Positions 1 through 64,000 of a stretch of DNA of 64,000 nucleotides are shown piece after piece (position 1 is the stretch's first letter; the number at the start of each line of letters is the position of its first letter). The notes below the pieces were generated by a model, which saw only the letters and a program-made list of their open reading frames with translations, did not search any database and was not told the DNA's origin. This stretch comes from Asterochloris sp. CNOR1. Lineage: Eukaryota; Chlorophyta; Trebouxiophyceae; Trebouxiales; Trebouxiaceae. The position numbers were made by a program, and so were the translations under genes. The stretch lies in contig OZ017759.1 in the NCBI GenBank assembly GCA_963969365.1, forward strand, positions 1,116,001-1,180,000, given 5' to 3'.

Positions 1-956
1 GCTGCAGCTGACCCAGCTGCTGGGGCCCCTCCTCTGCTGGGCCGGACAGCCAAGCCCAAGCCTGCAGCGGCAGCACCAGTGGCAAGTGTTGGCGCTCTGG
101 GTGCCACAGGCAACCCTGCCGCGCTGAGCAAGGCGGCCGGGCCAGCAGCCGCGCCGCGAGCAAGTGCTGCTGCACAGGGTCCACCACTGCCAGCTGATGG
201 TGAGTACTGCTGCCTTGGGCAACCACCAGTAACATCAAAAGTTGTCAGCCTTTCAGGAGGGCTTAGCATGGTTTTACAATGGGTGGAGCAGGCTCTTCGA
301 CCTCCTGGCGTCGTCAGTGGTGCAACCCGGGCTGTCTGGCGCCTACCACAGGCAGATATCCTCACCGTCATGTTCTTGACAAAGGGCAGCAGAGGTGCTC
401 AGCTGTGCAGCTGCACTGGCAGACGTCAGCATGCAGCTGTGCAGTTCTGGACATCCGTGACGCACAGCAGGCAGGCTCAGCGTGTACTGGCATTGACAGG
501 CAGCTGGATGCAGCGTCAAATGCCATTGAGGAATGTGCCATGCTCTACCTCTGGTTGCTCACAGCCTGTCACGTGCTTAATGTGCAGTGACAGCGCTTGT
601 GAAGGAAGTTTTTGAGGCACCTGTTGGAGCCGCAGGAGTGAGCGCAGTTGCAAAGTACCTGCAGGTGGGCATGTACTGGCTGTCTGCTGCAGCATGCCAG
701 AGTCCCTTGCTGTCAAGGCGCATGAAGAACGGTATCATTGATGAAGTATGCAGTGCAGGAGCAGCATGTCACAGCTGTCGGAGATCTGCAGTACTTGCAG
801 GTGAGTGGCTTAGCTGTCAGTGCGGTTCTGGTCTGGTGTAGCCCAACATTTCCGTGTTGGCTGTAGCTGGACTGGCTGACAAATGCCCTGGCTCCTGCTG
901 GCATTCCACCGCTGCTGGCTAACAAGTTCCTGACGCTGGCAAAGCAGAAAGCATAA
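1..956 (+). CDS. C-terminal exons of an unidentified protein (5' end outside window)
   Basis: Three exons join in phase: 1-199 (open from the first base, Ala/Pro-rich, ending GATG|GTGAGT), 588-664 (acceptor TGTGCAG, reading VTALVKEVFEAP.. to AVAKYLQ, donor GTGGGC) and 867-956 (acceptor CTGTAG, reading LDWLTNALAPAG.. and ending KFLTLAKQKA with a TAA stop). The linker-like Ala/Pro stretch is followed by a helical C-terminus. I do not recognise the family, and nothing in these roughly 120 residues gives a function. The second intron contains a degenerate repeat of the end of exon 2 with its donor, near 745-805. The exon joins are plausible, but the gene start lies to the left of the window. Confidence 0.5.
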
Positions 957-2519
957 AAGCGAGGTGATTGCTAAGCTTTGCACTGTATGCCTGAACACAA
1001 ACTTTTTGTACAGCTGTATAGAATCACCAGTTACAGTTAGACACTTTGCGGGAGTTTCAAGGCAGGAACCATTGCCTGCACAGCAATCTATTGACATGCG
1101 TACAATAAGGGCCAGCTGGTCAGTTAAGAGGGGCGCCAATCACTGTAGGGTCCAGCGCTTTCTGCATGCAGCAGCACCTGGACTTACAGACCAGCGGCAG
1201 CTGTGTGTGCAGTCTTGCTGATGCACCAGCAAGGAACAGGTATGCCTTTCAAAGCATCCTAGGGCACAGCAGGAAGCGTTGTGCTTGCCTGGAGAGACTG
1301 GAAAAAGATAGTGGTAGCGAAGAATGCTATGAGTGACATAGTGGCAGGCCAGACCTTGGGGCCTGGCCATGCAGCCTCATCGCCCTCTGTGCCACAGGAG
1401 AAGGTGGGTCAGATATCAACCTATCACACAGTACCAAACACACCATTTGAAGGAGTCTAAGGACCACCAGCTCTTGAACAATGAAATGGCACTCATCACA
1501 CTGAATACGTGGCGAAGAGCCGCTATGGCAGCACTCAGGTACACGCATGAAACTCTGCAGTTTGGCGCACCTGTATCAAAGATTCTTTTGATGTAGCTTG
1601 CCAGCAGAATGGCGGACACTCCTGTGCCAAGAGCGAGGCCTGCCTCTGCAGTGTCACTTGACTGCACAGATGCGACCGCCTGTAGTGAAGAAACATTCCA
1701 AATTGTCAAGTGCACCGCAAAAGCAATTGGCAATCTCACAGGCAATCCCAGCATTGATCAAGAAGCGAACAGCTGGACCAAGCAAGCTGAGGTGCTGTAC
1801 TCAGAGCACTCTGAAGGACTACTGCAACGCTTGACAAGCCAATGCCTCTAAGCCGTCAATTGGGACGCTTCAACAATGCCTCACCGCAGCAACTCCTATG
1901 CTAGTGACAATGGCCAGAGGCAGCGATGGTCGCCCTGGTGCCCCCTTTGGCAGCTGGGCCCTGTTCCATAGTGTCTCCCCCATGACCGTGAAGACTGTAC
2001 CACAGCAAAGCAAATTTTGGCTTGTGCACTGCATACACTCATCTTTAGGCGGTAAGGAAAGCGTGCTCACTGAAGCTGCCGCACTGCTGCGTCACAGCCA
2101 GGACAGTGCCGCTGTCCAAGGCCTGCAGAGCATCGAGACCAAGTTAAGATTGCTGCCAGAGCAAAGCTGGCTGGCTAGACTCACGTTTCTGATGTGCAGA
2201 GAAGATCGGCGATGCCTCTGATTGCCTTTGGCTGTCCAGCCACCTTGTTGTGGGAGGCCTGCCTGGATCTGGGCATGGAAATGCATCTGCAGCATGGCAG
2301 GCTGGCGCATGTTTCTTGCACAAAGGGCTGCCATGCTGCTGTTACGGATCAAGTGCACGCAGATAGTGGCAGCTGGGAATCTGACTTCGAGTCTCTCGTG
2401 AAAATTCTTTGGACCAGTGCACGCAAGCTGGCTGGTTGTGCAGCCTGCTGGTCTGCTTTTTCAGCTGCGTTGGAGGACCAGCAGTGAGCTGATCGTCAAT
2501 TCTCTCACACCACGCAGGC
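957..2519. other. Unresolved stretch between two plus-strand genes
   Basis: I cannot build a convincing gene here. Open plus-strand pieces at about 1609-1850 (containing VKCTAKAIGNLTGNPS, vaguely like an armadillo helix), 2065-2215 (AALLRHSQDSAAVQGLQ) and 2330-2487 (ending AALEDQQ and a stop) have coding-like composition but do not join by good splice sites. They could be exons of a small gene ending at 2487, directly upstream of the synthetase start, or decayed coding sequence. The promoter of the downstream synthetase should also lie in the last part of this stretch. Confidence 0.25.
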
Positions 2520-5500
2520 ATGGGCCTGCAGGGTCAGGCAGGCTCCAGGGCTATGGCAACAAGAGGCAGCGGCTGCCTGCGCAGCTTGCTGGCTAGGTGT
2601 TGCCATGCACAGCAGCGCGGTCTGTGCCATGTGCGGGTGCAGCCCTGCTTGGTCCAGACGGGCTTTTCAGCAGCAGCACAGCGCTCAGGACCCCATCACA
2701 GACATCAGCCTCGCTCTTGGGGATGTGGAGTGGCCACCAGTGCTCATGCGCAGGCTGGCAGCCCCGCAGCTACAGCTTTGGAGGTGGCTCAAGAGTCCAG
2801 CACCCAGGGGTTCATAGAGCTGCCCACCACAGAGGAGTCTCCAAATCTTGAGCGGATACGACACAGCGTGAGTGCGGCATACGGCTATTTTGCCGCTGTA
2901 GCAGGCTTGGACAAGGGGACACCATCAGCCACACAGCTGCTGAGTGCGGCATCGTGCTGCCATCTGTGCCGAAGTAGCAGCCTGGGACTTGAAACACCAG
3001 TGGCTGGAGAGCTGCTGAAGGATGTCTTTGCTGCTGCCACTGCACCTGTCACCAGCGCATCCACACCCCTGCTGCGTCTGTGGCGTCCCACCAATCAGTC
3101 TTGTCAACCGTTTGCTGTCAACCGTCTTCCTTCCATGCAGTGTGCTCACGTGATGGCCATGGCAGTGCAGAAGCTGTACCCAGGCAGTCAGGTGGGCAGG
3201 GTAATTGCAGTGGCCAGCACTCGTGCAATGCATACAAAGATCTGAGTTTGAAGTCCACAGGAGGCAGCATGCACAGCTGGGCTATCCCACTCAAACTTGT
3301 CTATATATGCACCCTCAGCTCCAAGATAGATGGCAGCAGCCATCTCTGCTTTGGGACTCTGTACCACATCAACTTGTACTCATTACCCCTGCCCAGCAGA
3401 AACCAGATGCCATCAGCGTGAGTCTGGCACCACTGCCCCAAACTGCAGGTGACTGTAGGCCCAGCCATCGAGCGCGGCTTCTTCTACGACTTTGACATGT
3501 CAGAGCCCATCACGGATAAGGACCTGAAGAAGGTCAAGCAGGAGATGCAGCGCATCATCAAAGCCAATCTGCCTTTCATCCGGGAGGAGGTGAGGCCAGG
3601 ATGGTGCTCATGTCAGCTCGATCTACCAGCTGTCACACTGGCCAGTCCACTGTCAGCCAGCTGAAGCACCAAGCACTGGGACAGATTTGGCTGTCACTTG
3701 GCTGAGTGCCATGCACATTGACAGACTCTTTCCCTCAGCAGGCTGCCAGCGGGCCAGGAGAAGCTGCCAGTCACAATCTACAGTGAAGCAGATTCTGCTT
3801 TCTCAGGCAGGGGGGTCATGGGAGTTGGCCAGGGATCCCGTAGCTTCATTTGTCAGTGCAGTCTGTGCTGCTGTTGGGTGGGCGGCACGCTTGAGACGTG
3901 CTGTTGCAGCTGCGGCCTGCATGGCATGCAGTCCTGCAAGGACCTCTGCAGGGAGGCAGAACACACCTTTCGTGTTGGTGAATATGTCAGGTATCGCGCG
4001 AGGAGGCACTCAAGCGCATACAGGAGCAAGGGGAGACGTACAAGGCTGAGATCCTGGACAGCATCACTGCCAGGTGGGGCACCTTGCAGGCATAGAGTGC
4101 AGGCCCAGGCATGTGCCAGCAGCTGGGGCAGCCAGGCGCCTGCAAGCCAGCCGCCCTAAAGGAGCTGAGCCGGGGACTGCACTTGCTTGGCAGTGTACAG
4201 GATCAGCACCAGTCGCTTTTCTGTTGGTGGTGCACAGCTGCCTGCTTGATTCACAGGTCATGCACGACTTTCCACAGCTCCTAATGCACTCTTTCAGCTG
4301 GTCATTTCCCCTCAGCAGCATGCAGCTTCCCAGGAAGAGCCTGCCCGGTTCTTGGCAAGGGACGCCAGCTCCCACCTACCTGCTGTGCTGGCAATCTCAG
4401 TCAGTTGCCCGGAACTCAAAGAAGTATGCCTGCCTGGCTCATGCGATCTGGGCCCCGGAGCCTCATGCCTGTGAAAGCCTTGGCCGTGAGCCGGAGGGCC
4501 CGTTGGAGACCTGCGACAGTGCCTGGTCTTGCAGGGATCCCACAGCCGCCATCACCATCTACCACATTGGGAAAGAAGGCGTAGACAAGGAGCACTGGTG
4601 GGACTTGTGTGCAGGGCCACACGTGGACACCACCAAGGATATCAATCCAGCAGCCATCGACCTGGAAACCGTCGCAGGTGAGGACAGGATCCTGCCTGCA
4701 GGCTGCAGGCACCGCTGCAAGCCCCTTTGTAGCTGAAGCACTACTGGAGGCTCTGCAAATGACAGTACAACATGTGCGGTCTGCGACATCTGATCTGCTG
4801 CTTGCTGTGCATGTTCAATGAGAGGGCATGCAGATGTCAGCGGCCCTGACCCCACCCTGGCTGTGCCTGACTACTGAGGTGGCTGCCCTGCCATGGCTAT
4901 GCAATGTGGGCAGCAACTCTGAGCACTGCATCCAGCTGAATGAAGGCTGGCTGTCACTTCCATGGAGGCAAGCACAGGCATTGGCATTCCATGAAGGCAA
5001 GCACAGGCATTGGCACCACCGTGTGATGGCAGCCTCAGGTGCGGCCCAACCTTCCTGAGCACCTGAACATCTGCCCTCGAGGTGCTCACTGGCAGGTGGA
5101 CGCGATGAAGGCCCGCGTGCAGCTGACTGACGGCAATGCCAGCAGTTATATACCTAGCATTGAGACTCCTGCCCTGCAGGCTGCCGCAGGCGGCAGAACA
5201 GGCCCAAGGCACAGCTGCAGCGCTCTTGTGCCCTTGCCTGTGACTGCTCACTGTGGGCTGCGCAGCAACGACATCCTGGCTGCACTGAGGTCCCCTGCAT
5301 GTCCTGCAAGTATCTTCGTGTGGCTGCAGCACACTGGGGCACTACCACATGCAGCCTAGGCCCCAGGGCCCATGACTCAGGTGCAGCCATCATTCTACTT
5401 CAGGCCAAAGGTGGCCCCCACTACGCTGCCCTTCAGTGCCTAACAGGATCAAGGCCGAGCTGCACTGCAGCTTTCATGCCGCCAGCAGCCACTCAGTGCA

Positions 5501-8500
5501 GCTTGATCTGCCTTCAGCATTGAGGCCCCTGCCCTGCAGGGGCCTACTGGCGGGGGGATGAGACAAAGGCTCAGCTGCAGCGCATCTACGGCACCGCCTG
5601 GGAGACAAAGGACCAGCTGAAGGCATATGACCGTCTCAAGGTGGAAGCCGCACGGCGGGATCACAGAAAGCTAGGCCAGGAACTGGATCTGTTCAGCCTG
5701 GGGGGGGAGGTCGCGGGTGGGGGTCTGGTATTCTGGCACCCTAAGGGAGCCATGGTGCGGCACCTGCTGGAGACTTTCTGGAAGGTGGGTCAGTGTTCGC
5801 TGTCTGCCTTTCTTGCTTTAAAGCTCAAGGCCAGAGATGGCTCTGGGACAAGGTTCAATACTGTGCAGCACTGCATAGATGCTTTCTCTGGGCTGTGACA
5901 GGCTCTCCAACCAGATCGCACATGGGGTGCAAGGTTCACATCTCTTTTCAGCTACATTACCTTTGCTGAGCATTATTGCAAATATGCTGACTGGTTGGGA
6001 AAGCTGCAGATGCAGCACAGCAGAGTGTGAGTCTTGTAGCTCAGCCACCTGGGGTTTGCTGGCTTCTGGATGCACCGCAACACCCAATGCGATGCTGTAT
6101 CTTGCAAGCATGGCTGCCTGCAGGACACCCACCTTCGGCAGGGCTACCAGCTGCTCTACACACCACACATTGCCAAGGCAGAGCTCTGGAAGACCTCAGG
6201 CCACCTTGATTTCTACGCCGACAGCATGTTTGACCGCATAAAGGTCAAGCTGTGCCCTTTTTTGAGAGAAAGAGATGCTTTGCACAGGCTTTTTTTGCCT
6301 GCCTGCTTGCTGACATGCGACCCTTGGCAGCATTTGAGCGCTAAGCGCTGAGTATCCTCCCTGCTGTGCTGCACATGCAGCAGGCGGAATTGTGTTGCCT
6401 CAGCTGCTGCCGCCCTCTGCACCAAGTCTGCCGCTGCATGTGACAGGCTGGCTCCTGAAATGCCCCAAATGCAAGCGTCCCTCATCCCAGAACTTCTCGT
6501 CGCTGTTCCTGCAGGTTGAGAATGACATGTACCAACTGCGCCCCATGAACTGCCCATTCCACATCAACATCTATAAACATGGCCAGTACAGCTACAGGGA
6601 CCTGCCCCTCAGATATGCAGAGCTGGGCACAGTTTACCGCTACGAGCGCTCTGGCACCATGCATGGGCTCTTCAGGGTGCGGGGCTTCACACAGGTGAGT
6701 GCAGTGCTCATGTGGTGCCACCACTGGCTGCAGGCTGAGAGCAGAGCTCTTGTAGTGTCCAGCTAGTGCAGGGTGTGTGCAGCGCTCCCGTGGTGCCCTC
6801 CAGCAGCTGCAGCATGTATGTCAGCTGTGGGAGCTCTGTCTGTGCTGACTGGCAAAGCGTGACATTCGCTGGCTGTGCAGTTCCCAGCAGTTGCCTGCAG
6901 GTTGTGCAGCATCTGTAAAGTGCCTGTGCACAGCATGGGTTCCCTGTGCCAGAAGGGCCCCTGATTTGTATGTGCCTGTCTGACACAGGCAGGCAGCCAC
7001 ATGTGCTCAGACCATCAAACAGGTCTTTCAGGCTGAGACGTGTTTAGCTTGCCAGACGATACAGCTCTTGCCTGCTTCTTTTGTCGGCCTGTGCTTACCC
7101 ATGGTCCCCTGCAGGATGATGGGCATATCTTCTGCCTGCCCGACCAAATAGCTGATGAGATCCGCAACACCCTGGACCTGGTAGAGAATGTAATGGGGGC
7201 CTTTGGCTTCTCCAAGCTGGAGGTGAATCTTTCCACCAGGCCAGAGAAGGCTGTGGGCAGCGATGCCATTTGGGAGCGCTCTGAAATTGCTCTGAGGGAG
7301 GCCCTTGCTGCCAAGGTGAGGGGGGCAAGGCCTCTAGCAGGCAGAACATCCTGCTCTGTGTGTACTTCAGGAAGGCTGCGGCCAGCAGTGGCATCTGTGA
7401 GCTTCTTGGGGTGCTCTGGGGGAGACCTTGGCAGCCCAGATAAGCGCTGCAGTTAATCCTGTCAGTGTCATGTGGCAGAGCTCTGGGACTGCTCAGAGAA
7501 GGAACTTGGACGGCCAGGGTGAGGGTTGCAAGAATCTCTGGTGCTTTTGAGAGGCAGAGGACCCTGCTCTGGTGTGCTCTATGGCGATAATTCCTGAACC
7601 TGGATGTTGGCTGTGTGCAGGGGTGGCCCTTTGTTGTGGACGAAGGCGGCGGTGCCTTCTACGGGCCAAAGATTGACATCAAGATCCAGGATGTGCTGGG
7701 GCGCAGGTGGCAGTGCAGTACCATCCAGCTGGACTTCAACCTGCCCGAGCGCTTTGAGATGGTGAGGTTGGGGCTTGCAGCGGCTCCCTTGCTTCACCAG
7801 CTCTCCCCTTGGCTTGTGAAGTGATGAAGGCCCCTTTGTTTGGATCAGGGCTTGCCCAACTCAATGCAAAGATACACAGGCTGCTCGTGCTCAAGGTGGG
7901 CACAAAACTGCCCAGCAAGCGCTTCCTTGCTGCCGCTGACTCCTGCTGCTGCAAAGTGGTAAGCAACCAGCCTCAAAGGCTGCACCTGCTGCATCCCTGC
8001 ATCCTGCCCCTCAATGCTGCCATGTGGTGAGTCACACTGGTGCATCTTGCCAGCTGTCACAGCAGGAACATCTGGCAGAGCCTGCCTGCATCTGCTGCAG
8101 TGCTTGCTCCTGCGCTAAATTTCAGGTGGGCTAGTTCTGCCAAAGGCCAAGCTGCCAAGCTCATGCAGAACTTTGCTACCGTCCTGTTGACTCCTGCCCT
8201 GCAGATCTGCACTGACAACCAGAAGCAGCACCCCGTCATGCCTGCACCCAATGTTCATGTTTGTGCTCATCATTGAACTGCAGACGCCCACAGGCAGGAT
8301 TGCCCACAAGCAGCGCTCCATCATGCCAGCCCATGTATCTTTCCCTGCAGATTACCAGTCTGGCTTGGGTCTCGCCTTGCTCTGCACACCTACAATGATG
8401 CGTAAGACCAGCAGCAGTGCCTGATCATGTTGCACTGCACTACAGACTGACGTCCATGCCCTTAGTCAGTGTGCCTTGCTGGTTACTGCTCACGCCCATG

Positions 8501-9422
8501 TCTGCCCCTGCCCTGCAGACCTACACTGATGCTGATCACCAGAAGCAGCGCCCCATCATGATCCACCGCGCCATCTTCGGCTCCATTGAGCGCTTCTTTG
8601 GCATCCTCGTGGAAAATTGCGGCGGTGCCTTCCCCTTGTGGCTGGCGCCCGTGCAGTGCAAGATTTTGCCAATCACAGATGCCTTTGTGGGCTACGCCAA
8701 CGAAGTCGCAGACAAGATGCGGGATGCAGGCATAAGGGTGGAGGTCTCTTCAGGTGGGCGCTCCCCTTCACTGTTCTGTCATGCTCAGCCAGAGTGTGTC
8801 ACGCGTCAGCCTTCCGGATGTGGGTTTCAACAGGTCTGCTTGCGTCAGCTGTAGCAGTCATGCTGGACCCTTACAGATGAAAGCAGGAATTTGCTTGACA
8901 TGCATGCATCTTCAAGTCACTCCCTTGACAGCAGACAGGGCAGGCCTGTGATCAGGCGCTGCCCTTATGCTGACCCACTTCGACTTGCCTGGACTCTTGT
9001 GGGTGCCCTAAACCTTTCTTTCTGAACTGCTGGAGCAGGCTGTAGCTGCTGATCTGAGGCTGCTGCATTTGTCTACCCTTTCAAACAGTGCAGCCAGAAG
9101 GCACGGCATCTGCCAGGTGTACTCTGGGCCTGCTGTATTATGAGGCTGTACTGCATCAGACAGGTACACCTGGCACTCCGACTGCAATCAAGTGCTTCAT
9201 TTCTCCCGCATGACCTGTTCTGCAGGCGAGCGCATCAACAAGGCGGTGCGCAATGCGCAGCGCTCTAAGACTCCCGTCATGTGCATCGTTGGGGAGAAGG
9301 AGGTTGAGGCCCAGTCCCTCACTGTCAGACTGTATGGGGAGGAGCAGGACAGAGGCTCCATGCCAACAGCTGATGTCATCAGCAGAATTTGCGATGCAAC
9401 GAAGGTCCGAATGCCCTTCTGA
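2520..9422 (+). CDS. Threonyl-tRNA synthetase, organellar type
   Basis: Twelve exons join in phase: 2520-2867, 3141-3191, 3449-3589, 3991-4073, 4535-4677, 5540-5784, 6124-6243, 6515-6694, 7115-7315, 7621-7761, 8519-8753, 9226-9422, giving about 694 residues. The enzyme charges tRNA-Thr with threonine. The first ~90 residues are Arg/Ser/Ala-rich without acids, like a transit peptide; a second in-frame ATG at 2553 is an equally good start. The editing domain follows ([19 protein letters not shown], later [10 protein letters not shown] with the C-x3-H pair). The class II core has motif 2 ([22 protein letters not shown]) and motif 3 around [15 protein letters not shown], then an anticodon-binding domain ([13 protein letters not shown]). 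The sequence closely follows the plant chloroplast/mitochondrial enzyme as I remember it. The first editing motif has Met where bacterial enzymes have the second His of HxxxH. Introns are 180-860 bp, and several carry copies of adjacent exon edges. Confidence 0.95.
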
Positions 9423-9508
9423 GATCAGGTCACAGGCTCCATGCCAGCTGGTGGTCTCTTCAGCAGCAAATGCGATGCGACCAGGGTCGCATGCTCTTCT
9501 GAAATCAG
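9350..9508 (+). repeat. Tandem repeat over the synthetase stop codon
   Basis: The last 75 bp of the threonyl-tRNA synthetase coding region, with its stop and flank (about 9350-9426), are followed head to tail by a diverged copy (about 9427-9508). Both contain AGGCTCCATGCCA, then GCGATGC and GTCCGAATGCCCTTCTGA or GTCGCATGCTCTTCTGAA, each followed by a similar ATCAG. A shorter third remnant (AGAGGCTCTGGGCCAGCTGATG) follows to about 9545. Only the first copy is in the reading frame; the second lies in the 3' untranslated region. Confidence 0.85.
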
Positions 9509-9552
9509 CCCTAGAGGCTCTGGGCCAGCTGATGCTGTCCAACGCCAAAGAC

Positions 9553-9557
9553 TGTAA
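9553..9557 (+). terminator. TGTAA poly(A) signal after the synthetase gene
   Basis: TGTAA, the usual green-algal polyadenylation signal, lies 131 bp after the TGA stop of the threonyl-tRNA synthetase and just beyond its tandem repeat. The pentamer is short, so the assignment rests on position. Confidence 0.4.
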
Positions 9558-10582
9558 TATTCCCAGGCATTTGCCTCCTTCTGAGAGTCAACAGGGTCTT
9601 GGCAAACTATCAGAGTGTCCAGCTTGAATGACATGCCCCATCCAGAGAAGCTCTGGAAGAGCACCATCACAAGGCCTCCACTATTTTGATTTTGTCACAC
9701 TTGCCTTCTGGACACAGTCCCTGCCCCTCAAAAGCTTCTGAACCTGCAATCTCCTCATACAGCCATATGTTGGCATGCGTGTTGGACTCATGTTAACCAC
9801 TCCGACACTGACTATTTAGAGCAGCTATGTAAGACATCAGTGAACTTTCAGCTCCTCATGTAGCTGCCCAAAGCTTCTGGTCCAACTGGGGGATCAGCAG
9901 CCAAGCACACGAGGTTGACGATTGTCTTGTCACCGGCAGCAGATGTCTGCGTATCTCACTAACCCACCAAATGCAGACGGCCTGTGTGAAATGAAGCTAA
10001 CAAAGCCAGGCCATGATGTCCCCATTCTTGCGTGCTAGGAGTTGCTGCATACCCTCAAGTCGGACACTTATGCGCCATGGCTTGAACAGCCAGCACACAC
10101 AAAGCCTTCATGCAACGGAGCCCATGTCGCCATCCGCAGCATGGCCTGGCTGCATGGGCAGGGCTGGCTGGAGGTGCAGGAGCAGCCAGCATGGAAGCAC
10201 TAGCCAGCTTGTTGCTGTTCACAGAGGCATGCTGTTCAAAGAGGAAGAGCAGAACAATCTGCATTTTGGCTTGCCCAGAGGCAGCCGCCGAGCCCCTGAT
10301 CTTGCATAGGGCTTGTGAGAATGATGACCAAGAGCGCCATGCTTTTAAATGGCTTGTGCTTGGCTGGTTCGACTAAAGGAATGTCATGCTGCACCAGCCC
10401 TCATGAAGTCAAGGTCAAGGCACATTCCACTTGCTTTCTGCCTTCCCGCAAAATCCCACACATGTTGCCCCGGATCTATCAGAGACAACGTGTGAGGGCT
10501 GTGGCGGAGCCTGGTACGGTCCTGATCGCATGCAGACATTCCCACCTCCCATTTTCGTTTGCACCCAAAGCAGAGCAGACTC
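9558..10582. other. Intergenic, no supportable gene
   Basis: No open stretch here has coding-like composition with usable splice sites on either strand. A short piece near 9635-9690 (AAGCTCTGGAAGAGC, then TATTTTGATTTTGTC) loosely resembles synthetase exon 7 (GAGCTCTGGAAGACC, then CTTGATTTCTAC) and may be chance or a very old copy. The promoter of the downstream lipase gene should lie at the right end; I see no clear TATA box. Confidence 0.4.
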
Positions 10583-13500
10583 ATGATCTGTTCTGCTGAT
10601 GCAGAGTGGCAGGTTGTTGAGAGACAAAAGCTGGAGCGCATTGCTCAGATGCGAGCCTTCCTAAGGCAGCTCAGTCCGCCTATCACAAAACAATTTGTCA
10701 ACCAGGCGGTGAGCCCAAGTGCTGAACCGTCAGTGGCAAGCCGTCAAAGATGCAGATCGTCTGTGTGGAAATGCAGGTGCCATACACAGCTCCTCAGCCG
10801 GGCACAGCTCAGATCTCGCCTCAACAGAGCAGGCTGCTATGGCCTCAGGCACAGGCTATGGCTCTGGCATCAAACACTGCCACACAGCAGCAATCCACAG
10901 CGTGCCTGCCTCAGCAGCAGGCACTGAACAGCAATGAGCTGCTCATGGCTGCAAAGCTGGCCAGGCTGAGCGGCCTTTGCTACCGTCCCACTGAGCACTT
11001 GCTGCACAGCCTGCGGGCTGAGGGGTTCAGCCTTGTTGCAGAGGGATGCAACAGCTTCACAAGGTATGTAAAGAGCATTGTGCTGCAACGCAAGATACAT
11101 GCAGGCTATGAAGGCGGCCCTCTCATGGCCAGAACAACATTCTTAAAGAGGGGGGTTGGACTGGCTGCCCGGCATCAGCAGGAACTGCCTGCTGCTGCAG
11201 GTGGTATATTGCAGAGGGCAGGCTGCACGTGGGGCCAGCAGAATCCGAGCTGCAGGCCAGCCAGCAGCAGAGTCTTGCCCTCCAGCAGCAACCAGCTCAG
11301 GGAGCTTTTGAGGCACACACTGCCCAAGGCAGTGCCCAAGCTCAAAGCCCCAGCATGCCAGCCAGGCCAGACGCCACAGAGAGGCCAGCACAGAGTCAGG
11401 CTGCAGCTGCCCTGGAGCTGCAGCATCAGGGCCCAGTGCTGTCTGTGGGAGGCATCAGCCCACAGCAAGCAGTGGGCACCCCCTTCAGGTGCACCTCTGA
11501 CGCATGCCGTTTTGCCACAGGGAACATGCACACCTGTAGAGGCCCCACAGCAGGCGCGGATTCTTGCTGGTCCGCCCCTGGGAAGCTGTTTGCTCAAGAG
11601 GCTGTTGCCTCATGGCTTGACGCTGAGTGCCTGCCCTGGGCTCATGAGCTGCATGCCGGTCTGGACCCAGACGATAGCATCTTGAGACCACCTTGCCCGC
11701 CAACCTGCAGGCCCACACAGGCAGCACATAGGGCTGGTGCAGAGGGTGCAGAACAGGGCTCACTCCTCAGGGTGGTCATGATGAGAGGAGTCAGCTGGCA
11801 AGCAAAGGAGACACAGGCCTTCACCTTGTGGCAGCAGCTGGCGCGATTCTGGCCAGCCCCCTTTGCGGCTGAGGTGACGCAACCACCAGGCGTGCTACAG
11901 GCACATGCAGGTCGGCATGGTGTCAGCTGATGATTGGCCTGACTGCCATTCACACTGATGTGGCGCAACACGCTGCGCGCTGGCTGTGGATTCCCAAGTT
12001 GCCAGAAACGGGCTGCTGTCCCTGAGCGGTCCATGCTGCTGGCTGCAGCATGGCTCACCGGCAACACCCTCCAGGTTCACCTTCACTCATGTGAGCAGTT
12101 TGTGTTGCAATGCATGCTGTCACACGCATTGCGCCACTTTTTTCCTGCAGGCATGGTGGACATGGCAAACGAGGTCTTTGCAACCCTGCAGCCCCACCTG
12201 CAGCACAGCAGCGACACAGGCCAGCAGGTGCTCCTGGGAGGGCACAGCCTGGGCGGAGCCCTGGCTGTTCTTGTGGCTAGCTTGGCCAAGCTGCAGCTTG
12301 CATTCAGGCCTCAGCAGCTCAGCTGCACTAGCTTTGGCTCGCCGCCCGTCCTGAGGCATGCCGAGGGCAAGGGCGAAGCAGACATCTTGCAGGTAAGGTC
12401 TGCACTTCTGCTGCTGCATGCTGCAATTGACTTGTTGGGCTGAGCTCTGCACAGTGAGCCTCACCAATCCTATGCATCTGCTGCTTATGCTGTGTCTGCG
12501 ATCCAGGGGTTCCTCTCTCAAGAGGTTGTCTTCAGCGCTTGCCCTGCACATTTCGCCATGATTGCATCTTCCATGTGGCCTCAACCTGTGCAGCTGTAGA
12601 CCATACCATGTTCGTGAGGTCTAGCCCACACATGCTGGGGCCTGCCCTTGATGACCTTCTGCAGCTCTGTCCCGAAGACTCAGTTGCCAGCCCCCATCTG
12701 CACAGCAGCCAGGTCTGCCACGCCTGCTGCAGGTGCTGCTGGGCCATCCTAATGCTGTGGTCTCCTTGAGCTCGTCACTGCAACCCCTTCTGCCTGCAGG
12801 TGCTGCTCCCGCCCCACAGAGCCGTCCATCAGAGATGACACCTGCTGCAGGTGTCCCACGGGTGCTGCGCCTGAGCCTTGCGACACTCTGCAGCTTTTTG
12901 CTGGGCCACAAACCCTGAGTTATTGTGCCAACTCGGCCCTGCAGGTGCTCACTGCCTCCCACACGTGGTTGTGGCTCTGGTTTCAGGGCTCATGTGTCTG
13001 CCTCTGCAGGTGCTGGGGCTCCCCCATTCAGCCTTCCGCAGCTTCTGCTTGGGTGACGATCCCGTGCCTCGAGCAATGCTGTCTGTGGATCCCAGCTTCA
13101 GCATGGTCAAGCAGTGGCGCGGGGTACGCGAGCTGCTGCAGCTGAGACAGTGGTTCCTGGGGGAGGGCGTCAAGGCGCCGTTCACCCCTGACACATTTCT
13201 GTATGATAACCTGGGCGAGGTGCACCTGATCAAGTGGTCCCTGGACGGAGGGCACCAGGTGACATCTGCGTTGTGCCTCACTGTCTCCACAGCTGTCTTG
13301 GTATGAGCGGGAACGTCATGGTGGCCAGCATGCTGTTGAAAAGGTGCAGGATGGGCTCACTGGGTGGCTGCCCAGGTCACATGTCATCTACACACCAGAC
13401 ATGAGCCTCCTGCACTGCAGGTCACGCCGCTGGCACCAGAGCAGATAGAGGATCAGCTGAAGATGGCTGTGGCCGACCTGACGCGACGCCCCGCGGCCGT

Positions 13501-13600
13501 GCTGCAGTCAATCCTCGACCATTTCCATGGGAGCTATGCTCAGGAGCTTGCAGCAGCAGCTGCAGAACTGCAGCACCCCAAGCGCAAGCTGCAGCAATGA
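10583..13600 (+). CDS. Class-3 lipase domain protein
   Basis: Six exons join in phase: 10583-10708, 10777-11063, 11201-11910, 12151-12392, 13010-13258, 13421-13600, about 597 residues. The N-terminal part has LLMAAKLARLSGLCYRP and then RWYIAEG across a splice junction, as in plant class-3 lipases. A long Gln/Ala-rich insert follows. GVSWQAKETQAFTLWQQLAR leads into the core with the nucleophile elbow GHSLGG; the likely catalytic Asp is in SFCLGDDPVPRAM and the His near NLGEVHLIKW or ILDHFHGSYAQEL. It probably hydrolyses acyl esters of glycerolipids; substrate and compartment cannot be told. The ATG at 10583 gives an ORF continuous with exon 1 but is not certain. The intron before exon 5 holds four copies of that exon's start. 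No clear poly(A) signal lies near the stop. Confidence 0.85.
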
Positions 13601-14270
13601 CCCCGCCCCTCGTAAGGATCACAACTTTTTCCGGCAGCATTCAGCGTGCCATCAGGAACAGAGTGATGCAAGTCTGTATGCAGATGACATAACTAGTAAG
13701 CTGAACCTCCACCTGGTGACTGAGGCCCCAATTCAGTGCCGGCAAATGTGGGAGCAGCAGTGGGAACAGGAATAGAAGGATTCAGGCAGGTGTATATGAT
13801 AGAAGCATGAGAGCTGGTCCTGCTGCCTGTGGCAGATGCATGATGAAAGCTCATCAAGGCCATCAAGCACATCTCAGATGCAATGCATTCATTCATTAAG
13901 CAGCTGGGCTGTGTAGTGTTAACCCAGATTTGACTGCTCCTAGAAGCAAGAGGGGCATCATGGCCACAAACAAGCTGCAAGATGCCACAGCGGCGATCAC
14001 AACAGGCTGAGTTGAGGTGTGAATGCCATTTCTCTGGTCTGCCAAGTTGATGAGAGGAGCATGCAACACAATCCCATCTGGTGTATCAACTAGCACAGCT
14101 GGTCCATGTCAATGTCTGCGTATCTGCTGGAGATCATACCTTCAATGGGGCTAGTTGTGCTGACAATAAACTTGTAACTGAGGTGGCATGCTGCAGAATT
14201 TGAGATAATGCTGCCTCCGTAGCCGAAATGCTGCCGTGCCAGGGATCGATGTGCAGCTGAGGCATCCTGC
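13601..14270. other. Intergenic: lipase 3' flank and next promoter
   Basis: No coding exon recognised. AATAAA (14165-14170) and TGTAA (14173-14177) lie close together about 570 bp after the lipase stop and about 95 bp before the next TATA box. They could end a long lipase 3' untranslated region. Confidence 0.35.
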
Positions 14271-14277
14271 TATAAAA
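14271..14277 (+). promoter_or_regulatory. TATA box of the membrane coiled-coil gene
   Basis: TATAAAA sits 33 bp upstream of the ATG at 14310, so transcription would start only a few bases before the start codon. It is the only well-placed TATA box I found in the window. Confidence 0.5.
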
Positions 14278-14309
14278 CTGGACACCCTGTGCATCCGAGA
14301 TCAAGCTGC

Positions 14310-16978
14310 ATGTCGGATGCTGACTTTGTACTGGTGAACAGGGACGAGGCTCAGGAGCTAGCACAGACAGAACTGTCTGAGCAGCAAGCTTCTGAAGGCT
14401 TCACTCTCATTGAAAGCCCCATAGGAGCGGGGGAGCTTCTTCAGCAAGCCTCTGGCAGTGCTTGTGAACTAGTAAGCTTGCTTTGCATCAGACAAGCTAC
14501 CTGAATGAATGGGGGCCTTTGTCAAGCTTCCCTATTGTTCTGAATCCCTACTGCAAACAACTCATTGCTCTTGCACAGAGGCTGTTCTTGCTCTGGTGTA
14601 GTGTCTGCACTGTGTTGCACAGGTTCTGTTGCAACAGAGGTGTGGTGGCAGTGACGTCCCCACCGGACAGGGAAGCAGCCGTGGCCCCAGCTCAACAGCA
14701 GAAAGAGCAGCGACCACTCCACCGCTTGCCCCAGTTGCTGCGGCAGGGCACTCTAGTGTGGCCCCATGCATGCTCAGCCAGCAGCTCAGGAGCCCTGCTG
14801 TCCAGCAGGAGGGTGACCGCCAGGCTGGTGCCTGCCACACAGGCTCCTGCCCTGCACAGCGAGGACGCAGCAGGCAGCAGCACAGGCTGGCAGTGTGTGT
14901 GCTACTGCTGGCTGCAATCTGCCTGGCCTCCAGCACCCTGCTCAACAGGAGGCTCGCGGCTGTGCTGCAGCAGGAGCGAAAACTGATGGCTGCGCAGGCA
15001 GCCGGGACCTGGCGGGCAACAATGGCTTCTGCGCCAGCAGCTGGCACGTCGTCTCAGACAGGCCCAGAGGCTGCACCGGCAGCAGCTTCAGCTGCTGCCC
15101 AGAAGCTGCCCCAGACTGAGCAGAATCAGAGCAATGCCAGGCCTCTGGATGCCCGTGCTGAAGGCAGAGATGAGCAGATGTGCACGGCAGCGTCCTCCAG
15201 TACCGAGCTGCAGGTTGTTCCTCCCGCTGAGCCTGTAAGGGCCAGGCGTAGGGCAAAGCAGGCGCCCTCAGCTGCCCTGCTGGCTGCTGGGGCGACTCAG
15301 ATGGCAACACAGCATGGGGGTGTGCTGCAGGCCAGCAGCCACCCTGCTGCAGCCTGCATGGGTGTCGACGAGGCAGAGCACCTGTACAAGGCCTGCTGTT
15401 CGCAGCCAGCCAGCAAGAAGGTCAATGAAGGTACAACCTGTTGCATGGAGCATGTTTGCAATGTGGTCTCTGCAACCAGTAATCAGACCACATGAGAACC
15501 AAACTGGCCTGCCCGCAGGCCACCATGTCCGCCTTCCAGCTCCCACGTTGGCCCTTGAGCACTGTCAGCAGGCCCAGTCAGCCAGCACCCAGCAGATCCT
15601 TGATTCGCTGCAGCAGCTATCCAAGGTGGGGCCACCTGTGGCACAGCTTCTCAGGCTGCTGGCAGTTGCACTCAATGCTCTAGGGTGCTACAGGAGCTGG
15701 TCAAGGCTTGCTGCTGGCAACACACAAGCACCCGTTTGGTGCGGGCGCAACTGTGCATGCAGCAAATGACACCTTTTGGCATGGCCACACATTCTGCAGG
15801 CTCTTCCCAGGCCTGATGCTGGCAGCAAGCGCTCTCGCAGACAAGCCAGACGTTTGCGCAAGCAGCTGACTCGGCTGCGAGGCCGGCTGGACAAGGCTCT
15901 GCAGCAGGCGCAGGGGGCTCAGGCCAGCCTGAGCAGGGCAGTGCACAAGCTCTGCAAGCTGAGGGCACAGGCATCCTCCCCAAGCCAAGGTGAGACATTG
16001 ACTGTGCTGGGTATGCATGCGTGGCCTGAAGAAGCCTGCAGCCTGGCCATGGAAGCAATCAAGCCAATCAGATGGGGGGCCAGGCGTCCCTCCTCAAGTC
16101 AAGGTGACATGGCAGGCCAGGTCCCTCCTCAAGTCAAGTTGAAATGGCAGGGTGAACATGCAGTGCAAGTTAATCTGATGCCCTGCAGCAGCCCAGAACG
16201 CAGCAGCTCCGAGGCCTCTGTGGTGCTGCAGGCAGTCCGCGGGCTGCTGCCAAGCTGGCTGCGAAAATGGCTGGCTGCCTCGTGAAGCTGCAGCACGCCT
16301 CCCAACGAGCGCAGGGTGAGCTGAGCTCGCTGTGAACTCTGTATTCGGTAGGTGCATGTTGGCATGGCCAGAGCTGCAGGCTGGCTGTTGACAGGAATCC
16401 AGTGTGGTGTGAATATCATAGTCATGAAGCCCTGCACATGTTGGCCTGCTTGCGCAAGAGCGTCTTGCGCAAGAGCGTATCTCATGTGAAAGTCATGCCT
16501 GCCTGCTGCTGCAGATGCTCTGAGGCGGGCTCAGTCCCTGTGGCAGACAGGGAGGGATCAGCTGGGGCCTGTGATTGAACGCTTACCCAAGGCCATGGCT
16601 CATGTAGACCACATCTCAGGTGAGGGAAGACAGCCAGTACACCTTTCATGATGCTGGCAAGTGCGTCATCCAGTTTCCTACAGCTTGCTGGCTGTGTGCG
16701 CAGGTGCCCTTGCGGAGCTGCAGGCAGCTTCTGTGACCTCTGCATTTGAGCCAGGGGTCTCCCACACCGGCAGCAGTGTCAAGCAGAGCAAACTCGCAGC
16801 CTGGTTCCAGCAGGTGACCGAGGTCCAGCAGGCACTGGCAGGACAGGGAGGCCAGCCTGATCTCAGCTTTGCTCTGCTAAACAATCTGATCAGCCAGGCG
16901 CGGCTGCTGCACCAGCACTGCAAGCCTGGGGGTGCCCAGGTAGCCCTTGTGCCTGGTCCACGAGGGGTTGGAGCCTAA
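14310..16978 (+). CDS. One-pass membrane protein with coiled coil, unknown function
   Basis: Six exons join in phase: 14310-14471, 14623-15430, 15519-15625, 15800-15989, 16515-16619, 16704-16978, about 548 residues. The N-terminus (MSDADFVLVNRDEAQ) is acidic and soluble. Near residue 140 there is one hydrophobic segment (LAVCVLLLAAICLASSTLL) preceded by Arg/Gln, then an Ala/Gln-rich stretch. A strongly basic helix (SKRSRRQARRLRKQLTRLR) opens a coiled coil, and a helical C-terminus ends PGPRGVGA. I do not recognise a family; it could be an organelle-membrane tether or scaffold, but that is a guess. After exon 4 the donor region (CCAAG|GTGAGAC) is repeated twice in the intron near 16075-16150. 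Confidence 0.75.
16075..16150 (+). repeat. Two copies of the exon 4 donor region
   Basis: CCTCCTCAAGTCAAG followed by GTGACATGGCA and again by TTGAAATGGCA resembles the end of exon 4 plus donor at 15971-15999 (CATCCTCCCCAAGCCAAG|GTGAGACATT). The first copy keeps a usable GT; the second does not. Confidence 0.7.
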
Positions 16979-17100
16979 TGTATATATATCACTCATTTTT
17001 GCCAATGTGACACCAGTATACCATTGGACTTCCAGCTTACTTGTATGTTGGGAATGTCTAGCTGCTTTGGATCACTCCTCGAAGTGTTCCGGAATCTAAA

Positions 17101-17105
17101 TGTAA
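17101..17105 (+). terminator. TGTAA poly(A) signal after the membrane coiled-coil gene
   Basis: TGTAA lies 123 bp after the stop of the membrane coiled-coil gene, in AT-rich sequence that also contains ATATATAT at 16982-16989. This is typical of a green-algal 3' untranslated end. Confidence 0.45.
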
Positions 17106-17967
17106 TATATCAATGAGAGCCGGCCAAAGCAGCGTCTCAGAACCATATGGCGATCAGCAGGTCTGCACGGCTCATCAGCCTCAGTGAGGGCTGCTCCCTG
17201 TGACTGGAGCTTATCTCAGCACCCACCTGTCAATCCAGCTAGAACACAGGTCAGTCAGTTGATGGCAACAACCTTGTTGTGAAGGGGCCCCTTTGCAGCT
17301 ATTCACGTGCCCCTCTGCATCTGCTCATGGCGGCACCCACCCAGGCAGGGCAGCTTAGCTTGATGCATTCCATGGGAGCTGCAAGCTGTCTCAAGCAGAA
17401 GCTGCACCTGCAGCTTGGAGCAACATGTCTAGAACTGGCAGCCGGCTGGGAAGCTGGCAGATGCCGCAATCACCTGCCTGCACCTGCGGCCCCTCACCCC
17501 ACAGCTCTGCCAGCCACGCATAACCTGGCTGGACTGAGATGGCTGAGATGTTGGCGGTGCTAGAACTTTCACATAAGCTCGCTGACAAGGCTGGCATGGA
17601 TGTGCAGGCATCCCTCTGCTGTGGGCAGCAGCAGCAAAGCAGCTGTGGCACGTCTGCAGAGTCCAAGGAAGCGAATCGCAACTGAGGCTGTCCCTCTGCC
17701 ACTGCTGCTGCTGCTGCTGCGGTCGAGGGTGGCAGCAGATCACGCGCTCAACCCGCACGGTGCTCAGGAAGGGACCTGCGTGTGCTGCAGCCTCAGCACA
17801 AGTCCAGCGCACGTGTGCAGCCCAGCACAGGAGCACCGCCACTCAAGCGGCAGCGGCGACAGGCTCAGGAGGGCACGGCTGGCAGCTACAGCTTAGGACA
17901 GCAGGGCGCCACACAGGGGCGGTGCCTGCACACAAGGGCTCACTGAGCCTGCGCACTGGCTGCAGCG
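17106..17967. other. Region upstream of the transporter, no firm gene
   Basis: A short plus-strand reading frame at about 17540-17686 begins MAEMLAVLELSHKLADKAG and is helix-like, but its continuation is a Gln/Ser run with no support. The rest is GC-rich with a CTG tract near 17702-17718. It may contain an upstream exon or the promoter of the transporter. Confidence 0.3.
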
Positions 17968-20900
17968 ATGGCAGGCTATCCAATGCCCCACGGTTTCAGG
18001 GATGGCAACGTAGCCCTCCTGGTCATGGCCATCTTTGGCGAGTTTGTGCAAGGTCCGCTGCCTGCCAGCGCACACGCTTTTGCTGGCTCACCAGACTGTG
18101 GTAAATCTCTCGGCGGAAGTGGGCATGCAAGCCTTGACAGCGTGATGATGTAACAAGGCATGCTGAAGCTGCCACCCTGCAGCCTCACAGTGCAAAGGCA
18201 GCGGTTCGGGCAAGGCCTGGGAAGCCGTGAACAAATCCTGAAACAGCTTGCCATGCAGCAGTGAAGCCTCCCTGCATCGCCAAGCTGTCGGCGCACTGCA
18301 CTCCAATTCTGAGCGAACGTGCCCCCCTGTGCTGCAGGCGGCCTTGTGTTTGGCTGGAACGCGCTGGCAATCATGCTGCAAGAGCAGGGGTTCTACACCA
18401 AGAAGTGCGGGCAGTCAGGCGATGGTGAGCATGGGCAGGCAACCAATCATTCTGTGGGGCCGGCTCTGGTTGACTGGCTGTGCTCTCGGCGTCCCTAGCT
18501 GCTGTCGCTGGTTGTGTGCTTTGCGCAGTCAAGCCGCTTTACGATATGCAGTACTGCATTGTAGCCAGCACCACGAGCACTTTGTTGAGCACCATCATCA
18601 GGTTGAAACCTTTCCTGGTAGGCGAACACCTTTGGGCTTCCATCTGGCATAGTGTGAGTTGCAGGGCACTCACTCTGCAAGGCTGTGCGCTGCACAGGGA
18701 AATGTCAGTCCTGTTTTCTGTATTGACAGCGGTGCGAGGCAGCAGTACATCCCCATGCCAATGCAGTGGCCTGCCCAGCTCTTGCTCTTGAGGTGGTGCA
18801 GGATGACAGCACCTGTCTGCAGTGGGGTGGGCGCGTTTTGTCTCAGCTGTACTGCCCTGGGCAGCGATGTTATCTGCCTGGGGCAGTGGCATGCGCCTAC
18901 AGCAGAGCAGGGACCCACGTTCTGGTCTCCGCTCTGCAAGGCTCACCCACACAGCCGTTTCATGCAGTGCTGCCTGCACTGGCCTGGGACATCAGCACCT
19001 CCCTGCAGCGCATGCAGGGCAGAACAGCGCTGCCTTGCTGTGCACCGTCAGGCCACGCTCTGCTGCCTCCATTGACTTTGCAAATCGGAATTCCCATGCC
19101 CCTGAGTTGGGGAATGGCACCCTTCTGTCCTTCATGCTTCATCTCACCCCAGCTGCTCTGCCTGCAGTGGTGCAGGACAATGTCACCCTCCTGTAGTGCA
19201 GCTTGGTCAGCATGGTCTGGTCTTTGCTTTGCCCTGACTTCCATCAGCTGTATGCCTTCAGTGGTGCGTGATGGCATGTGCCTGCAGCTGTGAAGGAGAG
19301 TGGCAAGCACCCCCGTGCCCGCCCAGCTATCTAGCAGCTCGTTCCAATGCATTTACCAGTGCAGGTCTGTTTATGTCTGCAGTGGTGCGTGACAATGGCA
19401 CCTTCCTGTGCAAATACCAGGAGAACCACCTGTCCGTGCTGTGGACGGTGGGCATCTTTGCGCTCAACTTCGGGCCAGTGTTTGTTGGCCCCATCCTGGA
19501 CTACTTCGGTCCCAAGCTGACTGTCATCCTCGGTGGGTGGCTGGTGTGTGACATGTGCACCCAGCTGACTGCATCCCAAGTGATGAGCCGCATTGTGTGC
19601 TTGTGCACTATACTGGCTGTTATCCCGGGTGAGGAGCCTGCCTATGACCGCGATTAAAATGACAGTGTGAGTCTGCTGAATCTTTCTGTCATCATGGGTG
19701 GGAGGCCTGTCTGTGTGTGCGCTCGTGTGCATGCATCAGACCATGCAAGTGGGACCCCTTAATCGCTCACAGCTGGTGTGGGCATTTGGCAGCTGTGGGG
19801 GTGTGCAAGGGAGCTTCTCAGACCTGGCAGCTATTGGAGGCTGCTGGCGGCGCTGCATTCTGGTGCTCCACAGAAGACAGTGGCCAGCTTAAGGCACGAA
19901 TTGCTAGCTGCTGGACCTGCATGCGAGCACCAAAGTTATGCAGGCGTTTGCTCTTTGAAAGGAAGCAGCGCCTAGGGCAGCTTGTGCAGAAGTTCAAATG
20001 TTAGGGCATTTATGCTACTGGGCGGGTAAGGGACTGGGGCCTTGATGCTCATGGCGATCCTGTGCTTTCTTCAACCAGTTCAAAACAAACTATCAACATC
20101 TGGTGCCTGCAGGCACTCTGCTCAACATGCTGGGCCTGATCCTGATAGGCTGCTCCAAGCCTGGGGGTACTAATGCACTCATCCCAGGAGCAGTCATTCT
20201 GGGCCTGGGAGGCATCACATACCACCTGGGAAACTTCCACATCTCAAACTTGTTCCCCCGCAAGCGCGGCCTCATCTCTTCGCTGTTTGTGGCTGGCTTC
20301 ACTGGCTGTGGGATCATCTTCTACATCCTCAACGAGATTTATAAGGATCTTGGCGGCTCCTGGTGAGGTGGCTCTTTCCCTGTGCTTCATTCAACTGGGT
20401 CCATAATTTCAGGGTTCTTGTCTGCTGTTCTCGTAATGAGATCTTTGAGGAGCGGGTTGGCTACTGGTGCATCCCTTGCATCTGTGATCTGCTTGAGGGT
20501 AAGTCTGGGTCACTTGTTGTGGGATCGAGATCTGAATGGCTGTGCTGGTCATTGGAAACAGTCTGAGTATTGGCTTCCTGCTGTCCGATGAGAATCTCCG
20601 CGCCCCCAGCCAGCCTTCAGTGATGCAGCCTTGGCTGACATCTGCTGCCTGTAGGGAAATGGTGGCACTGCTGCCCTGACGACCGTCACAGACTGCTCTT
20701 GTCCCACCTGCGCAGCCATTGAGCTGTTTGGTCCATGAAAGCTTCTGCCGTGTAGGCCCCCTTGCATTGCAGGATGGGATTGCCCACCCGCATTGGTGGG
20801 GCACCTGCTTGCACAGCCAATGGCAGGCTGGAATCCGCTGCCTTGGTCAAGCCAGTCGTCCACCTGCTGATGCGCCCTACATGCGACTGTCACACTGCAT

Positions 20901-23900
20901 GTTTCTGCCTGCAGGATGGACCGCCGAGGCATCCCATGTACAGCACAGGGCAACAATTGCAAATCTGCACACCATTTACCTCCTGCAGCTCTCACATCTG
21001 CATTTGTCAAGCGCTGCAGGAAGGACCACCCCTGTGCACAGCGCAGGCATAGCCCACAGGACTGCACAGTAGTCTCCTCCAGCATTATCAACCAAAGGGT
21101 GCACCTGCGCTGCAGGAAGGACTACCGTGGCACGCTGGTGGTGTATGCCTTTGTGTGCGCACTCTGGTTGCCCCTCAACCTCTGGATGATGCCCTGGAAT
21201 GCCCTGGCCATCGGTGACGTGAGTGCCACTACCTGCTGCCCCACCTCATGGCCGTCCTGACGCTTTGGGCCCGATCTGCTCGCCATGCTGGTGCCTGTGG
21301 CCTGACCCCCTTGCCCTGCTGGCGCCTGTGGCACAATCTAATGGCCACTGTGATGCCTGTGGCCTGAAACGCTTCCCATGCAGACGCCTCTTGGCTGACC
21401 CTCTGCCATGCTTGCACCTCAGCTGACCAAGAGGCTCGCTGCACAGGTGTCTGTGCCCTGCTCACCCACTGTGCTGCTTGTACGTGTGATGGCGAGCCTC
21501 TGTGGTGGAGCATTCCAAAGTCCTTATGCCTGAGGGGTGACATGCTGGTCAGACGTGTTGCAGTGGCGCCTCCACATAAATGGTCTGAGGTTTACCTGCA
21601 GCTTGTCAGCAAGCGCAAAAGAGCCCTGTTGAACTGCAGGCATACATCTGCAAGAGAGCTGATGCTCTTGCGCTGTCAGCAGAGCTGAGTTGCTCTTCTA
21701 TGTCAGACACTGCCTGCCTGTGCCTGCAGACCTATGTTTTCACTAAGAGCTGGCGTTTCAAGGCTGTCAACAGGAGAGCTCTCCAGGAGGAAGAAATGCA
21801 CGATGGGCACCACATGGGAGAGGTGGCCTTGACCGACCAGGCTAAGCCTGAGCACGCCACAAATCGCTTGGCCAATGGGCACACCAATGGTGGGTTTGGC
21901 ATGTCCTATAGCAAGCCTGAGTACTCTTCCCAAATGCCTGATCAGGGCGCCCCCTCAAGTGTGGGTCTCCCTGTCTTGCAGATGGCATTTGTGATGCATC
22001 CTTTGCGGGGACTGTGAACGTCAGGCACCAGTTCGCCTGGACAGTCTGCCCTGCCTGCTGACTCAGCTTGTGTGGACCCCATGGGTTGTCCTGCCATGTC
22101 ACCGGTCAGCAGGGTTTGAAGGACCTGTGCCTGTAGCAGGCTGCCACTCTGCATGCAGGCAGGCCTGCATTAGTTCCAGAACCCCTTTGCTGCAGGTCTG
22201 GCTGCACATGGCGAGCATGAGGACGCTTTTGCCGATATGGGCCTCGTACAGCACAATGGCGGCAGCTCAGACCCACGCTGGATGGCAGGTGATTTTGCGC
22301 TGCATACATGAGGCATGCCGGCCTCTCGTTGGGCTGCCTGTGACCCCTGCAGCAACCAATCCGCGTGAGGGTTCCTGGATGTTGGCTCCAGCATGGAAGG
22401 ATCAGGAGCTGCTCAGGGGGCTGCTGCTGCAACTGCTTGATGCTGGTTGCATAGCAGCAGGCAGCACACCAGAGCAGCAGTCAGGACAGAGCTGGTCAGG
22501 GCAGATGTCGCCTGATGTACCGGCCCGGTGCCCTGTGTGTCTCAACATGCATGCAGTGGTGTAACTGGGCGGCTTCAGGGCCAGCTTTCAGCCAGTCCAT
22601 GGTCCTGATCATAAATGCCATCGTTGCGACACTGAATGGAGTAGGGTCACCTCTGCCCAGCAGCCAGAGAGCCAGTCACGTGCAGAGCCTGAAAGTGGCT
22701 GCTGCAGGCGGTGGGGAGACCACCCCCACACGGCGCAAGGGGCGGCCCCCCGGCGAGGACTCCCCCACGGTCTCACCCCACAGCATGACCGAGATCGACA
22801 TCCAGGACTCCCCCCGCGGACACCACAACGGTGTGCTCAAGGGCGAGCCTGAGCGGCTGGGGCCTGCTCGCAGGACGGGTGAGAGCATCGCTGTGTTAAG
22901 CTGTGCACATTGGTGGACGATGCAGGCTGACGCTGCCGTTGCATTGGCAGTCCTGTTCATGCCTGAGTGGGTATGCCAGCCCGCCGGAGGGGTGCAAGTG
23001 CAGGCTCTATGAAGCAGAAGATGCCATTGTGCAATGCGCATGAAGGTGGCGCTGCTGGTGCATTGGCATGTCTTAGGGGATGCCTGAGCGGCTGGCCCCA
23101 GCCTGCAGGACAGGTTGGCTGCTGCTGCGAATCCATATGGACCTTGGACTGGTCAGTGTCGGCGCCCCCCCTGCAAGACGGCAGGCTCTGCATGGATTGC
23201 TCCAGTCAGAGCCTGCCATCTCGGCATAGATGCCACTCCGGCATAAACGAAACACCACATTATATGATTCAAAAATCCCGTGACGGCTGGCTGGCTGGTA
23301 CCAGATGCTGCCCTGGGCTGCAAGAAGCCACCCAGAGTGCTTCTGAAAGGCGTCCTGGTTGCTGCCCTACAGATGTGGGGCTCGCGCCACCAGCAGGGAC
23401 TCGCTGTGGGGGCGCCTGATTGTTTGCGTCCCTCAAATGCTGCACACACAAAGCGACCGACTAAAGCTGCGCAGCGCTGCCCTGCAGATCTGGAGGCGGG
23501 CCAGAGGGCGCGCGCCCCCAGCAAGGACGTCGTCTGGGGGCCCCTCGTATTTGAGGCCCGCCGCTTTGTGGAGTTGCGCAAGAAGTCCTTCTGGGACCAG
23601 TTCATGAGTGCAGAGTCCTTCGGCATGGGCGTCTTCTACACTGCAAATGTGAGAGGAGGTGCTTTCTGCTTTCCAAGTCAGGCTCTGCCTGTCCTGGACA
23701 TGTGTGGATGTGTTGCCACCAGTGCAGCAGCCTGACAGCAGTGAGTGGCTCTGTGCGGTGTGCAATTAGCGTGTTTCACATGGCCAAGATGAGCGCCATC
23801 GGTCTGGGGTTTGCAATGGCCGCCCGTGATCTGTCCAGTGTGAAACACCAGTATGACGGCCTGCCCACTCACTGCATCTCTGCGCACGTCGTGACACTGT

Positions 23901-25399
23901 GAGTCACTGCAGGCAGCAGCTTCCAATGTACAACACATCATTGCACTTATTCTGAATGCCCAACCCTGCACGGTCTATCTGCCTTTGAATGGCTCCAGCT
24001 GCAGCACTTCAATGTGTGATGCTTCCGCCCACTGAAGACTTGTGTGATCGGGTGCAGGTGTTCTGCATCCAGTTCTACCTGGGCACCACACGCCTGCAGC
24101 TGGAACACAAGGGTGACAGCCGGCACCACTACACCAACTTTGCCAACATCATCGTGTCCTTTGGCTTCGTGGGCATTCCCCTGATAGGGTGGCTGCTGGA
24201 CAAGAAGGGCTACGGCATCACCCTGGGCACCATCAACTTCTTTGGGGTGCTCTGCTCAGTGCTGCAGGCCATTCCCTCGCTGCAGCTACAGGTGAGCTGC
24301 ATCTGTGCAGGTCAAACTCACGCTTGGCAACACGCAGGGTGGGTCTGATCTATTGGGGGGTCCTGCTTCTTGCAAGCTGGGTCGTTACGAGGCACCAACC
24401 TGCAGCACAGATTTGCACTTCTGTCGCGTCTCGACATTGGTGTAGTATGTGAGATTTCAGAGAGAATAACCACTTGTTGTGCAGCCAAGGTCAGCATCAG
24501 TAACTTTGGCAGCTGCGCCTGCAGTGCATGCACCGTCCCTTGTTTTGCTGCTGTTTCACAGCTGTTGCAGCCAGCAACCCAGCCACAAGGCCCTTGTGTT
24601 CGAACTGACCTGCTGTGCGCACAAGAACTCTGTCACTCACCCACATCCACTGCAGGCATTCACCCTCATCATCTGGGCTGCCGGCCGCTTCTTCCTCTAC
24701 AGCTCCTACTTTGCCATCTTTGGAGCACTCTTTGGCTTCAAAAACTTTGGGCGCATGGTGGCCATTGACAACACCTTCAATGGACTGATTGGCATCCTCC
24801 AGCTTCCCCTGGCCTGGTGGGGAGTTGGGGGCCTTCACGGCAACTTCACGCTCATCAATTGCCTACAGGCAAGGGCTTCTCTCAGGGTCATCTTTGGGAT
24901 GTGCTCGTTTGGGGGCCTGCCGCTCTCATATGGCCTTGGTAGCCTGCTGCTCTCCCTGAAGGCCCTGGCAACCTGCTGATGCTCAGCAGTGCTGTGCCTC
25001 TGCTTTTGACCTGTATGCTGCATCTGCTGGCGGCAGCAGACTGTTGTGCTATGTATCAGCCTGCCTGATTGTGCCTTGCGCTTCACTTCTGCGGCCTGCC
25101 TGCTCTGGGCTTACTCTCAGGCGCTGCAGTGACACAGCATTGTGCTCTGCTCCAGTTGTATAGAAGGTGCAGGGGTGATGCGTGTGCATGCCCTGCAGAT
25201 TGTGGTGCTCATGCCACTGTTCCTATTTTGCTATGCCATGTACAAGTGGGAGAGGCAGGATCTTGTGCCAATCAGGCCTATGGAGGGTGAGGAGCTGCCG
25301 CTTGATATCACTGGCCCACGCACAGAGCGCCAGCTCAAGTTTGTGGAAACATTGAAACATACTATCAACATTGAGGCTCCGCCCGAAGAGGCACAATAA
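17968..25399 (+). CDS. Major-facilitator transporter, SLC43/FMP42-like
   Basis: Eleven exons: 17968-18052, 18338-18424, 19383-19532, 20113-20362, 21116-21218, 21730 to about 21889, 22708-22878, 23488-23648, 24058-24291, 24656-24868, 25199-25399, about 604 residues. The start reads GLVFGWNALAIMLQEQGFY, a signature of the SLC43 amino-acid transporter group. Further membrane segments include WTVGIFALNFGPVFVGPIL, then LNMLGLILIG, IPGAVILGLGGITYHLGNF, VYAFVCALWLPLNLWMMPW and, in the C-half, IVSFGFVGIPLIGWLLDKKG and AAGRFFLYSSYFAIFG. A long hydrophilic loop (exons 6-8, KSFWDQFMSAESFGMG) splits the two bundles of six. Substrate is probably a neutral amino acid or similar small solute, by family only. 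The end of exon 6 could also be near 21957. Intron 10 uses a GC donor (CTACAG|GCAAGG). Confidence 0.9.
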
Positions 25400-25605
25400 G
25401 GTTCAGTGCAACCCCCTTGTTGTTGGCTAGCATTTGCTGCGATTTGTTTTGCATCAGACTGATTTGATAGCCCTGCACCATAACGCATGCTAGACTGTAG
25501 GCATCGCAGTCTGAATCATTCTAGAGACAGGCACAAGCAGAGCATGCACATGCAGAGGACAGTTGGTGTCAGACAAGCAGCAGTGTGTCTGGCCTCAAAA
25601 GGACT
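25400..25605. other. Spacer between convergent genes
   Basis: 206 bp separate the stop of the transporter (plus) from the stop of the U-box gene (minus). Both 3' ends must terminate here; I see no TGTAA on either strand within it. Confidence 0.6.
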
Positions 25606-27940
25606 TCAGTACCGCTGAACAAGATCTTTGAGGACTTGATTGGGAATCAGAACCTTGTGCTCCAGTGGAGCACCTGTCATGGGCGAAGAGTCGTTTTTCT
25701 CAAGCCACTTGGAGATCCAAGACCGCTCATAGGAGTGACCTGTGTGTTGACACAGCAGCTCAGCAAGGATGTGCACATTGGTAAGATGTTGAGACAGGCA
25801 TGCTGGATGCACAAACCCACCATCGGCAGCTACGACTGGGTCCTTCATACGTTCCTGCAGGGACAGCTACAGCAGCTTAGGCCAGGGCCAGCTGCACTGT
25901 GGTGCACTCCATATTGGACTGCAGAGCCTGGATGAGCAGGTGTGTCCAGAAAACCACTTCGGCTGACATGGCCAGACAGATGCCAGGGGTCAGTAACCCC
26001 AACAGCAAGGCAGCAGTGCAAGCCTGCCCTGCACAAGACACCCCAAAGAGCGTGTGCACTCCATATCGGAGTCAGAGCCTGGATGAGCAGGTGTGCCCAG
26101 AAAACCACTTCGGCTGACATAGCCAGACAGATGCCAGGGGTCAGTCACCCTCAACAGCAAGGCAGCAGTGCAAGCCTGCACAAGACACCCCAAAGAGCGT
26201 GTGCAGCTTGACCTGGAGGAGAAGCAGGTCTCAGCTCAGCAAGCATGTGCACCAATAAAATTGCTGCAGACATGCGGGCTGGCTGCTCAGAAGCCTGTCT
26301 TGAAGTGCTGTCTAGTGCCAAGGGCTTCAGGCACTTGGCAGTTGCAAACATGCTGAGGTCCTTGGATGATGGTGCAGCTCAGCTCTGCTCTCACCTTGGG
26401 AAGTGCATGCGCAGCTGAAGGCATCGTGGCAGCCCCTGGCGGCCATGCACAGGTCTGGGCTTCTTGACCAGCTCAGCAGAGGGTCCCATGATGGCAAGTG
26501 CAGCTGCCCCACCTGGCTGATTGGGCAGCTCAGAAGATCATCCAAAGCCTCATCACTGATATCAGAGGTGTCCTGGCCTGTGAGGACGCGAGCCATGACA
26601 TCCTCCAAACCCTTGCCCTTGTGCTGCCTGTTGTTCTGCTTGGCAAGGAGGTCAGACACCTCCAGCCTGGTGACCTGCAGGCAAGGGTCAAGGTCAAGAT
26701 GCTGCCCTGTTCCCTCAGCTAAGGTCTGGTAACTGCAAGCAGAGGCAGGCCTGTTCAGCCTGACCTCCTCTTGCCACCCACCAACATGTTGACTGTTAGA
26801 GCACCTCTTAATGGCAGATGTGGCTGGCTGCTGCTGCTTATCACACTGGGAGGCCTCATCCTGGCTGTAGCGTTTGACATTTACCCTGCCGCCATCGCGT
26901 CAACTGTCAGAGCTCACCTCAGAAGCGGGTGGGGCCGGCTGCTGCTGCTTGGGAGTGGGCTTCAAGTTTGACGCTGCCTTCTTCTGCGCAGCATTGTCAT
27001 TGTGATTCATCCAATGCTTGGGCACCTGCACCATCAGGGGCACACCATTGAGCCAGCAGCACCGCCAGCACAGTATGATTGCTGTGCAGGGCAGCACACC
27101 CTTTCATGGAGGAACATGCTGCAGCACCAGGCATAGCAGCAGTGTGATGCAGTGTGCATAGGGCAGCATGAGTGTATGTGATTTCAAGGCGGCAGGTGCT
27201 GTGTACGCCTAGTAGCAGACACAACACAACAAATGTCGTTGCAGGACATGGACAGTGGGTGAGTGTGTATGCAGTGCCAGGCACAAGACACTGCAATGCA
27301 TCAGAAGAGCAGTCATGTGTCCTGCGCATGCAGTAGTCCTGTGTAAGAACAAGCAGGCCTATGCACAGCGATGTTCATCAACTATCCTGACGTTATACAC
27401 TTGATCGGGCTCACCTCCAGCACCCTAACCTTGCCAGAGCCCGCAGCAGGTGGCCCTGTGGATCCCTGCTTGCCCGTGCCCCCAGCAGGGCCTCTGGAGG
27501 CAGCAGCAGCTCTGTTCATCTTCATGCGGGAGGGCTCAGAGGGAGGGGGGACCGCTCTGCCATGGGATGAAGCAGGCAAGGGGACAGGGACATGTAAAGA
27601 GTGGCTCATGTCAGGGTCTGGCTTGGCCACAGTCAACTTGTTGGCCCAGGCACTGTTGGAGTCCAATTGGCGGGCTGGCAGGCCTGCCCCTGGCAGGTGG
27701 GGGCTCTCAGAGGCAGCAACCACAGGAGGAAACATGGCTTCACTACTGCTCTGCCCTGAAAGTTTGCCAGACAGGCTGCCTGACGACAGCCCCGCAGACT
27801 GGTCGCCAATGAGGGCATCATAGTCGTTTCCAGAGTCCTGGCGCTGCTCGTGCCTCAAAAGGTCGGCCCACTGCTTGGCTTCTACCCCGGGGCCTGCGCC
27901 TGAGGCTTCCAGCCGCCTCCAAACCCCCTGCGGCCACTCC
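25606..27940 (-). CDS. U-box ubiquitin ligase, 3' exons
   Basis: On the minus strand five exons join in phase: about 27940-27415, 27025-26918, 26674-26513, 25854-25821, 25739-25606. The reading runs from Gln/Ser-rich sequence (LLRHEQRQDSGNDYDAL) through KVRVLE|VPKHWMNHND and PAPPASE|VTRLEVSDLL to the U-box: LLSCPISQERMKDPVVAADG, then HSYERSWISKWLEKNDSSP and LIPNQVLKDLV, ending QRY and a stop. A U-box binds an E2 enzyme and promotes ubiquitin transfer; this one is at the very C-terminus and looks complete (CPI, DPV..DG, Y-R, P-T lacking metal ligands, as expected). The left boundary of the longest exon is approximate (acceptor near TGGCCGCAG). The target is unknown. More exons of the same gene probably continue upstream. 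Confidence 0.8.
25902..26207. repeat. Two tandem repeats of about 152 bp in a U-box gene intron
   Basis: The segment starting GTGCACTCCATATTGGA at 25902 and running through GAGCCTGGATGAGCAGGTGT, CCAGACAGATGCCAGGGGTC and CACCCCAAAGAGCGTG is repeated head to tail from about 26055, with only a few differences. Copies this alike must be young compared with the exon-edge copies elsewhere. Confidence 0.9.
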
Positions 27941-28119
27941 TGGGCCGCCCTGGCTGGCCATTGTTGTGCGGGGTTTGCTGGTGCTGGGCCCCAGACAGCC
28001 CGGGGGCCAGGCTCTCTGAGACTCCCACCCACGCCCGCCCTCTCTGAGCCCATCGCTGGCTGAGGCTGCAGCAGTGCAGTGATGACACTGTGTCACTCTG
28101 GCCACGGGCTGCAGCAGCA

Positions 28120-28291
28120 CTTGGCAAGACACTGCGTGGTGGGCAGGGCTCAAGCGTCACGTGTGAGCTGCGGCAGCGGACTGCCTGATGGTGCCTGATG
28201 ATGGGCTTGGCAAGACACTGCGTGGTGGGCAGGGCTCGAGCGTCACATGTGAGCTGCGGCAGCAGACTGCCTGATGGTGCCTGATGATGGG
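28120..28291. repeat. Two tandem repeats of 86 bp
   Basis: CTTGGCAAGACACTGCGTGG to CCTGATGGTGCCTGATGATGGG (28120-28205) is repeated at 28206-28291 with very few differences. It lies in a putative intron of the minus-strand gene and is young. Confidence 0.9.
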
Positions 28292-28895
28292 CTGCATGAG
28301 CACAGGGCTACAGCAGACTGCACCTGGCTGGCACTGCAGCATTATGGGGTTCAGACACTCACTGCACCTGCACATGCAGCTGTGGCTGCAACGCGGGTCC
28401 TGACCTGCTCCCGGCGGAGCAGCTCTCAGAAATGATCGCCACAGCTCCAAATACCCTGAGCATGCCAGCCCTGCTACCTGTTGGAATCTGTTCCTGCCGG
28501 GAGCCCCCAGGCTCATCTGGCCTTGGACAGCAGGGTGGCTCTGGCATAGCCCAGTTGGCAGCTAGTTGTAAAACATGTTTGGGAGCCTTGTTTGTGGGCT
28601 TGGGAGTCTCGCTGCCCATCCTGCCCTGGGCAGCAGCCATCAGCGCCACTCTTTGCTGAGCCACCAGCAGGCAAAGCTCAAGGCTTGGTCTCCCACCTTG
28701 GTAGCCTTCTTTTGCTTGGAGCCCCTAAGCCCATCCAGCCCACAGAGGCTGCAAACCGGGCCACACCCAGGAAGTGTATCTCCAGGTATAGGGCTTCACC
28801 CTGGCAGACTTTTCTGGCTTGGGAGCCCTAACGCCCGGGTTCCTGCAGCGACCCCACAATTAGCATGCCTAGCTCCACGTGCGGAGTGATCACAC

Positions 28896-31494
28896 CTTTG
28901 CAGCCTTCTTAGGCTTGGGAGCCTCCATGCCCATTCTGCCCAGGGCAGCAGCAATGGGCCCTGGCAGGCTCCCCACCACCGTCTGGGGTGCTGGTGTGCC
29001 ATGCACAGCCCTGCCCAGCCCCGACGGCGCCTCATCCTGCTGCTGCTCTGGCTGGGGCCTGTCTGCCTGCGCAGTGGCCTGGGGCAGCCAGGCTGACATG
29101 TCCAGTGGCTGGGGACTGCTGGGCTGCGCTGGTGAGCCTGCATCAGGAGGCACACCAGAGTTGCACAGCCAGGCATGGGGCCAGCCAGGGCTGACATGTC
29201 CATTGGCAGGGATGGGGCTGGTCGGCTGCATGTGGGCAGCAGTAACACCAGCTGCTCGACAGGGGACTAGTCGGCTGCGCATGGGCAGCAGTCACCCCAG
29301 CTGCTTGCCAGCCTGCAGCTGTGTGACACCGTCAGGCTTGAGGCAGCCTGCATGTGCTGCTTGCAGGCCCTTAGCTGAAGCCACAAACAAGGTCAGCCTC
29401 AGGGCAGCAGCAGCCTGACTGCTGGGCTCGGGCAGGGCAGCGGTGACCCCTTTACCCTTGGGCCTGCAACATAAGGCAGACTTCCAAATTGCACAGCAGG
29501 TGGCACTGCTGGGCACTGCTGAGGCTATGTGGTGGGTTTCATCCAGTTGGCACCACAGGCACACTCTAAGGTTGCTTTGCCAGACATCAGCAGCTGGGAT
29601 GTTGCCAAGGCTCTGTGGTGGGTTGATGTGGTCCTGTGTGCTCACAAAGCAGAGGTTGGCTTGCTTGACGGGGATCAGCAGCTAGGGACTGCCATGTCTT
29701 TATGACTCCTCCCAGGCACCACTACACAGACTACCCACAACTCATGCACGAGATTTTGACACAGGATGCCGGGTAGGCGGTTGATGTGGCTGATTGCAGG
29801 TAGCCACTGCAGCCGCTAGGCTGGTCAGCTGCAGACAGCAGGGTAGAGGGCTGTGCCAGGCAGACAGGCATCCCAGATCAGATGGCCTGAGTGTGTCAGC
29901 TCACCACCATGACTGGCAAGCTGCTCTGGGGCAGCCTCCTTGGGCAGTAGCATTGCCAAGAAGTCAGTGAAGTTGGTGGCAACCTCGCCCTGGACAGCCT
30001 GCAGCCAAGAAGTGTGCTGCAGCCCGGCGAAGGAGGAGCGGCAAGACAGTCTTGGCCCAGTCGGGCACCTGGTAGAGTGAAGGAGACGACGCTCGTGCAA
30101 GGGCTTAACAGCAGACACTGGGGTACACAGCAGCGGTAGAGGGCTAGCGCCTGACTCAGCATGCTTTACAGAGATGTTACCGGTGCCACCAGGTAGGCTT
30201 TCCATCACCCTCTGCATCCCCATGTTGCGAGACAGCGGTGCTTCATTCCACCATGCAGGGCAGGACAGGGCAGGGCAGGGCAGTAGTTTCAGTGCTGCAA
30301 CACAGACACATAGTCCCTCAAGATCATCACATGCTAACACCTGGGTGCAGCGCCTCAAGTGCAGGCGCTGCAGGCTCCTGGCTCCCCATCGTCTGAGAGC
30401 TAGCACTTCCTCACAATCTGACATAAGTGCCATTCTGTTGATGACCCCAACACAGCCTCACCTTGGCAGGCTGCAGCACCTTGGTTGCAGGCTTTGCTGG
30501 CTCCACAATCAGAATCCCAGCACTCCTGCCGTTCCACAGAGCATTGCAAGGCCTCACCTCGACAGGCTGCAGCGCACCAAGTGCAGGCTCTGCAGGCTCC
30601 CTGCTCTCCCACAGAGCCTCCACCAGGCCCTCCACATCAAGCATATGCTTGCCCCCACTGGGAGCTCCAGCCTGCCAGGACTGCTCTGCAGCGTGGCATC
30701 CTGCCACAGCAGGCAGCCGCTGCAGCGCAGGTGGGACCCAGGGCTGCTCAGCAGCCTGGAGCCCTGCTGTGGCAGCAGGCAGCGCCCCAGGAGCACCGCT
30801 CCCAGGCTGCTGAGGCCCCCTGCTCTGCCCAGCTGCCGGGAAAAACCCTGGGGGGCCTGATGGCCTGGGCCAGCGAGCCCCTGCGCGCCCAGCAGACACG
30901 CGCAGGGCTGCTGCGTCCAGCTGTGCTGCTGCAGGCAGGGCAGCTGCAGCTGGAGGGTTTGGCACCCGGTCCCAAGTCCCAGCACTGTGGGAGCCATCTC
31001 CAGCCCCTGTCTCTGCTGTGACTGCCTGCCAGGGCGCCGATGTCGCACCCACGCTGTCCCAGACTGTCGATGCTGCCACTGCCTGCCGGATATGCCCGTC
31101 CAGGGGCAAGACAGCCTCCTGTCTCCCCAGCGAGGGCATGTCCTGAGCAGCCATTGCACTCTGCCTGGCACTTGAACAGCCAGAGGCGTCTCCAGCACCC
31201 AAAACAGCAGCAGCAGCCACGGCAGAGTCAGCACCTGCACCTTGACCCCTGCTGCTGCTGCCACTTGCCAGTTCGGTGGCAGAGGTACCCGCCTGGCTGG
31301 ACGGGCTGCCCTTAGGCAGTGGCCCCATGCCGGCAGCAGCAGCCCTGCTGGGCTGCAGTAGCTCCAGCAACTGCTGAGCCGAAGCACAGTCGGCCTGGAG
31401 CTCAGGGAAGGCACGGGCGGCAGCCAAGGCCTCGGCAAGGGCTGCTGGTTTGCCCTCATCATAAGTCACCTCCAGCCGCTGCAGCGCTGCTGTC
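28896..31494 (-). CDS. Low-complexity minus-strand exons, probably N-terminal part of the U-box gene
   Basis: Several minus-strand pieces have coding composition and good donors. 31494 to about 30560 reads MTAALQRLEVTYDEGKPAAL, then helical Ala-rich and Ser/Gly/Ala/Gln-rich sequence to LGALQPVE|GTGAGG. About 30050-29905 reads WLQAVQGEVATNFTDFLAML. About 29460-29300 reads LRLTLFVASAKGLQAAH. About 29140-28896 reads LDMSAWLPQATAQADRPQPE and ends APKPKKAAK|GTGTGA. I could not fix all boundaries or prove that they join the U-box exons, though strand, composition and lack of a stop between them favour one long gene. No domain is recognised in this part. Introns here carry strong repeats of the exon ends. 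Confidence 0.4.
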
Positions 31495-32369
31495 ATCTGC
31501 ACAGCATGGCATGGCAAGGTGAGGGCTCGTTCACTTGCCCTGCTCGCAAATTACCTTCAGCCGCTGCTGCTTTACCGGCACCTGCACTGCAGAAGCATGA
31601 TGGGGTGGGAGATGCTGACTTGCTCTGCCTGGAAGTGCTGCTGCGTGTACCATCATCTGCATGACGTGGCATGAAGGCGTGGGAGAGCAGCGTGGCAACA
31701 GGCTTGTACAAGTGAGCAGTGCTCGGTCTAGGCGAGCAAAGGCTTGATGCAGCAGTGCAGCAAGCAAAGAAAGAGGCGCACGCACAGGTGACCCCGAGCC
31801 AGACAAACCTGCTGCAGGCACCAACACAAGAGAGAATGCATAGCCTAGGTGTGCGCTCAGTGCCGTTCACATCATTGAGTACCCTAAGACAACGATCACG
31901 GGCAATTGGGTCCATCCTTTCCAAAGCAAACCGCTTTTAGCAGCAACGTCTTGCTTCTTGCTCTGCATCACTAGCAACAAGTTGCTTTACGCCTGGCACC
32001 AGGCACACCTCAGTGCTCAACACCTCTGCTGACCCATGAACCTGCTGGCCAGCAATGTTTGTTATGCAAGTGGCCATGCATTAGCTGAATCTGCACAGAC
32101 CAATGTGGGGCGAGAGGGCATGCTAGAAGAAGCCTGCCCCAAAGCATCAGTTTCAGTTGGGTCCTTGACATGCTTGGCAAGGCTGCTATGCGACCTGCTG
32201 ACAAGTCAAGGGTACACCCTGGTGCTGTGATCACCATGCAATGGTGACACACGAAACTTGCGAAAGAAAATGACATCAACTTTATGGCCAAGTGCACTTG
32301 TGTGACAAGGCATGCAGTGGTCACCATCATGACCCTTGCCTCCTCAGCAATTGAGCATTCCACCGCAGG

Positions 32370-34006
32370 TCTGCTCAGCTGGGTCCTGGGCTTGACAGCT
32401 GCAGCAGCAGGCGCCTTCCTGGCAAGGGTGTCCTCAGCAGCGCCAGGAGTCGCAGCAGGCGTTTGCCTGCCTGTTGCAGCTGGGGTCTCACCCTGCTGGC
32501 TGCCTCTGGCAGCCAGAAGAGCACCCAACTCAGCTGCTGGAGTCTGGCTGGCAAACGACACCTGGGCAGGCTCCTGCTCTGCAGAGGTTCCATTGCCTCC
32601 AGCCTGTGGCGTCTGCAGATGCTTGAGGGTGCCTCCGGCAGGCTGCGCCTTATCAGCCCCTGCAGCCCAGAAGTGTGAGCCCTGAAAACATTCAGACCCT
32701 GACTGGCAAAGCAGGTGCCGCCAATGGCTATCTGAGTTCCAGCTGAAAAGGAAAGCAGGGTTAGAGGTGAGCAGGTGATGCGTAGCCTGGTCAGGGCGTG
32801 GCTCATTGCAGCTTCCCTGTTTTGTTTTGTGTGCAATGCGTGGCCTGGGAGCACGCCTGACTGTGACGCCTAGCCAGCTGTGCGCCCACGGCTCACATGC
32901 AAGCTGCCTGCAGCTACTGCCACCCCCACCAGGAGGCCAGCCAAGTGAATGCCCTCTTGAAAAGACGCCGAGGGCATGCAATTTAGGCCCAGGACCCCAC
33001 CTGCAGGCTGAGTCGGGGCCCCATCTGCGCTTCCAGTCACAGGCCCCAGCCTTGCCTCGGCTTCTCGGGCAGCTGCAGGCTTGGCCTTTGCCTCAGCCAT
33101 TGCAGCAGCCTGTTCAGCAGTGCCGGGGTCTGCTGCCAGCGCAGAATTTTGTAAAACCTGCGCAGAGACCCCAGCCTCAGCCTCATCTGCAGCCCTCCTA
33201 CCAGCGGCAAGCTCTGCTGCAGGATTCTGCTGGGCCCCTGCAGAGGGCCCAGCCTCAGGCGCAGCATCCTCGCCTGCCCCTGTAGAGGCTGCAGCTGCCT
33301 GCCTGCCTGCCTTGCCAGCTGGCTCGTTGGCAGGGGCAAGGGCAGTGGCTGCAGACTTGGGGGCTGTGATGGACAACATCCTGCGAGGGCGCTTAAATGC
33401 TGCGCCCCCAGCAGCGCCAGGCTCTGCTGCTGCCTGGCCAGCCCATGTTGTGCTGCTGGCACCACCTCCAGCCAGCCCATGGCCCTGCGGGGCCCTGCCA
33501 TGCTTAGTGGTGGGCCATTGTCCCAAAGAGTGTGGCTGCTGGTGCCCGGGCGTAGCAGCCTGGCCGCTAGGGGCAGGTGGCCCTGTGCCAGCCTGCTGGT
33601 ACTTCCTGTGCATGGCCCACTGGTCGCCATAGAGGCCCCAGGCCTGCCTGTCAGCCTGCTGCTCCATGCCCTGGAAGGCCTGGCTCCCGGTGTACTGGGG
33701 CATGTACTCTTGCTGGGCCATCTGGGCATAGGCTGCCTGGCCCATCTGCTCATGACCTGCACATGCGGCCTCGCTCCCAGCATACTGGGGCATGTAGTCT
33801 AGCTGGGCCATCTGGGCATAGGCTGCCTGGTCAATCAGGTCATAACCTGCACATACGGCTTGGCGATCAGTGGGTGGGGCTTGACTGCTTGCAGGCAAGC
33901 GGGCTGCCATGATAATTCCTTGTGAGATGCTTGGCCCAGTGATGGTTGCGGCAGGCTTATGGGCTGCCTTGGGAGCTTCAGCAGGCAACGCCATTCCACC
34001 CGCAAC
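32370..34006 (-). CDS. Gln/Ala-rich protein with YAQMAQ repeats, unknown
   Basis: One long exon runs on the minus strand from an acceptor at 34006 (or an ATG at 33994, MALPAEAPKAAHKPAATI) to about 33000, ending APTQPAG. A second piece reads from about 32690 (SHFWAAGADKAQP) to about 32370 (RTQLSRPA). It contains two 30-residue tandem units (QAAYAQMAQLDYMPQYAG and QAAYAQMAQQEYMPQYTG), a basic cluster FKRPRRML that could be a nuclear signal, and Ala/Glu-rich helices at the end. It might be an RNA- or chromatin-associated protein by composition, but no fold is recognised. It may also be the 5' part of the same transcription unit as the U-box gene; neither start nor stop is certain. Confidence 0.4.
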
Positions 34007-35618
34007 CTGGTGCAAGCAGCAGGCAGCCCACAAGCTGCATGCCACATGTCAGAGCGTGTCAGCATGGCGCAGGCTGGGCTTGCAGGAGACAGAAGCATTT
34101 GAGTGCATCCTGTGGGCTCCTACTGCAGACTGAAATGACTGATGTGGCCACTGTGCAATGAGATGCACTGGCTTGCCTGCTGATGCCATAAAGGCGGCCT
34201 GTGGCATCACGAGATAGCCTGCGCTGGCCATGCCAGGCTGGTCCATGCTGTGCGGAGCGGAGGGCTACACTGTGGCTATGGCAGAAGTCTGGTAGTTGGC
34301 TAGAGCAGAGTGAACAATGGATCTGGCGTTTGTGGCACAGCCCTCGGGGTCAATGTTTCCTCAACGTTGTTGAAGCTGTGTCTGCCGCAAGTCTGGTCTA
34401 CACTGGTCTATCGAGCTGCATTGTCAAGGGCTAGCAGAACATTGAGCTCACCGCCTCAAAGCTGCACTCAGGCTGCCTGGTCGAGCACAGGGCGCCAACA
34501 CTGCAGGCTTCTGGCCAAACATCCATGGATGGAGTTTGGTGCTTGCCCACCTCATAGATCCCTTATGCGGTTTTGTCAGAACCCTTGTTGTAGCGGCAAA
34601 ATGAGCACTGCGCTCTTATTTCGCAGGACCCATGTCACAACCTCTGGGCTTAGTGCATGCAGCTTACTGCTATGCTGGCCTCATGCAAGTGCTCATCTCA
34701 AGCATGCTGCTGTGCCCTATCTCACAAGATACTCTTGCACAAGCCAGAGGCAGAATTGCAGCTCAGTTTGTGTTGTGCACATTCTGTGCCCCCATCTTGA
34801 AAGGGAGCCCATCTGTGTCCAAGCTGCAGCAGGGGCTGGGTTGGGCTCCCAGCCTTGCTGCACCGCCTCACATGGTCATGCGCAACACACATATGGTGTC
34901 TAGCCTACCATCCACTTAGCTCAGCAGTGGCATTGCAGGTGGGGTGTCCTGGGAACAAAAGAAGGCCAGAGCGGGTGTCCCCTCATGTTGGCTTCTCAAT
35001 GATTAACAGCTGTCTTGCCTGCCCAAACAACTTGTACTGTACCCTTCTGCGGTGGTACATGATGGATGCTCAACCTGTGTATTGCCATGCTGTGGACACC
35101 TGATCCTGGTCCTCCCAGGCAGCTTGTTGCAAGCTGCTGTGACAACTGCTCCAGCTGCTTGCATCATACAGTCTGTGGCAAGCTGCTTTGACAGTCTGTG
35201 GCTCTGGCTGCTTGCATCACCAAAAAAAGCTGACAACACAACAGATATCCCCCTCTAAAGCCACATAGTTGCTGAGGGATACAGGATCAGGGAATTTGCC
35301 AACATGGCCGAAAGCAGCCTCAAGTGCCTTGTGTGGGGGTCCTGGATTGAGTCAAAGTCGCAGTGAGCTTGACAAGGCTTGTATCTGTCCCTCCCCCGTA
35401 GCATCTGGGTGGAAAATGGTGGAGGTGTTTTATTTGGAAAAAATGTTGCAGTGGCATGTGTCAGAAGCACTGAGCAGTGCTAGCACTCATTTGGGTTCTC
35501 AAGGTGCAGTACAACAGTATGAACACACAGACAGACCCACAAAAATGGCTTTCTTAATTTCTGTGCACACATGTTCAAAATGATCCAAACATGCTGGGTC
35601 AGGCTGAGATTATTCTGA
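34007..35618. other. Region without a supportable gene
   Basis: Open frames on both strands have biased, Cys/His/Ser-rich composition typical of shadow frames, and I find no splice-compatible exon chain. A local direct repeat of about 50 bp is visible at about 35120-35220 (CAAGCTGC then CTGCTTGCATCA twice). The promoter of the minus-strand YAQMAQ gene and the 3' end of the next minus-strand gene should lie here. Confidence 0.4.
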
Positions 35619-37370
35619 CTATGACAGATTGGCATCCAGTTTGCGGAGGCTGTCGTCTAGGGCACTCATGGCAGCGTTGCTGCATGGCATCTGGCTGTGA
35701 GGCGAGGTGCTCTGGCTGGGTCCAGGCTGGGGGCCTGGCAGACCAGGCACCTGCACCTGCTGAAAGGGGCTCAACATGGGCGGCGCTATCTGGACAGCAG
35801 GTCCCAGTGTGCTAACAGGTGCTTGAGACCCTGATGACTGTCCGCCATGCCCCTGCAGCTGATTGGCAGCAAGCCAGGCTCGGCTGGCAGCAGGGCTGCC
35901 TCCCTCTGTGGTCATGCTCACCCGCCCCCGGCGCGTCAGTGGCAGGCTCAGATCATTGCCCTGTAGGCTAATCCTTTTGCTGTCCAGCGCTGCTTCCATG
36001 GCGCAGGCCTCTGTGGGAGACTCTGCTGAGGGCTGGGCAAGGCCTGCCTGGAAGCTACCAGGGTCTGCATAACCTGCAGCCCACAGCAGCCGGATGTTAG
36101 AAATTGGGTTCGACTCTTATGTGCAGCAGCTCGCAAGTTCACGCACTGGCAGCTGCCAGCCTTGTCTGGGCAGCTGCAATCAACAAGTATCTGAAGCAGC
36201 AGAGAAGCTGACGCATGCCTCAGGCAGCTGTACAGCTTGGCACCAGCACAATCCTTTGGTGAACTTTGCAGACGCACTCAAGGCTACCTTGGCAACTCAA
36301 GGGTCCAGCCTTGGCTTAATCGCATACCTTGCTGAACGACCTGCGCCTCCAGAGGGTGAACCACAAAAGGGTTTGTGGCTGGCTCAGACCCTGCACGCAC
36401 AACATCAGGCTGGTTCAGGCCACCATGTCGGCCACAGACACAAAACCAATTTCCACAATTTTCTCCTAATCAGATGCAGCAGCCAATGCTACCCACTTGG
36501 CACAGACCACTAGCAGCAGCTGTGAGTGCACAGCCAACCTTGCATCTATAGGCATCCCGGGCCAGACACTCAGGCCTGCAAGGGGGCAGAGGGACGCCAC
36601 ACACTGTGCACTGCTTTGCAGCCAGCAGCACCCCTTCTAGCCTTCAGCAGTCCACAGTGCATGGCCAGCCAGCCCAGGCCACGTGAGCACAGTGAAACAG
36701 ACTGGAAACATCCTGGCACAACCTAGCTTGGGCAGACCCACACAAACCAGAACAGCATATCCTAGCTGGGGGCCGGCAGCGTTACATGCAAACGCACAAA
36801 CCCCTAGCCTCCAGAGCAAACAGTGCATAGCCAATGAACTCAGATTGGGTTAAGTTATGGAGGACTGCAGTGCAAAATCCCTGGGAGACGGGGACGACAC
36901 CCTCAAACACCCTGGAGCCTCGCTGCTTTTCTCCTGCCTGTGCTCCTGCACCTGTCTGCAGGGCCAAGTCATCCCCGCAGCCACACTACAGAGGTTAGAG
37001 TACGAAATCGCCTCAGCAAGCTTTGTATGAAACATACTGGCAGGTGCTCAGCAGCCTCACCAGCAAGCTTGGCCTCCTCTGCTGAGGCTTTGGCCTCCAG
37101 ATTGGCACTGTGGGCATCCACCTGAGCCTGAGCCTGCTGCTCCCTCAAGGCGCTCTGCTGCTGCTGGGGTCGTGCATGTGAGCTGCTGCTGCGCCGCCTG
37201 CAGCAGGACAGCTTGGGGTTGGCCCGGGTTGCCAGGTGGTGACTGGCCCCTCTTGGACCCTGAGCAGATTGGCAACATCTCATGCGCGATAAACAGCACA
37301 AGAGGCAGGCAGTGGCTCCTGCAACTTTCAGAGCCAGATGTGTGCCGCAGTGATGTGCCAACACATGCAT
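35619..37370 (-). CDS. Small coiled-coil protein, unknown
   Basis: Two minus-strand exons join in phase 1: 37370-37061 and 36073-35619. Exon 1 contains QQQQSALREQQAQAQVDAHS and EAKASAEEAKLAG, a Gln/Ala/Glu helix likely to form a coiled coil. Exon 2 reads YADPGSFQAGLAQPSAESP, then MEAALDSKRISLQGNDLSL, then a Ser/Pro/Gln-rich tail ending ALDDSLRKLDANLS and a stop. About 254 residues from the ATG at 37370, or 225 from the ATG at 37283. The start is weakly determined: the first ATG lies only about 20 bp after the stop of the OTU gene on the same strand. Function unknown. Confidence 0.55.
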
Positions 37371-37388
37371 GGGCAAAAGGCAAAACCC

Positions 37389-40300
37389 TCACTGGATACT
37401 GTTGTAGTGAATTGGGGCTATGTATGTTAGCCACACTTCGAGATTGACTTTCAGCTGCTTTGGCTCATAGCTGCAGCACAAGAAGCACCTGAGACTGCTA
37501 GGAAGTTGACGAGAGAGGCAGGGTTCAGCTTCAAAGAAAGACCCAAACGCTGTATACGCAGCGCACCGTATGAACCAATGCTGGACGTCACTGGTGAGCA
37601 CATTGACTACCACTCCATAGCTATCACACACAGCACGCTGCAGGGCACAGTGGGAGGCTCACTTTGGCTGTCCCCAACTCAATGGTAGTTGGCAAAGTCT
37701 GGTCATTTGTGCACTGGAATCGTGCCACCACCCTTGTAGGGGCCACTGCAGTATCTACCCCTTGAACCAGAGCGCACAAGGCATTGCACGTCAACATGCA
37801 GCCAGTCAATGTTGCATGCCACACAAGTGGGTTGCCTCAATTGAAAGGCTGCAGTCAGATCGTCAAGGCTGTGCCAGGCCCAGCATCAAGAGCCAGGCAT
37901 GCAAAGCATCAACAGGCATGCAAAGCATCAATAGCAGGGGAGGCATGTCACATTGCGCTGCTGCAGGCACAGCTCACCCCCTGCAGTGCCACCAAGGCAT
38001 GCACAGCCCTCAATCCAAGGCGTGCAGTACTCCAGGCAGTGAGGCAAGGGACAGCATGGTGTTGACCGCGACGGCCAACCACGACGCACCACACACAGCT
38101 CATCCCCCCAGGCGTGGCTTTCGCTCATCTCTGCAAGCCAGTCGTCAAAGCCCTCATCTGCCAGGAAGCACTCATACTCCTCCCTGCAACCCAGGTGGGG
38201 CCAGGTGGTTCTGCTGGCCTGTCTTGCGGCGCAGCATGTGTGCAGTCAGGTGGAGTCCCTGTCCCAGCAGGGACACTGTGCACTGCACTTGCGGTGGGCT
38301 CCAATCAGATGTGGCTGCTGTGCCTTAAGCTCAAGCCAGCCAAGCCTTTCTGCAGCTCAGATGCCCCCATCGAGATGTCTCCTTTGCCCTGAGCTCAGTC
38401 AGGGCCAGAGCCCTTCTGCAGCTCATTTGGGCCACAGCCTTTCTGCATTTTGAGGAGGCTCACTGGAGGTGTGTCTGCTCTGTCTGAAAGTGTAACTCAT
38501 CCACAGCCTTTCTACTGCTCAACAGGACCTCAGGCCAGTGTGCAACCTGGAGCAAGGCCTGACATGCATGCCTTCCACTTGCTCGACAGAACTGAGGCGC
38601 GGCAAAGCTTGCCTGTTGGACCTTATGTGCTCCACGGCCCTCCGCCTGACGCCCTTGTGGAAGTCTTCTGTGCCCCAAAGGTTGTAGCTAATGGAGCGGA
38701 ACTGCAGCAACGGCAGTAACACATCGGCAACTGCACGCTTGTGTGTCTCGGGGCGCTGGCCTGTTGTTTCAAGCCTTGCTCTGACATGCTGCTGAGGCTG
38801 CCTGCCAGCAGGTAGTGAAGCTGCTTGATTTGGCACAGCACTGCCAGCAGGCAGCCACCTCAGCCGCCCAGTGAAGCTTATGACCAGCAGCTTGTGTAGG
38901 CTTGGCAGCCGTCAGTGCCAGTCAAGCTGCTGCAGGGCTTGGCAAGGCTTTCCACCCTTTTCAGCAGCAGCATGGCAGTACCAGTGCGCGTATGATGGCC
39001 TTGAAGCTTCGAGCTCAAGCAGCACAGAGACAGCCGATATTGCTGCCTATGACATGTGTAAATGCTTCAAGCTTTCACAGCTGTTACGAAGCGTTGCCCC
39101 TCACCAAGCAGGTGTTGTCACAGCCCATGAGGTGATGAATAGTCCTGAGCTTTTGCAGTACCAGCCAGGGCCTGCAGCTGGCTTGCAGAATTCCTGCTAG
39201 AAGCATCTCCAGGGAAGCAGGCACCAGGTGTGCGTGACTAGGTGGGCTTGTATAAACATCACACTCACTAGGCAAGTGCTGTTGCTGCCTATGATATGTC
39301 TAATAACCTTAAGCCTGTCCAAGGCCAGCAGCCACCCTCATCTGGCAGAATGGGGCAGCATGAGCTTTTGCAGCTCTGACAGAACTCCAAAGCCACTGGC
39401 AACAGCAGCCCTCACCACACAAGCGCCACTGTGTACACGTGTTGCACCAAAGATCACAACTGCTCACCAGGCAGGCACCATCGCTGCCCATAACATGCAT
39501 GACAAGCTTCAGGTTGTCCAACCGCTCCCGGAGGCGCTGCTCATCACTCATTTTCTCACTGAAGGCCCCCTGCTGCTGCTCTGTCTTGATTGCATCCTCC
39601 AAGGAGTGGCGGCTCTGCGTCCATACATCTTCCTTGCGAAGAGTACCTGCACAGCAACTCGCGTCCTGCCTTGGCATGCAGGAGACGGGCAAACTGGTCG
39701 TCCTCTTTGCCTGCGCAATGGGCTGGGCCATGTCTCAGCATGCAGGCAGCCTCTTGCCAGACTTTGACTTTGATGGAGTGGCTACTCTGGGCCCATATAT
39801 GCCCTTTGCGCAGAGTGTCTGTGCTGAGCTGGGCCAGTGCCAACACAGCGGGTACACATGTTCCTTGTGCAGAGTGCCTGCTGTCTTGGCAGGCAGTGAG
39901 CAAGCCAGCAGGGGCATGCAGCTTGCACAAACGGTCTGCACTGGGCTGAGCCATGTTTGACAACTGATGAGTGACTTGCAGGGAGCCGCAGCAATGACAG
40001 AGGTACCCATGCCGGACGATGGTCGCCAGAGATAGGGGTGACATCGTCCCACATCACTGGCATCATCAGTCAGCCCATTTGCTGCTGGGAGGAGAGCTGC
40101 TGGCTTGTCCTGAGATGTCAATTGACAGCTGGCTGAGCAGTCCATTGCGGAGCAAGCAAACTGAAGCACCTGGGCTGCAAAACCCCCAGGTCTTTGCAGT
40201 GACCTGCTCACCTGCTGTGACTTGGAGGCTGGGAGGGCGCATACTGCTGACCCTTCTGAACACACCGCCATGCTTCTCTCCTTCGCGTGCTGGGACGTAA

Positions 40301-40685
40301 ACATTTGCTGAACTGGGGTCGGCAGTGACTGGAACCACCAGGCTCTTCAGACCTGTCAGGATCTCTTTGGTGAAGCTGGTGTGTGTTTCGTCAGCATTCA
40401 CTTCTGGGGCTGGGAGGTCTTCTGCTGACCTGCTACGATGGTGCCTGCACTGTGGGCGCACACTCACACATGCTGCAGAAAGGACCTACCAAGCACACTG
40501 CAGCCTCTGCCCTGAACAGCTGTCCATGCAAAATAGCTATCGTATACAGATCTGACATCCAAGCACCCAGTACACTAAGGGGAGCCAGCCAAGCACCCCA
40601 GGTCGATGAATGTACTACTCTTGCCCCAAACAGTCGTAATGTGGAAGGGTGGCACTGACCTGCCATGGATGAAGGGAAACCTCAT
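37389..40685 (-). CDS. OTU-family cysteine protease (deubiquitinase)
   Basis: Seven minus-strand exons join in phase: 40685-40660, 40444-40212, 39646-39468, 38701-38622, 38183-38090, 37637-37567, 37470-37389, about 254 residues. The OTU core is complete: GSDGACL|FRSISYNLWGTED across an intron gives the catalytic Asp and Cys. AVEHIR|EEYECFLADEGFDDW, then ESHAWGDELCV, then RAVCDSYGVVVNVL follow, and the catalytic His is in TYIAPIHYNSIQ at the C-terminus. OTU proteases cleave ubiquitin chains. The N-terminal 85 residues (SAEDLPAPEVNADETH) are outside the domain and may bind partners. Exon 1 is only 26 bp (MRFPFIHG) and is inferred from phase and splice sites. The introns on both sides of exon 3 hold three copies each of the neighbouring exon edge. 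Confidence 0.88.
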
Positions 40686-40792
40686 GCTGAAAATGGGCCT
40701 GGGGAATGCATTTATGTGTTAGACTTGGGTCTGATAAGTGGCCAGTCAGGCAGCCGAGTCTCGGATAGGACCTATCTGACCTGCGAGTCACC
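40686..40792. promoter_or_regulatory. Divergent promoter between OTU and dioxygenase genes
   Basis: 107 bp separate the two ATGs on opposite strands, so both promoters and 5' untranslated regions must be packed here. No TATA box is evident. The size depends on the inferred first exon of the OTU gene. Confidence 0.5.
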
Positions 40793-43661
40793 ATGCTGAG
40801 GCAACTTGCTGCCCGCAGCAGAGCCTCATGGCAGAGTGCCAAGCAGTGTGCAGCTGCATTCCATGCCATTCCCAGCATTGACATCTCGCCACTTGTGCAA
40901 CAGTTACAGGTACAAGTGGCAGTGCTTCCTGCACTTCTCTCTTTAATATCATGCTGCTGGCATTGCACGATGCAGCTGTCCTGATGCCTGCAGACTCACC
41001 ACCCCGCGGTACAGCAGGTGGCTAAGCAGCTGCACGCTGCCTGCACAGATGTCGGTTTCTTCTACATCTCAGGACACGGGGTGCCACCACAGGTGCAGGA
41101 GGATGTCCTCAAACAGGCGCGAGCATGGTTCCAGCTGCCGGTGAGAGCTGCTTTGCTTGGAGAGTGGGTGCAGATGCGCATGTCTCTTCCTGCCATGAGA
41201 ACTGGTGTCATGCTTGATGCCTGCACTGTCTGCAGAGCTGCTGAAGTGAGGGCCCAGTACAGAGCAAACACAGCAATGCACAGCAGGGTACCAGTGCAGA
41301 GCTTATCCCTGACACCTTTGTGTCCGAATGTGTAGCAGCAAATCAAGTCTGGGCAGTCACAGATCCAGCTCAGCTTCAGCTTTCCTGTGTGGCTGAACAG
41401 ACTCCCGGTGCCAAAAATTGGTCCGATGAGGGACTCATCACTTTCCCTTATCAAGGAGAGCGCAGGCATGCCCCCTTGCCTGCAGGAGCATGTAAAGGGC
41501 CAAATAGAGATCCAGCCTGAGACAAACTACCGAGGGTACCAGCGTCTGGGGGCCAATGTGACTCGATATGATGGCGGCTTTGCCCGGGACTTCCATGAGG
41601 CCATTGACCTCTACAGGGAGGTGGACGCACGCCAGCTGCAGGTGAGGCTCACATGTGCCACCTCACAAGATGCTGGTGAGGTGTGTCTGCTGCCACTTCC
41701 CACACAGCGTGGGCAGGGGATGCTGGCACCAGCCGTCTTCCCCTTCAGGGATGCATTGCCAGACTGGGGCAGTGCGCACAGTGCCCACCAGTTGCCAGTG
41801 AGAAGCAGAGCACCTGCTGGTCAGACATGTTGGGTGGCGCAGCAGGCAGGGCTGGGTCACGAGCCACTTGAGGGAGCGCTCCTGTCTGAGGCAGGGTGGG
41901 TCTCCAGTCTGCACAATGAAGGGTTCTGACACCCCTGCTGCATCTTGGGCAGGTCATGCTGTGCCTTTTCTGGAATGCAGATAGCCGCCAGCCCCATCCA
42001 TGGCCACAACCAGTGGCCAGTGCAGCTGCCGGCATTTGATGATGCCCTGCGCGGCTACATCCAGAGCATGCTTGGCCTGGGCGCTGTGCTGATGGAGGGT
42101 GAGGACCCTGCTGCTGAATGCACCACAGACCTGGGGTCTTGGTACATGGCAGGGCAGCAGTGCCAGAGATGGTCTGCCGCAAGTACCCTGCACATGTCCT
42201 GCAGCTTGTTGCTGGACTAGCTGACTGCAGGTTGGTGAGGCCGCCGACGCTCAGCTTGTGACTGCACTGCTGCGTTGTAAGACGTGCACTGCTGCCTGGC
42301 AGCATGGCAGCAAGCCGTCGATGTCCTCCTGCTGCGCCTCAAACTCCGTGACTTGTTGTGCCTTACCTGGGCTCACACCTTGCTGCCTGCTGCAGGCATT
42401 GCCCTAGCTCTGGGCCTCCCTCGCCAGTACTTTGCAGGGCAGAGGGCTGGCCAGGCTGCCAGCTACTGGTGTGCAAGAGTGATCCACTACCCGCCTCTCA
42501 CTCAGGGAGATGCACACAGGTGTGCTGCCAAAGTCACACACCATGCCTTGGCAACAATGCAGCAGATCTGTCATCGTGCTGCTGCAAGTGGTCAGCATCA
42601 TCTTTTGAGAAGGTCGAGAGGTGGTGGACAGGCCACACGGCGAGCAAAGCGGCACCTTGTGACCCGCCAACTGTCATCAGCTGGCAGCCATGGGGTGTCA
42701 CTGTAAGAGCTGGCAGCCAATGACATCATTTGTGAAAACAGTTTTGGCTTTGAGTTTCTCTGACTGCCTCATCAAAGCCAATGCAGCTTGGTAGCTGCAA
42801 AGCGCCAGCACGTGCCTGGGACGCAGTGAGGTCTAACCCCTTAATGCATTGGGAGCCAGTGTACTGAGGTCTGCGATGCAGTGCAGGGAGAGGCAGGGAG
42901 GCCTGCGTGAGGCTGCTGCAGCTGCTGTCGCTGAGGGTGCAGAGGTGGACCGCAGCGTGCAACTGAGCTGTGGGGAACATGCTGACTATGGCCTGTTGAC
43001 ATTTGTAAATCAGGAAGATCACGTTGCAGCCCTGCAGGTAAGTGCTCTCGCCTTCATTCTATTGCCAGGGGCTTGGCTGTGTGCGCTGATCTGGACCTAT
43101 CCGCCTTGCTGCATTCGCCACAAGCAGTGCTGTACAGACTTTCTGACCGACTCACACTTGCAGGTCAGACTGTTCAGGCTTGCGTGTGCTGACCGGAGAC
43201 AAGCCCTGCAATGGCTCGCCGCCTGCAGGTCAAGAACGCAGAGGGTCACTGGATCACTGCCTACCCTGTGCCAGGCACTTTTGTGTGCAACCTCGGCGAC
43301 ATGCTCAAAGTCTGGAGCAATGGTCTCTACCAGCCCACCATGCACAGAGTCATCAATGCAGACCCCACCCAGTCCCGAGTGTCCCTCCCCTTCTTTTATG
43401 AGCCATGCTTTGATGCTCTGGTGGAGCCACCGATGGAGCTGCTGCAGCGTTTGAGGTGGGACCTGACACGCTTCTCAGATGTTGTGCACAATGCTTTTTT
43501 TTGGTGGCTGCACCCACCTGTGTGCTGCAGTGTCATGACCTAGGATCTCTTTCACCAGTCAAAATCAGCTCGGTTTGTGCTGCAGAATGCAGCCTCAGGA
43601 GCAGTCGGTGCTGTACGGGCGGCATCTGGAAAGCAAGGTCCTACGCAACTTTGAGCTCTAG
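40793..43661 (+). CDS. 2-oxoglutarate/Fe(II)-dependent dioxygenase, isopenicillin-N-synthase-like
   Basis: Eight exons join in phase: 40793-40909, 41018-41140, 41486-41641, 41981-42098, 42396-42519, 42956-43037, 43229-43455, 43586-43661, 340 residues. The N-terminal DIOX_N part reads [14 protein letters not shown] and [15 protein letters not shown]; then [14 protein letters not shown] follows. The catalytic part has the HxD iron ligands in [12 protein letters not shown], the distal His in MHRVINADP and the 2-oxoglutarate-binding R-x-S in [11 protein letters not shown]. It ends LRNFEL. Such enzymes oxidise small molecules with O2 and 2-oxoglutarate; the substrate cannot be told, and the family includes many plant and fungal metabolite enzymes. 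The N-terminus ([18 protein letters not shown]) is basic and might target mitochondria or plastid. Confidence 0.92.
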
Positions 43662-43736
43662 CACAACAGCTCTAGCACAACAGGATGGATTCTGCATGTA
43701 TCACCATGAGCGTATCACCATTAATCAATACTGTGT

Positions 43737-43741
43737 TGTAA
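43737..43741 (+). terminator. TGTAA poly(A) signal after the dioxygenase
   Basis: TGTAA lies 76 bp after the TAG stop of the dioxygenase gene, a usual distance for a green-algal poly(A) signal. Confidence 0.5.
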
Positions 43742-44174
43742 TGTTGCAATATACTGAGGGACTTGAGCCATGAATGTGCCAAGCCTGAGTACGTGCTCCT
43801 AGTTCTGCTTGTGAATGCTTCTTGTGTTCTGAGCGATGCATTCCAAGTGATCACTGCGCTGGTGCAGTGGGCAAAAATACAGCATACAGGTGAAGGTTCG
43901 GCAAGGGCTAGTGCACTCTCTACACAGCTCAGAAACCCCTCATGTGCTGACTGAAGGTGAAGGGGAAGCACAGGCTGCTGCTCTCAACAGACAACATCAG
44001 TTCAAACCAGCTTTCCAGCTGCTGGCAAAGTGATGGGCCACTAGCTGTGGAGAATCTGGCGTCACAAGCTGCTTGAAGGGATAGGATTCCGGGCACTGTC
44101 CACCAGGGCTGTAGCCAAATGCCTGCAGCCATCTAAACCTGATGTCCTAGGCCTGGCAGTGAGCACCCATACTG

Positions 44175-46413
44175 TCAGGAAGCAAAGCGCCAAGCCTTCT
44201 GGGTACTCCACACCAGCAGTTTCCCTGCTCTCCACCCGTGAGGCGCCAACACTCTCTGAATGCAAAGGGAGAGCCCTCTCACCTGCTGGCCTAGGATGCC
44301 AACCCCCTCCACCACAGTGGGGCTCTGCATGGCCAACACCAGGACGTCGTGTCCTTCTTGATTCAGCCATGTTGTTATGGCAAAAGTCCAGATGGCTGGA
44401 CCCGCAGACCACAAGATGTGCTTCCTAGTGAGGGCAGCCCTGCTGATCTTCCAGCGTTGGCTGTGAATGAACTGTGCGACAAGAGTGTCAATGGCGTGGA
44501 TGAGCAGGGGTTGCTGGGGGGCTGAGGCGATGGTCCACTGGCAAAACTGGAGTGGCCACTGATGCTCAAAGGCGCTGGGTGCCTGCAAGGAGTGGCACGC
44601 TAGGCTGTCACTCTTGCTGAGGTGTCAGGCCCAGCAGAAGTAAAGCGCGTCCGGGCGCACCAGCAGCACTCAGTCCCAGAGGTGGCACCTCCCTCCTCTT
44701 TTCAAGTACAACAGGCAGATGCTCAGCCAGAAGAGGTCATTGAGGTGTGCTGCATTGTGCAAACCCATGCAGCTGCCTCTCAACATTGTCAGATTCGCAT
44801 GCAGGCAGGCTTTGCAGCCTTCAAGAGGGCAGCAGCCAATCCAGCTGCCATGCGGGCACCTGGGGAGCTGGGAGAGGCTGGCCTTGCAGCGCAGCCACCT
44901 CAAGCAGCTGCCGGAGGCTGACCTGGACTGACTCCAAGCCCACAAGAAGTCCTGCAGGCTTGCTGCTGTGCAGAGCTGCCTGCCACTGGCTGAAAGGAGT
45001 GACGCACTGCACATCTGTGTCCACGTAAACGCCTCCACGAAACAGCAGCACCAGATAGCGCCACACATCTGCCTGCTCCACGGGAGTGAGGATGCGAAAC
45101 ATGGGCAGTAGGCTCGGGGCGAAGCTCGCCACGTCCTGTGAGCAGGGGCAGAGCTGTCAGCAATGCTGCAAGACTTGCTCGTTGGGGGCCGAAGGCAGAC
45201 CTGCCCTCTAGGCAGGGGAAGAGCCATCACGAAAGCAGCATGAGCCGCAAGCTGGGGGCTAAGCTTGCCATGTCTTGCAGGCAGCATATCAACAATGATA
45301 CAACCTGCAGGGTGGGGGCACGCTAAGACATGTCCTGCAGGCATGACAGATGAGGGTTGGCAACCCAGAAAGCAGCGCTGATCATTGCTTTGTGAGCCAA
45401 GGTTGTGCACTGGAGGGAGGAGGCAGCTTTGATAAGGGAGCAGCTGGCAGTGTAGACAGGCATGCTCATTGGCATGTCGCAACTTGCTTGGCAGACAGGC
45501 ATGTGGACGATCATGCTGCACTGCACCGTTTCCCTGACATATGCTGCATGTTACAGTGGCACCTGCCTGCCAGAGGGCTACAAAAAACATTGAAAGGGCC
45601 AGGCTGCTGGTCAGGCATGCTGAACTATCTTGCAGGCTATGCACTACAGCTGCTCGCCACATATGGGCTTGACAACTTGTGTCTCACCTCCAGCATGCCA
45701 GCATCGTCCACCAGACGCAGTTCCCAGTCAGGGTTCATCTCCTTGCAACCTTGGAGGTGGGGAAGGTCTTGGGACTTGTCCTGCAGTCAAGGTAAAACCA
45801 GTAGCTTTGGAGAGGCAGCTCAGGACCGAAAAACAAAGTGAGGCTCTGGAACATGTCCTACTGTCAAGATCACCGACATGCTCAAGGCAAATCAACTTGC
45901 TGGCAGATAGACCTCATTCGTGGTGGCATCATCACAGCTGAAGTGCCTGTGCCTTGCGCATGGTGTCCAGGCAAAAGTACTTACTTCTTGAAAGCAGCAA
46001 GGACCTGCGAAGCCAAGGGGCCTTGCCTTGAGGGAGCCTGAACCCCCAGGCTAGCCCAGGACACTATCTGTGAGATTCAAAACTGCACCCACCTTCGTGG
46101 TGGCATGCATGGTCTTTGGGATGGACGGGGCTGCCCCGCCGCCCACGGGGAGCACGTCCAAATCTTCAGCACACAGGCTGAGGCCACTGTCTTCCCTCCA
46201 CTTGATGACAGTTTGAGTCAGATTCAGGCCTTGTGTGTCCCAGTCTGGCTCCTCTGCAAGGAGCCTGGCTGCAAGGCCTTGCAGCCGCGCTGTGTCATGG
46301 CTGGGTGCGTGCTGCCTGTGCAGCTTGAGCGGCCTGCTGAGGGCTGCCTGCAGGGCTGTAAGCAGAAGGCCTGCGAAGATGATCAAGGCAATCACCCCTG
46401 TGCGCCTTGGCAT
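44175..46413 (-). CDS. GT32-type (OCH1-like) glycosyltransferase, type II membrane protein
   Basis: Four minus-strand exons join in phase: 46413-46093, 45780-45688, 45135-44860, 44582-44175, 365 residues. The N-terminus MPRRTG is followed by a signal anchor (VIALIIFAGLLLTALQAAL), as in Golgi glycosyltransferases. The catalytic domain has IPKTMHATTK, CKEMNPDWELRLVDD and the metal-binding DxD in FRGGVYVDTDVQ, then LQFCQWTIASAPQQPLL and ILWSAGPAIWTFAI. These are the landmarks of the sugar-binding DxD family to which yeast OCH1 mannosyltransferase belongs. It likely acts in glycoprotein or glycolipid assembly in the Golgi; donor and acceptor sugars are unknown. The exact C-terminus (QRVLAPHGWRAGKLLV to the stop) is plausible but could be altered by one more small intron. 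Confidence 0.85.
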
Positions 46414-46870
46414 TTGATCTGATCTGGTCACATAGGTCTCTGCTGTCGCTGATCAGTGCGGCATGAGAGAGCATCGGCAGTTTGAAGCTATTTTAAGCCT
46501 GGATCATCTTTAGGGAGGAGCCACGGCAGATCGATGCCTGCATGAGCGACCTCGCTGCACCGAGCTGCTGGAGATGTCAATGACGCATGAGAAATGTGTG
46601 ACACAGGGATTACTCTCTGCCAGCTGTCAGACGTGCACTTCAGGTCAAAATTTCAGCATGCATGCCTTGGCTCCTATAGCCTGCCCAGGGTGCCTCTGTC
46701 CTAGAGCTCCTGAGATCAGAAGGTATCGCACGACATCCCAGCTTGCTGCTGGCAAAGCTGTGGCACTAAGGTGACCACCCTGCCTGAAATGCAGGCCTGT
46801 GAGATGGCTTGCAGACAGCTGGCGATGCAGGACTCAGAAGTGTTGCTCCAGCGGCGACAGTGATGGTGAC

Positions 46871-48068
46871 ATGTCAGAACAGATGAGGGAGGATATGCAG
46901 CGAATGCAGCAGAGGGCGCAGCAGTCCCTGCAGCCCAGGCCTCAGGGCTCCGCCTCCTCAGCAGGTCTTGTAAGCTCTAGTCCTGAATGGCCACCGTCTT
47001 GGCCTCCATTTTGAAAGAGCATGTCTGTATCACTGCAGGATGCAGCAGACGGCGGCGCTCTGAAGTCTGCAAAAGATGTGCTTGACAAGGTGATCGGTGC
47101 ATTGTAGCTGCCCCGAGCCTGTGCCCTGCAACTTCCAGGGTCTGTGCTGCACAGCAGAGGCAGGGTGACTTCAGCTGCATTGCAGCGCTGGCTGTGCTTG
47201 AAATGCTTCAGCGGAGTCAAACACACTTTGTGCGGTGTTGATGGGAGCCTGCCTCTCACCAAGTGCTGTGGGCATGGAGCCCCGATGCACTGTAAATGAG
47301 CAGTGCTGCGACCCTGAGTGATGCCATGCTGCACAACATTGTACTGCAATGCATGGTCAGCAGATTGCATTGTTCAGCAGACTGATGAGCTGACCCTTTC
47401 CCACAGGTGCTTATAGCAGACTTCTTCTTCGTGTGCCTTGCTTTGGCCTGGCTGGCAGCTGGCGTGGGGGAGAAGGGCGCCCTGCACAGCTCGGTGAGCC
47501 CCAACTCTTTTTGTCAAATTGTGGCAGCAACTACAGCTGCTTCTGTCAACTCACCTTTCTGACGGCTAGCACATGTGTTTTCAACATAGCCAATGCAACC
47601 TTTGCATCAGCAGTGATGTCATACTGCCAGGTGGCATACGATTCACACCAGGGCCACGTAACTGTCCAAGGGGTGCCAGTGCTCTGAGGCCAACTAGATG
47701 GCTCCATAAGCACAGATCTGTCAGCCTCCGCCCTTGCTGTGAGCACATGCTGCTTTGGCTGAGGTGTGGTGGCCGCGCAGCTCAAAGAAGCTGCGGGCAT
47801 TGCTGAGCTAGCACATTCAGTGCTTATGGGTAAAAGGTGCGCAGCTCAACGTTGTGGATGATGCCTGCAGATCCTTTTAGATGCCTGGTACCCCTTGTGG
47901 CAAGTAGTGATCCAGCCAGCCCTTGGCGTGCTCATGCTTGGAGCGGTGAGCATGCTTCTGACAACTGTCAGTTCCATAATACAGCATGTCAAATATTACA
48001 GCAACACTGTTGATGCAGCTAGTCTCGGGGCTGGTGGGCAAGCTAAACAAGTAGGCTCAGGCGTCTGA
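46871..48068 (+). CDS. Small two-helix membrane protein, unknown
   Basis: Four exons join in phase 0: 46871-46969, 47039-47089, 47407-47493, 47871-48068, 144 residues from the ATG at 46871. It starts with a charged helix (MSEQMREDMQRMQQRAQ), then SAKDVLDK|VLIADFFFVCLAL and AWLAAGVGEKGALHSS. A second hydrophobic segment follows (LWQVVIQPALGVLMLGA), and the protein ends QAKQVGSGV. The frame is open upstream of this ATG (SSGDSDGDMSEQ), so one or more 5' exons, perhaps with a targeting peptide, may be missing. The two helices with short loops look like a small organelle-membrane protein. No family recognised. Confidence 0.65.
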
Positions 48069-48305
48069 CGAGAGATGACTGGAACAGTATGGCAAAGCGG
48101 GATGGTCATGGTCATGGTCACAGAGCTGTAGCAGTGTGACTCCCGGATGAGGCTATGCATGGCAGACCCCTCAAAGTCTGATGACAGGGATCAACTCTCT
48201 GATATGAAGTCTGAAGGGCTCCCCATTGCCAAATCGAACTCTCTCATTGCCAGAGAGAGGGTCCATCTCGACTGAGGGATTAGGAATTTGTAGGTTTGCG
48301 CTGAC

Positions 48306-50335
48306 CTACAGCCACCACATAGTAGCCAGGCGAAACATTGAGTGCAAAGTCACCTGATGTACCAGCATGCAGCTCACCTCAAGGGCTAAGTGCCTGCTGA
48401 AAAACTGCCTGTGCCTCAAATTGACGGCCGCTCCATTCAAAGCGCCACCAGCCAGGGTTGCTCCACCAAACTCCCATTGCATTCCAATCCTGGGCTGCAA
48501 TTGGAAGCGGCCGGCGCCCAGCTGCTCAAGACCTGCAGTGAAAGCACCCCTTCCTGGTCGTTGCCACACCCTGTCAGCTAGAGCAATGCTGTATCAACGA
48601 GCAGCTCACGCTGCGGCAGTGCGCACTGGGCTGAGAGACACAAGCCTGAGCCCAACATGCCAAACACCTTCCTGCAGCAGCACACTGCTGGTCATAGGCA
48701 TCAATTTGACTAAGCATCCTTCAACGCAGGAGCGTGGCAGGGCACTCTCCAGGCTTGGCCTGTTTCAAAGAGGAGCCTGCCGCACCTGTACTCAATTGTA
48801 GCAGTGGGCACATCATAGCGCAGTCTGCCCCCAATGAGCCTGTCCTGTGGCAAACAGGATTCTGGCATATTCAGTGCAGCCTGTTCCTTGTAAAAACGCT
48901 GTTGTAAACAGTCTTCACCTTGACGGAGCAGCCATATTGAAAGACACGCAGCCTGAACCAAACGGCGCACTTCAGGTGGACATCACTACAAGAAAGCTGT
49001 CGTCACTGCCATCTTACACCACCTGAAGTCATAGTCTCCGCGCAGATTGAAGGCTAGTGGCAGCAAGTTGATCCTCTTGCGCACTTTGAGTTTGTCTGGG
49101 AACTCTGCTGAGCTAGACAGGATGAGGCCCGGCAGAAGTGGCCCATGACCGGGTGGCATGTCAGCCTCAGGGATGTCTAGGCCCAGCAGCAGGCAGGCTC
49201 CGCTGGCTATCCTGAGCCTGCCCACAAGCCAGCGTCCTGCAGCAAAGCAAAGCAAAGATCATTCTTCAGCCAGATTCATACCTGAATCCTGGGCAGCAGA
49301 AGGAGAGAGCCAGCATTGACTGAGTTTGCTCCTGGGAATGCATCAGGCCCTTCTTGTGAAGCAACTCCCTCACCTTTTCGCTTTGAGCTCAGCAGCAGGT
49401 CGCACTGGGCAGCCCCCACAAGGGAGGCTCTAGGACGACAATGAGTTGACCAAACCTATGATGTACAGTCGAGCTAATGGGACCATTGTGAGGGAGTGCC
49501 TCTATGGCTACGAATGATGCTTGTCAGTACCTCTTGATCAGTCTTCACAACAATATGGTCTTGCTGCAAGGTTAGAAGTGAGCCAACATCAATGCAGGTT
49601 TGGACCCCTCATGGTCAATTAGGCAAGCTGGCTGCCGCTGAAGGAGAGAGGAGGATGGAGGTGTGACAATATTGTACAGGACATGGCCTCCAGGCAGCCC
49701 CTGCAATGGAGTTTCTCATGCTTCTGTACTAGGACAGGGTTTGTTGGATCTGCAAGTCTCAAAGTATGCAAGGAGTCATGCACATGCTGACTGTTGGTGG
49801 GCGGCATTCCTCACAGTGGGCTTCGCCCAAGCTCCGCCGTCCTGCATCTTAGCAGCAGCATCGCCAATTGTCAGGCTTGCTAGCTGCTTGGTGCACCTGC
49901 ATGAATGCCCAGCATGAGCCTGCAAAGGCAGTGTGGCGGTCCCCAACCCAAGTGTCTGTGGCTTCTTGGAGACTGCAAGATGGCAGCATAGCACAAGAGC
50001 CACTCAGCATTGATCTTGTAGTGTCAAGCTGGTCCAAGCCATCCTTTGCATAGTTGAGTCAACATGCTGAGCTGTTGCCTAGAAACCAGCCTGGAGTCCA
50101 CACTGGCTGCCGGGGCATGTTCTCTGATGCGACAGGCGTTTCTCAAATCCTGTGTCCACCACCAGCGCGCTGCCCTGGAGGTGGACAGCCATGTTGGTGT
50201 TGTGAATCTGCGAGCACACAATGTCTCCTTGACTTTGCAAGATTCAGGTGGAACACCATGATGGCCTGCCATCTTGATCTTGACACCCGGCATGCACAGC
50301 GCTATGTTGGACTCAGCAAAGTCTAATTGGGCCAT
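48306..50335 (-). CDS. Beta-strand-rich protein, possibly an envelope beta-barrel
   Basis: Five downstream exons join in phase on the minus strand: 49236-49023, 48985-48919, 48844-48786, 48671-48610, 48532 to about 48306 or 48378. They read RWLVGRLRIASGACLLLGLD, then AFNLRGDYDF|SDVHLKCAVWFRLRV, then DRLIGGRLRYDVPTATIEY, then KVFGMLGSGLCLSAQ, then RFQLQPRIGMQWEFGGATL. Alternating polar and hydrophobic residues with many Gly and aromatic ends recall a transmembrane beta-barrel of an organelle outer membrane, but I cannot name a family. Upstream exons are less certain: one candidate begins MAQLDFAESNIALCMPG at 50335, another at about 50210 has NMAVHLQGSALVVDTGFE. The stop at 48306 is used only if the donor at 48377 is not spliced. 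Confidence 0.5.
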
Positions 50336-50839
50336 CCAGGGGCGACATAGTGAGTAGCCATCTAGACCTCAAAGCTCTGAACAGCGGGGGCACAAAAATG
50401 TGTATCCATGACCCCTCACTCAACAGATGTTGCTCTGTCTTGCGCTGCAAGCAGCTTTGGGCCAATGCAGAGGCAGGGCAGAGCAGGACCCTGTTGCACA
50501 GACAATACTGAGTCAGTGCTACCACCTTGTGCTGCAGGCAGCTGAGGGCCAGTGCAGATGCAGCGCCCTGCTCTGCTTGAAAGGCGCAGTCTGCCAGCAC
50601 CTCTTTGAACCGGCTCTGCAGATCTGAAATTCGCACACACATCTTTTACACTGCACTGGAGTGGTCACAAGCAGGCCATGCAGCACTGAGCAGATATATG
50701 CAACACCAACATTCAAACATACAGGGGTAAGGCATCAGGTGCTCTGGTACCTGCACACAAAGATGAGGGGTCAGAGCTGCAAGACAGTGGCGTCAGCATG
50801 GTTGGCAGAGCATGGTGCAGGCTCACATGTCTATCTGGT

Positions 50840-53800
50840 CCTGCAGGGCTGCCTTGGCTGCGCTTGTGAGCCGGTGGCACCCCACAACGTTCAAACTGGT
50901 CAGAGACTTCATTGTGGCCAGGATGGCCAGCGTGGCATCTGTGCACTTCCAGCAGTACCTGCATGAGCAGACGCGACTTTGTCATTTTCAGAAACACCTG
51001 TTCCCTGTCACGTAGTGCAGGCGTGCAAAGGCTTGAGTACCAGATCCTAGATCTTGGCAGACCAGCCATGCAACCAGCTTGATGACTAGTGCAGACCAGT
51101 TGCAGTCACTTGATGCCGAGCGTGATGCTGAGGCAGCCCAAGATTACTCACATGAGGTCCAGGTAAGCCAAGCGTCTGAGTTGACTGAGGTGCTGGAAGC
51201 CTACACAGTCAGACAACAGAGCTCAACAGTTTGCCATGGATTGCACTCCGGCTGCACTGAAGTGCAAGCAACTCTGCAACATGTCAGCAGTACAGCCGCA
51301 CTGAGACGCAGGGACAGATCTGCAAGCTGGGCTGCACAGACTTTGCTGCCTGGATGCTGCAGGGCTGCACCTATCTGCAGGCAAGACACTTGACGCTGGG
51401 CTGCTCAGGGCTGGCCGCACCATCATCGGTCAGCTGCCAGAAAAACTGCATCTCCAGCCTGCTCAGCTGGGTCATCTGCGCCACCAACTCCATGGCAATG
51501 TCAGTCATCCTAAGATTCCCCTGCAGCGGCAAAGCCAGGGTCAGCCTGAGCACAGCAGGTTTGCACTACCGACCACCTGGCATTCTCACCTCTCAGAGTG
51601 CCCTGTAGCACGGCAAGCCAAGGTCATATATGAGTACAACCCCAGCTAAATGAACAGCAGCCATTATAAGCCTCAGCACAGGGCAGCAGGCAGGCATCTG
51701 CCGCACGAACGCTTCAGGTGCCACCAGAAAGCAAGCTGGACAGCTGCTGAGAACTCTCCAGACTCTTGAGCAGGATCCCTGATGAGCAGCCGCCACTCTT
51801 CCAGCCACCAAGCGACGCCCTGGGTGCCAGGGGCTGGAACTAGCTCCAGGCGCCCACAGGCACTGCTCATGGTCAGAGCATTCACCAGCAGGCCCAGAGT
51901 CCCCAGTCTCTACAGAGACTGCAGCCCCTGCATGCCTGCAGCTGGGCAGCCAGCGGCTGTCCAGGACACCCTTAATCCCTGGTAGAGCTCTCACCAGCAA
52001 GCTGGGGCTTGTGAGCCCTGTTGTCAGCAGCAGCCCCTGGCGGACTCAGTACAGGTATGCTGGGCAGGCAGCAGCGCCCACCCAGCCCAGCAGAGGACCC
52101 AAGATCAAAAGGTCGCAACAGCAGGGCCCCAGGCTGGTCAGCCCTGTGAGCGATGGCAGCCCCCATAAGGCAGCATGTAGGCAGCCAGCATCTCCTCATA
52201 TGCCCTGGATCCCTCAAAGACCTCTCACCAGCAGGCCCAGGCTGGTCAGCCCTGTGAGCGAAAGCAGCCCCTGGATGGCAGCATCAGATATCTGGCGGCA
52301 GCCCTTCAGATTGAGCGAGTGTAGGGAGGTGATCTTGCCGATGGAAGCAGCGCCTTCGTCCGACAGAGCCCAGCAGCTGCTGCAGTTCAGGTGGCGCAGG
52401 CTCTGCAGCCCTGACAGACTTGAGAGTGACACGCCTGCAGCAGCCAGTGAAAGATCTCATGGGTGTCACCCTGCATACTAGGCAGCGCAGGCGCCGCAGG
52501 CTCTGCAGCCTTGACTGGCTTGAGAGCAGAACGCCTGCAGAAGTCAGCAAGGGGCCGCAGAGGGGGTATACATGGAGTGATGCAGTGTTGACACACGCAA
52601 GCTGCCTGCAGCAGCCAGCAAGGGAGACCCTGTGGGCAGTCAGTTCAGCAAAGCAGCCCCGGCAGCCTCAACAGCGACAGGCTCATCAGCAGCCAGCAAG
52701 GTCAGTCATGGCATTGATGCAAAGCTGAGGCATGTCATGGCATCAGGCCGCATGGCACGTCAGCAGCAGTTCGCAACCAGGGTGGCAGTCGGCAAGGTGG
52801 ACCACGTAGAGACTGGCTGTATGTGTGGCAGCTCATCCCAGATACCAGCGGGCAGGATGACCTGTGCGTGTCACGGGGCCTGCGACAACACACCTGATCA
52901 TGAGCAGCAAATCTCACCAAGTACCCCCGTGCAGTCCTGCAGGCTGATGCTCCGAAGGTTGGTCATGGCAGCCAGGACAGCGAGGCACCCATCCCTCAAG
53001 CTGTGGCATGCCTGTGAGCAGCAAACAGCGATATCTGGGACTTCAGGTGTGACAGCAGAGGCAGAAGTGCACGCTGCAGCTGCGACTGCAAGAGTCTGCC
53101 AGGAAAGAAGGTGCCTGCGCTGCTACAATGTTGCCAAGTCAGACATTTGTGAGGCTATATATAGATAACAACTGGCTTTGTGCATATGCCTGCAGAGTAA
53201 TCTCCTCCCTGTTGGTCAAGCTGAGGCCATGGTGAGGGAGTAAACACGAGATAGTGGCTATCTCCATGTGCCTGACCTGCAGAGTGATTTCCTCCATGCC
53301 AGTCAAGCTGAGGTGAGGGATGCACGCTGGCGCTGGGTACACCTGTGCCAGCTTCAGGGCCCTGCAGGGCCAACACTCGCACGGCTGTCTCCATCCTCAG
53401 ACTCAGATGATTTTGAATGCTGCAAATTTTGAGTTGTCTCCAACAGTAACAGTGAAGCTGTGATGCAGTGTTCCTGGTTGCAAGCTATGGCGTCTGGCGG
53501 GGTGCACGTCAGACACCAATGTTTGTGAAGCTGGACACATCAAGTGCCTACCCAAACTCCTCTGCTGCAGTGTGTGCGGGGGGCTGCTCTTGCTGCTGCA
53601 CAACTTGATGCCAAGCAACTTGAACAAAAGGATATCTGCATTCAAGGCACCCACCCACCCAGCTTCCTCTGCTGCAGTGCGCGGCTGGGGCCGCTCTCGC
53701 AGCTGCAGCTCCCTGCACCCGCTGCAGTCCAGCACACGCAAGCTCCTGAGGCAGCTAAACCACTGCACAGCAGCGCAGGAGGTATCACTTTGGGCGGCGA

Positions 53801-56800
53801 TTCCAAACCGCTGACAGCTGGATGACCGCACAGCGGCAGACACTGGGCGAGGCATGTGAAGCGCAGTGCAGGCATCTGTTCCATTGCACAGCAGGAGAGC
53901 GGTTTTGGTGAGGCAGCCGCCCTATGGTGGAGGGAGCTGAACTGATGTGAAGCAGCAGAGGAGCCAGTGGTGCGCAGGCAGTTCATGTGCTGTTCAGCAG
54001 CAGGCCTGGACAGCTTAGCGCCAAGATCCAGCATCACAGTGCCCTCAACACAAACCTGCTGCCATGTAGCCACTGCAAACAACCTGCCAACAGCCAGCAC
54101 CAGCTAAGCATGCTAGCACAATCATCATGCAGCCCATTGGAAGTCAGCTTGCACATAGTATCTCTGCTGGCCAAATGCTTTGACATGGTTCTGTGCAGCC
54201 AAGCTGTGCATGCCAGGTTCCCACTGCCGGCCTGCACACCAACTCCCTGTGCCCACCTGGAGGTCACTGACTCTCACGAACTTGTGCTGCTGCAGCCTGA
54301 GGTGCTGCAGCCGGATCAGGTTGCCCAGAGGAGCCAGCCCCTTGCCTGTGAGACCGCGGCACTCCGACACATCCAGGAAGGTCAGCGCTGTGAGGCCCTC
54401 CAACACCTGCAGGCGACAAGGATGCAACCCCTGGCTGAGACGGCTGCCTGAGCTGAAGCGCCTGCTGCACTGAGAGCTTGCTTGTCAACACCTTTCCAGC
54501 TGATTCAATAGGGTCGGCACAGGGCGGCACCAAGGGGGTGCAGCTCAGCCCTTCTGTCAGATGCCCATGCCACTGGTCCACCCTGGTGCCTGTGTCCATG
54601 TGCATGCATTTCCTGATCAGTGGCAGAGCTCCACACTTGCACTGCTGCCAGCTGTGCAAGCCCCACCATCTCCAGAGGCGTGCCCATCTGTCTTGCTGGA
54701 GCCGTCGTTGCGCTGGCATGGTGCTGCGGCACCCATGTGTTCAAGATGGCAGATCGCTCACCTGCAGGTCTTGCAGGCCGTGGCACTCAGACAGCTCCAG
54801 GTGATGCAGGCGGGCCATGCAGCCCAGGCCCGGCAGGGGCTGCCCAGGGGGCATGACCATGTTGTAGCAGCCATGCATGGAAAGGGTATGAACTCTCGTC
54901 AGCCCTGCAGCCACACTTACATATGTGTGGTTCAAACCCTGACCAAATGGACACCCTGTGTGCAGTCATGAGCGTGCACAGGGCCCTCAGCTGTGCAGAG
55001 TGTCTATGTGCGACAGCTAGCTTACCGTAGGTAAGTTGCAAGACCAAGCTGTGCATCTCTGTTGTCGGTGATAGAGCAATTTGGCACAAATGCTGATGGA
55101 TGCTCAATACTGGCCTGTGTCCAGGTGTATGGAGGCATTGTCCAGCAGATGCACAGCTTCTCAGCTGCACCCTTGTCAGATGCTGGGACATGCTGATAGG
55201 CAGCGAGCAGCATGACCATCTGATGTCAAACTGTCAGGGCAGTACACCTGAAGGCATCTCAAGCCTTCAGCTGATGTCTGCTAACAGGTTGACAGGTGAA
55301 GAACCTCCACGCCTGTCAAAGTCAACATGCAGACTGCCCCAGGCCTGCGGCTCAAGCGCGCCTCAGCCCTTCAGCATGGAGTCATAGGTACCTGACAGGC
55401 GCCTCAAGCCCACAATTGTGATCTGCCAGCAGCTGGACAGATTGAGCACCTCCAGGCTGGTCAGCTGCCCGAGCTCCTGCATGGCCATGTCTGTGAGGCG
55501 GTGGCAGCCCTTCAGGTTGAGCTCCTTCAGGTGCAGGGCGGCCTTCAGCAGGTGCAGCCCTGGCCCTGCAACAAAATTCTGTCTTCAAGCTTGGAGGCAG
55601 GCTGCAGCAGGAGCAGTACCAGGCCTCCAGTTCTTAGGAACTTTTCTTTGAGAGGTTGGTCACGACGCGTCCACACCTACAGCTCGCTTGAGTGGTGTCA
55701 GCCTTCAGCAGATTGAGGTCTGGGTGAAGGTGGCGCTGGAGACCACTACTTGCCGATTTGCCACAGCAGCAGGCCCTGCCACCCTTTAGCTGCCACGGAG
55801 GCATTCAACAGTGACTGAAAAGCCAGCAGCATTCTGTAGCACAGGCAGCCAAGCTCAGCTGCTGAGCCAGGTGCACATGCATGCAGCAGCGTTCTGCTGG
55901 CAACCTGCCATCTCAGGAGCAGCCTCAAGAGGCCTCACTAGATGCCACCGGCACCTCAGCAGCCCCTCCTGTAAGCTCGCAGGCAGCCAGGTTGAGCTGT
56001 GGCATGGCCCAACTGCTGCACACCTGAGCTTGCAGGCAGTCGGAATGAGCTGTGGCAGCGCCTAACAGCTGCGCAGCACTTCAGCGCTCCCTGCGGTTCC
56101 ACACTGGTGATTCAAGGCCGCACCTTCAGCAATTTGTGCATATGTCGCCCCCTGTGAGATGCGCTCACAGGCAGCCAGATTGAGCTGCTGCAGGGCCGGC
56201 AGCTGCGCTATGTGCTGCAGGGCAGCATTGCCCAGCTGCTGGCATCCTCTCAGGCTGAGCTGGTGCAGCCCTAGGCCTGCCAGGCAGGCCAGCCCATCCT
56301 CCGTGATGCGCAGGCAGTTCCACAAACTCAGCGAGCGCAAGCGCGTCAGCAGGGACACCTGAGCCAGGCCTGCAGGCAGTCTATTACTGAACTGGAATGG
56401 TGCTCCGATGTCTAAGCTGCAGGCATCTGCAGGCTTGGTAAGTGCAGGCAGGGGTTCTGGCCAGGCTTGCAGGCAACTGCTTGATGGCTTTTGCTGTGTC
56501 CTGCTGTCAAGCTGCAGGCGGGTCAAGAGACTCAGCGATCGCAGGCATGTAAGCAGCAACCACTTAGCCAGGGCTGCAGGCGATGGGCAAGCTCAGACAT
56601 CGCAGCAGGGTCAGTGGCTCCGCCTGGGCAGACCGCAGGCAGCCCACAGGCAGCAGAGATTTGCATGCCTGAAGCTCGCTCACAGCACCATGTGACAGAG
56701 TCCAAATCATGGCTTGCCTGCATCAGTGATGTCCAGACATCCTGCCAAGTCCAGCTGCTCCAAGGCGGACAGCCCCCCCAGGCAGCTCAGAGCCTGCACA

Positions 56801-59615
56801 ACAGACAGGTGACGTCGGTGAGATCCGGATGCCAGGCTGCATTGCTGTTGCCTCCCAGACAGATCCAAAGAACTGAGTAAAGCTAAGGCTGAGGTCTGGG
56901 CAACCAGCTCTATTTACTTCAACATCTGAGCAAGTGTCAACCAGGGGGTTGCCTGTCCATGTTGTGGCAATAGAGGCGGTGCCACCAGCTCTCCAGCGAT
57001 GCTGAGACATGTACTTCAGGTTGCACCTCGTCAGTCACTGTGGCCACCCTTGAAGTGCCGCCCAGATGAAGCACTTGCAGGCTGGGCAGGCTCTGGGCCA
57101 GGGCGGCAATTGCCGGGCTGCTGGCTGCAACGCAGCCGCTCAGGCTGAGGCGCGTCAGGGCTGTCAGGGCCCCCAGCGCTGCCAGCCCTGCGTCCCCCAC
57201 CTGCAGGAATGCAGGCTCCACTCAGTGGGTACTCTGCGAACAGTGTCACGACTCAAGTGGGTAAGCTGGTGCTGATTGCCAGCGCTGACCTGGGCATCAG
57301 ACAAACCAGCCACAGGCTACAGGGCTGCTTGCGCTGCTGAGACAGCACCGCACTGCCTCACCCAGGGGTCCGTCAAACTTATGACCTACACCTGCAGGAG
57401 AAGTCAAAGACGCAGTCATGCAGTTGCCTTACAGCAGCTCTCTCATCACTGTCTCCTCCCAGAAAGACATGCTGTTGTCGCCTGAACATGACAAAAGGCA
57501 CTCACCCTGCAGCACCCCTCCAGGTCAAGCTCGGCCAGCGTCCGCAGCATGCCCACGTGCTGCAGGCCTGCACAGGTCAGGGCCTCACACCGCGCCAGGC
57601 TCAGGCTGGTCAGCTGCAGCGCGCCCAGACCCTGTAGCTGCCCATCTGCTGCCAGGCGGCAGGTGCTGAGGTCCAGGCTGCGCAGCGCGGGGAATCTGCA
57701 CCAGATCCAGCATCTGGTCACACAAGGCAGCGCAACAAGAGCATTTTACCGGGCGGCAGGTGCTCAGGTCTAGGCTGAGCAATGGGGAAAGCTCTGTACC
57801 AGGCACACGGGACACTTAATCCCCCATAGCCTTTGCGGGCATAGGACCTTTGGGTGGCAGGAGACTGGGGTTTCTGCTGGACCCACTCTGCAGCATGAAC
57901 GGCATTGGATTGGGTGCAGGCCTGCTGTGCATAGACAGCAGAGCATCTGCTGCCGAGCAGTAAATGTGCAGGCATAGTCTGTGCAGCACAAGGACCTGCA
58001 CCTTGCACAGAAAAGGGCATTGGTCATAATTGATCTGCCCCGCACTCGTCTCTGAATCCAAGAGTAAAGCTTTTGATGGACCTGACAGCTGCTGAGGTCT
58101 GTGCTGTGCAGCGCAAAGGCCCTGCACAGGGACTGCCACAAATCGCTTGCTCGGGCCTGTTGTGCACAGATAGGATGGTGTCTGCTGCCTAGGCCCAGGA
58201 CAATGCTGCGCAGGGCGGAGGCTTGTTTCAAGCACAGCAGTGAAGCTCCATGCCTTATGCAGGGCTTTGACCTGCAGATGGAGTGACTCAGGGACAGGCA
58301 GCAGGTAAACCCACGTGCGAGGAGTCTGTACCATGCTTACCCCAGCAAAGCTGTGATGCATATGGGCTTGCAGACCATTGTAGTCAGCTGCCTGCTGACA
58401 GCACTCTGTGCACAGCAGAACAACTTGCGAGCAGAATGACAGATGTACCTGCCCAGGGAGTGTGCGTCTCGCAGGGCCCTGGGCCTCATGCGAACCAGCC
58501 TGTTGAGGATGCACTGCTGCCAGCTTCGGCAAACCAAAATTGCATACTGCACCTGCAGGGCACCAAGCGTGCAAGCAGTCAGCAGGGTTATGCTGAGACA
58601 CTTCGGTCAGCTTGTGTCCATTGGACAATGTGAGTCTTGCAGGGCAACAGGCGCCCATGATAGACAATGCTGCAGAGGCAGACTCTGGTGAAAGACAAAG
58701 ATTAGAGCGTCCCCTGCATTCCCAGAGGCAGCAACTTGTGGACCAGGAGTGGCTTATTGAGGCCCACTCTGGCGGAGGCAGGTGCAGCACGGCAGGGAAA
58801 GCCTGCAGGGTCAATCACCTAGATCCTTGTGACTAGCCACTGCAGGGTGCGGATGCAGGCCTATCTTGGTGGATGCAGGTGGACCACGGCGCAGATCAGG
58901 AGTGGCTGGTTGCAGGCTGCAGGTGGTCAATCACCTCACTGCAGGGCGCTTGATCAGGCTTGTTCAGGCCTAGACTGATGGATGCATGTGCAGCACAGTG
59001 CAGGCTATGAGTGGCTGACTGCAGGCTGCAAGTGGCCATTCAACTCACTCTCAGTGACTAGCCATCGCAGGGGGCAGCACTCTGCTGGCTGGAAGTGGCT
59101 GAAACACTTGCAGATGCTGCAACCCCACCCCACTGGGCGCAGCTGCTTCAGGGTGCAGCAGTTTGTAGGCTCACAGGTGGGGTGTTGCAGCCTGCAAGTG
59201 GCTCATAGGCCTTTATTTTGGGGACTGAGCAGATCCCTAGGACGCCCGTCACCACCTCAGCATGAAGCAACTGCAGGCTCACCTCTTGGGGGCTCAGTCG
59301 CTCCAAAATGCAGCAGAACACGTCATCGTGCATCTCTCCCCAGCAGCTGCCACTGCCAGGCCCCTGCTGCTCAGGGCTGCCTGGCCAGTGGAGAGCGCCT
59401 GGTGATGTCCAACCCTGAGACAGCTGATTGCTGTCAGTCTTGCTGCTGAACAGGGTTCTGCGGACAACTGCTTTGTCCAGAGCTGCCTGCGGGGACTGGG
59501 GGTCCAGCTCTTGCAGGCCTGGCAAGGCTGGGGTGCCATGGCGCCGCCTTGTGGGGCTCAGGCTGCAGTTCTGTAGGGCTGCCAGTAGGAAGTCTGCAGA
59601 TTTGCTGACCGCCAT
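50840..59615 (-). CDS. F-box and leucine-rich-repeat protein
   Basis: A long minus-strand gene with many exons. The first recognised exon (59615-59283, from MAVSKSADFLLAAL) ends in the start of an F-box, WGEMHDDVFCCILERLSPQE; the next (58552-58449) continues VQYAILVCRSWQQCILNRL, joining in phase. Cysteine-containing leucine-rich repeats follow in separate exons. Examples: about 57700-57506 (SLDLSTCRLAADGQLQGL, AELDLEGCCR), 57200-57048 (LTRLSLSGCVAASSP), about 56372-56110 (LRSLSLWNCLRITEDGLA), about 55570-55391 (LNLKGCHRLTDMAMQEL), about 54430-54270, 52434-52229 (LNLKGCRQISDAAIQGL), about 51590-51400 and about 50985-50850 (LTSLNVVGCHRLTSAA). Such proteins are substrate receptors of SCF ubiquitin ligases. 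The 3' end and several middle exons are not fixed; another coding piece at 50640-50540 (DLQSRFKEVLADCAFQ) may belong to it. Introns contain repeats of repeat-unit edges. Confidence 0.78.
58730..59110. repeat. Degenerate tandem repeats of about 110 bp in the F-box intron
   Basis: Between the two F-box exons a motif recurs three to four times: GATGCAGGTG or GATGCATGTGCAGCAC, then AGGAGTGGCTGGTTGCAGGC or ATGAGTGGCTGACTGCAGGC, then TGCAG(G/A)TGG and TCAATCACCT. Starts are near 58742, 58870, 58980 and 59083. Identity between copies is moderate. Confidence 0.65.
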
Positions 59616-60054
59616 GACCTGCAGCCATGGACAAGGCTTGAATCAGCTGGAGACCTTAGGGATAGAGCTGGCAGTCTTGGGCAGTTGCATGTGCATCGCT
59701 CAGCGCGCCACCTTGGCGATGCGAAAGCTTGGCGATCAAGGATAGACGAGATCAGTGCAAGGGCTTCAGCAACCACCCAGCTGCGTTCTGCATGAGGCTG
59801 CAATGCCCTGGATTGCCAGATGCAAAAGTTAGGGTCGGACACAGGACAGATCATGGCGCATCATTGATGCATTCGTCAATCAAGCTACACAGGATAGCCT
59901 TGTTGCCTGCAATTGGACGTTGCGGAGTGTCCTGTCAGCTTCAAATGGACTGGCCTACCAAGCTGGTCATCCAATGTCCAGAGAGTTAGTTCAAGACATC
60001 CGATGACCCGAATCAACATCCACCTGAGCTGATCTTTGACACTTTGCTCTGCAG
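59616..60054. other. Divergent intergenic region before the DNA glycosylase
   Basis: Lies between the minus-strand F-box gene and the first recognised glycosylase exon. The glycosylase start codon and a short first exon should be here but I could not choose one; candidates are the ATGs at 59729 and 60003. No other gene is supported. Confidence 0.4.
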
Positions 60055-63000
60055 CGTTTGATTTGGGCAAAGCTGTTGCCTCATATGGATTTTTCACTCA
60101 GGCTCCCAATCAGTGGGTCAGGGTGAGCAGCCCGACATACAAACGGTGGTTGGTGCTGGGATCATTAAATGAGACAGCCCTGCTTTGTGTGCAGGCAACT
60201 GCAACCTCGCCAGCATGCTTTCAGCGCCCACTCAGCCTATGCTCTGGGCCCCCAGTGCACATCAGAGCGCAGCAGAGGCAAGAGCGGCCCATTCCAGACC
60301 TTGATGCACGTCATCAGAGTAGTGATGCTGGCCTGAAGGCTGCAATCAGTGCACGACAGTGTGGTGGCCCTCAGTGCCAGGGCAGCCAAGGGCAGCCAGT
60401 GGAGCTGCTGGTGCAGTGCAGCCACGTGCTGGATGCAGAAGGAGAGTCTGAAGTGCAGCAGCAGGCAGGTGCTAGGCAGGGTGTTGCCTGCAGCATGGTG
60501 GTGCTTAGGGACCAGCTACATGCTAGATTGTTGGTGGTGGGGCCTGAAGCATGCAGATTCACTGTTCATGTTCATTCATGGCAGCTGTTTATAGATGCAG
60601 AGAGGCGCTCTTGGGTGTACAGCAGCAGGCAGGTGCTGTGCCACGGGGGTCAGACAGCATTGGCACTGCCTTCAGCTTTTGCCTCAGCCTGTGTCTTACA
60701 TGTGGCTCAGATAGCTTTGCCTCCCACCTGCTGGGCTGTCTTGTGGCAATAGCCCCTGATATGTCCCAAAGGCGCTGCGCCTTGTACAGCCTCATTCTGA
60801 CAGTTCATCTGCTTGCTTGAGTGAGAGCAACAGATGCCACGCAGGTCTTGAGAGCCAGGAACGTTCAAGATGCAGATCCTACTGGTGCAGCTGAATATTG
60901 AGGAGCCTGCGATGCATCCCCTGCAGGGTGTGCCCATGCTGCAGGAGAGCACTCCAGAACTGCATGCATGAGGCTGCATTCAGGTCGCAAGCAACGAGCC
61001 TGCTTCCCTACAGGGTGTGTGCATGCTGTGGCTGAGCCTTGCAGGCCATCTCAATTTGACTGCCAACGCCAGGCAACCTGTCGATGGTGCCCTGGTGTGG
61101 CACACATTCTGCAGAGATAAAACCATCTCAACAACACCCTCTATTGTTTTCAGAGCTCTCCAAGCTGCCTGCAGCTTGAGCGCATCTTGAGGCTGAGCCC
61201 TACAGAGACAGCCCACCAGGATGCCTTTCGCCGGCTGCACCCTGAGGCAGCCGCAGCTGGCTTTGATCGAATCTTCCGATCGCCTACCCTCTGGGAGGAC
61301 CTTGTAAAGAGTATGTTACTTTGTAACTGCGGGTGAGCGCCTGCCCATAAAGCACTCCACTGGTGGCTGCCTGCAACCGCTGGCCCAATGGAAGGGGTTT
61401 ACAAAGAGTGTGCTGCCCTGCAAGGTGGGGCAAGCATTACCTTAATCACACTGCTGTGGTGGGCTTTGATTGTTTGCCTGCCCTATGTGATGACCCCCTG
61501 ACATGCATGCTGCTTGGTCATCAGGTGGATGGAGTACCTGCACATTGCCGGGCTGAATGCTCATGCTGTAAGGTGGTGAGAACAATGCATATGACCACCT
61601 CTCTCTGCAATAAGGGGCCGGCCACATGAAGTTCTGATGCAGGTGGGGCAGGACGCTGTCGATGAACGCCGCTCTGTGCCGAGAGGTGGGCGCTGGTGCC
61701 TTCCCCACACCTGCCCAGGTGGCAGCGTGCGGGGCTGAGCAGCTGCAGAAGCGCTGTGGCCTGGGCTACAGGGCCCGCACAGTGTGCAAGCTGGCTGAGC
61801 AGGTAAGGATCTGTCAAGCACCCTAGATCAATGCCTGGCATCGCATGGCTGTGTCTGGCTGCATTGAGCAGGTGCAGCCGTCTGCATGGCAGCTGAACAG
61901 CTGCCAGACTGCTGCTTTGTGTGATGGCAAGACGGCTGCGGCCCAGGGTGCACAGCCTGCATGCTGGTCAGACAGGCTGAGCGGTCGGTGCCTGCAGTGG
62001 TACCAGGTGGCTGCATTGGTCGCGGAGCTGAATGCTTGGGGTCTCCAATTTAGCAGATGGCAGCTGCGTTTTGGGGTCATACCGCGGTCACCCCACCTGA
62101 CACAGCAGAGCTGACGCCACAGCCTGCTCATACGCTACTGGCTGGGCAGCGGGCAGCTGCTAAAGGCTGCCTCCCTGTGCCTGGATGCGTTGCTGCAGTA
62201 CCTTGCTGTGGCTCACTCACCACATTGTGATCAGCTTTTCACTCTATGCTTTGGCTGCAGATGTGGTCTGGCCATTCAGATACTTTCTGTGCCAGCCTGA
62301 GACCCACTGGATTTCGACTCTGCCTGACTGCAGCTTTTCTAAATCTGCTGCTAAGGCTGCAGGTGCTCGTCAGCAGCACAAAGTTTCCAGGTCTGGTCTC
62401 TAATACCGATGGCACTGATGTTCAGCTCCCTGCAGCTACTGAACCTGCTGTCGTGTCTACAGGCGCTCCAACAGAAGCGCAGACCTGCAAGCCTGCATTT
62501 GAAGCAGTCCTTGGCGTCAACCTGGCTACAGCCAACCAGCCTGCTGCCATGTTTCCAGGTGCTCTCTGGCAGCGCAGACTTGCAGGCCCTAGAGGACCCC
62601 TCCATTCCGCAGCCTGAGCTGCGCAAGGCGCTGCTCGGGCTCCCTGGCATGGGCCCCTACACTTCAGCCAACGTGCTGCAGCTGCTGGGCCACTACAGCT
62701 GCGTGCCCTGTGACTCTGAGACGCTGCGGCACCTGCAAGACGTGCATGGCCTGCGCAGGAGTACCATGGCAACGGTGCAAGCGGATGCTCAGAAGGTGGG
62801 TCAGCCTGCTCTGAAATGAAGCACTGCAGCCCTCAGAAGTCTTTGCTGGCACCCAGGCAGCACCTGGCGTCTGTAGTCCTTGCTGCCTGCTGCTGTGTGG
62901 CAGCATGGCTGTGCATGAGTGGCTGCTCAAGTCTGCCAGCTTCAGCGCCCATCACCCTGGTTGCCTGGTGCTGCTGGGCCTGCATGGTGGTGTCGAAGGT

Positions 63001-63545
63001 GTTGTGCATGCCTTCTCTTACCCTCGTGCAGTGCTGCTGTCTCATTCAGTCATTCTTTTGTGCAGCTCTACTCTCAGTATGCGCCTTATGAGTACATGGC
63101 GTACTGGTTCGAAATTTGGCAATCGTATGAGGCCCTGATCGGCTGCAGGTCAGTGTCCGGTACTGCTGCCTCCTCTGTGCAGCAGCTGGGTGCAGCATTG
63201 CGTCCACTCAACCATCTCTGCCCCAGTGCAGCTTTGAGCTGGCAGACCCCAGCCTCTATGGCAGGTGCACAGGTGAGTGGCGGCTGCTAGGAGCTAACTT
63301 GTCTTTGTAGGCAGCTCTGTGCACTCTGATAGCATCTTCGGCCTGCAGGCACCAACATGCGCAAGCAGGCCAAGGCCAAGTCTCCATTTAAGGCTGAGTC
63401 TGCAGACCAGGCGTCACCTGGCGCATCCGTACCCACAGCACGTAAGCGAAAGCACAAGACAGGGTGCCACCATAAAGACGCTGGACCACAGGCGCCACAC
63501 GCGGCCAGCTGCAAGCTCACACGGTCAGCTGCATGCTCAAACTGA
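60055..63545 (+). CDS. HhH-GPD DNA glycosylase
   Basis: Firm exons: 60055 to about 60116 (AFDLGKAVASYGFFTQAPNQ), 60195 to about 60254 (SPACFQRPLSL), 61175-61332, 61643-61802, 62559-62795, 63066-63148, 63232-63272, 63349-63545; all from 61175 on join in phase. They read GFDRIFRSPTLWEDLVKSML, then CNCGWGRTLSMNAALC, then the helix-hairpin-helix LLGLPGMGPYTSANVLQLLG with the likely catalytic Asp in VPCDSETLRHLQ, then YAPYEYMAYWFEIWQSYE. A basic tail (ARKRKHKTG) follows. This is the plant-type glycosylase related to 8-oxoguanine and 3-methyladenine glycosylases; it removes damaged bases in excision repair, but the lesion is not decidable. The 5' end and one or two exons between 60260 and 61170 are unresolved. 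Confidence 0.85.
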
Positions 63546-63581
63546 AATCTCTGATGTGCCCACCGAGTTCAAGTTTCCTTG

Positions 63582-63586
63582 TGTAA
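63582..63586 (+). terminator. TGTAA poly(A) signal after the DNA glycosylase
   Basis: TGTAA lies 37 bp after the glycosylase stop. Position fits; the motif is short. Confidence 0.4.
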
Positions 63587-63891
63587 TGTGAGTTGACATC
63601 TTGACATTGAATACAGACTCTCCCCTCCCCGGTGTCCCTATCAATCTCTGCAAGCAAGGCAGCACAGGGTGACTATGCTGGAGCCACAGTTATCCACATG
63701 TGTTTGCTGGGCCTCTCCAGGCGGTGCTGATGGGGGATGCAGTGCTGCGAGTACAGGACATGAACCTGCAAAGTGAGCAATCAGCCACATTGGGACTGTG
63801 ATGTGCCTCAAGCAATGCAGGCAAACTTTGATGGTCTCAGTGGCAGCAAAGGCTGAGGGCTGTCAATCCGCAGGCTCAGTTGCAGGGGCAG

Positions 63892-64000
63892 CTAAGGCAC
63901 CCGCACATGCGGGCACACCTCACGCAGCAGGTCGCCCCACAGCCGCCGCACAGCAGTGAGTGCCCGCTGCTGCTTGTCTCTCAGCAAGACAAAGCGCTGC
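63892..64000 (-). CDS. C-terminal piece of a minus-strand gene (runs off the window)
   Basis: The minus strand reads QRFVLLRDKQQRALTAVRRL, WGDLLREVCPHVRVP and a TAG stop ending at 63892, an Arg/Leu-rich helix with good coding character. It may end at this stop or be spliced at GAG|GTGTGC near 63916. It is convergent with the DNA glycosylase gene. Too short to identify. Confidence 0.45.
   Translation of the reverse strand, partial: QRFVLLRDKQQRALTAVRRLWGDLLREVCPHVRVP

What the first reader, a model, noticed from the sequence alone, without database searches (positions are those of the whole stretch)
1..64000. Exon-edge echoes: introns carry serial degenerate copies of their own flanking exon edges
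In at least nine unrelated genes on both strands, introns hold one to four direct copies of the neighbouring exon edge with its splice site: acceptor plus exon start in the upstream intron, donor plus exon end in the downstream intron. Copies are about 30-70 bp, spaced about 50-250 bp, graded in decay, and often still translate like the true edge with AG or GT in register. The gene-specific sequence rules out a dispersed intron-borne element, and a purely shared splice motif cannot explain the coding match. Possible causes (inference): recurrent short tandem duplication or template switching at splice junctions, intron lengthening by copying, or selection for decoy or alternative splice sites. 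The tandem-duplication model of intron gain is the nearest known idea; I know of no description of this serial pattern.
Basis: partly seen in the sequence, partly recalled or inferred. Interest (0 to 1): 0.92.

Follow-up and report, generated by a model that had tools for sequence, protein, structure and literature searches.

The report
Decayed tandem copies of exon edges
In this green-alga DNA many introns hold worn copies of the exon edge beside them, most likely leftovers of small side-by-side DNA duplications that crossed an exon edge, lengthened the intron and then decayed.

Summary
In 264 kb, 60 exonic bases at an exon edge match their own adjacent intron at p<=0.01 in 80 of 610 tests (13%, chance 1%); exon middles, wrong-side introns, reverse complements and non-adjacent exons stay near chance. 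An unseen fifth stretch gives 9 of 80.

It is not specific to splice junctions. Direct similarities at lags of 51-150 bp are about 250-300 times as dense as far away, with few inverted ones, and random intron pieces also match their own intron (7-10%). Many pairs carry a tandem-duplication signature. Best explanation: short tandem duplications; those crossing an exon edge leave the mRNA intact and lengthen the intron; the intronic copy decays while the exon copy is conserved. A simulation with mostly old events comes near the observed numbers; a steady-age one does not.

Against it: exon/exon pairs are not depleted, intergenic DNA has fewer copies, and echoes have fewer in-frame stops than neutrality predicts. 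Boundary-crossing duplication is known from single genes; the density is the new part.

The parts
5540..5784 (+). ThrRS exon (homology-supported); its start is the source of upstream copies
   Evidence: open frame across the ten exons of the conserved core; aligned to 7 relatives, no insertion at this junction
5088..5140 (+). echo of exon 5540 start, lag 458
   Evidence: score 19, 0 of 400 controls
5156..5223 (+). echo of acceptor plus exon start 5516-5583, lag 360, 75% identical
   Evidence: search of the assembly finds only itself and its own exon edge
8519..8753 (+). ThrRS exon; its start is the source of three upstream copies
8212..8240 (+). echo of exon 8519 start, lag 320
   Evidence: 0 of 400 controls; my gene finder mistook 8205-8258 for an exon
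8304..8325 (+). echo of exon 8519 start, lag 235
8388..8438 (+). echo of exon 8519 start, lag 131
7383..7439 (+). echo of the end of exon 7115-7315, lag 125
7466..7508 (+). second echo of the end of exon 7115-7315, lag 202
9342..9531 (+). last ThrRS coding bases with the stop codon, followed by about 1.2 decayed copies in the 3' flank (period 81): a boundary without a splice site
   Evidence: p 0.0025. My gene finder ended the exon at 9404, so one search counted it as a donor edge
19168..19194 (+). echo of the start of MFS-transporter exon 19383-19554, lag 215
   Evidence: MFS_1 match of the gene
23378..23417 (+). echo of the start of exon 23488-23648, lag 128
23075..23111 (+). echo of the end of exon 22708-22878, lag 235
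28894..29137 (-). exon whose end (28894 side) has four echoes at lags 96, 200, 315, 418
28499..28836 (-). four-rung ladder of echoes of the end of exon 28894-29137
39775..39875 (-). two echoes of the start of exon 39468-39646, lags 172 and 231
45239..45274 (-). echo of the start of exon 44860-45135, lag 139
   Evidence: Gly_transf_sug match of the gene
51886..52176 (-). three echoes of the end of LRR exon 52229-52434, lags 108, 234, 343
   Evidence: LRR protein, so coding repeats are a caveat
56514..56572 (-). echo of the start of exon 56169-56369, lag 204
57749..58114 (-). three echoes of the start of exon 57506-57695, lags 97, 301, 426
28120..28293 (.). young 86-bp tandem duplication, 97% identical, with no predicted exon edge in it: a fresh example of the underlying process
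25922..26205 (.). recent near-tandem duplication of about 150 bp (pieces 96% and 100% identical), non-coding in my models

Best explanation
Short tandem duplications, some tens to about 200 bp long, are frequent in this genome, at least in genes. Those inside coding exons tend to be removed because they change the protein. Those in introns are tolerated. Those spanning an exon edge are also tolerated, because the outer splice site can still be used and the mRNA stays the same; the extra copy of the exon edge then lies in the intron, which grows by one unit, and repeated events give ladders. The intronic copy drifts while the exon copy is held by selection, so exon-echo pairs stay recognisable longer than intron-intron pairs, and the intron half of the unit, drifting on both sides, fades first. 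Shown: local, mostly direct repeats; a tandem signature in many pairs; a gradient of copies from the edge into the exon. Inferred: the purging step, continued use of the outer splice site, and a mostly old age of the events.
For: Direct similarities at lag 51-150 are about 250-300 times as dense per cell as at 20-24 kb; up to lag 600 there are 262 direct and 9 inverted. Six stretches at score 16: 421 near, 12 far, 20 inverted; 50 kb of E. coli K-12: 4, 0, 0. Of 184 near pairs without trusted exon, 51 are contiguous or of lag under 60 and 59 of the other 133 have a homologous spacer at p<=0.01; of 145 exon/non-exon pairs, 15 and 32 of 130. Copy coverage falls with distance from an edge into the exon: 0.128, 0.106, 0.074, 0.036, 0.029 in 20-bp steps to 100 bp, the shape given by simulated uniform tandem duplication. 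Old-age neutral simulation (two age ranges): edge/intron hit ratio 1.3 and 2.8 (observed 1.2-1.9, by sample of intron pieces), intron half detected 0.28 and 0.10 (observed 8 of 67), identity 0.77 and 0.75 (observed 0.76-0.78). Some ladders have near-equal steps, e.g. 102, 103, 102. Echoes are commoner in long flanks: about 0.03 below 300 bp, 0.18 at 450-600 bp, though long flanks also offer more room.
Against: With steady ages the model fails: intron half predicted in 41-50% (observed 12%), edge/intron ratio at most about 0.8, and edge coverage is 1.4-1.8 times what it predicts; the old-age version was fitted afterwards. Exon/exon pairs are hardly depleted (18 observed, 20.7 expected with uniform placement) and 9 of 29 tandem arrays overlap trusted exons, so purging inside exons is not shown directly. 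Intergenic DNA has about half the coverage of introns (0.045 versus 0.06-0.11), so the process is not uniform everywhere. Echoes have fewer in-frame stops than expected: 6 of 76 versus 12.8 (P 0.017); 6 of 77 versus 24-28% in simulation with longer hits. Ladder steps are not significantly regular overall (P 0.115). Other coding ends: 1 of 23 stop ends, 0 of 18 start ends, too few to tell.
Confidence: 0.68

Rival explanations
1. Edge-targeted copying: a process tied to splice junctions (for example templated insertion or an RNA-based step) copies about 50 exonic bases plus the splice motif into the neighbouring intron.
For: On the copy's diagonal, similarity falls to background 10-20 bp into the intron (0.30 acceptor, 0.28 donor) where steady-age tandem simulation gives 0.46-0.54; the intron half is found in only 8 of 67; edges are hit 1.2-1.9 times as often as intron pieces where steady-age simulation gives 0.8 or less.
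Against: A tandem signature is present in 32 of 130 gapped exon/non-exon pairs plus 15 contiguous or short-lag ones; intronic repeats of the same lag and orientation abound; older ages can explain the missing half.
Confidence: 0.15
2. Selected decoys or alternative exon edges: echoes are kept because they regulate splicing or add protein variants.
For: In-frame stops are depleted; AG or GT in register in about half of the copies that reach the edge; two echoes differ mostly by synonymous changes (9:3 and 7:2).
Against: Differences at codon positions 1 and 2 are high (0.21 and 0.20, against 0.30 at position 3); lags are not preferentially multiples of three; splice dinucleotides are about as well kept as neighbours; none of 7 relatives' ThrRS has a matching insertion.
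Confidence: 0.11
3. Method artefact: shared splice motifs, low complexity, wrong gene models or repeat proteins.
For: Gene models are my own, some merge genes, and at least one counted edge is really a stop codon (9404/9421); LRR proteins occur in the window.
Against: Splice motifs masked and controls near 1%; leaving out three repeat-rich models keeps 64 of 564 edges; ThrRS exons are fixed by homology; the unseen stretch repeats the result.
Confidence: 0.03
4. Intron gain by tandem duplication of AGGT exonic segments, the echoes marking the birth of the introns.
For: Known process (PMC4974935 introduction; PMC3443670 passages).
Against: Pairs in which both copies span a boundary are not enriched (10 observed, 9.8 expected; an indirect test); in exons of 120 bp or more the copies match one edge only.
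Confidence: 0.03

Closest known systems
Boundary-crossing tandem duplication in a potato RNA-dependent RNA polymerase gene (PMC4974935; abstract and introduction read)
   Same: Tandem duplication across one intron-exon boundary; a copy of exon sequence ends up in an intron; splice signals inherited
   Different: Single case that gave a new intron; here many genes, existing introns lengthened, serial and decayed copies
Tandem genomic duplication model of intron gain (Rogers 1989, Hellsten 2011, as described in PMC3443670 passages and the PMC4974935 introduction)
   Same: Tandem duplication of exonic sequence becomes intronic
   Different: Needs AGGT in both copies and makes both ends of an intron; here one edge of an existing intron is copied
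Drosophila introns ascribed to tandem duplication (PMC2891723; abstract and one section read)
   Same: Exonic copies intronised; the paper notes that old duplications lose their footprint and cites population data on frequent tandem duplications (median 367 nt)
   Different: Concerns new intron positions, seven introns
[quoted passage not shown] not held; seen only as cited in PMC4974935)
   Same: Internal duplications are said to be common
   Different: As far as I recall it deals with duplicated exonic segments, not decayed edge copies in existing introns
Introner elements (PMC9860276; search listing only)
   Same: Repeated sequence in introns
   Different: Copies inserted in many genes; here local
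Minisatellites (recalled)
   Same: Tandem units, ladders
   Different: Two to five heavily decayed copies; the 29 arrays that TRF finds have a median of 2.1 copies

Membership tests
Tandem duplication across an exon-intron boundary | direct orientation, local | tested here: met
   262 direct and 9 inverted up to lag 600
Tandem duplication across an exon-intron boundary | unit equals spacing, so the spacer is duplicated too | tested here: inconclusive
   pairs without trusted exon 59 of 133 plus 51 contiguous or short-lag; exon/non-exon pairs 32 of 130 plus 15; stricter test on nearest echoes 8 of 67, below steady-age simulation, near old-age simulation
Tandem duplication across an exon-intron boundary | copies gene-specific | tested here: met
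   three introns against the 56.4-Mb assembly, no match outside the gene; limited sensitivity, since searches did not recover the copy in the same gene
Tandem duplication across an exon-intron boundary | unduplicated state in relatives | not testable with these tools
   no relatives of this genome are held
Intron gain by AGGT tandem duplication | donor region similar to acceptor region of the same intron | tested here: inconclusive
   only an indirect class count: both copies boundary-spanning, 10 versus 9.8 expected, lags up to 500
Introner elements | same sequence in introns of many genes | tested here: not met
   three introns, no match in other genes
Whole-exon duplication (mutually exclusive exons) | both edges of the exon recur on one side | tested here: not met
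   exons of 120 bp or more: start versus downstream 1 of 207, end versus upstream 0 of 211; fifth stretch 0 of 31 and 2 of 34
Alternative or decoy splice sites under selection | splice use or conservation of the copy | not testable with these tools
   no RNA-seq or relatives; indirect tests mixed

The most novel reading that the evidence does not exclude
Exon-intron junctions are themselves preferred sources of copying, or their copies are kept by selection: introns in this lineage grow largely from their own edges, and a share of the echoes works as latent alternative exon edges, which would explain the missing intron halves and the shortage of in-frame stops together.
Probability: 0.2. Interest if true: 0.85.

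Novelty: new variant of a known kind. Interest (0 to 1): 0.52.

Why it matters
In this sample about one exon edge in eight still carries a trace of a duplication that crossed it (75 of 610). If that holds genome-wide, boundary-spanning tandem duplication would be a sizeable, easily overlooked source of intron length, of cryptic splice sites and of false exons in gene prediction: my own gene finder took two ThrRS echoes for exons. The conserved exon copy acts as a built-in reference for each event, so intron growth could be followed from a single genome.

Tried and rejected
Dispersed intron-borne element: not supported, three introns have no match outside their gene (two are echo introns, the third, 20570-21115, was picked from a 20-base HSP; sensitivity limited). 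Shared splice motif: rejected by masking and controls. Intron gain by AGGT duplication: no excess in an indirect class count. Whole-exon duplication: not supported. Coding use of echoes: no lag-mod-3 bias, but the stop deficit is unexplained. Steady-age tandem model: rejected by the intron-half and ratio tests; slower decay of echoes (r 0.5 and 0.35) fitted partly; mostly old ages came near. Microhomology at breakpoints: 14 young contiguous cases, no conclusion. A preferred unit near 85-105 bp is at most a weak bump. Literature: seven searches (listings of 20 of 43, 15 of 19, 15 of 18, 7 of 7, 12 of 30, 0, 1 of 1) showed no title on serial decayed exon-edge copies in introns; most subscription journals are not held. 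Passages of PMC9612004 and PMC12712428 were seen and not used. On rechecking the calls I added results against my reading (exon/exon pairs, tandem arrays in exons, intergenic coverage, a wider edge/intron ratio) and lowered the main confidence from 0.72 to 0.68, with small rises for the rivals.
Full report
What the window is. The window is G000:C14:1116001-1180000 of a 56.4-Mb assembly in 21 contigs, GC 0.575. Its threonyl-tRNA synthetase is closest, among the listed hits with an organism name, to Trebouxia sp. C0006, 76%, which points to a trebouxiophyte green alga. Size and GC match Asterochloris glomerata as given in PMC6652019 (passages seen: 56 Mb, GC 56-62% in 98% of the genome, 9 introns per gene); that this is the genus is inference. 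I hold the window, four 50-kb stretches (C1-C4) and a fifth (C10): 314 kb, 0.56% of the assembly. All rates below are for this sample.

Gene models. I set ten ThrRS exons of the conserved core by hand (from 3449 on; N-terminal exons not set); they give one open frame and align to seven relatives without insertion at the junctions discussed. From this seed I trained a small gene finder on 264 kb: 42 models, 554 exons in the 41 models of 300 bp or more. Some models merge neighbours, two ThrRS echoes were wrongly taken as exons (5180-5227, 8205-8258), and the last ThrRS exon was ended at 9404 instead of the stop at 9421. I used only exons with coding score 6 or more and length 45 or more, 338 in all, which drops both false exons (scores 0.8 and 1.4). 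Six proteins from the window, some cut by hand, were scanned with Pfam: Lipase_3, MFS_1, DIOX_N and 2OG-FeII_Oxy, Gly_transf_sug and LRR families pass their cut-offs; a HhH-GPD match does not.

Sixty exonic bases at each edge were compared with the adjacent intron, splice motif removed from the target, and ranked against introns of other genes. Exon starts match the upstream intron at p<=0.01 in 40 of 306, exon ends the downstream intron in 40 of 304. Controls: 1 of 207 and 0 of 211 (wrong side), 1 of 100 and 1 of 95 (exon middle), 2 of 306 and 4 of 304 (reverse complement), 1 of 282 (non-adjacent exon of the same gene). The fifth stretch, run without retraining, gave 5 of 42 and 4 of 38; controls 0 of 31, 2 of 34, 1 of 35 and 0 of 80. 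Counting copies with a 1% threshold per edge: 103 on 75 of 610 edges, in 25 of 42 models; 21 edges with two or more where 7.8 are expected. Without three repeat-rich models 64 of 564 edges remain. Three introns were searched in the whole assembly: one found itself and its own exon edge, two only themselves. The third was chosen from an HSP and is not among the edges. Searches did not recover the copy in the same gene, so they exclude only strong copies elsewhere.

It is part of something wider. Ungapped direct similarities at lags of 51-150 bp are about 250-300 times denser than at 20-24 kb; the excess is 8-fold at 401-600 and about 3.5-fold at 601-1000. Up to lag 600 there are 262 direct and 9 inverted. 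At score 16 the six stretches have 421 near, 12 far and 20 inverted hits; 50 kb of E. coli K-12 have 4, 0 and 0. In the 264 kb, 8.6% of bases lie in such copies, 0.28% in the far control; introns have 0.06-0.11, intergenic bases 0.045. Compared with uniform random placement, the 349 pairs fall as follows: intron/intron 140 (145 expected), exon/intron 62 (64), exon/exon 18 (21), intergenic/intergenic 12 (21), intron versus boundary-spanning 91 (55). So edges are raised, intergenic DNA is low, and exon/exon pairs are hardly depleted, which I had expected them to be; falsely predicted exons and repeat proteins may contribute. Random intron pieces match elsewhere in their own intron in 18 of 243, 63 of 729 and, in the fifth stretch, 8 of 105, and 50 of 486. 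One set of copies spans the ThrRS stop codon into the 3' flank (9342-9531), where no splice site is involved; other coding ends gave 1 of 23 (stop) and 0 of 18 (start).

Tandem duplication. Young cases include plain tandem ones, for example 28120-28293, 86 bp, 97%. For other pairs I asked whether the spacer between the copies also recurs next to them. In pairs without trusted exon it does in 59 of 133 at p<=0.01, besides 51 contiguous or short-lag ones; in exon/non-exon pairs 32 of 130, besides 15; in exon/exon pairs 1 of 11 printed, besides 8. Several edges carry ladders: steps 102, 103, 102 (C2, exon 43902-44095); 96, 104, 115, 103 (window 28894-29137); 108, 126, 109 (window 52229-52434); over all 21 multi-copy edges, step regularity is not significant (P 0.115). 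Echoes are rarer in short flanks (about 0.03 below 300 bp) than in long ones (0.18 at 450-600 bp), as expected if the copies lengthened them, or simply because long flanks have room.

Why exon edges stand out. Copy coverage inside exons falls from 0.128 at 0-20 bp from an edge to 0.029 at 80-100 bp, then 0.074 beyond 100 bp (perhaps internally repetitive exons; not checked). Simulated uniform tandem duplication with exonic events removed has the same fall but an amplitude 1.4-1.8 times lower. Steady-age simulations fail in three ways: edge/intron hit ratio 0.4-0.8 (observed 1.2-1.9, depending on which intron sample is taken, like-for-like thresholds giving the lower value), intron half of the unit found in 41-50% (observed 8 of 67 at p<=0.01 and 14 of 67 at p<=0.05), identity 0.83 (observed 0.76). 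Exon-middle hits are predicted at 0.24-0.31 of edge hits with units of 80-180 bp and 0.06-0.12 with other unit sets; none above chance are seen. Letting echoes decay more slowly repairs part. Letting the events be mostly old (0.15-0.5 or 0.25-0.6 substitutions per site) with neutral echoes gives ratio 1.3 or 2.8, intron half 0.28 or 0.10, identity 0.77 or 0.75. This comes near what is seen, but it was fitted after the failure, with two age ranges, on the acceptor side only, and is not an independent test. The reason for the excess would be simple: the exon copy hardly changes, so exon-echo pairs diverge at about half the rate of intron-intron pairs.

Function of the copies. Differences at codon positions 1, 2, 3 are 0.21, 0.20, 0.30 and lags modulo 3 are 28, 38, 37; single-change codons are 141 synonymous to 202 not, a share of 0.41 against 0.34-0.40 in neutral simulation. 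AG is kept in register in 14 of 26 and GT in 14 of 28, about as well as neighbouring dinucleotides. So most echoes look neutral. Against this, echoes hold fewer in-frame stops than expected: 6 versus 16.3 of 77, 6 versus 12.8 of 76 with an empirical change matrix, P 0.017, and 6 of 77 versus 24-28% in simulation, where hits are somewhat longer (15-16 versus 12 codons). I have no explanation; it may be chance among many tests, or some echoes may be used.

Relation to the literature. A tandem duplication crossing an intron-exon boundary is described in a potato RdRp gene, where it made a new intron (PMC4974935, abstract and introduction). The AGGT tandem-duplication model and Drosophila cases are related (PMC3443670 passages; PMC2891723 abstract and section). 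Seven searches (listed titles only) showed no account of serial decayed exon-edge copies as a genome-scale feature. The process is known; its density in this sample, and its use as a record of intron growth, is the new part.

Noticed in passing
window 9342-9531: End of the ThrRS coding sequence with its stop codon is repeated about 1.2 times more in the 3' flank (period 81), a boundary echo without a splice site.
   Followed up: partly
window 33677-33859: 90-bp tandem repeat (a multiple of three) inside a long predicted coding exon, 87% identical.
   Followed up: no
window 25922-26205: Near-tandem duplication of about 150 bp, pieces 96% and 100% identical, among the youngest in the window.
   Followed up: no
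window 50738-60795, minus strand: Two neighbouring models that look like LRR protein genes (one tested with Pfam); coding repeats of their own complicate echo counts here.
   Followed up: partly
window 21231-21390: Short-period (lags 31, 62, 93) degenerate array shortly after the donor of exon 21116-21218, possibly an echo ladder of small unit.
   Followed up: no
C2 stretch (L007-L011), exon 1218-1384 (minus), nearest echo at lag 121: Echo differs from its exon by nine synonymous and three nonsynonymous single-change codons, as if it had been translated for some time.
   Followed up: partly
all stretches of the first 264 kb: In-frame stops in echoes are about half of neutral expectation (6 versus 12.8).
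   Followed up: partly
first 264 kb: Intergenic bases have about half the local-copy coverage of introns (0.045 versus 0.06-0.11), unexplained.
   Followed up: no
all six stretches: Weak excess of repeat lags around 85-105 bp over a smooth background.
   Followed up: partly
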